A stretch of 64,000 nucleotides of DNA from Streptomyces sp. 11x1 (GTDB lineage: Bacteria; Actinomycetota; Actinomycetes; Streptomycetales; Streptomycetaceae). Each line of letters starts with the position of its first letter. The first letter of the stretch is position 1. The notes beneath the pieces were generated by a model. It was given only the letters and a program-made list of their open reading frames with translations, searched no databases and was not told the origin of the DNA. The position numbers and the translations under genes were made by a program. The stretch is from NCBI RefSeq assembly GCF_032598905.1, contig NZ_CP122458.1, positions 2,852,001-2,916,000 on the forward strand, in the 5' to 3' direction. This document shows positions 1-64,000 of this stretch, piece by piece.

Positions 1-2795
1 CTGAGATCGTCGAGACGTCGGGGGATGCCGCCCCATCCGGCGAGGGTCACGGCTCGGCGAGCGGCCACGGTCAGCACGGCGAGGGAAGTGGCAGCGCCGA
101 GGGTTCTGCCGCCGAGGTGGCGTCTGGCTCTGCCGATGCTGCTGAGGGCGAGCAGTCCGGTGGCGTCGCGGCCTCCGAGGACGTCTCCGCAAGCGTCACC
201 GATGCGGCCGAGCCGGTGGGTTCGGGATCTCAGGACGCCGTTGCGCAGACTGCCGGTCCGCAGGAACCGTCCACTCAGGGCTCAGACCCCCAGGAGCCGT
301 CCACCCAGGGCCCGGATTCGCAGGACAGTCCCGCCCCCGGCGCCGTCCCACAGGGAGCTCCCACCGAGGGCATCGCTCCGCAGGGCGCGGCTCAGCTGGA
401 CGCGACTCCGCAGAATGCCCTTCCTGAGGATCCCGCCCCGCAGGACGCCGCTCCCGACGCCCCCGATTCCTCTCCCGGCGCCGAGCCCCGGGCCACCGCT
501 TCTCAGGAGTCCGCTCCCGAAGCCATCGCGCCTCAGGCCACCCCGCCCCAGGACCTCCCGCCGCAGCCCGGCACTCCTCAGGCTGCCCCGTCCCCCGCAG
601 CCGCTCCCGGCGCGGCCCCCACCGCCGTACCGCAGGCGCCTCCCGCCTGGACGCCTCCGCCGCCGCAGAGTGGACTTCCGCCGTTGCCGCCCGCGTTTCA
701 GCTCGCTGACGCCCAGGCTCCCGCCCCCGCGGCGCCCTGGCCCCCGTCCGCCCCGCAGGCGCCGACCACACCTGCGGTTCCCGAAAGGCCCGACGGGCAG
801 CAGTCGGCGGCCGCGCCGAGGGAGCCGTCCGTGCCGCCTCAGCAGCCGTTCCACCCGCAGGCCCCTCAGGGCGCGCCCTCCGCCTGGGGCAGCCCCGTCG
901 ACGCCGCGTCCCACGCCGCCGCCCCCAGCGCACCCGTGCCGCCCGCCGACGCCTCCGCTGCGCCGACCCCAGCACCCGGTCCGACGCCTCCGCAGGAGCC
1001 CGGCGCCTCCTCCCCCGCCGGTTACGGCTTCCCGCCCGCGGGCGGGCCCGTGCCGCCGCAGGCACCCATCCCCCAGCAGAGCGGCTACGGCTTCCCCCAG
1101 CCTCCGGCCCAACCAGGCCAGCCGCCACAAGCGGGCCAGCCGGGACCGGTCCAGCCGGAGCAGCAGGGGGCCCCCGGCGGCGCACCCGTTCCTCCGCAGC
1201 AGGGCTACGGCTTTCCTCAGCAGGCGGGGCAGCCCGGCCCCCAGTACCCCCCGGCGCCCCAGCCCGGCTACGGGTTCCCGCCCGCCGCCGCTCCGGGTGC
1301 CCCGGCGCCGACCCCTCCGGGTCAGCCCAACTCCCCTGCGCCTCAGGCCGGTTACGGGTTCCCCCAGCCCCCCGCCCAGCCGGGACACCCGGGCCACCCC
1401 GGTCAACCCCAGCCTTCCCAGTCCCCCTTCCCCGGATACCCAGGACAGCCCGGAGAGGCCGGTCAGCCCGGGCACCCCGGCGGGCAGCCCCAGCCCCCCG
1501 CCCCCGTCGACCCCCGCACCGGCGCCGCCTGGCCGCAGGCCGTGCAGCACGATCAGCGGCAGCCGACCAACCCGGGTGTGGCACCGCTCGGTTACACGGC
1601 CGCGGTCGAGCTGTCGTCGGACCGGCTGCTGAACAGCAAGAAGCAGAAGCAGAAGAGCAGCCGTCCGGCCTCGGGCGGCGGGCTGTTCAAGCTGGGCGGC
1701 AAGAAGGAGGAGGCCGAGCGGCAGCGGAAGCTGGAGCTGATCAGGACGCCGGTGCTGTCCTGCTACCGCATCGCGGTCATCAGCCTCAAGGGTGGCGTGG
1801 GCAAGACGACGACCACCACGGCCCTCGGTTCGACCCTCGCCACCGAGCGGCAGGACAAGATCCTCGCGATCGACGCCAACCCGGACGCCGGCACGCTCGG
1901 CCGTCGGGTGCGGCGCGAGACCGGGGCCACCATCCGCGACCTCGTCCAGGCGATCCCGTACCTCAACTCGTACATGGACATCCGGCGGTTCACCTCGCAG
2001 GCGGCCTCCGGTCTGGAGATCATCGCCAACGACGTGGACCCCGCCGTCTCCACCACGTTCAACGACGAGGACTACCGGCGGGCGATCGACATCCTCGGCA
2101 AGCAGTACCCGATCATCCTCACCGACTCGGGCACCGGCCTCCTCTACAGCGCGATGCGCGGGGTGCTCGACCTCGCCGACCAGCTGATCATCATCTCGAC
2201 GCCGTCCGTGGACGGTGCGAGCAGCGCCAGTACGACACTGGACTGGCTCTCCGCGCACGGGTACCAGGATCTCGTGGCACGCTCCATCACGGTCATCTCG
2301 GGCGTGCGCGAGACCGGCAAGATGATCAAGGTGGAGGACATCGTCTCCCACTTCGAGACGCGCTGCCGGGGCGTCGTGGTCGTGCCGTTCGACGAACACC
2401 TCTCCGCAGGCGCCGAGTTGGACCTCGACATGATGCGGCCGAAGGTGCGGGAGGCGTACTTCACGCTCGCCGCGATGGTCGCCGAGGACATCGCCCGGCA
2501 CCAGCAGTCGCACGGCCTGTGGACGTCGGACGGCAACCCGCCGCCGGTCGTCGCCCCGCCGATGCCGGGCCAGCAGGCGCCGGGCCAGCAGACGCCCGGT
2601 CAGCAGCCGTACGCGCCGCAGTACCCGCAGCATCCACAGCAGGGGCAGCAGCCGTATCCCGGTCAGCCCTATCCGGGTCAGCCGGCTCCCGGACAGGCCC
2701 CGCAGCCCTACGGCCACCCCGGCCAGCCCGCCCCCGGGCAGCCGTATCCGCCGCAGCAGGGTCAACCGCACCCTCCCGCCCCACCCCAGCAGTAG
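1..2795 (+). CDS. MinD/ParA-like P-loop ATPase with long Pro/Gln-rich flanks, 5'-truncated by window edge (SCO5717-type)
   Basis: The reading frame is open from base 3, with no stop between the left edge and the first internal GTG at 117, so the true start lies outside the window. The first ~500 visible residues are a low-complexity Pro/Gln/Ala tract with five GYGFP repeats between about 1020 and 1370. A deviant Walker A motif (KGGVGKTT, near base 1790) opens a MinD/ParA-type domain of about 260 residues, with [10 protein letters not shown] and LTDSGTG typical of the fold. The C-terminus is again PGQ-rich. MinD/ParA ATPases dimerise on ATP and position other proteins on membranes or DNA. I recall the S. 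coelicolor counterpart, SCO5717, being annotated as a growth-regulating ATPase. The partner is unknown; the disordered arms suggest a cytoskeletal or polar scaffold role, which is inference. The gene converges on ribF. Confidence 0.85.
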
Positions 2796-2817
2796 CCGGG
2801 CGCCGCACGGCGGCACG

Positions 2818-2864
2818 ACCGAGGCCCGTACCGTTCACGGATCGTGAACGGTACGGGCCTCGGT
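2818..2864. terminator. Perfect 22-bp hairpin between convergent ATPase and ribF genes
   Basis: The arms at 2818-2839 and 2843-2864 are exact reverse complements with a 3-nt loop (GAT). It lies 22 bases after one stop codon and 20 bases before the other, so it can end transcription in both directions. No T-run follows, as is usual in Streptomyces. Confidence 0.85.
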
Positions 2865-2884
2865 CCATCTCCAGGTCTCGGCGG

Positions 2885-3847
2885 CTACTTCGCCTCGTCG
2901 CCCTCGTACGCGCCGATCAGCTCCCGGCACCGCTTCACGTCCTCGCCCATCGCCACGAGGAGCGCGTCCAGCGAGTCGAACTTCGCCTGGCCGCGCACGA
3001 AGGAGAGGAAGTCGACGGCGACATGGAGGCCGTAGAGGTCGAGGCCGACGCGGTCGATGGCGTACGCCTCGACCGTGCGTTCGGTGCCGTCGAACTGCGG
3101 GTTGGTGCCGACCGAGATCGCGGCGGGCATGGCCTCGCCTGCGGCGTGCAGCCAGCCGGCGTAGACACCGTCGGCGGGGATCGCGGTGTGCGGGAGGGTC
3201 TCGACGTTGGCCGTGGGGAAGCCCAGCTCGCGGCCGCGCTGGGCGCCGCGTACGACGACACCCTCGACGCGGTGGGGGCGGCCGAGGATCTCGCACGCAC
3301 CCTCGACATCGCCCTCGGTCACCAGCCGCCGGGTCAGGGTCGAGGAGAACGGCCGTCCGCCGCCCGCCTCGCCGGTGACGAACAGATCGACCACCTCGAC
3401 GTCGAAGTCGTACGTCTTGCCCTGCTCGGCCAGGAACGCCACGTCCCCGGCGGCCTTGTGGCCGAAGCGGAAGTTGGGGCCCTCGACGACGAACTTGGCG
3501 TGCAGCTTGTCGACCAGCACCTTGACGACGAAGTCGGCCGGCGACAGCCGCGAGAACTCGGTCGTGAAGGGCAGGATCAGGACCGCGTCCACGCCCAGCT
3601 CGGCCATCAGTTCGGCACGGCGGTGGTGCGGGGCGAGCAGCGGAGGATGCGTACCGGGGCGCACGACCTCGCTGGGGTGCGGGTCGAAGGTGACGGCGAC
3701 GGAGGGAACGCCCAGCTCACGCGCGCATTCCACGGCGTGCCGGAGGATCAGCTGGTGCCCGCGGTGCACCCCGTCGTAGGAGCCGATGGTGACGACGCTG
3801 CGCCCCCAGTCCTCGGGGATGTCCTCCAAGCCACGCCAGCGCTGCAC
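2885..3847 (-). CDS. ribF: Bifunctional riboflavin kinase / FAD synthetase
   Basis: The 320-residue protein phosphorylates riboflavin to FMN and adenylylates FMN to FAD in the cytoplasm. The N-terminal FAD synthetase half has the nucleotidyltransferase signature GSYDGVHRGHQ near residue 22 and a conserved FDPHP. The C-terminal kinase half has the GRELGFPTANVE loop and PADGVYAGWL, and FVRGQAKFDSLDALL near the end. Length and domain order are standard for bacterial RibF. It follows the large protease-like gene on the same strand after a 155-base gap and converges on the MinD-like gene. ribF sits close to truB/rbfA in many bacteria, so the location is conventional. Confidence 0.95.
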   Translation of the reverse strand: MQRWRGLEDIPEDWGRSVVTIGSYDGVHRGHQLILRHAVECARELGVPSVAVTFDPHPSEVVRPGTHPPLLAPHHRRAELMAELGVDAVLILPFTTEFSRLSPADFVVKVLVDKLHAKFVVEGPNFRFGHKAAGDVAFLAEQGKTYDFDVEVVDLFVTGEAGGGRPFSSTLTRRLVTEGDVEGACEILGRPHRVEGVVVRGAQRGRELGFPTANVETLPHTAIPADGVYAGWLHAAGEAMPAAISVGTNPQFDGTERTVEAYAIDRVGLDLYGLHVAVDFLSFVRGQAKFDSLDALLVAMGEDVKRCRELIGAYEGDEAK

Positions 3848-4002
3848 TGTGACCGCTCCTCGTCGAACCCGTGTCCGTATTGACGCTTAACCCTTGCGCA
3901 GGTCTAAGGGTGCCATGCCCGATGCTCTCCGCCCGCATCGGCATCCGGGCTGTGACCCGGAGCACGGCACCCAGCCCCTCGCCCCGGCACGCGCGTCCCT
4001 CC

Positions 4003-7000
4003 TCACGCGGGCACCCGCACACCCGGTACGCCCGCCAGGTTCTCGATCATCCGACGCGTGCTGGGACCCACCACCGCCGCCCACTCCTGGGGCGTGCCGC
4101 TCAGCCAGCCGGCCACCAGCTCCGCGAAACCGGGCACATGGCGCGCCATGTCGACGAGTGCCCAGTCGAACCGGGTGGCCCCATCGGGCGTACGGACGAG
4201 GAGCAGGCCGATCCGGTGGACCAGCACCCGGACGGACGCGCCCTCGATCGTGCCCGCCGCACCCGTCATGTTCGCCATACCCGCCGTATTCGCCATACCC
4301 GCCGTATCCGATCTGCCCGTCGTGCTCGCGACCACCGCCCGCAGCAGCGCGTCGAGGACGGAGGGGTCCCGCTCGGTCGCCATCAGCAGGTCGAGCAGTT
4401 CGCGCCGCAGCGGGCCGGAAGCGGCGGTGCCCGGCTCGGCGAAGACCGCCGCGAGGGCCGCGCGCACCTGGACGGGACCGTCCACGATGAGGCCGCTGAC
4501 CAGCGGGAACAGTACGGCGCGGGTGCCCGGACCGTGTTCCAGTCTGCGGTCGACGTACACGGCGACGTGTCCGGCCACCTCGGGGCGCAGGGCGACGACC
4601 TCCCGTACGAGGGCGGTGACGCGGCGTGCGAGGCCGGGCGTGGTGACCTCGGCGAGCGTACGCAGGGCCTCCCTGTCCGAGCCCTCGGCGCCCGGCACGC
4701 GCAGCCGCGCGCGGAATGCCTCCAGGACCGGGTCCGGGTCGGTGGCCAGCGCGGTGACCACGGCGCCGGCGGGCAGCTGCGGGTCACCGTCGGCGAAACG
4801 CGCCAGCGCCTGTGTCAGATACCGCGACCGGGTCCGCGGATCCCGTACGAGCAGGGCGAGGGCGCCGCTGTGCAGGGTGACGTCGGCGGGGCGGCCCAGC
4901 AGGGCGAGTGCCGCGTAGCGGAGGAGTTCGCGGTCCGCCTCGGTGCTGACGTGCGGAGCGGTCCGCAGTCCGTATGCGAGCCCCGCGACGCGCCGGGCCG
5001 GACGCTCGTCGTGCGCCCACCGGTCGACGGCCCGGCACACCGCCGAGGGCTCCTCCTCGGACAGTACGGCGAGGAGTTCGTCGCCCCGTCGGTGCGCGCT
5101 CTCGACGAGGGCTTCGGTCAGATCGTCCAGGGCACATCGGCGATGGGTGTGCAGCAGTGCCTGCGCGGCCGTCGCCACGGTGGCGTCCGGGGTCGCGACC
5201 AACGGGGTGTCGTCCAGGAACCAGCGGGTGAGGAGCGGTTGTACGGCGGCGGGGTCGGCCGCCAGCAGCCGGGAGACCGTGTCCAGGTAGCGAGGCCCCT
5301 CGCCGGTCGCCGGGTCGGCGACGACCAGGCGTCGCAGCAGATCGAACCGTTCCGCCTCGGGCAGGGGCAGTGAGGCCCAGAAGTCCGGCCCGAACTCGGC
5401 CGGCACGCCTCGGCCCTGGGCCCGCCAGGCCCCGATCCGCTCGGTGAGGAACCGCAGCACCCTGGTGTACGGCGTCGCGTCGGGCACCCGGAGCAGGGCC
5501 TCGGCCAGGAGACGGGTGGCCCACCAGGTGGGGTCGTCCGGGGCGGGGGCGCCCGGGGGCAACAGGGCGTCCAGGGCGTCGAGCAACTCCTCCAGGCGTC
5601 CGGCCAGTTCGGTGGGGCCCTGTTGCCGGCCGAGGAGGAGAAGGGCGTGGACGACGGGGCCGATCCGGTGGCGGGGCACGGGGAGGTTGCGGGTGGCCCG
5701 GCGTGCCTGCCTGCGGACACGCGCCTCCGAGGGCATCGTGCCCCAGCCGCGCCGTGCCTCGGCCCGGGCGACCCAGCCGTGGTGCACGAGCGCGTGCAGT
5801 GCGGCGTCGAGGTCCAGGTGGGCGCCCTGGATCCAGTCGGCCAGCTCCTCGTGGGCGAAGCGGTAGCCGTCGCCGGCCGGGACGAGCAGGCCCTCGGTGA
5901 GTACGGCCGAGGCCCAGCCGGTGGTGCCGCCGAGTCGCCGTCCCGGTACGGGTCCCCACGGGAACACGGCCTCGAACGCCGCCCGGTCCAACTCCCCCTG
6001 CCCGGGGCCGAGACACCGCCGGGCGGCCTCGTGCACCTGCCCCGCGACCTGCGCCGCCAGGCGCCGTACGCCGGCCCCTCGCACCCCGTTCACCGCGGCG
6101 AGCCGCACGGCGACCCGCAGACACATCAGATCCAGATAGGCAGCCAACACGTCGTCCCTGCCGGGGAGGCCGGAGGGGGTGGGGGGTTTGGGGGGTGCGG
6201 TTGGGCCGGAGGAGGTCGGGGTCGGGCCGGAGCCGTGGGTGGTCGAGTCGGCGGAGGTGCCGGTCGAGTCGGGAGAGGAGGCCACCGGATCCGGGGAGTA
6301 GGCCTCGCCGTACGCGGACGCCGTGCTGTACGGGGAGACCGCGCCGTACGCGGACGCCGCACCGTCCGAGGAGGCCTCGCCCACGGAGGAAGCCGCGTCC
6401 GGCGAGTGGACGGCCGACCCCGCAGCGGAGGCGGCTGATCCCGGGAAGGAGGCGGCTGATCCCGCAGCGAAGGTCGCCCCGGACGAGGCTGCCGTCGCGC
6501 TGAAGGAGGACGGTTCTCGGCCGGTGGAGGGCGGCGTCCGTCCCGGTGGGTGAGCGCCGGCGCCGCGTGCTGCGGAGCCGGCTGAGTCGGAGGCACCGCC
6601 GGGTTCGAGGGCGGGCGTGGTGATGCTCCAGGCTGAAGGGCCCTCAGCACCGGCTTGCGGGGCGCGGAGCCAGTGGCAGCCTGGCTCACCCGCTCCCCGG
6701 CCTCCCCGACCGTCCCGGCCCCGGTTCCCGGGCACCCCGCCGTACCCGCCCGGCCTCTCCGGCCCCTGGCCTCCCCGGCCGTCCCGACCGTGGTGCTCGG
6801 GCACCCCGCCGTACCCGCCCTGGCCCTCCGACCCCCGACCAACCCAGCCCTGCTTCTCCGGCCCTCCGTCCCCCGGTACTCGGTCCTCCGAGGCCCCGTC
6901 GGGCCGGTCCGCCCAGGTGGGCCCTGCCGGGGGCTCGTTCGGTGGGCCGGCGAAGGCGCCATCCTCGCCGGGCCCGCCGTTCATGGGGGCCGAGAGGGCG

Positions 7001-8607
7001 GCCCGGACCTCGGACAGGAGTCGCAGGGTGAGGGGGTGGCGGGCGTCCGCCGCGGGGAGCGCGTCCTCGGGGATCCCGTATCGCATGCGGGCCCGGCGGG
7101 CCTCGCTCTCGGTGAGGTCGCCCAGGCGCACGCAGGCCGGTCGGGGGTGCCCCTCACCGTGCACCAGGTCCGCCGGGAAGTGCGCCCCCGCCCGCTCCCA
7201 GTACTCGGCGCGGCAGGCCACCACGAGCCGGGCCCCGTTCGCCCGCAGCCACTCGACCGTCCCCGCGGTCCACTCGGCCAGCCGGTGCGCGAGCGTCGGC
7301 GGCATCTCCTCGGGTCCGTCGAGGAGCAGCAGCAGCGGCCGCCCCTCGGCCTCCGCGAGCCGCGCCAGCCGCTCCGGCCGGATGTCCCCCAACTCACCCT
7401 GGTAGCGCCCGGGCAGCCAGGGCCGTCCCACCCCAACGCCCGAGGAACTCTCACCGCCGCACGCACCCGCGGAAGCGGCGGAGGCGGCCGAGAAGTCCGA
7501 CGCGGCCCACCCACCGGCCTCCCCCGCCTCCGGCGAAGCGCCCCACTCCCCCGTCGAACTCTCCGTGTCCGCCCCGACCGCCGAGACCGCCGCCGTGGAC
7601 GCCGCCACGATCCGTCCCGCGCGTTCCAGGGCGCGGCGGGCCGCGTCCGCGACGGAGGTGTCGTCGGAGAGGAGGTCGGCGCCGCGGAGCCAGAGGGTGG
7701 GAGCGGGGGCAGGACCCCGGCCGCGTCGGGCGGCAAGCGCGGCCAGTTCCGTCGTACGGCCGCTGCCGGGCGGTCCGACGAGACCGAGAACCGTGGCGGG
7801 GCCCTCGGAGAAGGCGCTGAACTCCCTTACGACATCGACCCGTTCGACGGGATCGGCACCGGTCGCCGCCACTGCCCCCGCACCCGCCCCCGGCCCGTCC
7901 GAGCCCACCGTCGTGGCCGTGAGCTCCAGCACCCCCGCCAGGTTCAGATCGGTCCCGTACGCCGGTACGCTCGCCGCGTTGCGCGCGAGCAGCTCGGCCA
8001 GCGGCTGTTCGGCCCGCCACCCGCGCAGGGGGACGGCGAAGCCGGTGGCCCGGTGCTGTGCCTCCAGCGCCGTACCGAGGACACCCAGGACCGCACCCGT
8101 GGTCATGTCGAGCACGGGTCCCCCGGCCGCGCCACCGCCCAGCCGCAGTGCCTCGCTCCCGGCGGTGCCGATCGCCAACTCCAGTGCGCCGCGCAACAGA
8201 TGGAAACCGTCGGTCGCGGTGTACGTCACGTCCGCCGTGCCCAGCACCCGAGCCTCGCGCCAGCCGCCGGCCGCGATAAGGACGTACGCGCCCGTCTCGA
8301 CCCCGTCCCTCGGGGCGAAGGGCAGCGGATCCACGGACAGCCCCTGGGTGCGGATGAGCGCGAGATCGAGGGCGGGCAGCGGGGTGACCGCGTCGGACGT
8401 CACCACGCAGACACGGTCGCCGGTGGCGCGCACCACGATCCGGGCCAGGCCGTCCACCGCCTCGTGGCTGGTGACGACCGTGCCGTGGTGGTCGGCGACG
8501 AAGCCCGTGCCGCGTGGTCGTCCCGTCAGATCGCCGACCCGCACCAGGACTTCGTCCCGCGCCGCCCGGCGGCCGTCGTCGGTCGCCCGACGGCCCCGTA
8601 CCACCAT
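4003..8607 (-). CDS. Very large trypsin-fold / P-loop NTPase protein with degenerate protease triad
   Basis: The start at 8607 is chosen because GGGGAGGT lies just upstream; an in-frame codon at 8724 has no such site. The product is 1534 residues. Residues ~1-200 have a trypsin/HtrA-like core: GTGFVADHHG, TSHEAV (His48), LDLALIRT (Asp81) and GGAAGGPVLD, where the usual nucleophile serine is Ala161. A P-loop (GPPGSGRTTE, ~residue 280) and a Walker B-like LLLLLDGPEE (~425) follow, as in STAND-type NTPases. Residues ~550-815 are Ser/Ala/Gly/Pro low-complexity sequence. The remaining ~700 residues look helical and Leu/Arg-rich without a motif I recognise. No signal peptide or membrane segment is evident. 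It lies between truB and ribF. It is probably a nucleotide-dependent scaffold or signalling protein rather than an active protease. Confidence 0.8.
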   Translation of the reverse strand: MVVRGRRATDDGRRAARDEVLVRVGDLTGRPRGTGFVADHHGTVVTSHEAVDGLARIVVRATGDRVCVVTSDAVTPLPALDLALIRTQGLSVDPLPFAPRDGVETGAYVLIAAGGWREARVLGTADVTYTATDGFHLLRGALELAIGTAGSEALRLGGGAAGGPVLDMTTGAVLGVLGTALEAQHRATGFAVPLRGWRAEQPLAELLARNAASVPAYGTDLNLAGVLELTATTVGSDGPGAGAGAVAATGADPVERVDVVREFSAFSEGPATVLGLVGPPGSGRTTELAALAARRGRGPAPAPTLWLRGADLLSDDTSVADAARRALERAGRIVAASTAAVSAVGADTESSTGEWGASPEAGEAGGWAASDFSAASAASAGACGGESSSGVGVGRPWLPGRYQGELGDIRPERLARLAEAEGRPLLLLLDGPEEMPPTLAHRLAEWTAGTVEWLRANGARLVVACRAEYWERAGAHFPADLVHGEGHPRPACVRLGDLTESEARRARMRYGIPEDALPAADARHPLTLRLLSEVRAALSAPMNGGPGEDGAFAGPPNEPPAGPTWADRPDGASEDRVPGDGGPEKQGWVGRGSEGQGGYGGVPEHHGRDGRGGQGPERPGGYGGVPGNRGRDGRGGRGAGEPGCHWLRAPQAGAEGPSAWSITTPALEPGGASDSAGSAARGAGAHPPGRTPPSTGREPSSFSATAASSGATFAAGSAASFPGSAASAAGSAVHSPDAASSVGEASSDGAASAYGAVSPYSTASAYGEAYSPDPVASSPDSTGTSADSTTHGSGPTPTSSGPTAPPKPPTPSGLPGRDDVLAAYLDLMCLRVAVRLAAVNGVRGAGVRRLAAQVAGQVHEAARRCLGPGQGELDRAAFEAVFPWGPVPGRRLGGTTGWASAVLTEGLLVPAGDGYRFAHEELADWIQGAHLDLDAALHALVHHGWVARAEARRGWGTMPSEARVRRQARRATRNLPVPRHRIGPVVHALLLLGRQQGPTELAGRLEELLDALDALLPPGAPAPDDPTWWATRLLAEALLRVPDATPYTRVLRFLTERIGAWRAQGRGVPAEFGPDFWASLPLPEAERFDLLRRLVVADPATGEGPRYLDTVSRLLAADPAAVQPLLTRWFLDDTPLVATPDATVATAAQALLHTHRRCALDDLTEALVESAHRRGDELLAVLSEEEPSAVCRAVDRWAHDERPARRVAGLAYGLRTAPHVSTEADRELLRYAALALLGRPADVTLHSGALALLVRDPRTRSRYLTQALARFADGDPQLPAGAVVTALATDPDPVLEAFRARLRVPGAEGSDREALRTLAEVTTPGLARRVTALVREVVALRPEVAGHVAVYVDRRLEHGPGTRAVLFPLVSGLIVDGPVQVRAALAAVFAEPGTAASGPLRRELLDLLMATERDPSVLDALLRAVVASTTGRSDTAGMANTAGMANMTGAAGTIEGASVRVLVHRIGLLLVRTPDGATRFDWALVDMARHVPGFAELVAGWLSGTPQEWAAVVGPSTRRMIENLAGVPGVRVPA

Positions 8608-8971
8608 GTCCTGACCTCCCCGTCGTACCTGCGTTCCGACGGTAGGCACGTGAAGATCAGCGGAACAGATCGCGCGGCGAACGCGCCCCCTTCCGCTCCC
8701 TCGGTTCACTCCGAGCGCCTGCACGAAGGGGTGAATAGCCCCGAGCAGATGGATACACCTCTGGGTGGGGGAACCGAGGGGGGACCGTGGAGCGGCGGGA
8801 ACAGCTACCCCGTGACCGCCGCTCCACGCTCCGCTGGGTTCGGCCGTGTCGTGACGGGGGCGGCGCGGTGCGTGTGGCTCCGGGCAGGGGCAGGGGTTGC
8901 GCCCCTGGGAGCCCCGCCTATCACTCGGGTTGTCTCGCTGGGTTTCGTGGGTGCGGGTCGTGCGTGGTTGC

Positions 8972-8993
8972 TCGCGCAGTTCCCCGCGCCCCT
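8972..8993 (+). repeat. Dispersed intergenic repeat, copy 1 (TCGCGCAGTTCCCCGCGC...)
   Basis: This 22-base sequence recurs in intergenic DNA of this window, in the same or inverted orientation: 11048-11069 (inverted, one mismatch), 28282-28303, 30442-30463 (inverted), 44893-44914 (one mismatch) and 44943-44964 (inverted). It resembles a repeat I know to be widespread between Streptomyces genes. Confidence 0.8.
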
Positions 8994-9137
8994 AAAAACC
9001 GCAGGGCCCCGCGCCCCGCAGAACCCCTCTTGTCCCGCACCCCTCGAAACCCGCAGGGCCCCGCACCCCGCCGCGCCCCGCACCCCTGAGAACCCGCAGG
9101 CCCCGGGGGCCGCAAGAACCCTCAGCCACCGTGCCCA

Positions 9138-9170
9138 CCCATGACTGACCCATGGCTGACCCATGACTGA
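9138..9170. repeat. Three tandem 11-bp units (CCCATGACTGA)
   Basis: Units lie at 9138-9148, 9149-9159 (one mismatch, G for A) and 9160-9170, immediately 3' of truB. The function is unknown; it is probably a slippage-generated microsatellite. Confidence 0.75.
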
Positions 9171-9190
9171 CCCACGGAGTCGGCGCCGGC

Positions 9191-10105
9191 TCAGCCGAAG
9201 ACTGCCAGGCTCTTCGCCTTGCCCTTCTGGCTTTCGACCAGGGCCAGGAAGCGGCCCGTGGGGTCGAAGACTGCGGTGGCGCCCCGGTCCGTGTACTCCT
9301 CGGGCATCTCCAGGCGGACGCCGTTCAGCAGGAGCCTGGCCCGCTTCTCGTCCACGTCCCAGCGGGGGAACGCGGCCGCGGCGGCCTCGGCGACCGGCAT
9401 GACGGTCAGCTCCTGCTGGAGCTGGTCGAGGGTGCGCGCGGAGTCCAGCTTGTACGGACCGACGCGGGTGCGGCGCAGCGCCGTGAGGTGGCCCCCGACG
9501 CCCAGTCCCGTGCCCAGGTCGCGGGCGAGGGCACGGATGTACGTCCCGGAGGAGCACACCACCGACACCACCAGGTCGAGTACGGGGGTGCCGTCCTCGG
9601 CGACGGCCTCGCGGACGTCGTACACGGCGAAGGAGGAGACGGTGACGGGCCGGGCGGGAATCTCGAAGTCCTCGCCGTCCCGGGCCCGTTTGTACGACCG
9701 CACGCCGTCGATCTTGATGGCGCTGACCTTGGACGGCACCTGCATGATCTGTCCGGTCAGCTCGGCCACACCGGCGTCGACCGCGTCCCGGGTGACCTTC
9801 GACGCGTCGACCGACGCCGTGATCTCGCCCTCGGCGTCGTCGGTGACCGTTGTCTGCCCGAGCCGGATGGTGCCGAGGTACTCCTTCTCGGTGAGGGCGA
9901 GGTGACCGAGCAGCTTGGTCGCCTTCTCCACCCCCAGGACGAGTACTCCGGTGGCCATCGGGTCGAGCGTCCCCGCGTGCCCGACCCGTCGGGTCCGGGC
10001 GATGCCCCGCATCTTGGCGACGACATCGTGCGAAGTGAAGCCCGACGGCTTGTCGACGATGGCAAGGCCGTCGGGCGTGGTGTTCTTCTGGCGCTGCTGG
10101 GTCAT
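9191..10105 (-). CDS. truB: tRNA pseudouridine(55) synthase
   Basis: The 304-residue enzyme isomerises U55 in the T-loop of tRNAs to pseudouridine. The N-terminus carries the family signature DKPSGFTSHDVV followed by the catalytic-loop motif RRVGHAGTLDPMATGVL, whose Asp is the catalytic residue. IKIDGVRSYKRARDGE and GTYIRALARDLG are further conserved TruB blocks, and a PUA-like C-terminus ends the protein. The ATG overlaps the 3' end of rbfA by 4 bases, implying translational coupling in the nusA-infB-type operon. Confidence 0.96.
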   Translation of the reverse strand: MTQQRQKNTTPDGLAIVDKPSGFTSHDVVAKMRGIARTRRVGHAGTLDPMATGVLVLGVEKATKLLGHLALTEKEYLGTIRLGQTTVTDDAEGEITASVDASKVTRDAVDAGVAELTGQIMQVPSKVSAIKIDGVRSYKRARDGEDFEIPARPVTVSSFAVYDVREAVAEDGTPVLDLVVSVVCSSGTYIRALARDLGTGLGVGGHLTALRRTRVGPYKLDSARTLDQLQQELTVMPVAEAAAAAFPRWDVDEKRARLLLNGVRLEMPEEYTDRGATAVFDPTGRFLALVESQKGKAKSLAVFG

Positions 10106-10560
10106 TCGGCGGCGGCATCCTCGTCGTCATCGGCGTCGTCGCCCGGCTTGCGGTACGGGTCGGCCTCACCGGCGTACCTGGCGCCCGACGCGCTCTCGCG
10201 GACCTGGGCGTCGGAGGCCCGTGCCTTGTCGAGGAGGTCGTCGATGGTCCGGGCGGTGTCCGGGAGGGCGTCGGCCACGAAGGTGAGGGTCGGTGTGAAC
10301 TTCACCTGCGCGGCGCGGCCGACCTCGGAGCGGAGGATGCCCTTGGCGCTCTCCAGCCCCGCGGCGGCGGCCGCCCGCTCCTCGTCGTCCCCGTACACGG
10401 TGTAGAAGACGGTCGCCTCCCGCAGGTCCCCGGTCACCCGGGTGTCCGTGATGGTGACGTGTGAGCCGAGCCGCGGGTCCTTGATCCCGCGCAGCAGCTT
10501 CTGGGCCACCACCTCTCGGATGAGGTCCGCCAGCCTCTTGGCACGCGCGTTGTCGGCCAC
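10102..10560 (-). CDS. rbfA: 30S ribosome-binding factor A
   Basis: The 152-residue KH-like protein binds the 30S subunit and assists 16S rRNA 5'-end maturation. The N-terminal pattern ARAKRLADLIREVVAQKLL and DPRLGSHVTITDTRVTGDLREATVFYTV are diagnostic, as is FTPTLTFVADALPDTARTIDDLL. The start is a GTG preceded by AGGAG at 8-nt spacing. The acidic, disordered tail (DDADDDEDAA) is typical of actinobacterial RbfA. It lies between the DUF503 gene and truB, overlapping truB by 4 bases. Confidence 0.95.
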   Translation of the reverse strand: MADNARAKRLADLIREVVAQKLLRGIKDPRLGSHVTITDTRVTGDLREATVFYTVYGDDEERAAAAAGLESAKGILRSEVGRAAQVKFTPTLTFVADALPDTARTIDDLLDKARASDAQVRESASGARYAGEADPYRKPGDDADDDEDAAAE

Positions 10561-10623
10561 TGGTCCGTCTCCTAGCTCGTTCTGCTTGACTACTGCTTCT
10601 TCAACTGTCCCCGAGCCGCCGGT

Positions 10624-10917
10624 TCAGTCGTCGTCGCCGTGCAGGCGCCGCCGTACCGAGAGCAGCTCGATCTCGGGGCGCGCGGCGACCAGCCGCTCGC
10701 ACCGGTCCAGTACGTCGGTCAGGTGCCCCGTGTCACCGGACACCGCCGCCAGGCCGATCACGGCCCTGCGGTGCAGATCCATATGGTCGACCTCCGCCAC
10801 GCTCACCGCGAACCTGCGGTGCAGCTCGGCCACGATCGGGCGGACGACGGAGCGCTTCTCCTTCAGCGACCGTACGTCGCCGAGGAGGAGATCGAAGGAC
10901 AGAGTCCCCACGTACAT
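10624..10917 (-). CDS. DUF503 (YlxP-like) protein
   Basis: This small protein (97 residues from the ATG at 10917) begins MYVGTLSFDLLLGDVRSLKEKRSVVRP, the conserved opening of DUF503, and ends in a charged SVRRRLHGDDD tail. An upstream in-frame GTG at 10938 would add 7 residues; neither start has a strong ribosome-binding site, and 10917 is preferred because family members begin there. The family is almost always encoded between infB and rbfA; a role in ribosome assembly or RNA binding has been suggested but is not firmly established. It is on the same strand as both neighbours, 63 bases before rbfA. Confidence 0.88.
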   Translation of the reverse strand: MYVGTLSFDLLLGDVRSLKEKRSVVRPIVAELHRRFAVSVAEVDHMDLHRRAVIGLAAVSGDTGHLTDVLDRCERLVAARPEIELLSVRRRLHGDDD

Positions 10918-11047
10918 GTGTGTATCCGGTTCACCCACCGGTACGGGATCGATGGCCCACCCGTAGGCCGGGCGGCAACATCAGAACCGTACATCGAAAG
11001 GCGGACGCCCTCGACGGGATTTGTTCGCGACCCCGGCCCGGGTGATC

Positions 11048-11069
11048 AGGGACGCGGGGAACTGCGCGA
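11048..11069 (-). repeat. Dispersed intergenic repeat, inverted copy
   Basis: This is the inverted copy of the repeat at 8972-8993 with one mismatch (AGGGACGCGG for AGGGGCGCGG). It lies in the infB-DUF503 intergenic region. Confidence 0.75.
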
Positions 11070-11102
11070 AGGGGGTCCGGGGGCGAAGCCCCCAGGAACG
11101 GC

Positions 11103-11144
11103 CACGCCGGCCGGGGGCGCCCGATGGCACCCCCGGCCGGCGTG
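11103..11144 (-). terminator. Hairpin downstream of infB
   Basis: Perfect 15-bp arms at 11103-11117 and 11130-11144 enclose a 12-base loop, 10 bases after the infB stop. A second small hairpin (GGGGGC-GAA-GCCCCC) lies at 11079-11093. Together they probably attenuate or end the rimP-infB transcript before the DUF503-rbfA-truB genes. Confidence 0.75.
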
Positions 11145-11154
11145 AACCACCGGC

Positions 11155-14256
<3,102 letters not shown>

Positions 14257-14403
14257 TTCGCTCCTTTTTAGGTCCGGGTGCGTCCGGACCGTCGCTACTT
14301 CATGGGCGTACTCATCGCGTGCTCATCGAGTGCTCATCGCAATCTCGACCTACTTCCAACTCGCGGGGTACCAGGGCCGCACGGAGGTTCCGTGCGACAC
14401 GTC

Positions 14404-14700
14404 TTACGGTGTTGCCTGCTCGGCAACTGTTGTCTGCTCCACGTATCGGCGCAACGCCTTTGTGTCGAGCGCTCCCGGGGCGCGCAGCGCCCGTGTGAAC
14501 GCCCGGCGGCGTACGCCCAGGTCGAGACAGACCTGAACGGGGTGTACGTACGCACCCCGGCCGGGCAGCGTACCGCGAGGATCGGGGACGCATTCGTCCT
14601 CGATCGCCACGACGCGCAGCAGTTCGGTCTTGGTCGATCGCTGCCTGCACCCCACACAGGTGCGTTCAGGGCATGCGCGGGCGCGCGTCCGGCCAGACAC
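14404..14700 (-). CDS. ylxR: YlxR family (DUF448) RNA-binding protein
   Basis: The 98-residue basic protein has the hallmark CVGCR motif near residue 15 and GRGAYVHP near residue 48, which define the YlxR/DUF448 family. It is invariably encoded between nusA and infB. Work in other bacteria links YlxR to RNase P or to nucleoid/transcription effects; the role here is not shown by the sequence. The C-terminal tail is Arg/Thr-rich. The 134-base gap to nusA and 147-base gap to infB are larger than in many genomes. Confidence 0.9.
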   Translation of the reverse strand: MSGRTRARACPERTCVGCRQRSTKTELLRVVAIEDECVPDPRGTLPGRGAYVHPVQVCLDLGVRRRAFTRALRAPGALDTKALRRYVEQTTVAEQATP

Positions 14701-14834
14701 TGCTAAGTCTACCTCCCCGCAGCGACCTCACCCCTTTGGGGCAAGAATCGAACACTTGCAGCACGTATAACTGACGTGATCTAAGCGACCTGCGGCTTGG
14801 ATCTATTCCCCGACCGCCCGGACGACTGCGACGA

Positions 14835-15821
14835 CTACTCGGACGGCTGTTCGGTGTCCGGTCGGATGTCGATCCGCCAGCCGGTGAGACGGGCGGCGAG
14901 GCGGGCGTTCTGGCCCTCCTTGCCGATCGCCAGCGACAGCTGGTAGTCGGGCACCGTCACGCGCGCGGAGCGGGCCGCGAGGTCCACCACATCGACCTTG
15001 GAGACCCGGGCCGGGGAGAGCGCGTTCGCCACCATCTCCGCCGGGTCGTCCGACCAGTCGACGATGTCGATCTTCTCACCGTTCAGCTCGCCCATGACAT
15101 TGCGCACCCGGCCGCCCATCGGACCGATGCAGGCGCCCTTGGCGTTCAGACCGCTGCGGGTCGAGCGGACGGCGATCTTCGTGCGGTGCCCCGCCTCCCG
15201 GGCGATGGCGGCGATCTCGACGGACCCGTCGGCGATCTCCGGCACCTCCAGGGCGAAGAGCTTCTTCACCAGGTTCGGGTGGGTGCGGGAGAGCGTCACG
15301 GAGGGGCCGCGCACACCCTTCGCCACCCGTACGACGTACGACCGGAGCCGCATGCCGTGCTGGTAGGTCTCGCCGGGGACCTGCTCCTGCACGGGCAGGA
15401 TGGCCTCCAGCTTGCCGATGTCGACGAGCACGTTCTTCGGGTCGCGGCCCTGCTGGACCACACCGGTGACGATGTCGCCCTCGCGCCCGGCGTACTCACC
15501 GAGCGTGGCGTCGTCCTCGGCGTCCCGCAGTCGCTGCAGGATCACCTGTTTGGCGGTGGTGGCGGCGATGCGCCCGAAGTCCGACGGGGTGTCGTCGAAC
15601 GCGCGTGCCTCCTGCCCCTCCTCCAGGTCCTCGGGGTCCTCCTTCGCCCACACGGTCACATGGCCGGTCTCCCGGTTGAGCTCCACGCGCGCGTGGCGGC
15701 GGCTTCCCTCGGTGCGGTGGTAGGCGATGAGGAGGGCCGCCTCGATCGCCTCGACGAGCAGGTCGAAGGAGATCTCCTTCTCCCGCACCAAGCCCCTGAG
15801 GGCACTCATGTCGATGTCCAC
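14835..15821 (-). CDS. nusA: Transcription termination/antitermination factor NusA
   Basis: The 328-residue protein binds RNA polymerase and nascent RNA, modulating pausing, termination and antitermination. An N-terminal polymerase-binding domain ([30 protein letters not shown] region) is followed by an S1 domain ([22 protein letters not shown]) and tandem KH domains ([28 protein letters not shown] and [24 protein letters not shown]). The acidic repeats of enterobacterial NusA are absent, as in other actinobacteria. The GTG start follows the rimP stop by two bases, and its GGAGGAGG ribosome-binding site lies inside rimP, so the two are coupled. Confidence 0.96.
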
Positions 15822-15823
15822 GG

Positions 15824-16342
15824 CTACGCCTCCTCCTCTTCCGTCATGTCCTTCTGGTCCTTCTTGTCTTTGCGGTTGAACTCGACCTGGACGCGGGCCC
15901 TGTCGATCTCCGCGAAGGCGAGCCGGCGAGTGGTGGCCTTGCGGCCCTTCACCCCGGGCACTTCGAGGTCGAGGCCGTCGTCGTCCACGGTCAGGATTCT
16001 GGCGATCAGTTCCCCGTCCTCGCGGAGCGCGAACTTCACCAGACGGTCCACGGCACGGCGGTAGTGACGGTGTTCGGTGAGGGCGCGCTCGGCACCCGGC
16101 GTACCGACTTCCAGGGTGTACTCCGCCTGGCCCATCGCGTCCGTCTCGTCCAGCTTGGCCGAGAGGGCGCGGCTGACGTCGGCGACGGTGTCCAGATCGG
16201 CGCCCTCGTCCGAGTCGACGACCACCCGCAGCACCCGCTTGCGTCCGACCGAGTCCACTGCGATCTCTTCGAGATCCAGGCCCTGGGAGCGTACGAGCGG
16301 TTCCAGCAGTTCTCGCAGCCTCTCGCTCTGGGTGGTGCTCAT
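15824..16342 (-). CDS. rimP: Ribosome maturation factor RimP
   Basis: The 172-residue protein assists 30S assembly. Family features are [41 protein letters not shown] and [30 protein letters not shown], followed by an Sm-like C-terminal domain. The start has AGGAG 8 bases upstream. It is the first gene of the nusA-infB operon; its promoter must lie in the 234-base divergent region before the lipoprotein gene. The Lys/Glu/Asp-rich tail ([14 protein letters not shown]) is disordered. Confidence 0.95.
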
Positions 16343-16576
16343 CCGGGTGACTCCTCGGCCGCGTGTGCTGTTGTGGGTAGGGCGCGTGTCAGGTCAAAGG
16401 GTAGCCGCTCCACTGGGGTGTTGCCGTCCGCCTCCGAGCTCGGGTGGCGTAGTCCGTGCGGCGCGTGCGGGTTGTCCGTGGCTCGGCGCGCCGTTCCCCG
16501 CGCCCCTTCCGGGGCGCGGCCGGGTAACGTGATCACACCGCTCTTTTGTTCGTACGACCCCCCGAGGACGTCTGCC
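16343..16576. promoter_or_regulatory. Divergent promoter region between rimP and lipoprotein gene
   Basis: These 234 bases separate divergently transcribed genes and must contain both start regions. A degenerate copy of the dispersed CCCCGCGCCCCT repeat lies at about 16483-16507. I cannot assign -10/-35 boxes with confidence. Confidence 0.5.
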
Positions 16577-17152
16577 GTGTCGTTCAGCCTGTCGTCGCGT
16601 GCCCCGTCGGGGCCGCGCAGAAGGAGTTTGCTGGTCGGGGCCGCCGGTGTGGGGCTGCTCGCCGGGTGCTCGTCCGGGAGTGAGGGGTCCGACGGCGGGA
16701 GTGGCAGGTCGGAGCTGGAGCGGGCGCGCGCTCGTGCGGCGCGGGACAGCGAAGGGCTTGTGGACCGGTACGACCTGGTGCTCGCCGCCCATCCGGACCT
16801 GGCCGCGCTGCTGACCCCGCTGCGGGCGGAGGTTGTACGGCACGCCGAGGCGTTCGGGGGCGCGAAGGGGGCGGGCGCGGGTGAGGCGAGCGCCTCCCCG
16901 TCCGGCTCGCCGTCCTCCTCGGATGCGCCGTCCCCGTCCGGTACGCCGTCCTCGTCCGCCTCGGCTTCCTCCGCCCCCGTGCCCGACGACCCCCGGGCCG
17001 CCCTCGCCGAGCTGGCCGCCGCCGAGCGGACGCTCGCCGACAAGCGGGCCAGGACATTGCTTCGGGTGCCGGGGGAGGTGGCGCGGCTGATGGCCTCGGT
17101 GGCGGCGGCGGGCGCCGGGCACGCGTACATGTTGACGGAGGGTGCGAAGTGA
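16577..17152 (+). CDS. Small secreted lipoprotein with Ser/Pro-rich linker
   Basis: The GTG start at 16577 is preceded by GAGGA at suitable spacing. It gives 191 residues beginning with an Arg-rich signal (GPRRRSLLVGAAGVGLLAGC), whose lipobox LLAGC predicts lipidation and whose RR pair suggests Tat export. The mature part has two helical stretches (LVDRYDLVLAAHPDLAALLTPL and DDPRAALAELAAAERTLADKR) separated by a Ser/Pro/Glu-rich linker of about 40 residues. It overlaps the following DUF4439 gene by 4 bases (GTGA), so the two are probably co-translated. I recognise no catalytic motif and the function is unknown. Confidence 0.85.
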   Translation: MSFSLSSRAPSGPRRRSLLVGAAGVGLLAGCSSGSEGSDGGSGRSELERARARAARDSEGLVDRYDLVLAAHPDLAALLTPLRAEVVRHAEAFGGAKGAGAGEASASPSGSPSSSDAPSPSGTPSSSASASSAPVPDDPRAALAELAAAERTLADKRARTLLRVPGEVARLMASVAAAGAGHAYMLTEGAK

Positions 17153-17604
17153 GCAGCGGGGAGCTGAAGGCGGTACAGGCGGCGCTCGGGGCCGAGCACG
17201 CCGCCGTGTACGGCTACGGCGTCGTCGGCGGGAAGATCGGCGAGGCGCGCCGGCGCGAGGCACGGGAGGCGTACGACGCGCACCGGGCCCGCCGGGACGA
17301 GCTCACCCGGGCCGTACGGGACCTGGGCGGCAAGCCCGCCGTGGCGGCCGCCGGGTACGCGTTGCCGTTCCAGGTGGCCGATTCCGAGTCCGCCGTGCGG
17401 CTCGCCGCGGAGCTGGAGGAACGGGTGGCGGGCGTCTACTCCGATCTCGTGCGGGCGGCCGAGGGCGACCGTCGCGCCACGGCCGCCGAGGCGCTGCGGG
17501 AGGCGGCGGTGCGGGCGGTGCGGTGGCGGGGCGGAAGCGTAGCCTTCCCTGGTCTCGCCGAGCGGACGGCCGCCGCCGGCCCGTCGGCGACACCGCACAC
17601 CTGA
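17149..17604 (+). CDS. DUF4439 ferritin-like protein
   Basis: The 151-residue, all-helical protein begins SSGELKAVQAALGAEHAAVYGYGVVGG. The E-x2-A-x2-Y-GYG helix resembles the DUF4439 branch of the ferritin-like superfamily. A second helix pair carries AREAYDAHRARRDELTRAVRDLGG. Glu and His positions typical of a carboxylate-bridged metal site are partly present (EHAAVYGYG, YDAHRARRDEL), but metal binding is not proven. It overlaps the preceding lipoprotein gene by 4 bases, suggesting a two-gene unit acting at the envelope or on a lipoprotein partner. Confidence 0.8.
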   Translation: MSSGELKAVQAALGAEHAAVYGYGVVGGKIGEARRREAREAYDAHRARRDELTRAVRDLGGKPAVAAAGYALPFQVADSESAVRLAAELEERVAGVYSDLVRAAEGDRRATAAEALREAAVRAVRWRGGSVAFPGLAERTAAAGPSATPHT

Positions 17605-17632
17605 TCACGCTCCGGAAGGGAACGACTCGCCC

Positions 17633-18565
17633 ATGGCGCGCATGGCCTTCGAGGACTTCGAACCACCGCGGCGGCTGGTGCGAGCGCTCGCCGAGACCCG
17701 TCGGCCGGACGGCGGGGACGGGATCGGCGAGTGGCTGGAAGGACTCCCCGCGCTGGCCCAACAGGCCGTGGATCTCCGCGAGTTGACGGTCGAACGCGTA
17801 CAGGCCCCAGGTGGCCGGAGCAGTCTGGTGCTCCTGGTGCGGCTCATCGACGGCACGCCCGCCGTGCTCAAGCTGGCGCCTGATCGGGCCCGGCCGGAGG
17901 GCGAGCGGGCCGCGCTCGCGCACTGGGACGGGCGGGGAGCCGTTCAGTTGCTGAACCCGGGGGACAGTCATGGTGTGCTGCTGCTGGAGCGACTGCACCC
18001 CGATCTGTCGGTGCGGTCGCTGCCCGAGGCGAAGGCTCTGCTGGAGGCCGCGGCGACCCTGCGCCGACTGTGGGTCGAGCCGCCCGAGGCGCATGTCTTC
18101 GAGACCGTGTCCGAGCGGACGGGCCGGCAGGGGGAGGCCCTGCAGGCGGGCGCCGAGGAGGACCCCGAGGTGCGGGGGCTGGTCGACGCGGCTCTCGGGG
18201 TCCGTGCGGAGCTGCTGGAGTCCGCGCCGGAGGAGCGGTTGCTGCACGGGACGTTCCGGCAGAGCAAGGTGCTCGCCGGGGAGCGGTTGCCGTGGCTGGC
18301 TGTGGGGCCGGATCCAGTCGTGGGTGAGTGCGCGTTCGATCTGGCCCGGTTGGTGCGGGATCGCGTGGAGGATCTGATCGCCTCGCCGTCGGGGGCGGCG
18401 ATCACTCGGCGGCGGGTGCGGAAACTGGCCGAGTCGCTGGAAGTGGATCAGGAGCGGCTGCGGGGGTGGACGTTGTTCCGGGCCGTGGAGTCGGGGGTAC
18501 GGGCCCGGCGGGTGGGGCGACCGCGGGACGCCGAGCTGTTGCTGGAGTTCGCCGGGTGGCTTTGA
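17633..18565 (+). CDS. Aminoglycoside-phosphotransferase-fold protein, catalytic residues missing (probable pseudokinase)
   Basis: The 310-residue protein resembles streptomycin-6-kinase/APH enzymes along its length: the ATP-lobe Lys region GTPAVLKLAP, a hinge HGVLLLERLHPD, and a C-lobe LLHG...WLAVGPDPVVGECAFDLARL. The catalytic loop, normally HGDLHxxNVL, reads HGTFRQSKVL, so the catalytic Asp is Thr207 and the metal-binding Asn is Lys212. The usual DPK-type metal motif reads GPD (Gly225). All three phosphotransfer residues are therefore changed while the fold is well kept and the frame is intact. It follows the DUF4439 gene by 28 bases. A regulatory or binding role is more likely than antibiotic phosphorylation. 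Confidence 0.82.
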   Translation: MARMAFEDFEPPRRLVRALAETRRPDGGDGIGEWLEGLPALAQQAVDLRELTVERVQAPGGRSSLVLLVRLIDGTPAVLKLAPDRARPEGERAALAHWDGRGAVQLLNPGDSHGVLLLERLHPDLSVRSLPEAKALLEAAATLRRLWVEPPEAHVFETVSERTGRQGEALQAGAEEDPEVRGLVDAALGVRAELLESAPEERLLHGTFRQSKVLAGERLPWLAVGPDPVVGECAFDLARLVRDRVEDLIASPSGAAITRRRVRKLAESLEVDQERLRGWTLFRAVESGVRARRVGRPRDAELLLEFAGWL

Positions 18566-18611
18566 CCGGGTCCGTCGACACAGCCCCTCGCCCCTGGGGG
18601 TGCCGTCCGGT

Positions 18612-18656
18612 TTCCCCGACCGTGGTGGCGTTCTGTCACGCCCCACGGTCGGGGAA
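18612..18656. terminator. Hairpin between convergent kinase-like gene and proS
   Basis: Perfect 14-bp arms (TTCCCCGACCGTGG) at 18612-18625 and 18643-18656 with a 17-base loop sit between two converging stop codons. It is likely bidirectional. Confidence 0.85.
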
Positions 18657-18679
18657 CGGTCCGGGAGGAGCGAGGTTGC

Positions 18680-20383
18680 TCAGACCGTCAGGCGGGCGAT
18701 CGCCTCGTCGACCGTCAGCTCCTCGCGCTCGCCGGTGCGGCGGTCCTTCAGCTCCAGGACGCCTTCGGCGGAGCGGCGGCCGGCGACCAGGATCTTCGGT
18801 ACGCCGATCAGCTCGGAGTCGGTGAACTTCACGCCCGGCGAGACACCCGCGCGGTCGTCGACCAGGACGCGGAGGCCGGCGGCCCGCAGCTTCTCGGAGA
18901 CGTCGAGGGCCAGTTCGGTCTGGAGGGCCTTGCCCGCGGCGACGACGTGGACGTCGGCCGGAGCGACCTCGGCCGGCCAGCACAGGCCCTTGTCGTCGGC
19001 GGACTGTTCGGCGAGGGCGGCGACCGCGCGGGAGACGCCGATGCCGTAGGAGCCCATGGTGACGCGGACGGGCTTGCCGTTCTGGCCGAGGACGTCGAGC
19101 TTGAGGGCGTCGGCGTACTTGCGGCCAAGCTGGAAGATGTGGCCGATCTCGATGGCGCGGTCCAGCCTGAGGCCGGTGCCGCAGTTCGGGCAGGGGTCGC
19201 CCTCCTGGACCACCACGACGTCGACGTACTCGGCGACCTCGAAGTCCCGGCCCGCGACGACGTTCTTGGCGTGCGTGCCGGGCTTGTTGGCGCCGGTGAT
19301 CCAGGCGGTGCCCGGGGCGACGCGCGGGTCGGCGATGTACGTGACCTTCTCGCCGAGGCCCTGCGGGCCGACATAGCCGCGGACCAGGTCGGGGCGGCCG
19401 GCGAAGTCCGCCTCGGTGACCATCTCGACGACCGCCGGGGCGAAGTGCGCCTCGACCTTGCCCATGTCGACCTCGCGGTCACCGGGGACGCCGACGGCGA
19501 CGATCTCGCCGTCGACCTTGACGAGGAGGTTCTTCAGGGTGGCGGAGGCCTCGACGCCCAGGTGCGCGGCGAGGGTCTCGATGGTCGGGGTGTCCGGGGT
19601 CGGGATCTCTTCGAGGGCGGGTACGTCGCCCGCGTCCACCGGCTTCAGTTCGAAGGTGATCGCCTCGGTGTTGGCCGCGAAGTCGCACGCCGGGCAGTCC
19701 GCGAAGGTGTCCTCGCCGGCGCCCGCCGGGGCGAGGAACTCCTCCGACTTCGAGCCGCCCATCGCGCCGGCCGTGGCGGCGCAGATGCGGTAGTCGAGGC
19801 CGAGGCGCTCGAACACCTTCTGGTACGCCTGGCGGTGCAGGGCGTACGACTGGGCCAGGCCCTCGTCCTCGGTGTCGAAGGAGTACGAGTCCTTCATCAG
19901 GAACTCACGGCCGCGCAGGATGCCGGCGCGGGGGCGGGCCTCGTCACGGAACTTGGTCTGGATCTGGTAGAGGATCACCGGCAGGTCCTTGTAGGAGGAC
20001 GCCTGGTCCTTCACGATCAGCGTGAAGATCTCCTCGTGGGTGGGGCCGAGGAGGTAGTCACCGCCCTTGCGGTCCTTCAGGCGGAACAGCTCCGGACCGT
20101 ACTCGTCCCAGCGGCCGGTCGCCTCGTACGGCTCCTTCGGCAGCAGGGCGGGGAGCAGCACCTCCTGGGCGCCGATCGCGTCCATCTCCTCGCGGACGAT
20201 CCGCTCCACGTTGGCGAGGACCTTCTTGCCGAGCGGCAGCCAGGTCCACACACCGGCTGCGGTGCGGCGGACGTAACCGGCGCGGACGAGGAGCTTGTGG
20301 CTGAGCACCTCGGCGTCCGCGGGGTCGTCGCGCAGCGTCTTCGCCATCAACTGGGACATGCGCTGGACCGGTGCGTTCGCCAT
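18680..20383 (-). CDS. proS: Prolyl-tRNA synthetase (bacterial type with editing domain)
   Basis: The 567-residue class II synthetase charges tRNA-Pro. The start is the ATG at 20383 with AGGAG upstream, giving [20 protein letters not shown]; the longer open frame upstream is Pro/Arg junk. Class II motifs are [36 protein letters not shown] (motif 1 region), [30 protein letters not shown] (motif 2) and [16 protein letters not shown] (motif 3). The insertion between motifs 2 and 3 (about residues 225-400) is the cis-editing domain that clears mischarged Ala. The C-terminal anticodon-binding domain ends in [13 protein letters not shown]. Confidence 0.96.
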
Positions 20384-20484
20384 GGTTGTCGTACTCCTGC
20401 CGGGGTTTGGTTGATGGCAGGAGGTTAGCCGGGGGGCGGGTGCCCGTGGAAATCCGGTGGTGGCGAGGGAGGTCGGCGGGCCGG

Positions 20485-21015
20485 CTACCTGCGACGCAGG
20501 GGCAGGGGGGCGCCCATCACGGCGTAGGGCATGGGGGCGCTGGGGAAGACGACCTGGCGGGCGAGGTCGGTGTAGCCGAGGGAGTGGTAGAGGCCGCGGG
20601 CGGGACTGTCGACGTCGATCGCGGAGAGGATCGAACGGGGTTCGACGGCGCTGTCGGTGATGGTGGTGATCAGGGCGCGGCCGACGCCGTGGTTCTGGTG
20701 GCGGGGATGGACGTGCAGTTCGGTGATGACGAAGGAGTCGTCCAGCCAGTGGGCGTGGCCGAGGGCGCGGAGGTAGGGCTCGACGACGGTGGACCACCAG
20801 TGGGTGCGGTCGTTGGGCATGCCGTAGACGAAGCCGACGAGGCGGCCTCCGGACGTGGCGCCGAGGGCTCTGGCCCCCGGGTACGTCATGTGGCGGAGGA
20901 CGATCTGGCGGCGGACCGCGACCTCGTCGGGGCCCAGGCCGAAGGCTACGGCTTGTACGGCTAGGGCCTCGTCTACGTGGGCGGGGAGGTCCAAGGGGCC
21001 GATGACGAGGTCCAT
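20485..21015 (-). CDS. GNAT family N-acetyltransferase
   Basis: The 176-residue protein starts [21 protein letters not shown]; upstream codons belong to an intergenic repeat. The acetyl-CoA-binding motif A is [18 protein letters not shown], preceded by the strand SFVITEL and followed by [18 protein letters not shown], the usual motif B. Substrate specificity cannot be told. It lies 130 bases from a second, unrelated GNAT gene on the same strand; the gap contains a dispersed repeat. Confidence 0.85.
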
Positions 21016-21068
21016 GTTGCGGATGCTACAGGGGGGTTCGGGTTGTGTGCGGGGTGCGGGTTGGATGT

Positions 21069-21123
21069 GGCTGGTCGCACCCACGCGGCGGAGCCGCATA
21101 GGAAATACGGTCCCGCGCCCCTG
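21069..21123. repeat. GGCGGAGCCGC-type dispersed repeat, copy A
   Basis: About 55 bases (GGCTGGTCGCACCCACGCGG...CCCGCGCCCCTGA) match the copy at 22144-22198 over most of their length. Both flank the second GNAT gene in the same orientation. Confidence 0.75.
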
Positions 21124-21145
21124 ACTCTGCTGCAGCCGACCTGTC

Positions 21146-22000
21146 TCAGAACAGCACGCTCATGAAAGCGCCCACCTCTTGGAAGCCCACCCGCTGGTAC
21201 GTGCGCCTCGCCGCCGTGTTGAAGTCGTTGACGTAGAGGCTGACCACGGGGGCAACGTCGGCCAGGGCGTAGCGGAGGACCGCTGCCATGCCGGGGGCCG
21301 CCAGGCCCTGGCCCCGGTATTCGGGGGCGACCCAGACGCCCTGGATCTGGCAGGCCTGGGGGGTGGCGGCGCCGATCTCGGCCTTGAAGACGACGCGGCC
21401 GTCGGCGCCGAGGCGGGCGAAGGAGCGGCCGGAGCCCACCAGTTCGGCGACCCGGGCCTGGTAGAGGAGGCCCCCGTCGCCGGCCAGCGGGGAGACGCCG
21501 ACCTCCTCGGTGAACATGGCGACGCACGCCGGCATGATCGTGTCCATCTCGTCCTTGCGGATCCGGCGGACGTACGGGTCGGGGGTGACCTCGGCGGGGT
21601 CGGGCAGCCGGTCGGTGACCATGAGGGGCTGGTGCGAGCGGACCTCGCGGGCCGGGCCCCAGCTGGGTTCGAGGAGGCGCCAGAGCTGGGCGGTGGGCTC
21701 GGCGGGGCCGACGACCGAGGAGCAGCGGCGGCCGGCCCGGCGGGCGCGGTCGGCGAAGGCGCGCACGGCGCGGGGGGTGGCGCAGATGGGGACGAGGTTG
21801 GCGCCGGCGTAGCAGAGGGAGGTCAGGGCGCCGTCCTCGTACCAGCCCCACATCTCGCCGCCCAGCCGCCACGGGTCCAGCCCGGCGACCTGGACGCGGG
21901 AGGTCACGAAGGCGTTCGCGACGGGGTCTCGGTCCAGGACGGCGAGTGCGGCGTCCAGGTCACTCGGTTCGAGGACCCTGGTGGTGGTCTGGGTCAACAC
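21146..22000 (-). CDS. GNAT family N-acetyltransferase with DUF4081-like N-terminal half
   Basis: The 284-residue protein starts at a GTG (22000) preceded by GGTGAGG; a TTG follows directly as an alternative start. The N-terminal half (LEPSDLDAALAVLDRDPVANAFVTSRVQ...GGEMWGWYEDG) resembles the GNAT-like DUF4081 domain. The C-terminal half is a standard GNAT fold with motif A GVWVAPEYRGQGLAAPGMAAVL and motif B VSLYVNDFNTAARRTYQRVGF. It probably modifies a small molecule or protein amine with acetyl-CoA; the substrate is unknown. It stands upstream of the other GNAT gene and downstream of ispG on the same strand. Confidence 0.85.
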   Translation of the reverse strand: MLTQTTTRVLEPSDLDAALAVLDRDPVANAFVTSRVQVAGLDPWRLGGEMWGWYEDGALTSLCYAGANLVPICATPRAVRAFADRARRAGRRCSSVVGPAEPTAQLWRLLEPSWGPAREVRSHQPLMVTDRLPDPAEVTPDPYVRRIRKDEMDTIMPACVAMFTEEVGVSPLAGDGGLLYQARVAELVGSGRSFARLGADGRVVFKAEIGAATPQACQIQGVWVAPEYRGQGLAAPGMAAVLRYALADVAPVVSLYVNDFNTAARRTYQRVGFQEVGAFMSVLF

Positions 22001-22143
22001 GTGCGGGGGCCTCACCCTGGGGTCTGCGCTGGTCTCCGCACGATACCCTGCCGGGCTGTGCGGGGCCGCCCTGCGGCTGCGCCGCGGCCGGGGCGCCTGA
22101 TAGCCCGAGGGCTCCTGCGCTTTGGCGGGTGCGGGTGCTTCGT

Positions 22144-22198
22144 GGCTTGTCGCGCCCACGCGGCGGAGCCGCACATCGAAACAGCCCCGCGCCCCTGA
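22144..22198. repeat. GGCGGAGCCGC-type dispersed repeat, copy B
   Basis: This second copy of the repeat at 21069-21123 lies between ispG and the GNAT gene and ends immediately before the ispG stop region. Its inner GCGGCGGAGCCGC portion can form a small stem. Confidence 0.75.
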
Positions 22199-22215
22199 GG
22201 GGCGCCTGCGGCCCC

Positions 22216-23373
<1,158 letters not shown>

Positions 23374-23526
23374 CTGCTGTGCAACCCCAAGTTGTGGATC
23401 AGGATCGGGTCCCGGTACGGGCGGGCTCCAGGCTTCGAGATTACGGCACCGGCACGGGCCCGAGCACATCACCGTCCGGCCGGGCCCACCGCGTGAGTGT
23501 GCCCGGCCGTCGTGAACCGCGGGTGG

Positions 23527-24831
23527 CTAGGAGATGCGCACCGGGTTCACGAGGTCCGCGATCAGGACCAGGAGGGTGAAGCAGACGAAGATGCCGGCCA
23601 CGACGTAGGCGACGGGCATCAGCTTCGCCACGTCGAACGGGCCCGGGTCGGGCCTGCGCAGCAGCTTCGCCGCGTTCCGGCGCAGTGACTCCCACAGGGC
23701 GCCCGCGATGTGGCCGCCGTCGAGCGGGAGCAGCGGGAGCATGTTGAACAGGAAGAGGGAGAGGTTGAAGCCGGCCAGCAGGATGAGGAAGCTGGCGAGC
23801 TGCTGGGTGGCGGGGATGTCCATGGTGAAGATCTCGCCGCCGACGCGGGCCGCGCCGACCACGCCCATGGGCGAGTCGGCCTCGCGCTCGCCGTCGCCGA
23901 AGGTGGCGTCCCACAGGGCGGGGACCTTGGACGGCAGGGCGAGCAGGGACTCGACGCCGTTCTCCATCATGTCGCCCATGCGGTCGACCGATTCGCCGAA
24001 GGAGAGCGGGACGATGCCGGAGGCGGGCGTGAAGCCGAACCAGCCGGCGGAGACGTACTTGTCCTCGACGTAGCCGCCGTTGCCGTCGGTCTTGCTGACC
24101 TGGTTCTTGACCAGGGTGGCGGTGAGGTCGAGCTGCTTGCCGTCGCGGTCGACGGTGACGGTGACCTGCTTGCCGGGGTTGGAGCGGATGTCGGACTGCA
24201 GGGCGGCCCAGTCGTCGACGGGCTCGCCGTTGAACGCGACGATCTTGTCACCCGGCTTCAGGCCCGCGGCCTTGGCGGGGGCTTCGGCGTCGTCGGAGCG
24301 GCACTTGGAGCGGTTCTCGCTGGCTTCGATGACGCAGTCCGAGACCTTGCTGACGGTGGTGGTCTGGGTCTGGGCGCCGAAGGTCATCATCACGCCGACG
24401 AAGATCACGACGGCCAGGACCAGGTTCATGAAGGGGCCGGCGAACATGACGATGACGCGCTTCCAGGGCTTGCGCCTATAGAACAGCCGCTTCTCGTCGC
24501 CGGGCTGGAGCTCCTCGAAGGAGGCCGCGCGGGCGTCCTCGATCATCACGCGCCAGGGGGAGGTCGAGCGGCTCTCGATCCGGCCGTCCTCGCCGGGCGG
24601 GATCATGCCGATCATGCGGATGTAGCCGCCGAGCGGGATCGCCTTGACGCCGTACTCGGTCTCGCCCTTCTTCTTCGACCAGAGGGTGGGGCCGAAGCCC
24701 ACCATGAACTGGGGCACGCGCACGCCGAAGAGCTTGGCGGTCGAGAAGTGGCCCAGCTCGTGCCACGCGATCGAGAACGCCAGGCCGATCACGAAGACCA
24801 CTATGCCGAGGATGAACATCAGGGTCGTCAT
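23527..24831 (-). CDS. rseP: Site-2 intramembrane metalloprotease (RseP/RasP type)
   Basis: The 434-residue M50 zinc protease cleaves membrane-anchored anti-sigma factors or signal-peptide remnants. The zinc motif HELGH lies at residues 24-28 in the first membrane segment, and the second zinc ligand motif is in [14 protein letters not shown] near the C-terminus. A PDZ domain ([29 protein letters not shown]) sits between. [27 protein letters not shown] is typical of the family. The ATG overlaps the dxr stop by 4 bases, so dxr and rseP are translationally coupled, a common bacterial arrangement. Confidence 0.94.
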
Positions 24832-26111
24832 GCACGGGCCTCCGCGGTCGTCCGCTCGGTGGGGTTGCCTGTCGAGGTGGTCGGTGTGGTGAGTTCGCGG
24901 GCCCTGGCGCGTGCCCAGGTCTCCGCTTCGAGGACGTCCGCCACGGTCAGGGAAGTTCCCGCGGCGGGGGTGCCGTGCTCCTGCACGACCCGCGTGACGG
25001 TCTCCATGATCGCGTCGAAGCGGAGGCCCCCGTGCAGGAACGCGTCGACGCACTCCTCGTTCGCCGCATTGAACACCGCCGGGGCGGTGCCCGCGAGCTC
25101 TCCCACGTGCCGGGCGAGCCCGACCGACGGGAACGCGTCGTTGTCGAGGGGGAAGAACTCCCAGGTGGAGGCCTTGCTCCAGTCGAAGGCGGGCGCCGCG
25201 TCGGGGACGCGCTGCGGCCAGCCGAGGCCGATGGCGATGGGGCCCCGCATGTCGGGGGGCGTCGCCTGGGCCATCGTCGATCCGTCCGTGAACTCAACCA
25301 TCGAGTGGACATACGACTGGGGGTGCACGACGACCTCAATGCGGTCGAAGGGAATGTCGTAGAGCAGGTGCGCCTCGATGACCTCCAGGCCCTTGTTGAC
25401 CAGGGTCGCGGAGTTGATCGTGATGACCGGGCCCATGGCCCAGGTGGGGTGCGCGAGCGCGTCGGCGGGCGTCACGCCGGCCAGCTCCGCCTTCGTACGG
25501 CCGCGGAACGGGCCCCCGGAGGCGGTGACGACCAGCTTGCGCACATCGGCGCGGGTGCCGGAGGCGAGGGCCTGGAAGAGCGCGGCGTGCTCGGAGTCGA
25601 CCGGGATGATCTGGCCCGGCTTCGCCACGGCCTTCACCAGCGGGCCGCCGACGATGAGCGACTCCTTGTTGGCGAGCGCGAGGGTGCGGCCCGCCTCCAG
25701 GGCGGCGAGGGTCGGGGCGAGGCCGATGGAGCCGGTGATGCCGTTGAGCACGGTGTGGCAGTCGGAGGCGGCAACGTGGGTGGCGGCGTCCGGGCCGGCG
25801 AGGATCTCGGGCAGCGGCTCCCCCGCGCCGTACGCCGTGGCAAGGGCCTCGTGCAGGGCGGGTACTGCGTCCTCGCGGGCGACGGCGACGGTCCGCACAC
25901 GCAGGCGGTGCGCCTGCTCGGCCAGCAGGTCCACCCTCCCTCCGGCGGCGGAGAGCCCGGTGACGCGGAAGCGGTCCGGGTTGCGCAGGACGAGGTCGAT
26001 GGCCTGGGTGCCGATCGAGCCGGTCGATCCGAGGATCACTACGTCCCGTACACCGTCGACCGGGTCGTAGACGAGATGCGGATCGGCGAGAGGGGCTGGA
26101 CTGTCGCTCAT
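24828..26111 (-). CDS. dxr: 1-deoxy-D-xylulose 5-phosphate reductoisomerase
   Basis: The 427-residue NADPH-dependent enzyme makes MEP, the first committed step of non-mevalonate isoprenoid synthesis and the target of fosmidomycin. The NADPH-binding motif [14 protein letters not shown] is near residue 28. Family blocks [32 protein letters not shown] and [18 protein letters not shown] are all present. It is the first gene of the dxr-rseP-ispG run on the minus strand. The N-terminus is about 20 residues longer than in many homologues. Confidence 0.96.
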
Positions 26112-26302
26112 CCCCCCATTGTGGCCGCATCCGGTGTCCGGCTGGACCGCGCGTCCCCATGATGCCCCGCTTCGTGCCGTCTGTGGTTGACGGGGCCGTT
26201 TCTCCGTTTGTGAAGTACACGTGAAGGCGGGGTGATATGACTTTTCCCTTGCTGATCGGATTGTCGGATCAGCCGATCGCGAACGAGGACCCTGGGGGAC
26301 CC

Positions 26303-26758
26303 ATGCACAAGCGCATACGCGCTGCCCTGCCCGCGCTCGCCGGAGCCGTCGCCCTCACCGGCACGCTGCTCAGCAGCCCGGCCGAGGCCGCGGGCGGGGT
26401 GATCATCTACCGCGTGTACTTCGACAGCCCTGGCAAGGACACGCGTTCCAACACGAGCCTGAACGGTGAGTGGGTGCAGATCAAGAACACGAGCTCGTCG
26501 GCGATCTCGCTGAAGGGGTGGGTGCTGAAGGACCCCGACAACCACAAGTACACGTTCCCGAACGTCAAGATCGGAGCGAAGAAGTACATCAAGGTTCGAA
26601 CGGGGTCGGGCACGGACACGAGCGCGACCAAGTTCCAGAACCGCAGGGCCTATGTGTGGAACAACACGAGCGACACGGCGACGTTGTCCAAGGCGAGCGG
26701 GACGAAGGTCGATTCCTGTTCCTGGACGACTCGGGACGCCAGCGACAAGTATTGCTAG
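26303..26758 (+). CDS. Secreted lamin-tail-domain protein
   Basis: The 151-residue product starts [30 protein letters not shown], a clear Sec signal peptide ending near residue 29; an upstream in-frame ATG at 26237 would put 22 extra residues before it and is less likely. The mature part ([36 protein letters not shown]...GTKVDSCSW) is one lamin-tail (LTD) beta-sandwich, with NGEWVQIKN and LKGW as hallmarks. LTDs bind nucleic acids or surfaces in other proteins; the role here is unknown. The TAG stop at 26756-26758 is formed by the target TA plus the first base of the adjacent IS630 element. Confidence 0.82.
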
Positions 26759-27846
26759 TGTCCTGAGTCTTTGATTCGGTTCAGATATCCGGTGAGGCGT
26801 TCGAAGATCTCGTCAGCGGTCTTCGTCCAGACGAAGGGCTTGGGGTTGTCGTTCCAGTCGGCGATCCAGGTCCGGATGTCCTTCTCCAGGGCTTGGACGT
26901 TCCTGTGGACGCCACGCCGTATCTGCTTGTCCGTCAGCAGGGCGAACCAGCGCTCCACTTGGTTGAGCCAGGAGGCGCTGGTCGGGGTGAAGTGCATGTG
27001 GAACCGCGGATGGGCCAGCAGCCACTTCTGGATCGCGGGCGTCTTGTGGGTGGCGTAGTTGTCGCAGATCAGGTGGACGTCGAGATGGTCGGGGACCTCC
27101 TTGTCCAGCTTGGCCAGGAACTTCTTGAACTCCACCGCGCGGTGCCGGCGGTGGAGCGAGCTGATGACCTCGCCGGTGGCCGCGTTCAGGGCGGCGAACA
27201 GGGTCGTCACGCCGCCGCGCAGGTAGTCGTGGGTGCGGCGCTCGGGCATGCCCGGCATCATCGGCAGCACCGGTGCCGACCGGTCCAGTGCCTGGATCTG
27301 CGACTTCTCGTCCACACAGAGGACGATGGCCCGCTCGGGCGGGTCCAGGTACAGGCCGACGACGTCGCGGACCTTCTCGATGAACTGCGGGTCCTTGGAC
27401 AGCTTGAAGGTGTCCACCAGATGCGGTTTGAGGCCGAAGGTCCGCCAGATCCGCGAGATGGTGGACTGGCTCAGGCCGCTGGCCGCGGCCATTCCCCGCG
27501 TCGACCAGTGCGTGGCGTTCTTCGGGGTGGTCTCCAGGGTCCGCACGACCACCTCCTCGACCTTTTCGTCGCTCACCGTGCGGGGCGGGCCGGGCCGCGG
27601 CTCGTCGGACAGGCCCTGGAGCCGGTCGGCCGCGAACCGCCTGCGCCACTTGGCCACCGTGACCGGGTGGACCCCAAGCTCCGCTCCCACCGCGGTGTTC
27701 GAACCGCCCTCAGCACACGCAAGCACGATCCGGCACCGCAACGCCAGAGCCTGCGAGGACGTTGCTCGCCGCGACCAGCGCAGCAGCGTCTCTCGCTCCT
27801 CATCCGTCAGGACCACTTCGACCGTCGGCCGACCCATACGCGCCAT
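26755..27846 (-). CDS. IS630 family transposase
   Basis: The 363-residue DDE transposase has an N-terminal helix-turn-helix (GSNTAVGAELGVHPVTVAKWRRRF), a second winged-helix block (ATHWSTRGMAAASGLSQSTISRIWRTFGL) and the DDE catalytic core: VLCVDEKSQIQAL (first Asp), HLICDNYATHKTP (second Asp) and SWLNQVERWFALL (Glu). It is full length and uninterrupted, so probably functional. The last sense codon is CAC inside the terminal inverted repeat; the stop TAG is completed by the duplicated TA and one base of host DNA. It is convergent with, and shares the tetramer CTAG with, the lamin-tail gene. Confidence 0.95.
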   Translation of the reverse strand: MARMGRPTVEVVLTDEERETLLRWSRRATSSQALALRCRIVLACAEGGSNTAVGAELGVHPVTVAKWRRRFAADRLQGLSDEPRPGPPRTVSDEKVEEVVVRTLETTPKNATHWSTRGMAAASGLSQSTISRIWRTFGLKPHLVDTFKLSKDPQFIEKVRDVVGLYLDPPERAIVLCVDEKSQIQALDRSAPVLPMMPGMPERRTHDYLRGGVTTLFAALNAATGEVISSLHRRHRAVEFKKFLAKLDKEVPDHLDVHLICDNYATHKTPAIQKWLLAHPRFHMHFTPTSASWLNQVERWFALLTDKQIRRGVHRNVQALEKDIRTWIADWNDNPKPFVWTKTADEIFERLTGYLNRIKDSGH

Positions 27847-27890
27847 GAGCCCAGCCTACTTCTTTAGCGAAATAAAGACTCAGGACACTA
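26756..27890. mobile_element. IS630-type insertion sequence with TA target duplication
   Basis: Terminal inverted repeats GTGTCCTGAGTCTTT lie at 26758-26772 and, inverted, at 27874-27888, flanked by TA dinucleotides at 26756-26757 and 27889-27890. The element without the TAs is 1131 bp and contains one transposase gene on the minus strand. The ends match perfectly and the frame is intact, indicating a recent insertion. The empty site would read ...TGC TA GGAGACC, which keeps the TAG stop of the lamin-tail gene. Confidence 0.93.
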
Positions 27891-27898
27891 GGAGACCG

Positions 27899-27997
27899 CT
27901 GAAGATCTTGCTCTGGCCGCCCGACTCACCCTGGATTGCCGGTAAATGTCAATCGCCATCAAGTAGGGCAAGCCGGGCGCATTTTCAAGATCTTCAG
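27899..27997. repeat. 12-bp inverted repeat (CTGAAGATCTTG) spaced 75 bases
   Basis: The arms at 27899-27910 and 27986-27997 are exact reverse complements; the interval is AT-richer than its surroundings. It could be the two ends of a small non-autonomous element or a remnant of an older insertion next to the IS630 target. Confidence 0.6.
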
Positions 27998-28100
27998 GAC
28001 GCTTCTAGGCCCTGTCGCCAGATTCCCGTCGTCGCCCGAAGGGCGGCCCCGCGGCGTCGTGGGGGTACCTCCCGGTCGAGCGCAGCCGAGACCGGGGGAG

Positions 28101-28175
28101 CGTGCTCTCGGCGTGCCGGGCACTGACCCGCGCTCTCGACGTACTCGGGTCAGCGCCCGGTGCGTCGAGAGCGCG
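28101..28175. repeat. 32-bp imperfect inverted repeat
   Basis: The arms at 28101-28132 and 28144-28175 match at 26 of 32 positions around an 11-base loop. An alternative 11-bp perfect pair is CGCTCTCGACG at 28131-28141 with 28163-28173. It is a large stem of unknown role in the intergenic region. Confidence 0.65.
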
Positions 28176-28281
28176 TGCATGGCGTCGCGGGGCAGGCGGG
28201 AACGTGACGCCAGGGACTGGCGCCGCGCCTTTCGGGGTACCGCGCCCTGCCGTCGGGCGGGTGCGGGGCCGTGAGGGCTGG

Positions 28282-28303
28282 TCGCGCAGTTCCCCGCGCC
28301 CCT
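28282..28303 (+). repeat. Dispersed intergenic repeat, direct copy
   Basis: This is an exact copy of the 22-base repeat at 8972-8993, located 51 bases downstream of the acyl-CoA dehydrogenase stop. Confidence 0.8.
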
Positions 28304-28354
28304 GAAGATGGTCCTGCGGGCCGATCTTCATGAGGCGCGGGGCGGCGTGTCAGG

Positions 28355-30295
28355 TCACTGGATGCGGCGGTGGACGTTCTCCTTCTCGCTCTCGCCCGGC
28401 GTCGCGTCCGCGATCCAGGGGCCCTCGCCCGAGGGGTCGATCACTCCCTCCTCCAGCCATGCGTAGGCACCGCCCAGGACGCCCTTGACCACCTTGTGGT
28501 CGATGTCGTCGGTGTTGGTCCACAGGCGGCCGAAGAGTTCCTCGACGCGGATGCGGGACTGGCGACAGAAGGTGTCGGCCAGTTGGTAGGCCTCGCGGCC
28601 GTGGCCGGTGGTGGTGCGGAGCAGTTCCGCCCGGACGACGGCCGCGCTCATCGCGAAGAGTTCGGCGCCGATGTCGACGATCCGGCCCAGGAACCCTTGC
28701 TTGGTCTCCATCCGGCCCTGCCAGCGGGACATGGCGTAGAACGTGGAGCGGGCCAGCTTGCGGGCGCCTCGTTCGACGTAACGCAGGTGGGTCGCCAGGT
28801 CGGGGTGGCCCGCCGGGTGGAACTCGCCGTAGGTACGGGGGAGTTGACCCGGCCCGGCGACCAGTTTCGGCAGCCACTTGGCGTAGAAGACGCCCGCGTT
28901 CGCGCCCGCCTTCGCCTTGTCGGACAGGGACTTCTCCGGGTCGATGAGGTCGCCGGCCACGGTGAGGTGGGCGTCGACGGCCTCGCGGGCGATCAGCAGG
29001 TGCATGATCTCCGTGGAGCCCTCGAAGATCCGGTTGATGCGCAGGTCGCGCAGCATCTGCTCGGCGGGGACGGCCCGTTCGCCGCGGGCCCGGAGGGAGT
29101 CGGCGGTCTCGAAGCCCCGACCGCCGCGGATCTGGACCAGCTCGTCGGCGATCTTCCAGCCCATCTCTGAGGCGAAGAGTTTCGCGAGGGCGCCCTCGAT
29201 ACGGATGTCGTTGCGGTCCTCGTCGGCCATCTGGGACGAGAGGTCCGACACGGCTTCGAGGGCGAAGGTGGTCGCCGCGATGAAGGAGATCTTCTGGCCG
29301 ACCGCCTCGTGGTGGGCGACCGGCTTGCCCCACTGCTCACGGGCCGCCGACCACTCCCGGGCGATCTTCAGGCACCACTTGCCGGCGGCCACGCAGGACG
29401 CGGGCAGGGAGAGCCGGCCGGTGTTGAGGGTGGTCAAGGCGATCTTCAGGCCCGCACCCTCGGGGCCGATGCGGTTCGCGGCGGGGACCCGGACCTGGTG
29501 GAAGCGGGTGACACCGTTCTCGATACCGCGCAGGCCCATGAAGGCGTTGCGGTTCTCCACGGTGACGCCGGGCGAGTCGGTCTCCACGACGAAAGCGGTG
29601 ATGCCGCCCTTGTGGCCCTCGGACTTCGGCACGCGTGCCATGACGACCAGGAGGTCGGCGACCACGCCGTTGGTGGTCCAGAGCTTCACGCCGTCGAGGA
29701 CGTAGTCGTCGCCGTCCGGCACGGCCGAGGTGGCCAGTCGGGCGGGGTCGGAGCCGACGTCGGGCTCGGTGAGGAGGAAGGCGCTGATGTCGGTGCGGGC
29801 GCAGCGCGGCAGGAACTTCTCCTTCTGCTCGGGGGTGCCGAACAGTTTCAGCGGCTGCGGTACGCCGATCGACTGATGCGCCGAGAGCAGGACGCCGATG
29901 GCCGGGCTGGCCGAGCCGGCCAGGGCCAGCGCCTTGTTGTAGTACACCTGGGTGAGGCCGAGACCGCCGTACTTGGGGTCGATCTTCATGCCGAGGGCGC
30001 CGAGTTCCTTGAGGCCGTTGATCACCTCGTCGGGGATCCGGGCCTCGCGCTCGATCAGGGCCCCGTCGACCTTGGTCTCGCAGAAGGCGCGGAGCTTGGT
30101 CAGGAACTGCTCGCCGCGCCGGACGGCCTCGTCGGTGGGGAGCGGGTGGGGGTGGATGAGGTCGAGGCGGAACCGGCCCAGGAACAGTTCCTTGGCGAAG
30201 CTGGGCTTGCGCCAGGCCTGCTCCCGGGCGGCCTCCGCCACCTGGCGGGCCTCACGTTCTGTGACGACGGGCTTCTTGAGGGGTGGGGCGGACAT
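28355..30295 (-). CDS. Acyl-CoA dehydrogenase
   Basis: The start at 30295 has GAGGTGAG just upstream and gives 646 residues. The core has the acyl-CoA dehydrogenase signatures FLLTEPDVGSDPARLAT and the FAD/electron-transfer helix EIMHLLIAREAVD, with RIFEGSTEIMHLL near residue 455. The protein is about 250 residues longer than short-chain enzymes because of a helical C-terminal extension (KWLPKLVAGPGQLPRTYGEF...), as in the long Streptomyces/FadE-like class. It oxidises an acyl-CoA to the trans-2-enoyl-CoA in beta-oxidation; chain length is not deducible. It is divergent from the lacI-type gene, and their 359-base gap carries a LacI-type operator that might or might not affect it. Confidence 0.92.
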   Translation of the reverse strand: MSAPPLKKPVVTEREARQVAEAAREQAWRKPSFAKELFLGRFRLDLIHPHPLPTDEAVRRGEQFLTKLRAFCETKVDGALIEREARIPDEVINGLKELGALGMKIDPKYGGLGLTQVYYNKALALAGSASPAIGVLLSAHQSIGVPQPLKLFGTPEQKEKFLPRCARTDISAFLLTEPDVGSDPARLATSAVPDGDDYVLDGVKLWTTNGVVADLLVVMARVPKSEGHKGGITAFVVETDSPGVTVENRNAFMGLRGIENGVTRFHQVRVPAANRIGPEGAGLKIALTTLNTGRLSLPASCVAAGKWCLKIAREWSAAREQWGKPVAHHEAVGQKISFIAATTFALEAVSDLSSQMADEDRNDIRIEGALAKLFASEMGWKIADELVQIRGGRGFETADSLRARGERAVPAEQMLRDLRINRIFEGSTEIMHLLIAREAVDAHLTVAGDLIDPEKSLSDKAKAGANAGVFYAKWLPKLVAGPGQLPRTYGEFHPAGHPDLATHLRYVERGARKLARSTFYAMSRWQGRMETKQGFLGRIVDIGAELFAMSAAVVRAELLRTTTGHGREAYQLADTFCRQSRIRVEELFGRLWTNTDDIDHKVVKGVLGGAYAWLEEGVIDPSGEGPWIADATPGESEKENVHRRIQ

Positions 30296-30441
30296 GAGGC
30301 TCACCTCGCCGCGAATCGGGATCTTGTACCGGTGGGTACCTGATTGGTTACCGATGGGTGCTACTCGATCGTTGGTACCCGATCCGGGACGACCCCGCCA
30401 CCCCTCGCGTTCTAAGCTGGGGGGCGACAACAGCGCCCTGA

Positions 30442-30463
30442 AGGGGCGCGGGGAACTGCGCGA
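30442..30463 (-). repeat. Dispersed intergenic repeat, inverted copy
   Basis: This is an exact inverted copy of the 22-base repeat at 8972-8993, in the acyl-CoA dehydrogenase/lacI divergent region. Confidence 0.8.
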
Positions 30464-30532
30464 GAAGCCCCACGGACCCGCGGTCGCCACCCCCCACACC
30501 TCCACGCCTCGCCTTGGGTGTCCGGCTAATAA

Positions 30533-30546
30533 TCGAAGCGCTTCGA
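30533..30546. promoter_or_regulatory. LacI-family operator, perfect palindrome TCGAAGCGCTTCGA
   Basis: This 14-bp perfect palindrome with the central CG typical of LacI-family sites lies 109 bases before the lacI-type start. A -10-like TAATAAT abuts it at 30527-30533. Identical sites occur at 48876-48889 and 49070-49083. Confidence 0.85.
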
Positions 30547-30623
30547 CAACCTATGGACACCCACCCACCGCCGAGCTACTGTCGAGCCACCCCCACTCGC
30601 TTTCGTTCAAAGCTAGCGCGCTG

Positions 30624-30637
30624 TCGAAGCGCTTAAA
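30624..30637. promoter_or_regulatory. Imperfect second LacI-type operator (TCGAAGCGCTTAAA)
   Basis: The left half is identical to the perfect operator; the right half diverges in the last three bases. It lies 18 bases before the lacI-type start codon and could support autoregulation by looping with 30533-30546. Confidence 0.65.
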
Positions 30638-30654
30638 CACCCTTGGAGAGCTGG

Positions 30655-31668
30655 ATGGTCACCCTCGCCGAGGTCGCCCAGCACGCCGGAGTCTCGGCGA
30701 GCACGGTGAGCTACGTCCTCAGCGGCAAGCGGTCCATCTCCGCCGGCACCCGGCAGCGGGTCGAGCGGAGCATCCAGGAGCTCGGCTACCACCCGAACGC
30801 GGGGGCCCGCGCCCTGGCGAGCAACAGGTCGAACATCGTCGCCCTGATGGTCCCGCTGCGTACCGACATGTACGTCCCGGTGATGATGGAGATCGCCATC
30901 GCGGTGGCCACCACGGCGCGTACGTACGGCTACGACGTGCTGCTGCTCACCGGCGAGGAGGGCCCGGACGCGGTGCGTCGGGTCACGGGCAGCGGTCTCG
31001 CCGACGCGATGATCCTGATGGACGTGGAGCTCGACGACGAGCGGCTGCCGCTGCTGCGCGACACCGACCAGCCCTCCGTACTCATCGGGCTGCCCGCCGA
31101 CACCAACGGTCTGACCTGCGTCGACCTCGACTTCGGGGCGACGGGCGCGCTGTGCGTGGAGCATCTGGCGATGCTCGGCCACCGCGACATCGCCGTCATC
31201 GGCGAGGCCCCCGCGGTGTACGAGCGGCACACCGGTTTCGCCGAGCGCACCCTCGACGGACTGCGGTCCCGCGCGCGGGAGTTGGGCCTGCGTGTGCTGC
31301 ACCGGCCCTGCGAGGGCGGCTACGACGCGATGTCCGCCACCCTGGCCCGGATCTTCGACGAACGGCCCGGCACCACAGGGATCGTCGTGCAGAACGAGTC
31401 CGCCGTGGAGCCACTGCTCGCGCTGCTGCGGCAGCAGGGGCGCGCGGTGCCGGAGGACGTCTCGGTGATCGCGGTCTGCCCGGACCAGGTCGCCGTACAG
31501 GCATCGGTGCGGCTGACCTCCGTGGCCATCCCCGCCCAGGAGATGGGCCGCCGGGCTGTGGAACAGCTGATCGCCAAGCTGGAGGGCCGGGACACCGACG
31601 AAGTGGTGCTCCTCGCCCCCGAGTTGACGGTCCGCGCGAGCACGGGGCCACTGTCCCCCACCAGCTGA
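30655..31668 (+). CDS. LacI family transcriptional regulator of the glycan locus
   Basis: The ATG at 30655 has GGAG six bases upstream; a TTG at 30643 is the alternative start. The 337-residue protein has the LacI headpiece VTLAEVAQHAGVSASTVSYVLSGKRSISAGTRQRVERSI with hinge helix GARALASNRS, then a periplasmic-binding-protein-like sensor domain (VLIGLPADTNGLTCVDLDFGATGALCVEHLAMLGHRDIAVIG). Its own promoter carries the TCGAAGCGCTTCGA palindrome, also found twice before the distant sugar-importer/GH3 pair. It most likely represses these and the GH31 gene 87 bases downstream until an imported oligosaccharide binds; this is inference from site sharing. The inducer is unknown. Confidence 0.92.
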   Translation: MVTLAEVAQHAGVSASTVSYVLSGKRSISAGTRQRVERSIQELGYHPNAGARALASNRSNIVALMVPLRTDMYVPVMMEIAIAVATTARTYGYDVLLLTGEEGPDAVRRVTGSGLADAMILMDVELDDERLPLLRDTDQPSVLIGLPADTNGLTCVDLDFGATGALCVEHLAMLGHRDIAVIGEAPAVYERHTGFAERTLDGLRSRARELGLRVLHRPCEGGYDAMSATLARIFDERPGTTGIVVQNESAVEPLLALLRQQGRAVPEDVSVIAVCPDQVAVQASVRLTSVAIPAQEMGRRAVEQLIAKLEGRDTDEVVLLAPELTVRASTGPLSPTS

Positions 31669-31755
31669 GCCGACGGCGTACGCGAGCCGGGGCCGTACGC
31701 GGGCCACCGCCCGCCTCGATTCCTTCCTTCACTCCTCCCTTCCAGGAGACCTCAC

Positions 31756-33807
31756 GTGAATCAGCCTGCCGAGAACCAGACCCCGACGGGTGCGGTCAGC
31801 CTCGCCCAGTCCTCACCCACCGTCGGCACGTTCCGTGAGCGGGACGGTGCCCTGGAGTGGAGCGGACGTCAGGAGACCCTGCGGATCGAGCCCTGGGGCC
31901 CGGACGCGGTCCGGGTCCGGGCCCGCCTCGGCGGCCCGGTGCTCGACGGGCTGCCGGGCGCCCTGCTCGACGAGCCGGAGTCCACCGAGAGCAGCGTCAA
32001 GATCGAGGACGGGCTCGGGCGGCTGACCGTCGGCGCGCTCACCGTCGAGGTGAACGCGGAGGGCTTGGTCCGTTACAGCCGCACGGCCGACGGGAGCGAG
32101 CTGCTGTCGGAGGCCCGCGCCCACTTCTGGTGGCCCGGCCCGCGCCTCTACACGGCCGTCGGCAACGGGTACCACCGCCTGGAGCAGCGGTTCGCCGCGT
32201 ACGACGACGAGAAGCTGTACGGCCTCGGGCAGCACCAGCACGGGCGGCTCGACCAGAAGGGGCTGGTCCTCGACCTGGTGCAGCGCAACGCGGAGGTCGG
32301 CATCCCGGTGCTGACCTCCAGCCGGGGCTACACCCTGCTGTGGAACAACCCGGCGATCGGCCGTGTCGAGCTGGCCGGCAACGGCACCCGCTGGGTCGCG
32401 GACTCGGCCCGGCAGATCGACTACTGGATCACCGCGGGCGATCCGGCCGACGCGCAGCGCCGCTACAGCGCGGCGACGGGCCGTACGCCGATGCTGCCCG
32501 AGTGGGCGGCCGGGTTCTGGCAGTGCAAGCTGCGCTACCGCACGCAGGACGAACTCCTCGCGGTGGCACGGGAGTACAAGCGGCGGGGCCTGCCCATCGA
32601 CGTCATCGTGTGCGACTTCTTCCACTGGACGCATCTGGGCGAGTGGAAGTTCGACCTCGACGAGTGGCCCGATCCGGCGGCCATGGTGCGGGAGCTGGAC
32701 GAGCTGGGCATCAAGCTGGTGGTGTCCGTGTGGCCGTCGGTGTCGCCGCTGAGCGAGAACCACCCTGTGATGGAGCAGCGCGGGTACTTCATCGGGACGC
32801 AGTACGGCCCGATGGCGCACGCCGACTGGCCGGACAAGGAGGTCGCGTCGACCGTCCAGGTGGCCTTCTACGACGCGACGAACCCCGAGGCCCGTGAGTT
32901 CGTGTGGTCGCGGGTGAAGGAGAACTACCTGGACCGGTACGGCATCGACGCGTTCTGGCTGGACGCCTGCGAGCCGGAGCTCAAGCCGGGTTTCCAGGAG
33001 AACCTGCGCTATTGGGCCGGGCCCGGCCTGGAGGTCGGCAACATCTATCCGGCCGAGAGCGCGCGCACCTTCTACGAGGGGCTGCGGGCGGCCGGCCGGG
33101 AGGAGATCGTCTCCCTCAACCGGTCGGCGTGGGCGGGCAGTCAGCGGTGGGGGGCCGCGCTGTGGTCCGGTGACATCGGCACGGACCTCCCGACCCTGCG
33201 GCGGCAGATCGCGGCGGGGCTCAACACGGCGTTGTCGGGCATCCCGTGGTGGAACACGGACATCGGCGGCTTCCACGGGGGCGACCCCGACGATCCGGCG
33301 TACCGCGAGGTGATGGTCCGCTGGTTCCAGTTCGGGGCGTTCTCGCCGTTGATGCGACTGCACGGGTTCCGGGAGCCCGGGATGCCGCTGGGGCCGGACA
33401 TGACCGGCGGACCCAACGAGGTGTGGTCGTACGGGGAGGAGGCCGGGGCGATCCTGGAGGCCTACCTGCGGCTGCGGGAGCGGTTGAAGCCGTATGTGCT
33501 GCGGGTGATGCGGGAGGCCCACGAGGAGGGGCTGCCGGTGATGCGGCCGCTGTTCCTGGAGTTCCCCGAGGACGAGCGGGCCTGGTCCGTGGACGACGCG
33601 TATCTGTTCGGGCGGGATGTGCTGGTGGCGCCGGTGCTGGAGGCGGGGGCGAGGGTCTGGACGACCTACCTTCCGGCGGGGGCGCGGTGGACGGACGCGT
33701 GGACCGGGGAGACGTACGAGGGGGGTGCGACCGTTACCGTCGACGCGCCGCTGGAGCGGATCCCGGTGTTCCTGCGGGACGGGGTGGCCCTGCCGATCGC
33801 CGAGTAG
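31756..33807 (+). CDS. GH31 alpha-xylosidase/alpha-glucosidase-like enzyme
   Basis: The GTG start has AGGAG seven bases upstream; the product is 683 residues with no signal peptide, so cytoplasmic. An N-terminal beta-sandwich (residues ~20-250) precedes the (beta/alpha)8 barrel. The GH31 nucleophile signature FWLDACEPE gives Asp403 and the acid/base motif WSGDIGTD gives Asp473, spaced much like E. coli YicI. YGLGQHQHGRLDQKG and SPLMRLHGFREP are further family blocks. YicI-like GH31 enzymes remove alpha-1,6-xylose from xyloglucan oligosaccharides; the nearby GH74, GH42 and GH3 genes favour that over alpha-glucosidase, but sequence alone does not settle it. It lies downstream of the lacI-type gene on the same strand. 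Confidence 0.88.
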   Translation: MNQPAENQTPTGAVSLAQSSPTVGTFRERDGALEWSGRQETLRIEPWGPDAVRVRARLGGPVLDGLPGALLDEPESTESSVKIEDGLGRLTVGALTVEVNAEGLVRYSRTADGSELLSEARAHFWWPGPRLYTAVGNGYHRLEQRFAAYDDEKLYGLGQHQHGRLDQKGLVLDLVQRNAEVGIPVLTSSRGYTLLWNNPAIGRVELAGNGTRWVADSARQIDYWITAGDPADAQRRYSAATGRTPMLPEWAAGFWQCKLRYRTQDELLAVAREYKRRGLPIDVIVCDFFHWTHLGEWKFDLDEWPDPAAMVRELDELGIKLVVSVWPSVSPLSENHPVMEQRGYFIGTQYGPMAHADWPDKEVASTVQVAFYDATNPEAREFVWSRVKENYLDRYGIDAFWLDACEPELKPGFQENLRYWAGPGLEVGNIYPAESARTFYEGLRAAGREEIVSLNRSAWAGSQRWGAALWSGDIGTDLPTLRRQIAAGLNTALSGIPWWNTDIGGFHGGDPDDPAYREVMVRWFQFGAFSPLMRLHGFREPGMPLGPDMTGGPNEVWSYGEEAGAILEAYLRLRERLKPYVLRVMREAHEEGLPVMRPLFLEFPEDERAWSVDDAYLFGRDVLVAPVLEAGARVWTTYLPAGARWTDAWTGETYEGGATVTVDAPLERIPVFLRDGVALPIAE

Positions 33808-33940
33808 GCCCGCGACGCGGTGACGTGGCAGGGGTCTCCCGGCACGCGGGGCGTTCGTCGGCCGGGTCTACGCTATGGCGCCACGGCCATCCCATGATCC
33901 TCAGGGGGTGTGCGCGACCTCCGAGTGAGTGGAGATGACA

Positions 33941-35173
33941 GTGAACAGCCGTACGGGAGACTCTCGCGCAGTACGCGGGGGACGGCCTGGTCGCAGGGGT
34001 GGCGGGCCGGCGCGCAGCCCGGTGCATCGGACGCGTACGACGATACGCACCACCGGCGGGTACGCCGGGCACGGCGGGTACGTGGAGGTGCCGGCGGCGG
34101 TCGCGGCGCCTGCGGAGCCGGTCGCGCCCGGGTTCCTGCCGGGGCCCGCGCGGCACATCGCCGTGTGGAGCGCGCTCACCCTGCTGGTGACGGGTGTCGT
34201 GTACGTGGGCGTATGGATCTGTGTGACGTTCCAGACGGCGGTCACGCCGCTGCTGATCGCGCTGCTCGGTACCGCTCTGCTCGGCCCGCTGTACCGGCGG
34301 CTGGTGGCGATGCGGTTCAACAGGTCCCTCGCCGCCGGGCTGACCTGCGCGGCCGTGCTCGTGGTGATGGGCGGGGCCGCGTACATCGTGGTCGCCGCGC
34401 TGATCGACACCGGTGACCAGATCATCTCCTCGCTCAGGGACGCGGCGAAGTCGCTCAGCGACGAGTTCGGCCTGGCGGGAACGTCGTTGGACGACCTCGC
34501 GAAGAACGCCAAGGAACTGCTGTCCAAGTTCGGCGGCACCGCGGCCTCCGGGGTGCTCTCCGGGGTCAGCGCGGTCAGTGGGTTCGTGGCCAGCGCGGTC
34601 CTGGCGATGCTGCTGATGTTCTTCTTCCTGCGGGACTCCGACAAGGCGGTCGCCTCCCTGCACTCGCTCGCGCCCCGCGGCTCCGGTGACACCCTGGAGG
34701 TGATGGCCCGGCGCGCGTTCCGGGCGATCGAGGGCTATATGCGGGGGACGACGCTCATCGCGTTCATCGACGGTGCCCTGATCGCCATCGGCCTGCTGAT
34801 CATCCAGGTGCCGGGCGCGGTGGGGCTCGGCGCGCTGGTGTTCGTCGGCGCGTACATCCCGTATCTCGGCGCGTTCCTGTCCGGCGCGGTGGCGATCCTC
34901 GTCGCGTTCGCGGACCGCGGTCTGGTCACGGCGCTGTGGGCGGTCGGCGTCGTCTTCGCGGTGCAGCTGATCGAGGGGAACGTGCTCCAGCCGATGATCC
35001 ACAGCCGGACCGTGCAGATGCACCCGGCGGCGATCCTGCTGGCCCTGACCGCGGGTGCCTCCATCGCCGGCATCCTCGGCATGCTCCTGGCGGTGCCGCT
35101 CGTGGCGGCGGCCAGCGGGGTGCTGTCGGAGCTGCGGGCGCGGTACGGGGACGGACAGGGACAGGGGCAGTGA
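33941..35173 (+). CDS. AI-2E family (PF01594-type) membrane transporter
   Basis: The start is placed at the GTG at 33941 because GGAG (33931-33934) is correctly spaced for it; in-frame GTG (33929) and ATG (33935) overlap or abut that site. The ~410-residue protein has an Arg/Gly-rich cytoplasmic N-terminus, then about eight membrane segments arranged as two N-terminal spans, a long soluble loop (SLRDAAKSLSDEFGLAGTSLDDLAKNAKEL) and a C-terminal bundle including VGLGALVFVGAYIPYLGAFLSG and IEGNVLQPMIHSRTVQMHP, both diagnostic of the family. Members export small molecules or exchange Na+/H+; a role with the sugar genes is not evident. Confidence 0.88.
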   Translation: MNSRTGDSRAVRGGRPGRRGGGPARSPVHRTRTTIRTTGGYAGHGGYVEVPAAVAAPAEPVAPGFLPGPARHIAVWSALTLLVTGVVYVGVWICVTFQTAVTPLLIALLGTALLGPLYRRLVAMRFNRSLAAGLTCAAVLVVMGGAAYIVVAALIDTGDQIISSLRDAAKSLSDEFGLAGTSLDDLAKNAKELLSKFGGTAASGVLSGVSAVSGFVASAVLAMLLMFFFLRDSDKAVASLHSLAPRGSGDTLEVMARRAFRAIEGYMRGTTLIAFIDGALIAIGLLIIQVPGAVGLGALVFVGAYIPYLGAFLSGAVAILVAFADRGLVTALWAVGVVFAVQLIEGNVLQPMIHSRTVQMHPAAILLALTAGASIAGILGMLLAVPLVAAASGVLSELRARYGDGQGQGQ

Positions 35174-35210
35174 CCGGGGGTGAGCGTCCCGGTGGGGCGG
35201 ACATGACGTG

Positions 35211-35245
35211 ACGGTTCCGGGGCCCGTGCGGGGCCCCGGAACCGT
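35211..35245 (+). terminator. Perfect 15-bp hairpin after the AI-2E-type gene
   Basis: The arms at 35211-35225 and 35231-35245 (ACGGTTCCGGGGCCC) with a 5-nt loop start 38 bases after the stop codon. It separates the transporter from the sulfotransferase gene. Confidence 0.88.
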
Positions 35246-35355
35246 CCGCGGGCGCACGGCGACATGTTCCGGGGACCACTCCCCGTTTATGCTGGGGTCC
35301 CAGCCGGTCCGACGCGACGCGTGCCGTCCGTCGCTCTCCCGGAAAGGACACGCCC

Positions 35356-36543
35356 GTGCCCTCCACCCCGTCGGCCCTCACCCTGGCCAACCTCCTGCTC
35401 CGGCCCACGCTCCGTTCCCGCCGCGACCCGGACCGCGTCTTCGCGCGGATCCTCGACGGGGCCGGATGGCCGGAGGGCGAGGAGGAGTTCCTGGACGGCT
35501 TCCGGTCACTGCTGCGCGACTGGGCGGGCGACCCGGGCCTGTCCCCGGTCGGCTGGCAGTCGGCGCAGGCCCATGTGCGCCGGCATCTCACCAACCGGGC
35601 CCGCGTCCGGCGGCTGATCGCCGAGAACCCGGCCATCGAGAAGGAGCCCGTCGAGCGGCCGGTGTTCGTGGTGGGTCTGCCCCGCACGTCCACCACGCTC
35701 GCCCACGGCGTTCTCTCGCTCTCGGACGACCATCGGTCCCCGCGGCTGTGGGAGTTGCTCGCCCCCGGCCTCGAACCGTCGCCCGAGCAGCGGCGGAAGG
35801 CGATCACCTCGGCGCGCCGGATGCTCGACGGCACCCATCGACTCGCTCCGCGCTTCCGGGAGATCCACCCCATGACCGCCGAGGGTCCCGAGGAGGACAC
35901 GTTCCTCCTGCCGCACGCCCTGGTGCCACTGTCCCAGGCGCATCTGCCGCGCTACCACGCCTGGCAGTTCGAGCGGGACTTCGTCCCCGACTACCGCCAC
36001 CTCAAGCAGGTCTTCCAGGTGCTCCAGTACGGCCGCCCGCGCCGCCGCTGGATCCTGAAGTCCCCCTTCCACACCGGCAACCTCGACGCCCTGTTCGCCG
36101 TGTTCCCGGACGCCACGCTCGTGTGGACGCACCGTGATCCGGTGACCGCCGTCGCCTCCTTCTGCAGCCTGGTCGAGGTGGGCATGGCCCTGTCCCGCCG
36201 CACGGTCGACCCGCACCACCTCGGCGCCACCTGGCTGGACCTGCTGAGCCGGTCGGTGCGGCGGGGCCTCGACGCCCGCGCCGGCATCCCCCGCGAGGCC
36301 GTGGTGGACGTGCCGTACGCATGGCTCGGCTCCGATCCGGCCACGGGGGTGCCGAAGCTGTACGACGCCGTCGGCGCCCGCTGGACCGACGCGGACGCCG
36401 CCCGGCTGCCCCAGGTCGCCACCGGCCTCAAGGGCTCCCGCCCTCACCGCTACGACCTGGCCCGCTACGGACTGACCCGCGAGGACGTCGAGGCCGAGTT
36501 CACGGAGTACGAGGCGCTGCGGGCCGAGGTCGACCGCGCCTGA
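35356..36543 (+). CDS. PAPS-dependent sulfotransferase family protein
   Basis: The 395-residue soluble protein has the 5'-phosphosulfate-binding loop FVVGLPRTSTTLAH (around residue 108) and the 3'-phosphate-binding element VWTHRDPVTAVASF (around residue 257). The catalytic-strand region RRRWILKSPFHTGNLDALFAVFPDA lies between them. This architecture matches the large bacterial sulfotransferase family that moves sulfate from PAPS to hydroxyls or amines of glycans, lipids or small molecules. The acceptor is not predictable. GGAAAGG precedes the GTG start. It stands alone between two hairpins, so it is likely a single-gene transcript, and its place inside the glycan locus may be incidental. Confidence 0.87.
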   Translation: MPSTPSALTLANLLLRPTLRSRRDPDRVFARILDGAGWPEGEEEFLDGFRSLLRDWAGDPGLSPVGWQSAQAHVRRHLTNRARVRRLIAENPAIEKEPVERPVFVVGLPRTSTTLAHGVLSLSDDHRSPRLWELLAPGLEPSPEQRRKAITSARRMLDGTHRLAPRFREIHPMTAEGPEEDTFLLPHALVPLSQAHLPRYHAWQFERDFVPDYRHLKQVFQVLQYGRPRRRWILKSPFHTGNLDALFAVFPDATLVWTHRDPVTAVASFCSLVEVGMALSRRTVDPHHLGATWLDLLSRSVRRGLDARAGIPREAVVDVPYAWLGSDPATGVPKLYDAVGARWTDADAARLPQVATGLKGSRPHRYDLARYGLTREDVEAEFTEYEALRAEVDRA

Positions 36544-36551
36544 CGTGCGAA

Positions 36552-36589
36552 GGCCCCCGGCCGCCGGCGGTCGCCGACGCCCGGGGGCC
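36552..36589. terminator. Hairpin between convergent sulfotransferase and CBM35/GH genes
   Basis: The 9-bp outer arms GGCCCCCGG (36552-36560) and CCGGGGGCC (36581-36589) enclose a secondary CCGCCGGCGG stem. It lies between two converging stop codons. Confidence 0.8.
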
Positions 36590-36614
36590 CACAGACGCCC
36601 CTGCTCCGGAGGCC

Positions 36615-39185
36615 CTAGCCGACGACCCGGCCCACCTCGATCCGGTCGATGTTCGGCGCCCAGGCGCTCGCATTGCCGAAGGTCACCTTGTTGGGCCCCT
36701 TCCCCAGGTCGACGGGGACGCCCACGCTCCAGTAGTCGTCCCAGCCCCAGGTGTTCTTGAAGGTGACCGTGCGCGGCTCACCGTCCCCGACCGTGATGTC
36801 CGCCGTGCGGGACATGATGTCGGTGTTGTAGGCGTGGCCGTTGTCGCGGCGGTCGTTGTGGGCGTAGTGGACGACCAGGACGTACCGGCCGGCGGTGGGG
36901 GCGTCCACCGTGAACTCGGCGGTGGAGTCCGCGCCGTTGCCGAGCCATCCGATGTACGAACCGGCCGAGGCGTGGGCGGAGTCGACGAGCTCGGCCCCGC
37001 CGGCGAGGGTGGCCGTGGCGCCGTCGTACGCCAGGGTGCCGGTGGTCGAACCCGCGCCCGTGACGTCGAGGGAGCGCACGGCCGTGTGCCTGGCGGTCGC
37101 GGTGATCCGGTTGTTGCCCGCGACCAGGTAGAGCCGCAGTGGCCGGTCGGGCACCGCCGCCACCGACTGCCCGTGCAGGGCGAGCCGCACCGGCGCCGAC
37201 GCCCGGGGCACCACCCGGTAGTAGCCGTCGTGCGGGGCGTACACGTCGAAGACCGCCTTGTCCCCGGAGCCCAGCACGAGCGCGCCGGTGCCGACGCCGG
37301 CCGAGGAGGAGTAGTCGTACGACGGCTTACCGCTGATGTCCGCGAGTGTGGCCTCGTAGGAGGCGGCGGGCTCGCCGGTGCGGGCGGTGAGGTCGATCCG
37401 GTCGAGGGTGACCTCGGTGTCGCCCTTGGCGAGGGTCAGTCGATGGGTGCCCGCCGTGAGCCGGACGGTGAGGTCCTTCTTGGCGCGATAGGTCCAGTTC
37501 TCGGTGGAGGGGTAGGTGACCGTGACCGGTTCGCCGCCGTCGACGGTCAGCTTCTGGGTGGCCGGGGTCCCGGACTGGTTGCCGTAGAGGATCGCCAGGT
37601 CGTACGTGCCGTTCTCGGGGACGGAGACGGTGAAGTCGACCTTGCTGGTGGGCTGGTTGAGGGAGCCGACGTCCTTGGTGCCGGAGGCTGCGTAGCCGTT
37701 GGCGTTGGCGACGGTGCCCTGGGTGTAGACCTTGCCGTCGGTGATCGCGGCGTCCTCGGCCTCGTAGGAGGCGCTCCAGGGGACGGCGGGCATGGTCGGG
37801 GTGCCGGTGCCGCCCGGGGTCAGGACGACACGGTAGGCCGACATCTTGTGCAGGCCGCGCAGCGGGACGGTGACCGTGCCGTCGTCCGCGATCCGCACCT
37901 TCGTGCGGGACAGGACGCGCGGGGCTGCGTGCTGTCCCTCGTAGCCGGACCAGGCGGCCTCGGAGACGGTCGCGGTGACCGTGCGCCCGAAGAGGGACCG
38001 GGGGACCTTCTGGACCACGACGTCCGCGTCGCCGGCGGAGCCGCCGAGCAGGACCTGGGACTGACGGCGGGAGGTGTCGAGGGAGGCGAGGCCCTGGAGG
38101 GTGTCGATGGTGTTCGCGCGCGGCGGGGTGACCTTGACGGTGTTCCCGGTCAGACCCGCGTACCAGCGGAAGAACCACCAGCCGCCGTTGGGGATGTTGG
38201 AGCGGACGACGTTGCCGTCCATGTTGCCGGCCGCGTCCCAGTAGGCCTGGTTGGCGTACACCTTGTTGCGCTCGAACATCGAGACCCACTGGACGAGTTG
38301 ACCCGGGACGGAGAGGTCGCGGCGGTTGGCGTACTCGTCGATGTTGATCTTCAGGGGGGTTACGCCCGCCGCCCGCTCCAGTGCGCGGTAGTCGTCGTAG
38401 TGCCCCTGGAAGTCGCGGAGCGAGCCCGAACTCAGTTCGTGCCAGGTCATCACCTGCGGCAGGACGTTCTCGCGCTTGGCGAAGGCGAGGAAGTCCCGCA
38501 GCAGGCGTGTGTGGTAGCCGGCCTCGTTGGGGCCGGCGATGCGCGCGTCGGGGTCGATCGCGCGGATGCGCTCGTGGACCGTCTTCCAGTCCCGGAAGAA
38601 CCGGTCGCGGTTGATCTCGTACTGGGCCTGGTCGGCGACGTCGAGCTTGTACCAGATCTGGTCGGGCTCGTTGAACGGGATGTAGACGAAGCGGTCGCTG
38701 TCGGGGTCGGCCGAGACCTGCTTGACGATCTTGTCGACCTTGGGGAGGTAGTCGTCGATGCCGAGGTCCTCGTACGGCCACTTGGCGTAGATGTCCTGCA
38801 TCATCACGTTGATCTCGCCGCCGCCGTTGCGGAAGAACGACTTGGAGACGGTGAGCGCGTCGCCGTTGGGGTGCTGGGCGCCGCCCTCCGGCTTCTGCGA
38901 GATGCTGGTGATCTTCAGCGGGGCGAGGGCCGCGTCGCTGGGCACCCCGTCGTCGCTGAGCCCGTACAGCGCGCCGTTGGCGCCGTGCATCACCGGGCCC
39001 TCGGAGGCGGAGAGGTCGACGGTGAGGCGCTGCGGATCGGCGGCCGCGGCGGCGGCCGGTCCGGTGGCGGGGAGGGTGCTGCCTGCCATGACGGTGACTC
39101 CAAGTAGTGCTGTGACCAGGGCGGTTCTCGTTCGGGACCTGGTGCGGTGCTGGCTGCGGGCTCTCGTGCGGGTGGGCGTGATCAC
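36615..39185 (-). CDS. Secreted clan GH-A-like glycoside hydrolase with CBM35-type modules
   Basis: The start is chosen at the GTG at 39185, preceded by GGAGG at 9-nt spacing; a longer frame (39218) lacks this. An Arg-rich signal peptide ends near residue 45 (GPAAAAAADPQ). The catalytic part (~50-460) looks like a TIM barrel with FNEPDQIWY (acid/base candidate Glu173) and INIDEYANR (nucleophile candidate Glu284), a spacing of 111 residues typical of clan GH-A. The C-terminal 390 residues contain two or three beta-sandwiches, the first opening SASYEAEDAAITDGK, as in CBM35/CBM6. I cannot place it in a numbered GH family with confidence; GH39-like is the nearest guess. It begins 16 bases after the remains of a sugar permease gene, so it once sat at the end of a transporter operon. 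Confidence 0.8.
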   Translation of the reverse strand: MITPTRTRARSQHRTRSRTRTALVTALLGVTVMAGSTLPATGPAAAAAADPQRLTVDLSASEGPVMHGANGALYGLSDDGVPSDAALAPLKITSISQKPEGGAQHPNGDALTVSKSFFRNGGGEINVMMQDIYAKWPYEDLGIDDYLPKVDKIVKQVSADPDSDRFVYIPFNEPDQIWYKLDVADQAQYEINRDRFFRDWKTVHERIRAIDPDARIAGPNEAGYHTRLLRDFLAFAKRENVLPQVMTWHELSSGSLRDFQGHYDDYRALERAAGVTPLKINIDEYANRRDLSVPGQLVQWVSMFERNKVYANQAYWDAAGNMDGNVVRSNIPNGGWWFFRWYAGLTGNTVKVTPPRANTIDTLQGLASLDTSRRQSQVLLGGSAGDADVVVQKVPRSLFGRTVTATVSEAAWSGYEGQHAAPRVLSRTKVRIADDGTVTVPLRGLHKMSAYRVVLTPGGTGTPTMPAVPWSASYEAEDAAITDGKVYTQGTVANANGYAASGTKDVGSLNQPTSKVDFTVSVPENGTYDLAILYGNQSGTPATQKLTVDGGEPVTVTYPSTENWTYRAKKDLTVRLTAGTHRLTLAKGDTEVTLDRIDLTARTGEPAASYEATLADISGKPSYDYSSSAGVGTGALVLGSGDKAVFDVYAPHDGYYRVVPRASAPVRLALHGQSVAAVPDRPLRLYLVAGNNRITATARHTAVRSLDVTGAGSTTGTLAYDGATATLAGGAELVDSAHASAGSYIGWLGNGADSTAEFTVDAPTAGRYVLVVHYAHNDRRDNGHAYNTDIMSRTADITVGDGEPRTVTFKNTWGWDDYWSVGVPVDLGKGPNKVTFGNASAWAPNIDRIEVGRVVG

Positions 39186-39201
39186 GCGGCTGGACCTCCG
39201 G

Positions 39202-39276
39202 TCATTTGACGGCTCCACTGGTGATTCCGGACACGATCTTTCGCCGGCCGACGAGAAAGACGGCGATCATCGGCAG
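39202..39276 (-). pseudogene. 3' remnant of a carbohydrate ABC transporter permease gene
   Basis: The last ~24 codons read LPMIAVFLVGRRKIVSGITS then GAVK and a TGA, the standard C-terminus of MalG-type sugar permeases (LPMI..FLV.R..I.SGIT.GAVK). Upstream of 39276 the similarity stops abruptly and the opposite-strand GH36-like tail begins. The rest of the gene is absent. Its stop is 16 bases before the start of the CBM35/GH gene, preserving the old operon spacing. Confidence 0.75.
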
Positions 39277-39570
39277 GCGCCGGGCTGGACGGACGAGTGG
39301 CTGGCGCTGGGGCTGCGCGCCGAGGACGGACGAGGACCGGCGTACGTGTCCGTGTGGCGGAGGGGCGGAGCGGCCGAAGTACGGATCCCGGTACGGCACT
39401 TGGCGGGCTCGGACCTGCCCGTGCACACCGAGGTCCTGCACCCCTCGGCCGCGCGTGCGGACTCGGCGGCATCCTGGGACCCCGCCACCGGCGAACTACG
39501 GGTCTCGGTGCCGCGCACCCCCGGCATCCTGCTGATTCGCCTGTCCCAGGAGGAACGGACAAGGGCCTAG
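39277..39570 (+). pseudogene. 3' remnant of a GH36-like alpha-galactosidase gene
   Basis: The plus-strand frame from 39277 encodes about 97 residues, APGWTDEWLALGLRAEDGRG...TPGILLIRLSQEERTRA, then TAG. Blocks such as LPVHTEVLHPS and ATGELRVSVPRTPGILLIRL resemble the C-terminal beta-sandwich of GH36 alpha-galactosidases. There is no start codon or catalytic domain; the frame upstream is antisense to other genes. It is therefore a decapitated gene end fused at about 39277 to the end of a permease gene in tail-to-tail orientation. Confidence 0.68.
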
Positions 39571-39577
39571 GAGGACC

Positions 39578-39612
39578 CGAGCCGGCACCGCGTGGGGCGC
39601 GGCACCGGCTCG
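39578..39612. terminator. Hairpin between GH36 remnant and GH12 gene
   Basis: Arms CGAGCCGG...CGCG (39578-39592) and CGCGGCACCGGCTCG (39598-39612) pair with two mismatches. It serves the GH12 gene from the right and formerly the alpha-galactosidase gene from the left. Confidence 0.75.
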
Positions 39613-39662
39613 GACTCGTACGCGGGCCTGGCTACGACCCGTTCGCCGACGACGTCCGCACG

Positions 39663-40388
39663 TCAGCTGCTGCTGACCGTCAGGTTGTTGGTGACGAAGT
39701 CCAGGCCGCCGGAGGACGAGGTGACCTCGAAGCCGAACTGGACGTCACCGATGGTCTCGTTGCCCATCCAGCCCTTGGTGTCCTTGATCCACTTGAGAAT
39801 GGGGAGGATCTGGACCGTGCCGGAGTTCGAGTCCGAGGTGCGCAGGAAGGAGAACACCTCGTTGGCCCCGTTGCTGCCCTTGTAGACGCTCCAGGTGTGG
39901 CCGCCGAGCGTGGCGTTGCCCTGCGCGCTGCCGAGCGGACCGACGGCTCCGTTGTAGTTGACCCAGAGCATGATCTCGTAGTCGTAGTCCGTGTCCCAGA
40001 TGTCGTACGACGAGTTGTACGCGCCCGACGACGGGACCGTGACGTTGTAGCTGCTGTTGAGCGAGCCGAGCGAGGTGATCGTCTTGTTGATCACCTTCTT
40101 GGTGTTGGGGTACGACTTGATGCCGCCGGTGTTGGGGTGGTTGGCCCAGACTCCCCAGTTGGTACCGGAGTTGGCCCAGATGCACTGGCTGCCGGCTCCG
40201 GAGCCCCAGATGTTGTTGTAGAGCGTGTAGCCGTTGAGGCTGGTGTTGCCCCACTGGTCGCACGAGTTCCAGACTGCGGCCGAGGCGGGGGCGGCGGCGA
40301 GGCCGATCGTGGCGCCGAGCGCGAGCGCGGGGGCGAGCAGGACCTTGCCGATCCGGCCCAGGGTGCGGGTGCGGGTGCGTAGTGCCAT
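39663..40388 (-). CDS. Secreted GH12 endoglucanase / xyloglucanase
   Basis: The 241-residue protein has a signal peptide ending ...GLAAAPASAA near residue 38 and consists of a single GH12 jelly-roll catalytic domain without a carbohydrate-binding module. The family nucleophile lies in YDYEIMLWVNY (Glu138) and the acid/base in VQFGFEVTSSSGG (Glu221). The N-terminal WNSCDQWGNTSLNGYTLYNNIWG is typical of actinobacterial GH12. GH12 enzymes cleave beta-1,4-glucan, many preferring xyloglucan. It lies between the GH42 gene (152-base gap) and the alpha-galactosidase remnant; no LacI-type operator was seen just upstream. Confidence 0.93.
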   Translation of the reverse strand: MALRTRTRTLGRIGKVLLAPALALGATIGLAAAPASAAVWNSCDQWGNTSLNGYTLYNNIWGSGAGSQCIWANSGTNWGVWANHPNTGGIKSYPNTKKVINKTITSLGSLNSSYNVTVPSSGAYNSSYDIWDTDYDYEIMLWVNYNGAVGPLGSAQGNATLGGHTWSVYKGSNGANEVFSFLRTSDSNSGTVQILPILKWIKDTKGWMGNETIGDVQFGFEVTSSSGGLDFVTNNLTVSSS

Positions 40389-40540
40389 GGGTGCCGGTTC
40401 CTTCCATGGGTGGGGGGGCGTGCGGGGTGGGGAGCTACCGCGGACTCGTGGGGAGATCGCGGTCTTCTCCGGCGCCGGGGCCGATCACTGCGAATGTCCG
40501 GCCTGCCGCGGCGCCGGGGAAGCCATGGGCATGATCACGG

Positions 40541-42535
40541 TCACGGCTTCAGTACCGCCACGCCGTGCCGGCCGAGCGAGAGCGACCCGGTGACGGTCGC
40601 CCCCGTCAGCAGGTCGCGATGGGTACCGGGCACGTCGACGGTGACCTCGTCGCGGCCGTGGTTGAGCACGAACAGCAGGTCGCCGCGGAGCACCGCCTCG
40701 ACCCCGCCGGGCAGTCCGTCCAGCACGGGCCGTACCCCGGCGTCGGCGGCGATCCGCCCCAGCAGGGCCCGCAGTTCGGCCGGTTCGGGCAGCGTGGAGA
40801 CGTACCAGACCCGCCCCTTCCGCAGCACCGCCGGGAGGCCGTCGAGTTCGCCGCCCTTGTAGGGGACGACCTGCTCCGCGTCCTCCGGCTCGATCTCCTC
40901 GGACCACAGTGTTCCCCGGAAGACGCCCCGGGCGCCGTCGCACTCGACCTCCTCCCCCGGGTCCAGCGGCCACCACTCGTGCAGGGTGCGGATGCCGAAG
41001 AGGTCGCGGAGCCGGGCGTCCATGCCGCCGGGGCGCACCCGGTCGTCCTCGTCGGCGACACCGGTCAGAAAGCCGCTGACGAGGGTGCCTCCGCCCCGGA
41101 CGTACGCGCGGAGGTTGTCCACGGCGGCGTCCGTGAGCAGGTAGAGCTGCGGTACGACGACGAGCCGGTGGGCGGAGAGATCGTGCTCGGGGTGGGCGAA
41201 GGCCGTGGTGAGGTTGGCCTCCCAGAGCGCGCGGTGCCAGGCGCCCACGACCTGCGGGAGATCGACCTCGGACGACAGGCGGCCGTCATGGGCACCGGCC
41301 CACCAGGAGTTCCAGTCGAACAGCACAGCGATGTCCGCCTGAATGCGCCGGCCCGTCACCTCGCTGCCGATGGCCGCGAGTTCCTGTCCGAGCTGCTTCA
41401 CCTCCTGGTAGGTGCGGCCCTGCTCGCCCGCGTGAGAGACCATGCCCGAGTGGAACTTCTCCGCGCCCTGCCGGGACTGCCGCCACTGGAAGTAGCAGAC
41501 GGCGTCCGCGCCCCGGGCCACGGCCTGGAAGGACCACAGGCGGTTGAGCCCGCGGGGTTTGGGGTGGTTGACACCGCGCCAGTTGACGGGTCCGGCCGCC
41601 TGCTCCATCAGCATCCAGGGGCCGCCACCCGCCTGGGAGCGGGTCATGTCCTGGACCAGGGCGCCGTTCTGCGCGCCGAGCGGGTCACGCGGATCCGGGT
41701 AGAGGTCGACCGAGACGACGTCCTCCTCCTCGGCCCACCGCCAGGCGTCCTGCCCCACCCACATCGGCATGAAATTGGTGGTGACCGGCAGGTGGGGGGT
41801 GTGCCGGCGGACGATGTCGCGCTCCATGACGTAGCACTCCAGGAGCATGTCGCTCGTGAAGCGTTTGAAGTCGAGCACATGGGCGGGGTTGCGCAGGTAG
41901 TGGGCCCGGCGCGGCGGGAGGATCTCGTGCCAGCCGTCGTAGCCCTGGCTCCAGAAGGCGGTGCCCCAGGCCTCGCCCAGCGCTTCGAGCGTGCCGTACT
42001 TCCGCCGCAGCCACGCCCGGAAGGTGCGGGCCGCCTCGTCGCCCCAGTCGTAGGTGCAGTACTCGTTGTTGATGTGCCACATCGTGAGGGCCGGGTGGTC
42101 GGCGTAGCGGGCGGCGAGATCCTCGGTGATGGCTGCGGCGTGACGCCGGTAGATTTCGCTGGAGTGGGAGAAGTGCTGGCGGGAGCCCCACCACTCGATG
42201 CGGCCGTCCTCGTCGCGCGGGAGGGTCTCGGGGTACAGGCGCCCCATCCACGGCGGCGGGGAGGAGGTGGGGGTGGCGAGGACGACGCCGATCCCGCTCG
42301 CGCGCATCAGGTCCATCAGCCGGTCCAGCCAGCCGAACTCTCGTGCCCCGGGCCTGGGTTCGAGCTTCGCCCAGGAGAAGACACCGAGGGTGACGGAGTT
42401 GACGCCCGCCTCCCGCATCAGGCGTACGTCTTCATGCCACACCTCCTCGGGCCACTGCTCGGGGTTGTAGTCGCCGCCGAAGAGGATGCGGCCACGGGTG
42501 GCGTCGGCCAGGGACGGTCCCGTCGGTCCCGGCAT
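40541..42535 (-). CDS. GH42 beta-galactosidase
   Basis: The 664-residue cytoplasmic enzyme has the GH42 opening GGDYNPEQWPEEVWHEDVRLMREAGVN, acid/base Glu158 in MWHINNEYC and nucleophile Glu311 in WMLMEQAAGPVNW. The barrel is followed by trimerisation (VLFDWNSWWAGAHDGRLSS) and beta-sandwich domains, the usual GH42 length. In this context it would remove galactose caps from imported xyloglucan oligosaccharides, though beta-1,4-galactan or arabinogalactan fragments are also possible substrates. Its ATG overlaps the GH74 stop (TGATG), so the two are translationally coupled. Confidence 0.93.
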   Translation of the reverse strand: MPGPTGPSLADATRGRILFGGDYNPEQWPEEVWHEDVRLMREAGVNSVTLGVFSWAKLEPRPGAREFGWLDRLMDLMRASGIGVVLATPTSSPPPWMGRLYPETLPRDEDGRIEWWGSRQHFSHSSEIYRRHAAAITEDLAARYADHPALTMWHINNEYCTYDWGDEAARTFRAWLRRKYGTLEALGEAWGTAFWSQGYDGWHEILPPRRAHYLRNPAHVLDFKRFTSDMLLECYVMERDIVRRHTPHLPVTTNFMPMWVGQDAWRWAEEEDVVSVDLYPDPRDPLGAQNGALVQDMTRSQAGGGPWMLMEQAAGPVNWRGVNHPKPRGLNRLWSFQAVARGADAVCYFQWRQSRQGAEKFHSGMVSHAGEQGRTYQEVKQLGQELAAIGSEVTGRRIQADIAVLFDWNSWWAGAHDGRLSSEVDLPQVVGAWHRALWEANLTTAFAHPEHDLSAHRLVVVPQLYLLTDAAVDNLRAYVRGGGTLVSGFLTGVADEDDRVRPGGMDARLRDLFGIRTLHEWWPLDPGEEVECDGARGVFRGTLWSEEIEPEDAEQVVPYKGGELDGLPAVLRKGRVWYVSTLPEPAELRALLGRIAADAGVRPVLDGLPGGVEAVLRGDLLFVLNHGRDEVTVDVPGTHRDLLTGATVTGSLSLGRHGVAVLKP

Positions 42536-44763
42536 CAGGTCGGCTCCCCGTACTGGATGCCGCGCCCGTTGGTGGCCAGGTACACACGGCCGTAGACGCG
42601 CGGGTCGCCGACGATGACCTCACCGGTCCAGCCCCACTGGTGGGCGTCGTCGTTGATCCGGGTCCAGGTCTTCGCGGCGTCGTCGGAGCGGTGGACGACG
42701 GTGCGGGTCTCCGTCGAGCCGACCTGGTAGATCGCCGGGTAGCCGGCGCCCGGGGCCGCCTTGCCGAAGCCGAGGGTGTACGAGGCCCGGCAACTGTCGA
42801 CCTTCGAGAAGGCCGCCCCCGCGTCGGTGGACCGGTACAGCCCGCTCGTCTTCGCACTCAGCCACAGGTCACTGGTGCGTCTGGGGGCCGCGACCAGCTT
42901 GAACTGGCTGTCCCCCGCGGGCAGTCCGGTGGCCCGGGCCGAGAAGGAGGCACCGCTGTCCGTGCTCGCGTACAGCGTCCCCGTGTCGGTGTCGTAGGCG
43001 TAGAAGCGCGCGGGGTCGACCGGGTCGGCAACCGGCGTGGCGCCCTTGGGGAAGGTGGGGACCTCGGCCCAGGTCGCGCCGTTGTCGGTGGAGCGGTGGG
43101 CCGCGTACTTCGTGCCGTCCCAGTGCACGAAGGACCACACCAGCACGCTGCCGTCGGCGTTCACGGCGATCGGTCCCGGCGCGTCCTTCGCGATGTCGGG
43201 CTGGGCCCCGAAGGGCTCCCAGGTCCGGCCGCCGTCGTTCGAGCGGGCGCCGTTGCCGTGGTCGCCCCAGCCGGTGCGGACCACGTACGACGGCTTCGCC
43301 GCGGCCTGCGCGAGTCCGGTCGCCGATCCGAACACGGGGTTCGACGCCATGCCGCGCGACGGGGAGGCGGTGAGCCGCTCGTGGTACATCGTGCCGATGT
43401 CCCCGCTGCCGCTGATCAGGTGCGCCTGCCCGGTCGGGGGCGAGATCAGCTGGCGTACGGACGTCTCCTCCAGGCCCCTGATCTGCGGGGCCCAGTTCTT
43501 CAGGTCCCGGGTGCCGTAGAGGGTCGCACCGGTGCCGTAGACCATGTGCTTCGAGTCGTACGGGTCGAGGGCGAGCGCCTGGATCCACCAGCCGAACTTC
43601 GGCTTGTCGGCGCCCCACTTGAGATAGGGGGTCTCGGACACGTCGAGGACGGCGGAGTCCTTGAGAGACGTCCAGGTGCGGCCGCCGTTCGTGGACCGGA
43701 ACAGGGTGTCGATCTCCGCCCAGCGGTTGTTGGTGGACACGACCACCGTGCCCGGGCGGCGGGCGTCGACGGCGACTCCGCCGTAGCCGAAGGCGTCGGT
43801 GCCGCCGTCGGTCGTGGTGCCGCCCGGCTTCACGGGGGTCACTTCGGACCATGTGCCGGTGGTGGTGCGGAGCTTGTGCACACTGCCGTCCGACTGGCCG
43901 TTGGGGCCGGGGGCGTTCGCGTACGTCACGTACAGCTCGCGGGTGTGCCGGTCGTAGGCGGCTCGGATCGGGACCTTGGCGGCGGCGCCGGTCGGGCTGC
44001 CGGGGACGGTTTCCCAGGTGGTGCCGTCGCCGGTGCGGTAGAGGTTCGCCGTCGCGGAGGTGTCGTCGGCGTCCCCCCAGCCGGCGTACACGGTGCGGCC
44101 GGCGGCCACGAGCAGGGTGACGCCCTGGCCGGAGGCGCTCGGGGTCGCCGGGAAGCCGGTCGCGGACGCCCAGGTGGCGCCCCGGTCCGTCGACCTGAGC
44201 AGACCGTCGTGCCGGGTGCCCAGCCACAGGGTGTCGCTGTCGCGGGGGTCGACGAGCAGGCGCTCCCCCGTGCCCCGGCCGTCCTCGTTGGCGCCGAGCT
44301 TCACGGTCAGGTCGCTGCGGGTCCAGGTGGCGCCGCGGTCGTCGGAGCGCAGGATCGCGCCGTTGCCGGCCCAGGGCTGGGTGTAGGTGCCGAGGGCGAG
44401 GTAGACGCGGTCCGGGTGGGCGGGGTCGAGGGCGATGGCCTCCACGCCGAGGAGGTTCCAGTCGTCCCAGCCGAGGTGGTCGGTCAACGGGGTCCAGCGG
44501 GCCTTGTGGTCGTCCCAGCGGTAGGCGCCGCCGATGTCGGTGCGGGCGTAGGCGAGACCGCGTCTCGCGGGGTGGAAGAGGACGCCGCTGACGAAGCCGG
44601 TGCCGCCGATCACGGCGTTGCGCCACCGGTAGCCTCCGGCGGTCGAGCCGCTTCGAGCCTCGGTGGCGTGGGCCTGGGCTGTCAGTGCGGGGAGGGTGGT
44701 GAGGGCCGCGGCGGCCGCGGTCCCGGCGAGTACGGTTCGGCGGGTTGGGTGGGGGGTGCGCAT
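42535..44763 (-). CDS. Secreted GH74 xyloglucanase-like enzyme
   Basis: The start at 44763 has GAGG six bases upstream and begins MRTPHPTRRTVLAGTAAAAAL, a Tat-like signal peptide. The mature ~705 residues form two seven-bladed propellers marked by BNR/Asp-box repeats (SDDRGATWTRSD, STDRGATWASA, STNGGRTWTSL, STDNGATWAEV). The catalytic Asp candidates are Asp76 in ARTDIGGAYRWD and Asp455 in GSGDIGTMYHE, matching the two conserved acids of GH74. GH74 enzymes are endo- or reducing-end-acting xyloglucanases. No CBM is attached. It heads a two-gene unit with GH42 and follows the sugar permease after 262 bases. Confidence 0.92.
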   Translation of the reverse strand: MRTPHPTRRTVLAGTAAAAALTTLPALTAQAHATEARSGSTAGGYRWRNAVIGGTGFVSGVLFHPARRGLAYARTDIGGAYRWDDHKARWTPLTDHLGWDDWNLLGVEAIALDPAHPDRVYLALGTYTQPWAGNGAILRSDDRGATWTRSDLTVKLGANEDGRGTGERLLVDPRDSDTLWLGTRHDGLLRSTDRGATWASATGFPATPSASGQGVTLLVAAGRTVYAGWGDADDTSATANLYRTGDGTTWETVPGSPTGAAAKVPIRAAYDRHTRELYVTYANAPGPNGQSDGSVHKLRTTTGTWSEVTPVKPGGTTTDGGTDAFGYGGVAVDARRPGTVVVSTNNRWAEIDTLFRSTNGGRTWTSLKDSAVLDVSETPYLKWGADKPKFGWWIQALALDPYDSKHMVYGTGATLYGTRDLKNWAPQIRGLEETSVRQLISPPTGQAHLISGSGDIGTMYHERLTASPSRGMASNPVFGSATGLAQAAAKPSYVVRTGWGDHGNGARSNDGGRTWEPFGAQPDIAKDAPGPIAVNADGSVLVWSFVHWDGTKYAAHRSTDNGATWAEVPTFPKGATPVADPVDPARFYAYDTDTGTLYASTDSGASFSARATGLPAGDSQFKLVAAPRRTSDLWLSAKTSGLYRSTDAGAAFSKVDSCRASYTLGFGKAAPGAGYPAIYQVGSTETRTVVHRSDDAAKTWTRINDDAHQWGWTGEVIVGDPRVYGRVYLATNGRGIQYGEPT

Positions 44764-44892
44764 GACATACCTCGTCTTGTACGGGGGGGGTGGGGGTGGG
44801 CGGAGCGCCACGAGCTTGAAGATTCGGGTGGGTGGAGTGCCGCGAGCTCGGGGGTTCGGGGTGCGTGGGCGGCTGCGGTGGTTCGTGGCTGG

Positions 44893-44964
44893 TCGCGCAG
44901 TTCCCCGCGCCCCCAAAGACTCCGGGCGAGCCCCATGCGCCCAGGGGCGCGGGGAACTGCGCGA
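44893..44964. repeat. Inverted pair of the dispersed repeat, 21-bp arms
   Basis: Two copies of the 22-base repeat face each other: the arms at 44893-44913 and 44944-44964 are exact reverse complements separated by 30 bases. They lie between the importer operon and the GH74 gene and could act as the importer operon terminator. Confidence 0.8.
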
Positions 44965-45025
44965 GAAGCCCCACGCACCCGCAGCCGCCCACGCACCCGA
45001 ACCCCCGAGCTGTCAGGCGCCCCTG

Positions 45026-45988
45026 TCAGCCCTTGATCGCGCCGGTCAGCATGCCCTTCTTGAAGTGCTTCTGGACGAAGGGCGAGAGCACCGCGACCGG
45101 CAGCAGGGCCATCACCATGACCGCCATCTGGATGGCCAGCCCGGACAGCTGACCGGTCCTGATCGCCTGGCTCAGTCCGACCGGCGCTTCCTGCTTCTGA
45201 ACGAGCTGGATCATGACGTTCTGCAACGGCATCATGTCCTGTTCGTTCAGGTAGATCGACGCGTTGAACCAGGCGCTCCAGTACCCGACGGCGTAGAACA
45301 GCGTGATCACGGCGAGGACCGCCCGGGACAGCGGCATGACGATCTGCCAGAGGATCCGGACGTCACCGGCGCCGTCGATGCGCGCGCTGTCGATGAGTTC
45401 CTGCGATACCCCCATGAAGAAGCCGCGCAGCACGAGGATGTTGAAGATGCTCACCGCGCTCGGCAGGATCAGCGCGAGATAGGTGTCCATCAGTCCGAGG
45501 GACTGCACCAGCAGGTAGGTGGGGATGAGCCCCGCGCTGAAGAACATCGTCGCCAGCAGCATCATCAGGATCCAGCGGTGCCCGAAGGATCCGCTGCGCG
45601 ACAGGCCGTAGGCGCACAGGACGGACACCGCCATGGAGAACAGGGTGCCGACCAGGGTGATGAGAATGCTGATGATCGCGGCGCGGGTGACCTGACCGCC
45701 GCTGAGCAGCTCCTCGTAGGCGATGAAGGTGATGCCCTTGGGCACGATCACCAGGCCGCCCGCCTCGTCGATGGTCTTGCGGGACGACAGACTGGTGACG
45801 ACCACGATCCACAGTGGGAAGAGGACCGCCAGACAGGCGAACGACAGGGCGATCCCCTTGCCCGCCAGGCCGGCCTTCGAGGGCTCCTCCTCCCAGGCCG
45901 GTCGGGGCGGGGCCTGCCACCAGCGGGGTGTCCTCTCCCGCCGGTCCGGCTCGGTGTCCTGGCGCGGGCGCGCCATCACGGACGTCAT
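45026..45988 (-). CDS. Carbohydrate ABC transporter permease (LplC/MalG type)
   Basis: The 320-residue inner-membrane protein has about six transmembrane helices after a 40-residue cytoplasmic N-terminus, and the permease EAA-like loop ELIDSARIDGAGDVRILWQIVMPLSRAVLAVI, which docks to the ATPase. It belongs to the LplC/YtcP branch (YWSAWFNASIYL, QNVMIQLVQ). The start overlaps the preceding permease stop by 4 bases. With its partners it imports an oligosaccharide. No ATPase gene is present; Streptomyces sugar importers commonly share MsiK, encoded elsewhere. Confidence 0.92.
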   Translation of the reverse strand: MTSVMARPRQDTEPDRRERTPRWWQAPPRPAWEEEPSKAGLAGKGIALSFACLAVLFPLWIVVVTSLSSRKTIDEAGGLVIVPKGITFIAYEELLSGGQVTRAAIISILITLVGTLFSMAVSVLCAYGLSRSGSFGHRWILMMLLATMFFSAGLIPTYLLVQSLGLMDTYLALILPSAVSIFNILVLRGFFMGVSQELIDSARIDGAGDVRILWQIVMPLSRAVLAVITLFYAVGYWSAWFNASIYLNEQDMMPLQNVMIQLVQKQEAPVGLSQAIRTGQLSGLAIQMAVMVMALLPVAVLSPFVQKHFKKGMLTGAIKG

Positions 45989-47019
45989 TTCTTGTACACC
46001 CCCTGCTCGCCCATGAGATGGGCCACCTTGTTGGCGGCGAGCACCAGGCCGATGCTGACCACGCCCTTGACGAGGCCGGCGGCGGCCGCGTAGCCGAAGT
46101 CCTGGTTGCGTACGCCGTTCCACCACACGAAGGTGTCGAGGACCTCCCCCGCGCCCGGTCCGACGCCGTCGCGTTGCAGCAGGATCTGTTCGAACCCGAC
46201 GGTCAGGGCGTCGCCGACGCGCAGGACGAGCAGAAGGGCGATCACCGGACGCAGGGCGGGAAGCGTGACGTGCCACATCCGGCGCCATCGTCCGGCACCG
46301 TCCATCGCGGCGGCCTCGTAGTGGTCCGAGGGCACCGAGGCCAGCGCGGCGAGGAAGACGATGATCCCCCACCCGGCGTCCTTCCACACGCTCTGCGCGG
46401 TGATCAGGAACGGGAAGGTGTCCGGGTTGGTCATGATGTCGAGGCCGTCGTAGCCGTTCTGCCGCAGCAACTGGGACAGCATCCCGGCGCCGCCGAACAT
46501 CTGCTGGAAGACGGCGATGACGAGCACCCAGGAGAAGAAGTGCGGCAGGTAGAGCACGGCCTGGGCGACAGCCCGCACCCGGGGCCGGATCACGCTGTTG
46601 ATGAGCAGCGCGAGCAGGATCGGGATCGGGAAGAACAGCACGAGCTGGACGAGGAACAGCACCAGCGTGTTCTCGACGGCGTTCCAGAAGGCCGAGTCCT
46701 CGAAGATCCTTTGGAAGTTCTCCAAACCCACGAAGGGGCTGTTCAGCATGGACACGATGCCGTTGTCGCTGATGTAGGGGTCGTAGTCCTGGAAGGCGAC
46801 CACATTGCCGAGCACCGGCAGGTAGTTGAAGACCAGGACCAGCACGACGGCCGGCAGCGTCATCAGGAGCAGAACCCGGTCGCGTCGGAACCTGAGCCGC
46901 AGGCTCAGCTTCTCCGGGGGGCGTTTCTCGGGGGAGCCGGTGGTGCCGCCGGACGTCACCCGGGTCTTCACCGGCGTGCTGGCCTCGGTCTCGCTGCGAG
47001 GCACCGTGCTGTGGGACAC
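45985..47019 (-). CDS. Carbohydrate ABC transporter permease (LplB type)
   Basis: The 344-residue permease starts at a GTG with AAGGAGAG upstream. After a basic cytoplasmic leader it has about six membrane helices (VLLLMTLPAVVLVLVFNYLPVLG...) and the docking loop DHYEAAAMDGAGRWRRMWHVTLPALRP. DYDPYISDNGIVSM and FVGLENFQRIFED are typical of the LplB class that works with very large binding proteins. It is the middle gene of a three-gene importer operon, 27 bases after the binding-protein gene and overlapping the next permease by 4 bases. Confidence 0.93.
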   Translation of the reverse strand: MSHSTVPRSETEASTPVKTRVTSGGTTGSPEKRPPEKLSLRLRFRRDRVLLLMTLPAVVLVLVFNYLPVLGNVVAFQDYDPYISDNGIVSMLNSPFVGLENFQRIFEDSAFWNAVENTLVLFLVQLVLFFPIPILLALLINSVIRPRVRAVAQAVLYLPHFFSWVLVIAVFQQMFGGAGMLSQLLRQNGYDGLDIMTNPDTFPFLITAQSVWKDAGWGIIVFLAALASVPSDHYEAAAMDGAGRWRRMWHVTLPALRPVIALLLVLRVGDALTVGFEQILLQRDGVGPGAGEVLDTFVWWNGVRNQDFGYAAAAGLVKGVVSIGLVLAANKVAHLMGEQGVYKK

Positions 47020-47046
47020 AGCCGCTCTCCTTGCCTCAGAGCCCGG

Positions 47047-48735
47047 TCAGCTCGCCGCCGAACCGTTCTCGTCGAGGAGCTTCTTGTACCAGTCGCGCAG
47101 CTTGTCGCCGCCCTTGCTCTTCCAGTCGGACACGGCCTGCTGCATGTCGCTGATCTTCTTGTGCCCGCGGATGATGTCGTCCTCGAGCTGCTCGAAGTCG
47201 TTGGCGAGGTTGGTGTAGCGGGAGGGCTCGGTGATCTGCAGGCCCCAGAAGGACGACTTCTTGGTGAAGGCGCCCATCCGCTGCTGCCATTCGACCTGGG
47301 CCTTGGTGTAGTCCGGGAGGTCGGGGTGCGCGATGGTCGGGGCAGGGCTCGCCACCATGACGTAGGCGTTGATGACCTCGTTGTTGCCCTTGTCGTTCTT
47401 GACGGGGACGCCGTCCTTGAGCGTGTAGTGGGTGCCCTCGACGCCGTAGTTGGTCATCATCCACTCCTTGGTGCCGTACGGCGCCGCGGTGACGTTGGCG
47501 ACCGCCAGCACGTCGCGGATGACGGACTCGGAGACCTTCTTGTTGACGAAGGCGAAGATGTTGGCCGGCATCGTGGCGTACAGCGTCGGGTCACCGCCGT
47601 CGTGGCCCCAGATGTCCATGCCCCAGACCCTGACGTCGGGGTTCTGGGTCGAGAAGGAGGCCTGGTGCCCGTACCAGCCGGACATGTCGGTGTTCCAGAT
47701 CAGGAACTCGCCGGCGGCGAACTTGGGTGTCGGGTCGGCGATCTGACTCTTGCCCAGCTTGAAGTTGGGGTGGACGACTCCGGCGGCGAACAACTTCCGC
47801 GTCCACTCGATGGCTTCAAGGTACTCCGGGGTCTCGATACGGTTGATCAGCTTGCCGTCGACCAGGTTCCACCAGAGCGGCTTCTCACCGCCCCCGAGCA
47901 CGCCGAAGTTGCTGAACGCGGTCCACTTCATGTCACCGCAGGCCCACCGCTTGGCCCTGGGGTTGGTGATGTCCTTGCACAGGGCCATGAACTCGTCGGC
48001 GGACCGCGGGATTTCGTAGCCCTCCTTGTCGAAGATGTCCTGGCGGTAGAGCGGCACGATGTTCCCGACGTACCCGGCGGGCATCGGCAGGCCCATCAGC
48101 TTGCCGCCGAAGATGGAGCGCTGCCAGGCATCGCTGGGGATCGCCGCGAGGTTGGGATACTCCTTGACCTTGTCCCCGGACAGGTACGGGCCCAGGTCGG
48201 CGAACTTGCTGATGATGGCGCTGGGTATCTTGCCCATCATGTTCCAGCCGGGGATGACGACCACGTCCGGGACGTCGCTGGAGGCGAGGACCGCGCCGAG
48301 CTTCTGGTCGTAGGTGCCGCCGTCCTGGTTGCGCCACTGGACGTCGACGCCGATCAGGTCGTTCATCGACGTGTAGTAGGCGTTGTCCTGCTTGGGCGGC
48401 GAGCCCCAGAACGGCGACATGATGGTGACCTTGCCGCCCTTGCCGAGCTTCTTGGTGACCGACGTCCTGAGGTCGGCGCTGTCGAGCTTGGCGGTGAAGC
48501 CCATCGACGAGCCGTTCTTCGCCGGGATGTCCGGCTTCACCACGTCGCTCGCCACGTACGCCGGGAGGATCTTCTTGGCGTCCTTGCCCGACGTGGTGCC
48601 CTCGCGCGAGCCGCTGTCCGAGCCGCCGCAGGCGGACAGCAGCGGCAGCCCCCCGGCGACCGCTGCGGTGGCGACCGCCGTGGAAGCGAGGAAACTTCTC
48701 CGGCTCGGGGCGGGGGTGGCGGAGTTCGGCGTCAT
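47047..48735 (-). CDS. Extracellular solute-binding lipoprotein of sugar ABC importer (LplA type)
   Basis: The 562-residue protein begins with an Arg-containing signal (SRRSFLASTAVATAAVAGG) and lipobox LLSAC, so it is a lipid-anchored binding protein. Its size, well above the ~420 residues of malE-type proteins, and segments such as YPNLAAIPSDAWQRSIFGGKLMGLPMPAG place it with LplA/YtcQ-like oligosaccharide receptors. AAGGG precedes the ATG. It is the first gene of the importer operon. A -35/-10 pair at 48923-48928 / 48900-48905 and the LacI-type palindrome at 48876-48889 lie in its leader, so it should be repressed by the lacI-type protein of the locus. Confidence 0.93.
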   Translation of the reverse strand: MTPNSATPAPSRRSFLASTAVATAAVAGGLPLLSACGGSDSGSREGTTSGKDAKKILPAYVASDVVKPDIPAKNGSSMGFTAKLDSADLRTSVTKKLGKGGKVTIMSPFWGSPPKQDNAYYTSMNDLIGVDVQWRNQDGGTYDQKLGAVLASSDVPDVVVIPGWNMMGKIPSAIISKFADLGPYLSGDKVKEYPNLAAIPSDAWQRSIFGGKLMGLPMPAGYVGNIVPLYRQDIFDKEGYEIPRSADEFMALCKDITNPRAKRWACGDMKWTAFSNFGVLGGGEKPLWWNLVDGKLINRIETPEYLEAIEWTRKLFAAGVVHPNFKLGKSQIADPTPKFAAGEFLIWNTDMSGWYGHQASFSTQNPDVRVWGMDIWGHDGGDPTLYATMPANIFAFVNKKVSESVIRDVLAVANVTAAPYGTKEWMMTNYGVEGTHYTLKDGVPVKNDKGNNEVINAYVMVASPAPTIAHPDLPDYTKAQVEWQQRMGAFTKKSSFWGLQITEPSRYTNLANDFEQLEDDIIRGHKKISDMQQAVSDWKSKGGDKLRDWYKKLLDENGSAAS

Positions 48736-48875
48736 TGCGTCAACCCTTCATGGCGCACACCAGGACACCCGGCGGTGGCCGTCGGCTGCGGTGTCTGTGA
48801 GGAACTGGCTGTGCTGAAGCGGTGAACCCTCGAGCGACGGAGGGAGGTGAGCACGCGAAGCGTTGCCCTCCACAG

Positions 48876-48889
48876 TCGAAGCGCTTCGA
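48876..48889. promoter_or_regulatory. LacI-family operator before the importer operon
   Basis: This perfect TCGAAGCGCTTCGA palindrome lies about 10 bases downstream of the -10 box proposed for the importer operon, a position suited to blocking initiation. It is identical to the site before the lacI-type gene. Confidence 0.85.
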
Positions 48890-48899
48890 TGTTGCTGCG

Positions 48900-48928
48900 A
48901 GGTTAAGTGAACGACCGGGGGTGCACAA
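48900..48928 (-). promoter_or_regulatory. Candidate promoter of the sugar importer operon
   Basis: On the minus strand TTGTGC (48928-48923) and TAACCT (48905-48900) are spaced by exactly 17 bases, reading toward the binding-protein gene 165 bases away. The match to the principal-sigma consensus is moderate. Confidence 0.55.
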
Positions 48929-49040
48929 GGGTCGATTCCCAGATTCCTCGGCGGTGCGGCCGACCGGAACACCCCACTCCGACCTTCGTTGTCCCGGGCC
49001 GTATGTCGGTGCGGAAACGGATCTGTTGCGCCTCGATCTC

Positions 49041-49069
49041 TTGACACCCGCCCCACAGTCGAATGAGCA
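49041..49069 (+). promoter_or_regulatory. Candidate promoter of the GH3 gene
   Basis: TTGACA at 49041-49046 is followed 17 bases later by TGAGCA (49064-49069), a weak -10. The LacI-type palindrome starts at 49070, directly over the expected start of transcription. Confidence 0.55.
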
Positions 49070-49083
49070 TCGAAGCGCTTCGA
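49070..49083. promoter_or_regulatory. LacI-family operator before the GH3 gene
   Basis: This perfect TCGAAGCGCTTCGA palindrome lies 38 bases before the GH3 start codon. With 48876-48889 it forms a pair 194 bases apart in the divergent importer/GH3 region. Confidence 0.85.
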
Positions 49084-49120
49084 AAGCGCCCCGCCGGTTC
49101 ATCGCAAAGGGATCCCCAAC

Positions 49121-51973
49121 GTGACCGCACACACGACACCCACGCCGCCTTTCCGCGATCCGCAGCTGCCGCTCGCGAAGCGCATCGACGATCTGCTCCA
49201 GCGGCTCACCCTGGACGAGCGGGTCGCCTTCCTGCACCAGTTCGCCCCCGCCGTCGACCGTCTGGGGGTCGCCGCCTTCCGCACCGGCCAGGAGGCTCTG
49301 CACGGGGTGGCCTGGATGGGCCCCGCGACGGTGTTCCCGCAGGCCGTGGGCCTTGGCGCGACCTGGAACGAGGATCTCGTCCGCCGCGTCGGCGAGGCCG
49401 TCTCCACCGAGGTGCGCGCGATGCGCGCCCGCGACGACCGCGTCGGCCTCAACGTCTGGTCCCCCACGGTCAACCTGCTGCGTCACCCGCTGTGGGGCCG
49501 CAACGAGGAGGGCTACTCCGAGGACCCCAGGCTGACCTCGGCGATCGCCACCGCGTACACCCGCGGTCTGCGCGGCGACCACCCCACGTACTGGCGTACG
49601 GCCCCCGTGCTCAAGCACTGGCTGGCGCACAACAACGAGACCGACCGCTCCACCACCTCCTCCTCGGTCCGCCCGCGCGTCCTGCACGAGTACGACCTGC
49701 GCGCCTTCCGCGAGACCGTCGAGGCGGGCGCCGTGGCCGGGGTGATGCCCGCGTACAACCTGGTCAACGGCCGCCCCAACCACGTCTCGCCCCACCTGGC
49801 CGAGCACCTGCGGCGCTGGACCGACGAACACCTGCTGGTCTGCTCGGACGCGGGCGCGCCGTCGAACCTCGTCGACTCCGAGCACTACTACGCCACCCAC
49901 GAGGAGGCGACCGCCGCCTCGCTGCGTGCCGGAGTCGACAGCTTCACCGACCACGGCACGGAGAGTTCGACGATGATCGGCCGCATCCGGGGCGCCCTGG
50001 ACAAGGGCCTGCTGACGGAGGAGGACATCGACCGGGCGGTCCGCCGCCAGCTCTCGGTGCGCTTCCGCCTCGGCGAGTTCGACATCGAAGCCGACCCGTA
50101 CGCCGCCGTCACGGACTTCGACACCCCGGCCCACCGCGCCCTCGCCCAGGAGGCCGCCGAGCAGGCGGTCGTGCTGCTGAAGAACGAGGGAGAGCTGCTG
50201 CCGCTCGCGGCCGACACCCGGATCGCCGTCGTCGGGCTGCTCGCCGACGAGTGCAAACTCGACTGGTACAGCGGCACCCTTCTCCACCGCTCCACCCCGC
50301 TCGAAGGCCTGTACGACCGCTTCGGCGCCGAGCGGGTGACGTTCGCGGAGGGCGTGGACCGCGTCCGTCTGAGGGCGCTGTCCACCGGCGCGTTCGTGTC
50401 CGTGCCCGAGGCCGCCGAGGCCGCCGACGAGGCGCGCGGCGCGGAGGGCGCCCTCGACCCGGCGCTGCTGGCCGGCCGCACCGACCTGCCCCCGCTCACC
50501 ACGGACCCGGACGGCACCGAACTGGCCCTCGTCGACTGGGGCGACGGCGTCCTCACCTTCCGCGCCCCCGACGGCCGTTACCTCTCGGTCGCCGACGACG
50601 GGTACCTGCGCGCCTCGGCGGACCAGCCGGGCGGCTGGATCGTGCAGGAGACGTTCCACCTGGAGCCCTCCGGATCCCACGGGAACGGGCACCTCCTCAA
50701 GCACGCCGGGACAGGCCGGTACGTCACTGTCGGCCCCGACGGCGTGAAGGTTGCCGACAAGAATCCGGAAACCTTCGAACTCGTGGTGGTGCAGTCCGGC
50801 GAGGAGGCCGTGGCCAGGGTGGCCGCCGAGGCCGACATGGTGCTCGTCGTCGCGGGCAACGACCCCCACATCAACGGCCGCGAGACCGAGGACCGCACCG
50901 GCCTCGCGCTCCCCGCCCACCAGGAGCGCCTGCTGCGCGCAGCCCGCGCCGCCAACCCCGACACCGCGTTGGTCCTGGTCTCGGCCTATCCCTACGCGGT
51001 CGATCCCGCCGACCTGCCCGCCGTCCTGTGGACCGCGCACGGCGGCCAGGCAGCGGGCACCGCCCTGGCTCGGGTCCTCGCCGGCGACGTCTCCCCGGCC
51101 GGGCGCCTCCCGCAGACCTGGTACGCCGCCGACGCCGACCTCCCCGGCCTCCTCGACTACGACGTGATCGGCGCCCGTCAGACCTACCTCTACTTCGAGG
51201 GCACCCCGCTCTTCCCGTTCGGCCACGGCCTGTCGTACACGGAGTTCGCGTACGGAGACCTGGTCGCTCAGGTGGGTGACGACGTCCTGACGGTCTCCTT
51301 CACCGTCACCAACACGGGCGCGGTGACCGCCGACGAGGTCGCCCAGCTGTACGTCCGCGCCGAGCACCCGTCGGTCCCGCGCCCCCGCCGCGAGCTGGTC
51401 GGGCACCGCCGGGTCACGCTCACGCCTGGCGCCTCGTCCGAGCTGGCCTTCCGACTCCCGCTCTCCGTACTGCAGTTCTGGGACGTGGCCCACGGCACCT
51501 GGCACCTGGAGCCCGGCGCGTACGAACTCCTCGCCGGCGCGTCGAGCGAGGACATCCGTCTCCGTACGACCGTCACCGTCGAGGGCGAACCCGTGGCCCC
51601 GCGGGCGGTCGTGACGCACGGCCTGGCCGCGGCGGACTTCGACGAGCAGCGCGGCACGGAGATCGTCGACCGCACCAAGGAGTCGGGGGACGCGGTGACA
51701 CCGACGGGCGGCGGTGCCGGTGAACTGCTCTTCCGCGACTGCGACTTCGGCGCCGGGATCACCGGCGTCGAGGTGGAGGTGTCCGGGGCGGGCACCGTCG
51801 AGTTCTCCCTGATCGGCGGCCCGGTCCTCGCCACGCTGACACCGGAGCGTCCCACCTGCGACCTGTACACGTACACCACGCTGCGCGCCGACCTGAGGGC
51901 CGCCGGCGTGCACGACGTCCGCCTGGAGCTGCGCGGCCCCCTGCGGCTGGCGCACGTCGGCTTCTCCGGTTGA
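49121..51973 (+). CDS. GH3 beta-glucosidase/beta-xylosidase-like enzyme with inserted beta-trefoil and C-terminal CBM6-like domain
   Basis: The 950-residue protein lacks a signal peptide, so it acts in the cytoplasm. The GH3 N-terminal barrel has EALHGVAWMGPATVFPQAVG, NEEGYSEDPRL and nucleophile Asp243 in LLVCSDAGAPSN. The C-terminal alpha/beta sandwich is split by an insertion at about residues 463-556 (FRAPDGRYLSVADDGYLRAS, GTGRYVTVGPDGVKV) resembling a fascin/ricin-like beta-trefoil segment, where many GH3 enzymes carry a PA14. A FnIII-like domain follows (DEVAQLYVRAEHPSVPRPRREL), then a CBM6-like module (~826-950). It probably removes non-reducing-end glucose or xylose from imported oligosaccharides. 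The LacI-type operator at 49070-49083 overlaps its promoter. Confidence 0.9.
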   Translation: MTAHTTPTPPFRDPQLPLAKRIDDLLQRLTLDERVAFLHQFAPAVDRLGVAAFRTGQEALHGVAWMGPATVFPQAVGLGATWNEDLVRRVGEAVSTEVRAMRARDDRVGLNVWSPTVNLLRHPLWGRNEEGYSEDPRLTSAIATAYTRGLRGDHPTYWRTAPVLKHWLAHNNETDRSTTSSSVRPRVLHEYDLRAFRETVEAGAVAGVMPAYNLVNGRPNHVSPHLAEHLRRWTDEHLLVCSDAGAPSNLVDSEHYYATHEEATAASLRAGVDSFTDHGTESSTMIGRIRGALDKGLLTEEDIDRAVRRQLSVRFRLGEFDIEADPYAAVTDFDTPAHRALAQEAAEQAVVLLKNEGELLPLAADTRIAVVGLLADECKLDWYSGTLLHRSTPLEGLYDRFGAERVTFAEGVDRVRLRALSTGAFVSVPEAAEAADEARGAEGALDPALLAGRTDLPPLTTDPDGTELALVDWGDGVLTFRAPDGRYLSVADDGYLRASADQPGGWIVQETFHLEPSGSHGNGHLLKHAGTGRYVTVGPDGVKVADKNPETFELVVVQSGEEAVARVAAEADMVLVVAGNDPHINGRETEDRTGLALPAHQERLLRAARAANPDTALVLVSAYPYAVDPADLPAVLWTAHGGQAAGTALARVLAGDVSPAGRLPQTWYAADADLPGLLDYDVIGARQTYLYFEGTPLFPFGHGLSYTEFAYGDLVAQVGDDVLTVSFTVTNTGAVTADEVAQLYVRAEHPSVPRPRRELVGHRRVTLTPGASSELAFRLPLSVLQFWDVAHGTWHLEPGAYELLAGASSEDIRLRTTVTVEGEPVAPRAVVTHGLAAADFDEQRGTEIVDRTKESGDAVTPTGGGAGELLFRDCDFGAGITGVEVEVSGAGTVEFSLIGGPVLATLTPERPTCDLYTYTTLRADLRAAGVHDVRLELRGPLRLAHVGFSG

Positions 51974-51998
51974 GGGTCCGGAGGCAGGCCGACGCACA

Positions 51999-52040
51999 GA
52001 AGGGGCCCGGCACCGGAAGGCATCGGTGCCGGGCCCCTTC
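51999..52040. terminator. Perfect 17-bp hairpin after the GH3 gene
   Basis: The arms at 51999-52015 and 52024-52040 (GAAGGGGCCCGGCACCG) with an 8-base loop begin 26 bases after the GH3 stop. It probably also terminates the aldehyde dehydrogenase transcript from the other side. Confidence 0.88.
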
Positions 52041-52066
52041 ATCCCGGGATCTGCCCCCAGGCTACC

Positions 52067-52081
52067 TGAAAACGATTGTCA
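52067..52081. promoter_or_regulatory. Zur-box-like palindrome (TGAAAACGATTGTCA)
   Basis: The 15-base site has TGA...TCA ends and an AAAACGATTG core closely resembling the Streptomyces Zur consensus (TGAAAATGATTTTCA, as I recall it). It lies between two converging gene ends with no start codon nearby, so it has no obvious target. Confidence 0.45.
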
Positions 52082-52118
52082 GAAGCTAGGGGTGGAGCGG
52101 GGTGATCTCAGTGGGGCG

Positions 52119-53606
52119 TCAGAGCTGGAGTCCCGTCAGGACCATGACCCGCTCGTAGGTGTAGTCGTCCATCGCGAACTTCACACCCTCGCGCCCGGTC
52201 CCGGACTGCTTCACGCCGCCGTACGGCATCTGGTCGGCGCGGTAGGACGGCACGTCGCCGATGATCACGCCGCCGACCTCCAGCGCGCGGTGGGCACGGA
52301 AGGCGGTCTGCAGGTCGTGGGTGAAGACGCCCGCCTGGAGGCCGTACTTGGAGTCGTTGACGGCGGCGAAGGCCTCGGCCTCCCCGTCCACCTTCCGCAC
52401 GGTGAGGACGGGTCCGAAGACCTCCTCGCAGGAGACGGTCACGTCGGCGGGCACGTCGGCCAGGACCGTCGGCGCGTACGTGGCGCCGTCGCGCTTGCCG
52501 CCGGTGAGGAGGGTGGCCCCGGCGCCGACCGCCTCCTGGACCCATGCCTCGACCCGCTTGGCGGCGTTCTCGTCGACCAGCGGTCCGACGTCGGTGGCGC
52601 CGTCGGACGGGTCGCCGGTCACCTGGGCCTCGACGGCGGCGACGATGCGCGGCAGCAGCCGCTCGTACACGGACGCGTCCGCGATCACCCGCTGCACCGA
52701 GATGCAGGACTGGCCGCCCTGGTAGTTCGAGAAGGTCGCGATACGGGTCGCGGCCCAGTCGAGGTCCTCGTCGCTCGCGTAGTCGGCCAGCACGACCGCC
52801 GCGCCGTTGCCGCCCAGCTCCAGGGTGCAGTGCTTGCGCGGCACCGAGTCCATGATCGCGTAGCCGACCTTCTCGGAGCCGGTGAAGGAGATCACGGGCA
52901 GCCGCTCGTCCTGGACGAGGGCGGGCATGCGGTCGTTGGCGACGGGGAGGATGCTCCAGGAGCCGGCGGGAAGCACGGTCCCGGCTCCCGCGCCTGCCGC
53001 GGTCGCCGCGTGGGCCTCGGCCTCGGCGAGCAGCTCTCCGATGATCAGACCGGAGAGCGGGGTGGCCGGGGCGGGCTTCAGGACGATCGGCACACCGGCC
53101 GCGATCGCCGGGGCGATCTTGTGGGCGCAGAGGTTGAGCGGGAAGTTGAAGGGTGCGATACCGAGGACGGCGCCCTTGGGGAAGCGGCGCGTGAGGGCCA
53201 GCCGCCCCTGACCGCCGAGGTCGGTGTCGAGCCGCTGCGCCTCGCCGCTGTTGAACCGCCGGGCCTCCTCGGCCGCGAACCGGAACACGGACACGGCCCG
53301 GCCGACCTCGCCCCGCGCCCACTTGATCGGCTTGCCGTTCTCGGCGGAGATCAGCTGCGCGATCTCCTCGGTCCGCTCGGCCAGACTCCGGCTGACCCGG
53401 TCCAGGACCGCGGCCCGCACGTGCGCGGGCGTCGCCGCGAACTCGTCCCGCACGGCGTACGCGGCGGCCACGGCCTCCTCGACCTGCTCGTCCGTCGGCA
53501 CACTCACGCTGCCGACCGAGCGCCCGTCCCAGGGCGACGTCACATCGAACGTGGTCTCACCGGTGGCCCGACGGCCGGCGAGCCAGAAGGCGTGAGTGGC
53601 GGTCAT
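52119..53606 (-). CDS. NAD(P)-dependent aldehyde dehydrogenase
   Basis: The start at 53606 (MTATHAFWLAGRRATGE) has GGGA seven bases upstream; an in-frame start 30 bases earlier is less likely. The 495-residue enzyme has the ALDH Rossmann motif FTGSEKVGYAIM, the catalytic Glu in LELGGNGAAVV and the catalytic Cys in YQGGQSCISVQR. EEVFGPVLTVRKV is the usual C-terminal block. PFNFPLNLCAHKIAPAIAAG resembles succinate-semialdehyde/aminobutyraldehyde-type enzymes. The nearby gabT, PucR and amine oxidase genes make a GABA or polyamine aldehyde a reasonable substrate, by inference. Confidence 0.92.
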   Translation of the reverse strand: MTATHAFWLAGRRATGETTFDVTSPWDGRSVGSVSVPTDEQVEEAVAAAYAVRDEFAATPAHVRAAVLDRVSRSLAERTEEIAQLISAENGKPIKWARGEVGRAVSVFRFAAEEARRFNSGEAQRLDTDLGGQGRLALTRRFPKGAVLGIAPFNFPLNLCAHKIAPAIAAGVPIVLKPAPATPLSGLIIGELLAEAEAHAATAAGAGAGTVLPAGSWSILPVANDRMPALVQDERLPVISFTGSEKVGYAIMDSVPRKHCTLELGGNGAAVVLADYASDEDLDWAATRIATFSNYQGGQSCISVQRVIADASVYERLLPRIVAAVEAQVTGDPSDGATDVGPLVDENAAKRVEAWVQEAVGAGATLLTGGKRDGATYAPTVLADVPADVTVSCEEVFGPVLTVRKVDGEAEAFAAVNDSKYGLQAGVFTHDLQTAFRAHRALEVGGVIIGDVPSYRADQMPYGGVKQSGTGREGVKFAMDDYTYERVMVLTGLQL

Positions 53607-53799
53607 AGTCGTTCCCGGCCCTTCGATAAGTGACACTTCGGCTTCCGCTCCACGGTAGGGCCGGGTCGCCGAGGGGTCGTTTGTCCGGCACGTATGAGTA
53701 CGGCCGGGGGTTGCGCCGGATTGGACGAGTGGGGCACCGACACCGCTGGAATCAGGCCCGTCGGACCCGACCGGAGCGCCGCCTGCGAGGATTCCCCCC

Positions 53800-54150
53800 G
53801 TGACCTACGACCTCGCGGTGTGGGACGGTGCACGCCCACTCGACGACGATCAAGCGGGCTCGGTCTACGACGAGCTCTATGCACGCTACCTGGAGTCGGA
53901 CGAGGTCACCGCGCCCCCGACCCCGGCCATCGCGGCCTACGTCGAGGCACTCCTCCAGCGATACCCGGACGACATCGACGGCGACACCGTCTGGGCGTCG
54001 CCCCCGGTCGTCGACGAAGCCTCGGGGCCGATCGTCTACCTGGTCATGTCCTGTCGCGCGACCCAAGAGGTCCTTGATCACGCCGCTTCACTGGCCCACG
54101 AGCACGGGCTCGTCTGTTACGACCCACAGGCGGCGTGCCTGCGGGCGTGA
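53800..54150 (+). CDS. Small conserved-looking hypothetical protein
   Basis: The 116-residue, acidic soluble protein begins MTYDLAVWDGARPLDDDQAGSVYDELYARYLE and ends ASLAHEHGLVCYDPQAACLRA. The GTG start follows the aldehyde dehydrogenase divergent region. Alternating helix/strand segments suggest an alpha-beta fold. I have a general impression that proteins of this type occur in many actinomycetes, but I recognise no domain or active site and give no function. It ends 19 bases before the convergent DUF1772 gene. Confidence 0.7.
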   Translation: MTYDLAVWDGARPLDDDQAGSVYDELYARYLESDEVTAPPTPAIAAYVEALLQRYPDDIDGDTVWASPPVVDEASGPIVYLVMSCRATQEVLDHAASLAHEHGLVCYDPQAACLRA

Positions 54151-54169
54151 GCCACGTGCGCAGGCGGGC

Positions 54170-54616
54170 TCAGGCGAGGGCCGCGACCAGCAGGGTGAAG
54201 GCGGCGATGATGACGGCGACGCGGGCGTAGTGGAAGCGGTCCCAGCGGTTCGCCTGCTCCTTCCAGTCCTCGGGTCGGTTCTCGGGCGTCCACGTCTTGC
54301 CCCGGTTGTTGATCGGGGCGAGCAGCAGAAGCGACATGATCACGCTGACGACCAGCAGAACCCCGGCGGTGACCACGAGGCCGGTACCGCGGTGCTGCCA
54401 TCCGGCCACCGCCCAGACCGCGACGAGCACGAGCGACGCGATGTACCAGACCGGCATCACGGTGCCGAGCATCCGGCCCCCGCGGGCGCGGCCGAGCACG
54501 GCGCTCTCCTCGGGCAGTCCGTTGAGGATCGGGTTGACGACGAAGGCGACGGAGAACTCCACCCCCACCATCAGGCCGATGACCACCGTGGTGAACACCT
54601 CAAGTGCGTCGAGCAT
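54170..54616 (-). CDS. DUF1772 (anthrone oxygenase-like) membrane protein
   Basis: The 148-residue protein starts at the ATG at 54616 with GGAGG six bases upstream and has four predicted membrane helices (FTTVVIGLMVGVEFSVAFVV, VWYIASLVLVAVWAVAG, LVVTAGVLLVVSVIMSLLLLAPI, YARVAVIIAAFTLLVAAL). The conserved GVEFSVAFVVNPIL and INNRGKTW...ENRPEDWKEQANRWDRFHYAR patterns are typical of DUF1772. Some members accompany aromatic polyketide oxidation, but most are uncharacterised. It is divergent from a TetR gene, and their 90-base gap holds CTAGC-type palindromes, so it is probably the TetR target. Confidence 0.85.
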   Translation of the reverse strand: MLDALEVFTTVVIGLMVGVEFSVAFVVNPILNGLPEESAVLGRARGGRMLGTVMPVWYIASLVLVAVWAVAGWQHRGTGLVVTAGVLLVVSVIMSLLLLAPINNRGKTWTPENRPEDWKEQANRWDRFHYARVAVIIAAFTLLVAALA

Positions 54617-54633
54617 GATGACCCTCCAGGAAT

Positions 54634-54697
54634 CTAGCGTCGCTAGCCGATGAAGCAACGCTAGACCTTCCATCGCTCGATTGTCTAGCGATGCTAG
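54634..54697. promoter_or_regulatory. Two TetR-type operators in the DUF1772/tetR divergent promoter
   Basis: CTAGCGTCGCTAG at 54634-54646 and CTAGCGATGCTAG at 54685-54697 share the arms CTAGC/GCTAG; a half site (CGCTAG) lies near 54658. The second copy ends 9 bases before the TetR start codon. Such spacing suits repression of both genes by the TetR protein. Confidence 0.75.
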
Positions 54698-54706
54698 GAT
54701 CGAGAC

Positions 54707-55291
54707 ATGTCGGCACAGGAACGCAAGGAGCGCGAACGGGCGGTCCGCGAGCGCCTCATCGTGGCCACGGCCCGCGAACTCGCCGAGGACCAGGGCTGGG
54801 ACGCGGTCACCACCCGTCGGCTCGCGGAGCGCATCGAGTACAGCCAGCCCGTCCTCTACAGTCATTTCCGCGGCAAGCGCGAGATCATCGGGGCCGTGGC
54901 CCTGGAGGGGGCCACCGAGATGGCGGCGGCGCTACGAGCCGCGGCCTCGGCCTCGGCCTCGGAGGGCGCCCGCTCCCGGATCACCGCTCTGGCCCGCGCC
55001 TACCTCGACTTCGCCGAACGCCACCCGGCGGTCTACGACGCCATGTTCCGGCTCGACGGCGGCCTGGCGTTCGCCCACGAGGACACCCCCGAACCGCTGA
55101 AGGACGCCTTCGCCGCCCTGCTGGAGAACCTCGACGAGGTCGCCGGGGACGGCGTCCACCCGGGACTGTTCACCGAGGTGTTCTGGGCGGCCCTGCACGG
55201 ACTCGCCGGCCTCACCCGCGCCCGACGGCTCCCCCCGGAGGACACCGAACGCAGGGTGGAGCTGCTGGTGGACCGGCTCGCCATCGTCTGA
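54707..55291 (+). CDS. TetR family transcriptional regulator
   Basis: The 194-residue protein has a TetR N-terminal helix-turn-helix (RLIVATARELAEDQGWDAVTTRRLAERIEYSQPVLYSHFRGKREIIGAVAL) and a helical ligand-binding C-terminal domain with the WHG-type segment VFWAALHGLAGLTRARRLPP. It is transcribed divergently from the DUF1772 membrane protein gene, with CTAGC-type palindromes between them; autoregulation and control of the neighbour are expected. The inducer is unknown. Confidence 0.92.
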   Translation: MSAQERKERERAVRERLIVATARELAEDQGWDAVTTRRLAERIEYSQPVLYSHFRGKREIIGAVALEGATEMAAALRAAASASASEGARSRITALARAYLDFAERHPAVYDAMFRLDGGLAFAHEDTPEPLKDAFAALLENLDEVAGDGVHPGLFTEVFWAALHGLAGLTRARRLPPEDTERRVELLVDRLAIV

Positions 55292-55361
55292 GGAGGCCCC
55301 GCCAGGCCCGCAGCCGCACGGGCACGGGAAAGGGCACGGGCTACGGGCACGGAAATGCGCC

Positions 55362-57239
55362 CTACTCCCCGGCCGCCTCCGTGGCCTTCAGGGCCAGCCA
55401 CAGCTCCATCCGCACGTCCGGATCGTCCAGGGACCGGCCGAGGATCTCCTCCACCCGGCGCATCCGGTACCGCAGCGTGTGCCGGTGCACTCCCAGGTCC
55501 GCGGCAGCCGCGTCCCACTGGCCGTGGCGCGACAACCACGCCCGCAGCGAGGCCACCAGATCCCCCCGCCCCGTCGCGTCGTGCTCACGCAGCGGGCGGA
55601 GCAGGCTGTCGGCGAAGGCCCGCACGGCGTCGTCCCCGAGCAGCGGCAGCACGGACCCCGCCGCCAGCTCCTCGTGCTCGACCAGACAACGCCCCCGGCG
55701 CCGGGCCACGGACAACGCCTGCTCGGCCTGTTTGTACGCGGCCGCCGCGGCGATCGGCCCGGCCGGCGCGGACAGCCCGACGACGAGTTCCTCCTCCTCG
55801 ACGCCCCCACCGACTGCCGCGGAGCCGGACGCGCCGGCGGACACAGGGTCCCGCCCCGCCGCCCGAGCCGTCTCCAATGCCACCGCGAACTCCCCGCACG
55901 CGGCCACCGCCGCGCCCCCGTCGACGGCGAGCACGACGAGCCGCTCCCCGTCGGGCACCACCAGCACCGCCTCCCCGGCGCGCGCCGCTGCCGCCTCCAC
56001 CACCTCGACGAGCTGCCCGAGCAGTTCCCCACCCGAGTCGCCACCGGCTGTCGCGCCCGCCGGGGCCCGTACGACTTCGGCGGTCACGCCCCCGGCCGCG
56101 CCCGCCGCCGCGCCCCCGGACCCAGCAGCCCCCTGCGCGCCCCCAAGCCCGGACCGAGCCCCCTCCCCGACCCCGCGCGCCCTTTCGGAGGCACGCGCGC
56201 CCCCGGCCGAACTCACCGACCCGGCCCCGACCGCCTCCTCCACGGCGCCCGCCGTCCCCACCGCACCGACCGTCCCCTCCATCCGCGCCCGCGCGGCCGA
56301 AGCCGACGCCGCCTCCGCGAGGATCAGCCGGAACGGGGCGTCAAGGAGGCCCCCGTACAGATCCCCGGCGACGGCGCGCGCGTGGTCGCACTCCCCCGCC
56401 AGCAGCATGCGCAGCACCGCCGCGCCGATCCGCTGCTCGGCGGCGTGCAACGAGCCCGACCGTTCCGTGGTGAGGGTGAGGAGCGCGATCGCGGAGTGCA
56501 CGGCGTACCGCTCGGCCGTACCGAGAGCCGCCGCCGTGCCGACGGCGAGGGCGGCGCGGGCCCGGCGGCCGGTGCCGAGGGAGTGCAGTTCGACGCGGTC
56601 CTCGCCGCCGACGACCGCGCTGGCCGGAGCGGGCCGGTCCCGCAGCCGTTCGACGTCGGCGACGAGCCGCCCGGCCCGCCGCTCCGCCCACTCGGGCGCC
56701 ACCGCGACGACCGCGCCGGAGGCGTCGTACAGGGCCGCCCACCCGTCGACCTGCCCGGCGAGCGCGCCCAGCAGTCCCTCGGGTCCGGCGGCCAGGGCCT
56801 GCCGGGTGAGTTCGCGCTGCGCGGCGAACCCCGCCGTCACCGCCCGGTACTGCTCGGCGGCGATCGCGGCGGACACCGCCTTGCTGATGGCGAGGAAGGG
56901 CGTGCGCCGGGGGACTTCCAGCAGGGGCAGCCCCTCCCCCTCGGCCGCGTCGACGAGCGCCTGGGGGATGTCCTCGTAGTGCACCCCGACGGCGAACCCG
57001 AGCCCGACCACCCCGGCCCCCACCAGCCTCCGTACATAGCGCCGCATCGCCTCCGGATCCTCCGCGTCCAGCTTCAGCGCGGTGATCAGCAGCAGCTCCC
57101 CGCCCTCCATGTACGGCACGGGGTCGGCGAGCTCACTGGCGTGCGCCCAGCGCACCGGCACGTCGAGGCGGTCCTCGCCCGCCCGCACGGTCAGCTTGAG
57201 CGCGGAGTGGTGGACGAGCGAGGCGAGCGTCGGGGGCAT
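55362..57239 (-). CDS. PucR family transcriptional regulator with internal Ala/Gly insertion
   Basis: The 625-residue activator-type regulator has an N-terminal PucR domain (TLASLVHHSALKLTVRAGEDRLDVPVRWAHASELADPVPYMEGGELLLITAL), a CdaR-like middle domain and the C-terminal PucR HTH (DAAAADLGVHRHTLRYRMRRVEEILGRSLDDPDVRMELWLAL). Residues ~318-400 are an Ala/Gly/Ser/Val low-complexity insertion inside the middle domain, making the protein ~80-100 residues longer than usual. GAAGGT precedes the ATG. PucR proteins respond to purine, GABA or polyamine metabolites. gabT lies two genes upstream, so control of GABA catabolism is plausible. Confidence 0.9.
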   Translation of the reverse strand: MPPTLASLVHHSALKLTVRAGEDRLDVPVRWAHASELADPVPYMEGGELLLITALKLDAEDPEAMRRYVRRLVGAGVVGLGFAVGVHYEDIPQALVDAAEGEGLPLLEVPRRTPFLAISKAVSAAIAAEQYRAVTAGFAAQRELTRQALAAGPEGLLGALAGQVDGWAALYDASGAVVAVAPEWAERRAGRLVADVERLRDRPAPASAVVGGEDRVELHSLGTGRRARAALAVGTAAALGTAERYAVHSAIALLTLTTERSGSLHAAEQRIGAAVLRMLLAGECDHARAVAGDLYGGLLDAPFRLILAEAASASAARARMEGTVGAVGTAGAVEEAVGAGSVSSAGGARASERARGVGEGARSGLGGAQGAAGSGGAAAGAAGGVTAEVVRAPAGATAGGDSGGELLGQLVEVVEAAAARAGEAVLVVPDGERLVVLAVDGGAAVAACGEFAVALETARAAGRDPVSAGASGSAAVGGGVEEEELVVGLSAPAGPIAAAAAYKQAEQALSVARRRGRCLVEHEELAAGSVLPLLGDDAVRAFADSLLRPLREHDATGRGDLVASLRAWLSRHGQWDAAAADLGVHRHTLRYRMRRVEEILGRSLDDPDVRMELWLALKATEAAGE

Positions 57240-57468
57240 GGGACCTTCAGGTCGACGTCGGAGGCGGGAAGAGGACCGGGCGGGAAACAGACAAGGCTTT
57301 TTGGCCGCCGCGTATGAACGGCCTGTCCCGATTCTGCCTCACCGTACGATCACAAGTCCCACGCACCGCACACCGAATGGCTCGAATCGAACGCACCCGC
57401 CGACCCCACGAACGGTCCGCCGACGACCCCACGTACGTCTCCCGACAGCTCCCCTCGGCGCGCGCCCC

Positions 57469-59616
57469 TCAGCCCCGCAGGTCCACCAGCAACGGCGGCG
57501 CGTGCTCGCCCCGCACGTTCGTCAGGGAGAGCACCGCGTGCCCGGGCGGCACCCCGTGCGCCAGTTCGGACGCGGACCAGCGTTCCCGCTCCACCTGCCG
57601 GACGGTGACGGCCCGGGCCGTGGGCGCGTGGCCGGTCATGACCCGGCGCAGCGCGTGCCAGGCCTTGCCCGCCGGGGAGTCGGCGATGATCTGCCGGTCG
57701 GTGACATCCCTGGCCTCGGTCCACTCCTTGCCCCACACTTCGGCGAAGTCCTGCCCGTCCCAGGGGGTGAGGCCGGACAGCGCCATCCGGCAGCCGGTGG
57801 CGCCGAGGAGCGGGCCGCGCAGCGGCCGGGGCACGTCGTCGAGGGTGCGCAGGGTGAGGACGGCCCCCGCGTTGGTGGACCGCAGCCGCTGGATGCCGCG
57901 TACGGCCTCAGGCGTGACCACGCCCGTGGCGTCGTCCAGCACGAGGCAGGCGAACAGCGACCGGTCCTCCCGGACGGCGACGCTCGCGGTGAACTGCGCG
58001 AGCACCAGCCGCGCCAGGATGCGCGAGGCGTCGGCGTGACCGCGTTCGGGGAGGTCGATCCGGACCCGTACGGGGTGGTCGAGGGCCCGCAGCGAGAAGG
58101 GCCGGGACTGGCCGGAGGTGTCGAAGAACGCGGCGAAGGCGGGCCGGTCGAGCAGGGCGACCCGGTCCGCCAGGACACTCCCGACGTCCCCGGGGTGTCC
58201 GAGCTGGCGTTCCCGCGCGTCCAGCTCCCGCAGCAGCGACTCCTGCCCGGCGTCCTGGAGGGCCGCGCGCAGCTCGCCCAGCGGGCCGGGGGCGCCGTCC
58301 AGCAGCTGCCGCAGCTGCGGCACCGACGGGAACCGCCCGTGCACCGCCCGGAAGGGGCCGAGCAACTGGGCGAGGACAGTGGTCGAGCGCCGGCTGTCGC
58401 CGCCGGGGTGCGGGTCGGCGAGATCACCGACGAGCGCCTCCGCGAGGACGGCCGCCGCCTCGTCGGGATCGGTGGTCCCGCCGTAGAGGTCGAGGTCGTA
58501 CACGGACTCCGGGTTCCCGATCCGCACGACGACGTCGTACGCGTCCGCCGGGCCGAGCCCCGCCCCCGCCGCGCCCACGACCACCACGGCGGCCCGCCCG
58601 GCGAGCGCGTGCAGACACAGCGACTCGGCGACGGGCCAGACGACACTGCCGGTCTTCCCCGACCCGGCGGGCCCGACGGCCAGCAGGGACGTGCCGAGCA
58701 GTTCGGGGCCGAGGGCGAGGCCCGTGCCCCGGTAGGCGTACGGGTTGCGCGGGTCGTCGACGGTGCCGCCGAGGCGGACCTGCCCGGTGACCAGGTCGTG
58801 CCTGGCGAGCCGGGTGGGCAGGTCCCGCTCCCCGGAGGGGTGCAGGCACGCGGCCGCCCCGTCCTTCAGCACGGCGCCGGTGAACGTCGCCAGACTGTGC
58901 CGGCCGCTGCGCACGCCCTGCCACGCCCGCATGATCCGCGCATGGTCCACGTCCCGCATCAGCCCGGCCCCGGCCTCGGCCACGAGCCGCTCGGCGGCCT
59001 CCCCGGCCCCGGCCTCCCGCAGCTGGTTCCACTGGGCGGGGTCGTCCTGGGGCGGCGGTACGACCTGCCGTTCCCGCGGCTGCCGCAGACGCGAGGCACC
59101 GTAACGGCGCCAGACCTCGCCCCAGCGGCCGAGCCGTCCCACGCCGATCATGATCGCCAGAGCGACGACCGCGTACCAGACGTAGCTGAGCACCACGGCG
59201 GAGTAGGAGTGGGCCGGCGCCCAGGAGTCCGGGATCATGGCGTAGAGCGGCACCAGCCACCAGCCGCCGAGGTAGCCGTTCCAGAGCAGGGACCAGATCA
59301 GCCAGCCGACGAGGAAGGCGATCAGGGCGCCGCCCAGCAATTGCCGGGCGGGGACGGTCTCCGGCTCCTCCTCCGGCCGCGGCCGGTGGCCGAACCGCCA
59401 CACTCCGGGGGCCGCGTCGGGCCGGGGCGTCCGCAGCCAGGACAGGAAGGCGTTCCCGTCCGGCCGGGGCGGCACGCCCGGCATTCCCGGTGCGCCCGGC
59501 GCCCCCGCGGGCATCGGCGGCACGGGAGGTGCGGCCGGCATCTCCGGCGACCCCGCCGGACGCGGCACAGGATTCGCATGTGTGCCCCGCGCGTCCCGCG
59601 TCCCGTCGCTGTTCAT
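57469..59616 (-). CDS. Membrane-anchored VirD4/TraG-like ATPase
   Basis: The start at 59616 is preceded by AGGGGG at 8-nt spacing; an upstream ATG (59652) lacks a site. The 715-residue protein has a Pro-rich N-terminus, three membrane segments (LLGGALIAFLVGWLIWSLLW, YLGGWWLVPLYAMI and VLSYVWYAVVALAIMIGVG), then a cytoplasmic P-loop ATPase with Walker A VGPAGSGKTGSV (~residue 328) and Walker B LFACLVLDDATG. The order resembles type IV coupling proteins and FtsK/HerA ATPases. No relaxase or other conjugation gene is near. It is probably a chromosomal DNA- or protein-translocation motor with an unknown substrate. It is divergent from gabT. Confidence 0.8.
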   Translation of the reverse strand: MNSDGTRDARGTHANPVPRPAGSPEMPAAPPVPPMPAGAPGAPGMPGVPPRPDGNAFLSWLRTPRPDAAPGVWRFGHRPRPEEEPETVPARQLLGGALIAFLVGWLIWSLLWNGYLGGWWLVPLYAMIPDSWAPAHSYSAVVLSYVWYAVVALAIMIGVGRLGRWGEVWRRYGASRLRQPRERQVVPPPQDDPAQWNQLREAGAGEAAERLVAEAGAGLMRDVDHARIMRAWQGVRSGRHSLATFTGAVLKDGAAACLHPSGERDLPTRLARHDLVTGQVRLGGTVDDPRNPYAYRGTGLALGPELLGTSLLAVGPAGSGKTGSVVWPVAESLCLHALAGRAAVVVVGAAGAGLGPADAYDVVVRIGNPESVYDLDLYGGTTDPDEAAAVLAEALVGDLADPHPGGDSRRSTTVLAQLLGPFRAVHGRFPSVPQLRQLLDGAPGPLGELRAALQDAGQESLLRELDARERQLGHPGDVGSVLADRVALLDRPAFAAFFDTSGQSRPFSLRALDHPVRVRIDLPERGHADASRILARLVLAQFTASVAVREDRSLFACLVLDDATGVVTPEAVRGIQRLRSTNAGAVLTLRTLDDVPRPLRGPLLGATGCRMALSGLTPWDGQDFAEVWGKEWTEARDVTDRQIIADSPAGKAWHALRRVMTGHAPTARAVTVRQVERERWSASELAHGVPPGHAVLSLTNVRGEHAPPLLVDLRG

Positions 59617-59687
59617 CGCGCTTGCCCCCTGACCAGCCGTTCCGTCCACCATCAGCGAGCCAATCTAACGCTCCCGCATGGGGAGTT

Positions 59688-59742
59688 CACCGTTTACGCG
59701 GCCGGGCGGACCCGCGTGCTCACCGTATTACGCGGCAGGGCG
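59688..59742. repeat. Imperfect direct repeat (CACCGTNTTACGCGGC...) before gabT
   Basis: Copies at 59688-59708 and 59721-59742 match except for one inserted base and one substitution; their starts are 33 bases apart, about three helical turns. Lying 146-200 bases upstream of gabT, in the region divergent from the TraG-like gene, they are candidate activator-binding sites. Confidence 0.6.
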
Positions 59743-59887
59743 CACACCCGTGCCCCCGTTCCTCCATGTCCAACCCGGACAAGACGAACACCCGACAACG
59801 CCCACATGGAGCATGCCCACCCACCGGCCGTCGCCCTAGCCTGCGAGAAAAGAAGCCAAGACGTCCGTACCATCCCAGGAGCCCCAC

Positions 59888-61222
59888 ATGAGCGCACTTC
59901 CCCAGGAGCGCCGCGTCGTCACCGCCATCCCCGGACCGAAGTCCCAGGAACTGCAGGCTCGCCGTGTCGCCGCCGTCGCGGCGGGCGTGGGGTCGGTGCT
60001 GCCCGTGTTCACCGCGCGCGCGGGCGGCGGCATCATCGAGGACGTCGACGGCAACCGGCTGATCGACTTCGGCTCGGGCATCGCCGTCACGAGCGTCGGC
60101 GCCAGCGCGGAGGCCGTGGTCCGCCGGGCGACCGCCCAGCTCCAGGACTTCACGCACACCTGTTTCATGGTCACGCCGTACGAGGGCTACGTCGCGGTCG
60201 CCGAGGCCCTCGCCGAGCTGACCCCGGGCGACCACGCCAAGAAGTCCGCGCTGTTCAACAGCGGCGCCGAGGCCGTCGAGAACGCCGTGAAGATCGCCCG
60301 GTCGTACACCAGGCGCCAGGCCGTGGTCGTGTTCGACCACGGCTACCACGGCCGCACCAACCTCACGATGGCGCTGACCGCGAAGAACATGCCGTACAAG
60401 CACGGCTTCGGCCCGTTCGCGCCCGAGGTGTACCGCGTGCCCGTCGCCTACGGCTACCGCTGGCCCACCGGTCCGGAGAACGCGGGCCCGGAGGCCGCCG
60501 CGCAGGCGATCGACCAGATCGCCAAGCAGGTCGGCGCGGAGAACGTGGCCGCGATCATCATCGAGCCGGTGCTGGGCGAGGGCGGCTTCATCGAGCCGGC
60601 CAAGGGCTTCCTGCCCGCGATCAGCAAGTTCGCCTCCGACCACGGCATCGTCTTCGTGGCCGACGAGATCCAGTCCGGCTTCTGCCGCACCGGGCAGTGG
60701 TTCGCGTGCGAGGACGAGGGCATCGTGCCGGACCTGATCACCACCGCCAAGGGCATCGCCGGCGGTCTCCCGCTCGCCGCCGTCACCGGCCGCGCGGAGA
60801 TCATGGACGCGGCGCACGCGGGCGGCCTGGGCGGCACCTACGGCGGCAACCCCGTCGCCTGCGCGGGCGCCCTCGGCTCGATCGAGACGATGAAGGAGCT
60901 CGACCTCAACACCCGAGCGAAGAACATCGAGGCGACCATGAAGGCGCGCCTGACCGCCATGGCCGAGAAGTTCGACGTCATCGGTGACATCCGCGGCCGC
61001 GGCGCCATGATCGCCATCGAGCTGGTCAAGGACCGTACGACGAAGGAGCCGAACCCCGAGGCGACCGCCGCGCTCGCCAAGGCGTGCCACCAGGAGGGAC
61101 TGCTGGTCCTGACCTGTGGCACGTACGGCAACGTGCTGCGCTTCCTGCCGCCGCTCGTCATCGGCGACGACCTCCTGAACGAGGGCCTCGACATCATCGA
61201 GCAGGCGTTCACCCGCATCTGA
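59888..61222 (+). CDS. gabT: 4-aminobutyrate (GABA) aminotransferase
   Basis: The 444-residue class III PLP-dependent enzyme transfers the amino group of GABA to 2-oxoglutarate, giving succinate semialdehyde. The PLP Lys is Lys288 in LITTAKGIAGGLPLAAV; the cofactor-binding Asp is in FVADEIQSGFCRTG. FNSGAEAVENAVKIARSYTRRQAV and FDHGYHGRTNLTMALTAK are typical GabT blocks. AGGAG lies about 9 bases before the ATG. It is divergent from the TraG-like gene and near pucR, an aldehyde dehydrogenase and an amine oxidase, consistent with GABA/polyamine breakdown. Confidence 0.94.
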   Translation: MSALPQERRVVTAIPGPKSQELQARRVAAVAAGVGSVLPVFTARAGGGIIEDVDGNRLIDFGSGIAVTSVGASAEAVVRRATAQLQDFTHTCFMVTPYEGYVAVAEALAELTPGDHAKKSALFNSGAEAVENAVKIARSYTRRQAVVVFDHGYHGRTNLTMALTAKNMPYKHGFGPFAPEVYRVPVAYGYRWPTGPENAGPEAAAQAIDQIAKQVGAENVAAIIIEPVLGEGGFIEPAKGFLPAISKFASDHGIVFVADEIQSGFCRTGQWFACEDEGIVPDLITTAKGIAGGLPLAAVTGRAEIMDAAHAGGLGGTYGGNPVACAGALGSIETMKELDLNTRAKNIEATMKARLTAMAEKFDVIGDIRGRGAMIAIELVKDRTTKEPNPEATAALAKACHQEGLLVLTCGTYGNVLRFLPPLVIGDDLLNEGLDIIEQAFTRI

Positions 61223-61449
61223 CACACGTCCGAGAGGGCCGGACACCTGCGCGGGAGCCCGTTCTCCGCACGGCGCTCGCATACGGAATCCCCCATCCGT
61301 CCCCGACGTCCCACGCTTCCCGGAACCGGAATCCGAGCCCGGATTCCGGCCCCTGTGGACAAGCGTCAGAGGGCGTGAAGAAGGTGTGCAAGGTGCATGT
61401 CGGGTCGCGATTCCACCTGTCCTCGCCGCTCTCGCTGCCGTAGGTTCAG

Positions 61450-62304
61450 ATGCAGATGAGAGATACACCCCACCCACAGGGGACTGTGGGTGACACCGGG
61501 TCGGGGCCTCCCCAGCTTCGCCCTGGTCGTGCCCTCGCGCACACACTCGGAGCTTCCGGCTCCGGATCTCCTCACCGATCGGATGGCCGCCCGCCCCAAA
61601 CCCCCCGGGGCGTGCGGCACACCGATCCGGACGGCCGTCCTCGAACCACCCCCCCTGTTCGAGGACGGCCGACCACCCCCTCGGGCCGCAGCGCCGCCCG
61701 CCTCCTCCTTCTCGGCGGCGCCCCGGCCCTTCTCTTCGCGCTGATCACCTGGCAGGTCCTCGCGCGCGGCCCACTGGCCCGCCTGGACGAACGCCTCAGC
61801 GACTCGCTCGTCCACCGGGGAGCCCCCACGCAGTTCCTCGCCGACCTCGGCAACGTCACGGTCGCCGTCCCGGCCCTCGCCCTGGTGGTCCTGTTCGTCG
61901 CGTGGCGGGCGCGTGCCACCGGTCGGGACCGCTGGTGGCGGCCGTCCGCCGCCGCGGCCCTCCTGATGGCCGCCGTACCCCTGTGGGTCGTCCCGCTGAA
62001 GGAGCTCATCGCCCGGTCCGGCCCGCCGATCATGGGCCCTGGGACGGGTTTCTACCCCTCCGGCCACACCGCGACCGCCTCGGTCGCGTACGGCTCCGCC
62101 GTCCTGCTGCTGTGGCCCTGGCTGCGTGGCACCCTCGCGCGCCTCGCGGCCGTCGCCGTCGCGGTCGTCGTGAACATCGGGGTCGGCTTCGGGCTGGTCC
62201 GGCAGGGCTACCACTGGCCGCTCGACGTGGTGGCGAGCTGGTGTGTGTGCACGCTGCTGCTCTCCTCGCTGTGGTTCGGGGTGCGGCGCCGCCGTCCCGG
62301 GTGA
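61450..62304 (+). CDS. PAP2 superfamily membrane phosphatase
   Basis: The 284-residue protein has a disordered Pro/Arg-rich N-terminus of about 80 residues, then five or six membrane helices. PAP2 signatures are KELIARSGPP (motif 1), YPSGHTATASVAYG (motif 2) and VRQGYHWPLDVVASW (motif 3) containing the catalytic His and its Asp partner; motif 1 is slightly unusual in having SGPP where RP is common. Members dephosphorylate phosphatidate, undecaprenyl diphosphate or related lipids at the membrane surface. The start is uncertain because several in-frame ATGs lie before the first helix. Confidence 0.86.
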   Translation: MQMRDTPHPQGTVGDTGSGPPQLRPGRALAHTLGASGSGSPHRSDGRPPQTPRGVRHTDPDGRPRTTPPVRGRPTTPSGRSAARLLLLGGAPALLFALITWQVLARGPLARLDERLSDSLVHRGAPTQFLADLGNVTVAVPALALVVLFVAWRARATGRDRWWRPSAAAALLMAAVPLWVVPLKELIARSGPPIMGPGTGFYPSGHTATASVAYGSAVLLLWPWLRGTLARLAAVAVAVVVNIGVGFGLVRQGYHWPLDVVASWCVCTLLLSSLWFGVRRRRPG

Positions 62305-62322
62305 CGTGCGCGCTCCGTTCGC

Positions 62323-62366
62323 CACTTGTGGGTCAGATCGACTCGACACTCGTGGGTCAGTTCGAC
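62323..62366. repeat. 24-bp-period direct repeat
   Basis: CACTTGTGGGTCAGATCGAC (62323-62342) and CACTCGTGGGTCAGTTCGAC (62347-62366) match at 18 of 20 bases, just after the PAP2 gene. The function is unknown. Confidence 0.65.
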
Positions 62367-62480
62367 GCCCGTTCGACATCTGTTCGGTGTCCGCTTTCGC
62401 GTCGGCCGCACGGGCGGCCGACGAGAGCGGGTGCGGCCGGCGGACGGCCGCTCGTCACGACACGGGGCGGTCGGCCCCGG

Positions 62481-62933
62481 CTACCGGTCCTCGTCCCTCG
62501 CCAGGCTCGCCGCCGCCTCGTGCATGGCCAGTTCGAGGAGAGCCGGGTCGGTGAGGGTGCCGCTGCCGTCCGGTGGGACCAGCCAGCGGACGCCGCCGGT
62601 CTGCCGGCCCGGGTACGGCACCACGATCCAGGTGCCGCCGCCCGCGCTGCGCACCCCCGTGCCCAGCCACCGGGAGGCCGTGCCCGGTGGTACGAAGAAC
62701 CCCATGCGGTCGTCGCCGAAGTCGGCGAGCACGGGCCCCGGTCGATCGATGATGCGGGTCAGGACATCGAGCGTGGGATAGCCGAGTTCACCCGGCAGGA
62801 TCAGCACGTCCCAGGCCCTGCCGGCCGGAAGCAGGGCGACCCCCAGGGGGTTGCGCTCCCACTCCCAGCGGCAGGCCTCGGGGTCCGGTGACACGGATGC
62901 CAGCCACTCGACCGCCGTCTTGGCCCCAGTCAT
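62481..62933 (-). CDS. Hypothetical protein, possible primase/polymerase N-terminal-like fold
   Basis: The start at 62933 (MTGAKTAVEWLASVSPDPEAC) has GGAAGG upstream; an in-frame start at 63086 adds 51 unlikely residues. The 150-residue protein has WERNPLGVALLPAGRAWDVLILPGELGYPTLDVLTRIIDRPGPVLADFGDDRMGFFVPPG, a pattern faintly like the N-terminal part of the bifunctional DNA primase/polymerase domain seen in small Streptomyces proteins. The metal-binding acids needed for polymerase activity cannot be assigned, so I call it of unknown function. It lies on the minus strand, 201 bases after the amine oxidase gene. Confidence 0.72.
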   Translation of the reverse strand: MTGAKTAVEWLASVSPDPEACRWEWERNPLGVALLPAGRAWDVLILPGELGYPTLDVLTRIIDRPGPVLADFGDDRMGFFVPPGTASRWLGTGVRSAGGGTWIVVPYPGRQTGGVRWLVPPDGSGTLTDPALLELAMHEAAASLARDEDR

Positions 62934-63134
62934 GACAGGGACCTTCCTCTCTCTAGAGCTCCTGCGGACGCGGTTTCGCGTCAGGAGCACAGACAGAGGT
63001 TCCGGCCGGGCATTACGCGGGTTCTGGCGATTTCTTGGTGGTGAATGGCGTAAGGCGGTCGGGCAGGGCGCACGCCTGTCGATCACGAGTGCGCCCGCAC
63101 GCCCTGTCGACCACGGGTTCCGGTGCCCGCGCCC

Positions 63135-64000
63135 TCAGCTGTCGAAGCCCAGCCCGAGCCGGTCCATGGCCTTCAGCCACAGGTTGCGGCGGCCCGCGTG
63201 GGAGTCGGCGCGGGCCAGCGACCACTTGGTGAGAGCGATACCGGTCCAGGCGAACGGCTCCGGCGGGAAGGGCAGCGGCTTCTTGCGCACCATCTCCAGC
63301 TCGGTGCGCTCCGTGCGCTCCCCCGCGAGGAGGTCCAGCATGACGTCCGCGCCGAACCTGGTGGCCCCCACGCCGAGCCCGGTGTAGCCGGCCGCGTAGG
63401 CGACTCTGCCCTGGTGGGCGGTGCCGTAGAACGCGGAGAAGCGGGAGCAGGTGTCGATGGCGCCGCCCCAGGCGTGGGTGAAGCGAACGCCCTCCAGCTG
63501 CGGGAAGCAGGCGAAGAAGTGGCCGGCCAGCTTGGCGTACGTCTCCGGCCGGTCGTCGTACTCGGCGCGCACCCGGCCGCCGTACTGGTAGACCGCGTCG
63601 TAGCCGCCCCAGAGGATCCGGTTGTCGGCGCTGAGCCGGAAGTAGTGGAACTGGTTGGCCGAGTCCCCGAGCCCCTGCCGGTTCTTCCAGCCGATCGACG
63701 CCAGCTGGTCGGCGGTGAGCGGCTCGGTCATCAGGGCGTAGTCGTAGACGGGGACGGTGTACGCGCGGACGCGCTTGACCAGGCTGGGGAAGATGTTGGT
63801 GCCGAGCGCCACCTGCCGGGTACGGACCTGGCCGTAGGGGGTGCGGACTGCCATGCCGGCGCCGTACGCCTTCAGGTTCAGCGCGGGCGTGTGCTCGTAG
63901 ACCCGGACGCCGAGGTTCAGGCAGGCCCGCTTGAGGCCCCAGGCGAGCTTGGCGGGGTGCAGCATGGCCACGCCCCGGCGGTCGTGCAGGCCCGCCTCGA
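63135..64000 (-). CDS. FAD-dependent amine oxidoreductase (DAO family), 5'-truncated by window edge
   Basis: The frame runs open to base 64000 (upstream codons read EAGLHDRRGVAMLHPAKLAWGLKRAC), so the N-terminus with the FAD-binding GxGxxG lies outside the window. The visible ~288 residues carry DAO-family blocks: substrate-domain LGTNIFPSLVKRVRAYTVPVYDYALMTEPL, FRLSADNRILWGGYD and the C-terminal FAD-binding segment VAYAAGYTGLGVGATRFGADVMLDLL. It resembles gamma-glutamylputrescine oxidase/PuuB-type enzymes. With gabT and the aldehyde dehydrogenase nearby it may oxidise glutamylated polyamines; that assignment is inference. What lies upstream is not visible. Confidence 0.85.
   Translation of the reverse strand, partial: EAGLHDRRGVAMLHPAKLAWGLKRACLNLGVRVYEHTPALNLKAYGAGMAVRTPYGQVRTRQVALGTNIFPSLVKRVRAYTVPVYDYALMTEPLTADQLASIGWKNRQGLGDSANQFHYFRLSADNRILWGGYDAVYQYGGRVRAEYDDRPETYAKLAGHFFACFPQLEGVRFTHAWGGAIDTCSRFSAFYGTAHQGRVAYAAGYTGLGVGATRFGADVMLDLLAGERTERTELEMVRKKPLPFPPEPFAWTGIALTKWSLARADSHAGRRNLWLKAMDRLGLGFDS

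Follow-up and report, generated by a model that had tools for sequence, protein, structure and literature searches.

A probable LacI-controlled xyloglucan regulon in Streptomyces with helically phased operators flanking probable divergent promoters

The window, a stretch of 64,000 nucleotides from a Streptomyces genome of 10.67 Mb within which all positions are counted, probably holds the core of a LacI-controlled xyloglucan-oligosaccharide regulon in which repressor dimers at two operators, O3 and O4, would loop over both the importer and the GH3 promoter. The operators share the palindrome TCGAAGCGCTTCGA, which is even, has CG at its centre and has the core CGAAGCGCTTCG and outer bases TCGAA. 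A sequence-only reading of this DNA had placed perfect copies at 30533-30546, 48876-48889 and 49070-49083 and an imperfect copy at 30624-30637; all four were recovered, the last with two mismatches.

30533..30546, no strand: operator O1, a perfect copy of the palindrome, 110 bp upstream of TTG 30643 of lacI
30624..30637, no strand: operator O2, imperfect, left half perfect and right end degenerate, directly before lacI
48876..48889, no strand: operator O3, perfect, just 3′ of the probable importer promoter
49070..49083, no strand: operator O4, perfect, 51 bp before the GH3 start and 194 bp from O3

A scan of the whole genome identified eight perfect copies of TCGAAGCGCTTCGA and none of the reversed control, which excludes a chance origin. 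The three perfect sites in the window are not the full set, since the scan adds five. The many unrelated copies that would speak against a regulon are not seen, as six of the eight are found at loci for glycan breakdown and a seventh falls within the gene of an acetyl xylan esterase (AXE1). Of the five copies outside the three window sites, one belongs to a second alpha-xylosidase locus, which has a LacI of its own. Within the window, nine matches with at most three mismatches were found against 3.96 expected; because 4 of 100 shuffles also reach nine, such loose matches count for little, and it is the perfect copies that stand out. Copies with one mismatch number six genome-wide, not above the control (five), and were rejected in bulk as regulon members. 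One of these six, 23 bp from the perfect copy of the second locus, may be a genuine site.

O1 and O2 precede the gene of the candidate repressor.

30643..31668, plus strand: LacI-family repressor, 341 aa as listed; Pfam PF00356 (HTH) and PF13377 (periplasmic-binding-like sugar domain), both above cut-off

By eye, translation probably starts at ATG 30655 rather than at TTG 30643. The protein carries the N-terminal LacI HTH and the sugar domain of its family, and a CG-centred even palindrome lies 5′ of its own gene, as O1 is perfect in 80/80 named loci (best 80 of 474 relatives), at -106 to -124. Across those loci, column identity to the window is 0.997 for O1, 0.35 for the upstream flank and 0.73 for the O1-O2 interval. 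O2 is present in the same 80/80 loci, with TCGAAGCGCTT kept and the right end degenerate (TTCAC in 66/80), and is perfect in none of them. The O1-O2 spacing is 88-93 bp in 73 loci and 101-103 bp in 7, classes about 12 bp apart that are not clearly in phase. A leucine-repeat tail is a feature of E. coli LacI. In an alignment judged by eye, no tail of that kind was evident at the C-terminus of the window LacI, which counts against the joining of two dimers.

The remaining gene content is as the sequence-only reading had stated: GH31, GH12, GH42, GH74, a CBM35 protein, an importer and GH3.

31756..33807, plus strand: GH31, probable alpha-xylosidase of the cell interior; top-scoring solved relative the alpha-xylosidase MeXyl31, 691 bits
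36615..39218, minus strand: secreted-looking accessory protein with a GH5/39-like N-terminus and CBM35-like modules, from domain matches
39663..40388, minus strand: GH12, signal-like N-terminus by eye
40541..42535, minus strand: GH42 beta-galactosidase, no evident signal peptide by eye
42535..44763, minus strand: GH74 xyloglucanase, xyloglucanase matches up to 493 bits; probable ATG 44763 by eye
45026..46000, minus strand: ABC permease 2, PF00528 at cut-off; candidate start ATG near 45988
45985..47019, minus strand: ABC permease 1, PF00528
47047..48735, minus strand: lipoprotein-like sugar-binding protein (SBP) of the importer, PF13416
49121..51973, plus strand: GH3 with CBM6, predicted beta-glycosidase; best solved relatives beta-xylosidases, 262 bits

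The importer comprises a binding protein and two permeases, with no ATPase among the annotated cluster genes. The nearest NCBIfam of permease 2, UgpE, scores below cut-off, and a search of solved structures returned no close relative of the SBP. The GH74 signal is twin-arginine-like, with a TAT match below cut-off. GH3, which has no obvious signal peptide by eye, scores 444 bits against NCBIfam Xyl3A, below the cut-off of 1250, and is closer to beta-xylosidases than to isoprimeverose-producing enzymes. Only part of the 80 loci, whose flanks extend no further than 10 kb, gave a match to the GH5/39-like/CBM35 protein. GH31 and the gene of this protein are separated by genes for an AI-2E-type membrane protein and a sulfotransferase, which show no evident link.

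As judged by homology, endo-xyloglucanase, alpha-xylosidase, beta-galactosidase and oligosaccharide uptake thus occur together. It is quite improbable that another hemicellulose (xylan, galactomannan or arabinogalactan) is the true substrate and xyloglucan incidental: the strong GH74 matches are xyloglucanases and related endoglucanases, the best match of GH31 is by far an alpha-xylosidase, and the second palindrome locus encodes a YicI-like GH31, although xylosidase-like proteins are among the relatives of GH3 and of the GH5/39-like protein, a palindrome lies inside the acetyl xylan esterase gene and GH74 is not matched in the clusters of some relatives.

To score co-occurrence, we used 150 genomes of the genus, with a LacI match threshold of E<=1e-60 and palindrome counts transcribed by hand. 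The palindrome occurs in 90/90 genomes with a LacI match versus 4/60 without, and the 150 genomes hold 353 copies in total versus 22 of the reversed control. In another family of the order, 11/11 genomes with a LacI match (64-70% identical) have at least four copies; 2/4 genomes of the order without a LacI match among the matches listed still contain two and three. For the layout comparison, 14 genomes were fetched, hand-picked from those having palindromes or LacI matches. In 11 chosen relatives of the same layout, the distance from regulator to distal operators ranges from 6.4 to 23.3 kb (in 3 of the 11, one measured end is an imperfect site), so that the gap of about 18 kb, which had been called unusual, is ordinary and its special status was rejected. 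The earlier proposal of a LacI-controlled xyloglucan system is partly supported: it is backed by comparative genomics and by the GH31 match to MeXyl31 and the GH74 matches to xyloglucanases, and loses the unusual gap and the three-site set. The printed palindrome is not mentioned in the open-access literature searched, and no work there was recognised by title or abstract as describing this LacI-xyloglucan Streptomyces regulon or its operator spacing.

The second palindrome locus encodes a LacI paralogue and a YicI-like GH31 alpha-xylosidase (965 bits) beside an MFS transporter gene. Two of the 30 LacI loci examined in this genome (35 found; about 3 kb per locus, whole-locus counts) contain the exact palindrome. 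The window LacI and the paralogue are 55% identical, with a single difference in the recognition helix, which favours a reading in which the paralogue is a joint or even the main user of the palindrome and two repressors compete for one operator set. Perfect sites also adjoin paralogue loci in several of 20 stretches examined, and the five of the 90 LacI-positive genomes that matched only through a 53-59% paralogue carry one or two copies. However, three genomes (G059, G081 and G093) with only the 80-83% orthologue have 5, 3 and 4 palindromes, and we consider this reading unlikely.

Two copies lie inside coding genes. AXE1 was matched in 88 genomes; of 30 loci tested, the copy is perfect in two, one in the genome of the window and one in a close relative, and it was rejected as a widely conserved site; it was also seen in one further species. 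The copy inside a DHDPS-family gene is perfect in 22/93 orthologues and has one mismatch in eight more. It is found perfect in 22/83 orthologues from genomes with a LacI match versus 0/10 without, and in 53 of these 83 it is not kept even with one mismatch. The DHDPS copy is maintained with rare codons: elsewhere in these genes, CTT makes up 1.1% of Leu codons and CGA 1.3% of Arg codons, and CTT-CGA is used at 0/210 other Leu-Arg pairs. The regulon may also draw on a site within a coding sequence and on a pair of repressors that share an operator.

The intergenic region between SBP and GH3 carries O3, O4 and the elements of two probable divergent promoters.

48900..48905, minus strand: probable importer -10, TAACCT, largely conserved at a fixed distance from O3 in 71 loci
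48923..48928, minus strand: probable importer -35, TTGTGC, with a 17-bp spacer, largely conserved at a fixed distance from O3 in 71 loci
49041..49046, plus strand: probable GH3 -35, TTGACA; TTGACAC is largely conserved at a fixed distance from O4

The probable GH3 -10 would abut or overlap O4. A sigma-70 consensus scan returned no match to the importer or GH3 promoter elements, and a terminator scan gave nothing informative. The SBP/GH3 operator pair is present in 11/11 chosen relatives with the intergenic region covered, and 21/22 sites are perfect: O4 in 11/11 and O3 in 10/11, with one mismatch in the remaining one.

The spacing between O3 and O4 is quantised, at about 126, 160, 171, 182, 194 and 202-204 bp among 155 pairs listed from 392 genomes (at least 75 pairs in 101 genomes and at least 75 in 91 genomes; one pair inside the AXE1 gene was excluded). 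None of the pairs listed falls at 161-163, 174-179, 184-187, 189-190 or 196-201 bp, and the periodicity is R=0.78 at 11.2 bp. Eleven pairs hand-assigned to the second locus, which spread over 155-167 bp, are included in this value and in the null below and absent from the 71-locus tree; we prefer the 155-pair figures because dropping these pairs (leaving 144) strips most of the off-class spacings. The tree drew on 60 fetched regions, the first in list order after excluding second-locus pairs and loci already included, plus 3/6 from a further list. In this tree of 71 loci, 22/22 inferred changes of at least 5 bp deviate by no more than 2 bp from a multiple of 11, with a chance of 46% each.

The sample is related by descent and gene transfer may distort the tree, and the quantised spacing might be an accident of descent in which a few ancestral lengths were copied through the tree. 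There are few length classes, the species are related and transfer could move whole intergenic regions. We regard this as very improbable: a block-jitter null in which length classes move as blocks attains the observed periodicity in 7/5000 trials, 9/9 sister pairs differing by at least 5 bp lie within 2 bp of a multiple of 11 (expected about 0.001), and the adjacent distance from SBP start to O3, a control in 69 of the 71 loci, is more variable (sd 36 bp) and shows no period (R at most 0.31). The distance from O4 to the GH3 start, with R=0.56-0.76 at every period tested, decides nothing because 46/70 values are 49-51 bp. By species comparison, O3 and O4 are thus two operators in helical phase, as in looped repression, whereas O1 and O2 are not clearly so placed, and the O3-O4 phasing suggests selection for a repression loop spanning both divergent promoters.

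The two probable promoters each keep a constant distance to the adjacent operator, and it is the interval from one -35 box to the other that changes in length, so that promoter-promoter and operator-operator phase are indistinguishable. It is therefore possible, though doubtful, that the regulon is real and the 11-bp steps are due to an activator or nucleoid protein bound between the -35 boxes or to contact of divergent polymerases, not to a LacI loop. A further conserved block upstream of the importer -35 (71 loci) and the missing obvious tetramer tail of LacI fit this view. On the other side, the stretch between the -35 boxes is poorly conserved in a 12-locus alignment, and LacI-family site pairs at 22 and 32 bp have already been read as cooperative binding (PMC4052901).

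In the main reading, the sites, genes, conservation, co-occurrence and helical phasing come from computation, and binding, repression, the inducer, the loop and its closing protein contacts are inferred. Secreted GH74 and GH12 would cut xyloglucan, and the importer would bring in the oligosaccharides, presumably driven by a shared ATPase encoded elsewhere; in other Streptomyces this is MsiK, a protein named in PMC12772271. Inside the cell, GH31, GH42 and GH3 would strip xylose, galactose and the backbone. A LacI-family dimer would occupy TCGAAGCGCTTCGA at O1/O2 to control its own promoter, at O3 to control the importer-GH74-GH42-GH12 unit and at O4 to control GH3, until some xyloglucan-derived sugar released it. 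With O3 and O4 just past the two divergent promoters and the dimers kept on one helix face, a loop of about 126-204 bp could close and shut the importer and GH3 promoters together. We are evenly divided on the stronger claim that the same-face arrangement of O3 and O4 of this tail-less-looking LacI has been kept by selection through repeated whole-turn insertions and deletions in many Streptomyces, such that the histogram of spacings records the loop and the in vivo helical repeat.

The analysis offers a concrete candidate xyloglucan regulon for Streptomyces with an operator code, and its operator spacings would be evolutionary evidence, as opposed to evidence from engineered constructs, that repression by a LacI-family protein requires DNA looping. 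If the loop is true, half-turn insertions should break the joint repression of importer and GH3, whereas full-turn insertions should not. The operator common to a LacI paralogue and the rare-codon in-gene copy raise questions of how such regulons grow.

In the LacI/GalR repression loops of E. coli, two operators are held in helical phase across promoters; here the phase comes from species comparison and no tetramer tail is evident. The LacI-family site pairs at 22 and 32 bp of Ravcheev et al. 2014 (PMC4052901) share the helix-step distances, whereas the present spacings are 126-204 bp and follow a single orthologous site pair across many species. XygS/XygR of Ruminiclostridium cellulolyticum reportedly also governs xyloglucan import and catabolism genes, but is a two-component activator in place of a LacI repressor. 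The YicI alpha-xylosidase resembles GH31 of the second palindrome locus, there beside the paralogue of the window LacI.

The CelR/CebR operator is TGGGAGCGCTCCCA, whereas the operator here is TCGAAGCGCTTCGA in 80/80 loci (best 80 of 474 relatives) and has TCGAA as outer bases. In the CebR/CelR cellulose regulons of Actinobacteria, too, a repressor of the LacI family is paired with a perfect palindrome found at several operons for hydrolases and importers (PMC3377646). Their target genes differ from those in the window, which look like xyloglucan genes. The BxlR xylan regulon of Streptomyces is also of the LacI family, and its motif CGAA-Nx-TTCG, reported in PMC12772271, fits the core CGAAGCGCTTCG; the genes described for BxlR are bxlEFG and bxlA, whereas here they are GH31, GH74, GH12, GH42 and GH3. 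As to a linked bxlEFG importer and bxlA xylosidase, the window has an importer and a GH3 in linkage, but its other linked genes are xyloglucan-like. New in this analysis are the quantised O3-O4 spacing, the paralogue/YicI-like locus with the palindrome and the rare-codon DHDPS copy.

The 14-bp palindrome that the sequence-only reading had described is perfect at 30533 (O1), 48876 (O3) and 49070 (O4) and carries two mismatches at 30624 (O2), and the genome-wide scan proposed in that reading returned eight perfect copies in 10.67 Mb, compared with none for the reversed control. All results given here are computed from sequence. Copies with a single mismatch occur at chance level across the whole genome. 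Pfam and structure matches bear out the LacI, GH31, GH12, GH42, GH74 and GH3 genes and the binding protein with two permeases that had been assigned to the window; the nearest match of the GH31 is the alpha-xylosidase MeXyl31, and those of the GH74 are xyloglucanases. The genes from the binding protein through the CBM35 protein are all encoded on the minus strand, possibly as a single long unit headed by O3; O4 precedes GH3, which is oriented divergently. By eye, inverted repeats of the CGCGCAGTTCCCCGCGCCCC type are seen at 44860-44980, between the second permease gene and GH74, and their words turn up again near 28280 and 30450. A DDE-type transposase gene (26755-27846) lies close to an acyl-CoA dehydrogenase gene.

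The five further perfect copies are found at four places in the genome (L015 to L018, stretches around them):

L015:5991-10847 (6.515 Mb), second locus, where a perfect copy and a single-mismatch copy lie 23 bp from each other
L016:9534-15254 (7.7275 Mb), apparently decayed importer copy with two perfect palindromes upstream
L017:8810-9721, DHDPS-family gene with an internal perfect palindrome (at G000:C1:8351491 in the genome)
L018:9797-9810, perfect copy some 40 bp inside an acetyl xylan esterase gene

At 6.515 Mb, the copies lie upstream of a YicI-like GH31 (alpha-xylosidase) gene; a LacI gene comes next, and an MFS transporter gene lies beside them. This second LacI is a paralogue of the window LacI (55% identical) whose recognition helix differs at one position. 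At 7.7275 Mb, the importer operon copy, judged decayed by eye, is followed by an apparently intact GH74 gene and by a GDSL-lectin gene. Dehydratase and permease genes follow the DHDPS-family gene. Its palindrome is spelled by CTT and CGA, both rare codons, and is possibly an operator inside coding sequence; 22 of 93 orthologues have it intact and a further 8 have it with one mismatch. The palindrome in the esterase gene is kept in 2 of the 30 loci tested, and one more species also has a copy.

A first sign of 11-bp steps in the O3-O4 distance came from 12 loci. Searches of 392 genomes, covering all distances of 114-204 bp with no gap, yielded at least 155 usable pairs among those listed (75 + 74 + 6), which fall into classes of 123-126, 158-160, mostly 168-173, 180-183, 191-195 and 202-204 bp. 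Spacings of 155, 164, 166, 167 and 188 bp also occur outside these classes, and the ranges in between are empty. A period of 11.2 bp fits best (R=0.78, where R is the strength of periodicity) for species that are related by descent and not independent, and periodicity this strong was attained by 7 of 5000 block-jittered spacing sets. With 11 second-locus pairs set aside, the remaining 144 pairs modulo 11 give counts of 0, 1, 2, 3, 14, 32, 70, 16, 6, 0 and 0 over the eleven phases.

A tree of 71 loci (60 fetched, 10 from before and the window), built on binding-protein and GH3 fragments, implied 42 length changes, 20 of them of 1-3 bp and 22 of at least 9 bp; all 22 large changes deviate from a multiple of 11 by no more than 2 bp. 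Nine of 24 sister pairs differ by at least 5 bp, all nine in phase. In these loci, the interval between the binding-protein start and O3 lacked a clear period (R no higher than 0.31), and that from O4 to GH3 is nearly constant and hence uninformative on this point. Two rigid promoter-operator modules point away from one another, and it is the stretch between their -35 boxes that varies in length.

Among 150 genomes of the genus, the palindrome is present in 94 and LacI or a paralogue in 90 (counts transcribed by hand, as was the input for the spacing period): all 90 genomes with either protein carry the palindrome, compared with 4 of the 60 without. In five of these 90, the sole LacI match is a 53-59% identical paralogue, and the palindrome is present in one or two copies. 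In the 80 named loci, the best of 474 relatives by LacI similarity and all from Streptomyces, O1 is perfect and O2 is retained in imperfect form throughout; identity to the window is 0.997 for O1, 0.875 for O2, 0.73 for the interval between them and 0.35 for the flank upstream of O1. S. caniscabiei, S. stelliscabiei, S. europaeiscabiei and S. scabiei are among the closest. In another family of the order, all 11 genomes that have a LacI match (64-70% identity) contain at least four copies; four genomes of the order for which no match was listed have 0, 0, 2 and 3 copies. Perfect pairs in that family (G393, G394, G400, G403, G405) are separated by 66-121 bp, in several cases by a multiple of 11, and at least 12 pairs among those listed give R=0.71-0.76 at 11-11.5 bp, in related genomes.

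The simplest mechanism would be a loop in which LacI occupies O3 and O4, each just past one of two start regions, and links the two sites, so that the importer and GH3 would be repressed jointly and a xyloglucan sugar would relieve both at once; we infer the substrate, xyloglucan, and the inducer from the enzyme families. The phase data are compatible with both operator-operator and promoter-promoter contact, and no tetramer tail is evident in the window LacI. Published LacI-family site pairs include helix-step spacings of 22 and 32 bp (PMC4052901); the O3-O4 distances are longer and are tracked at one orthologous site pair.
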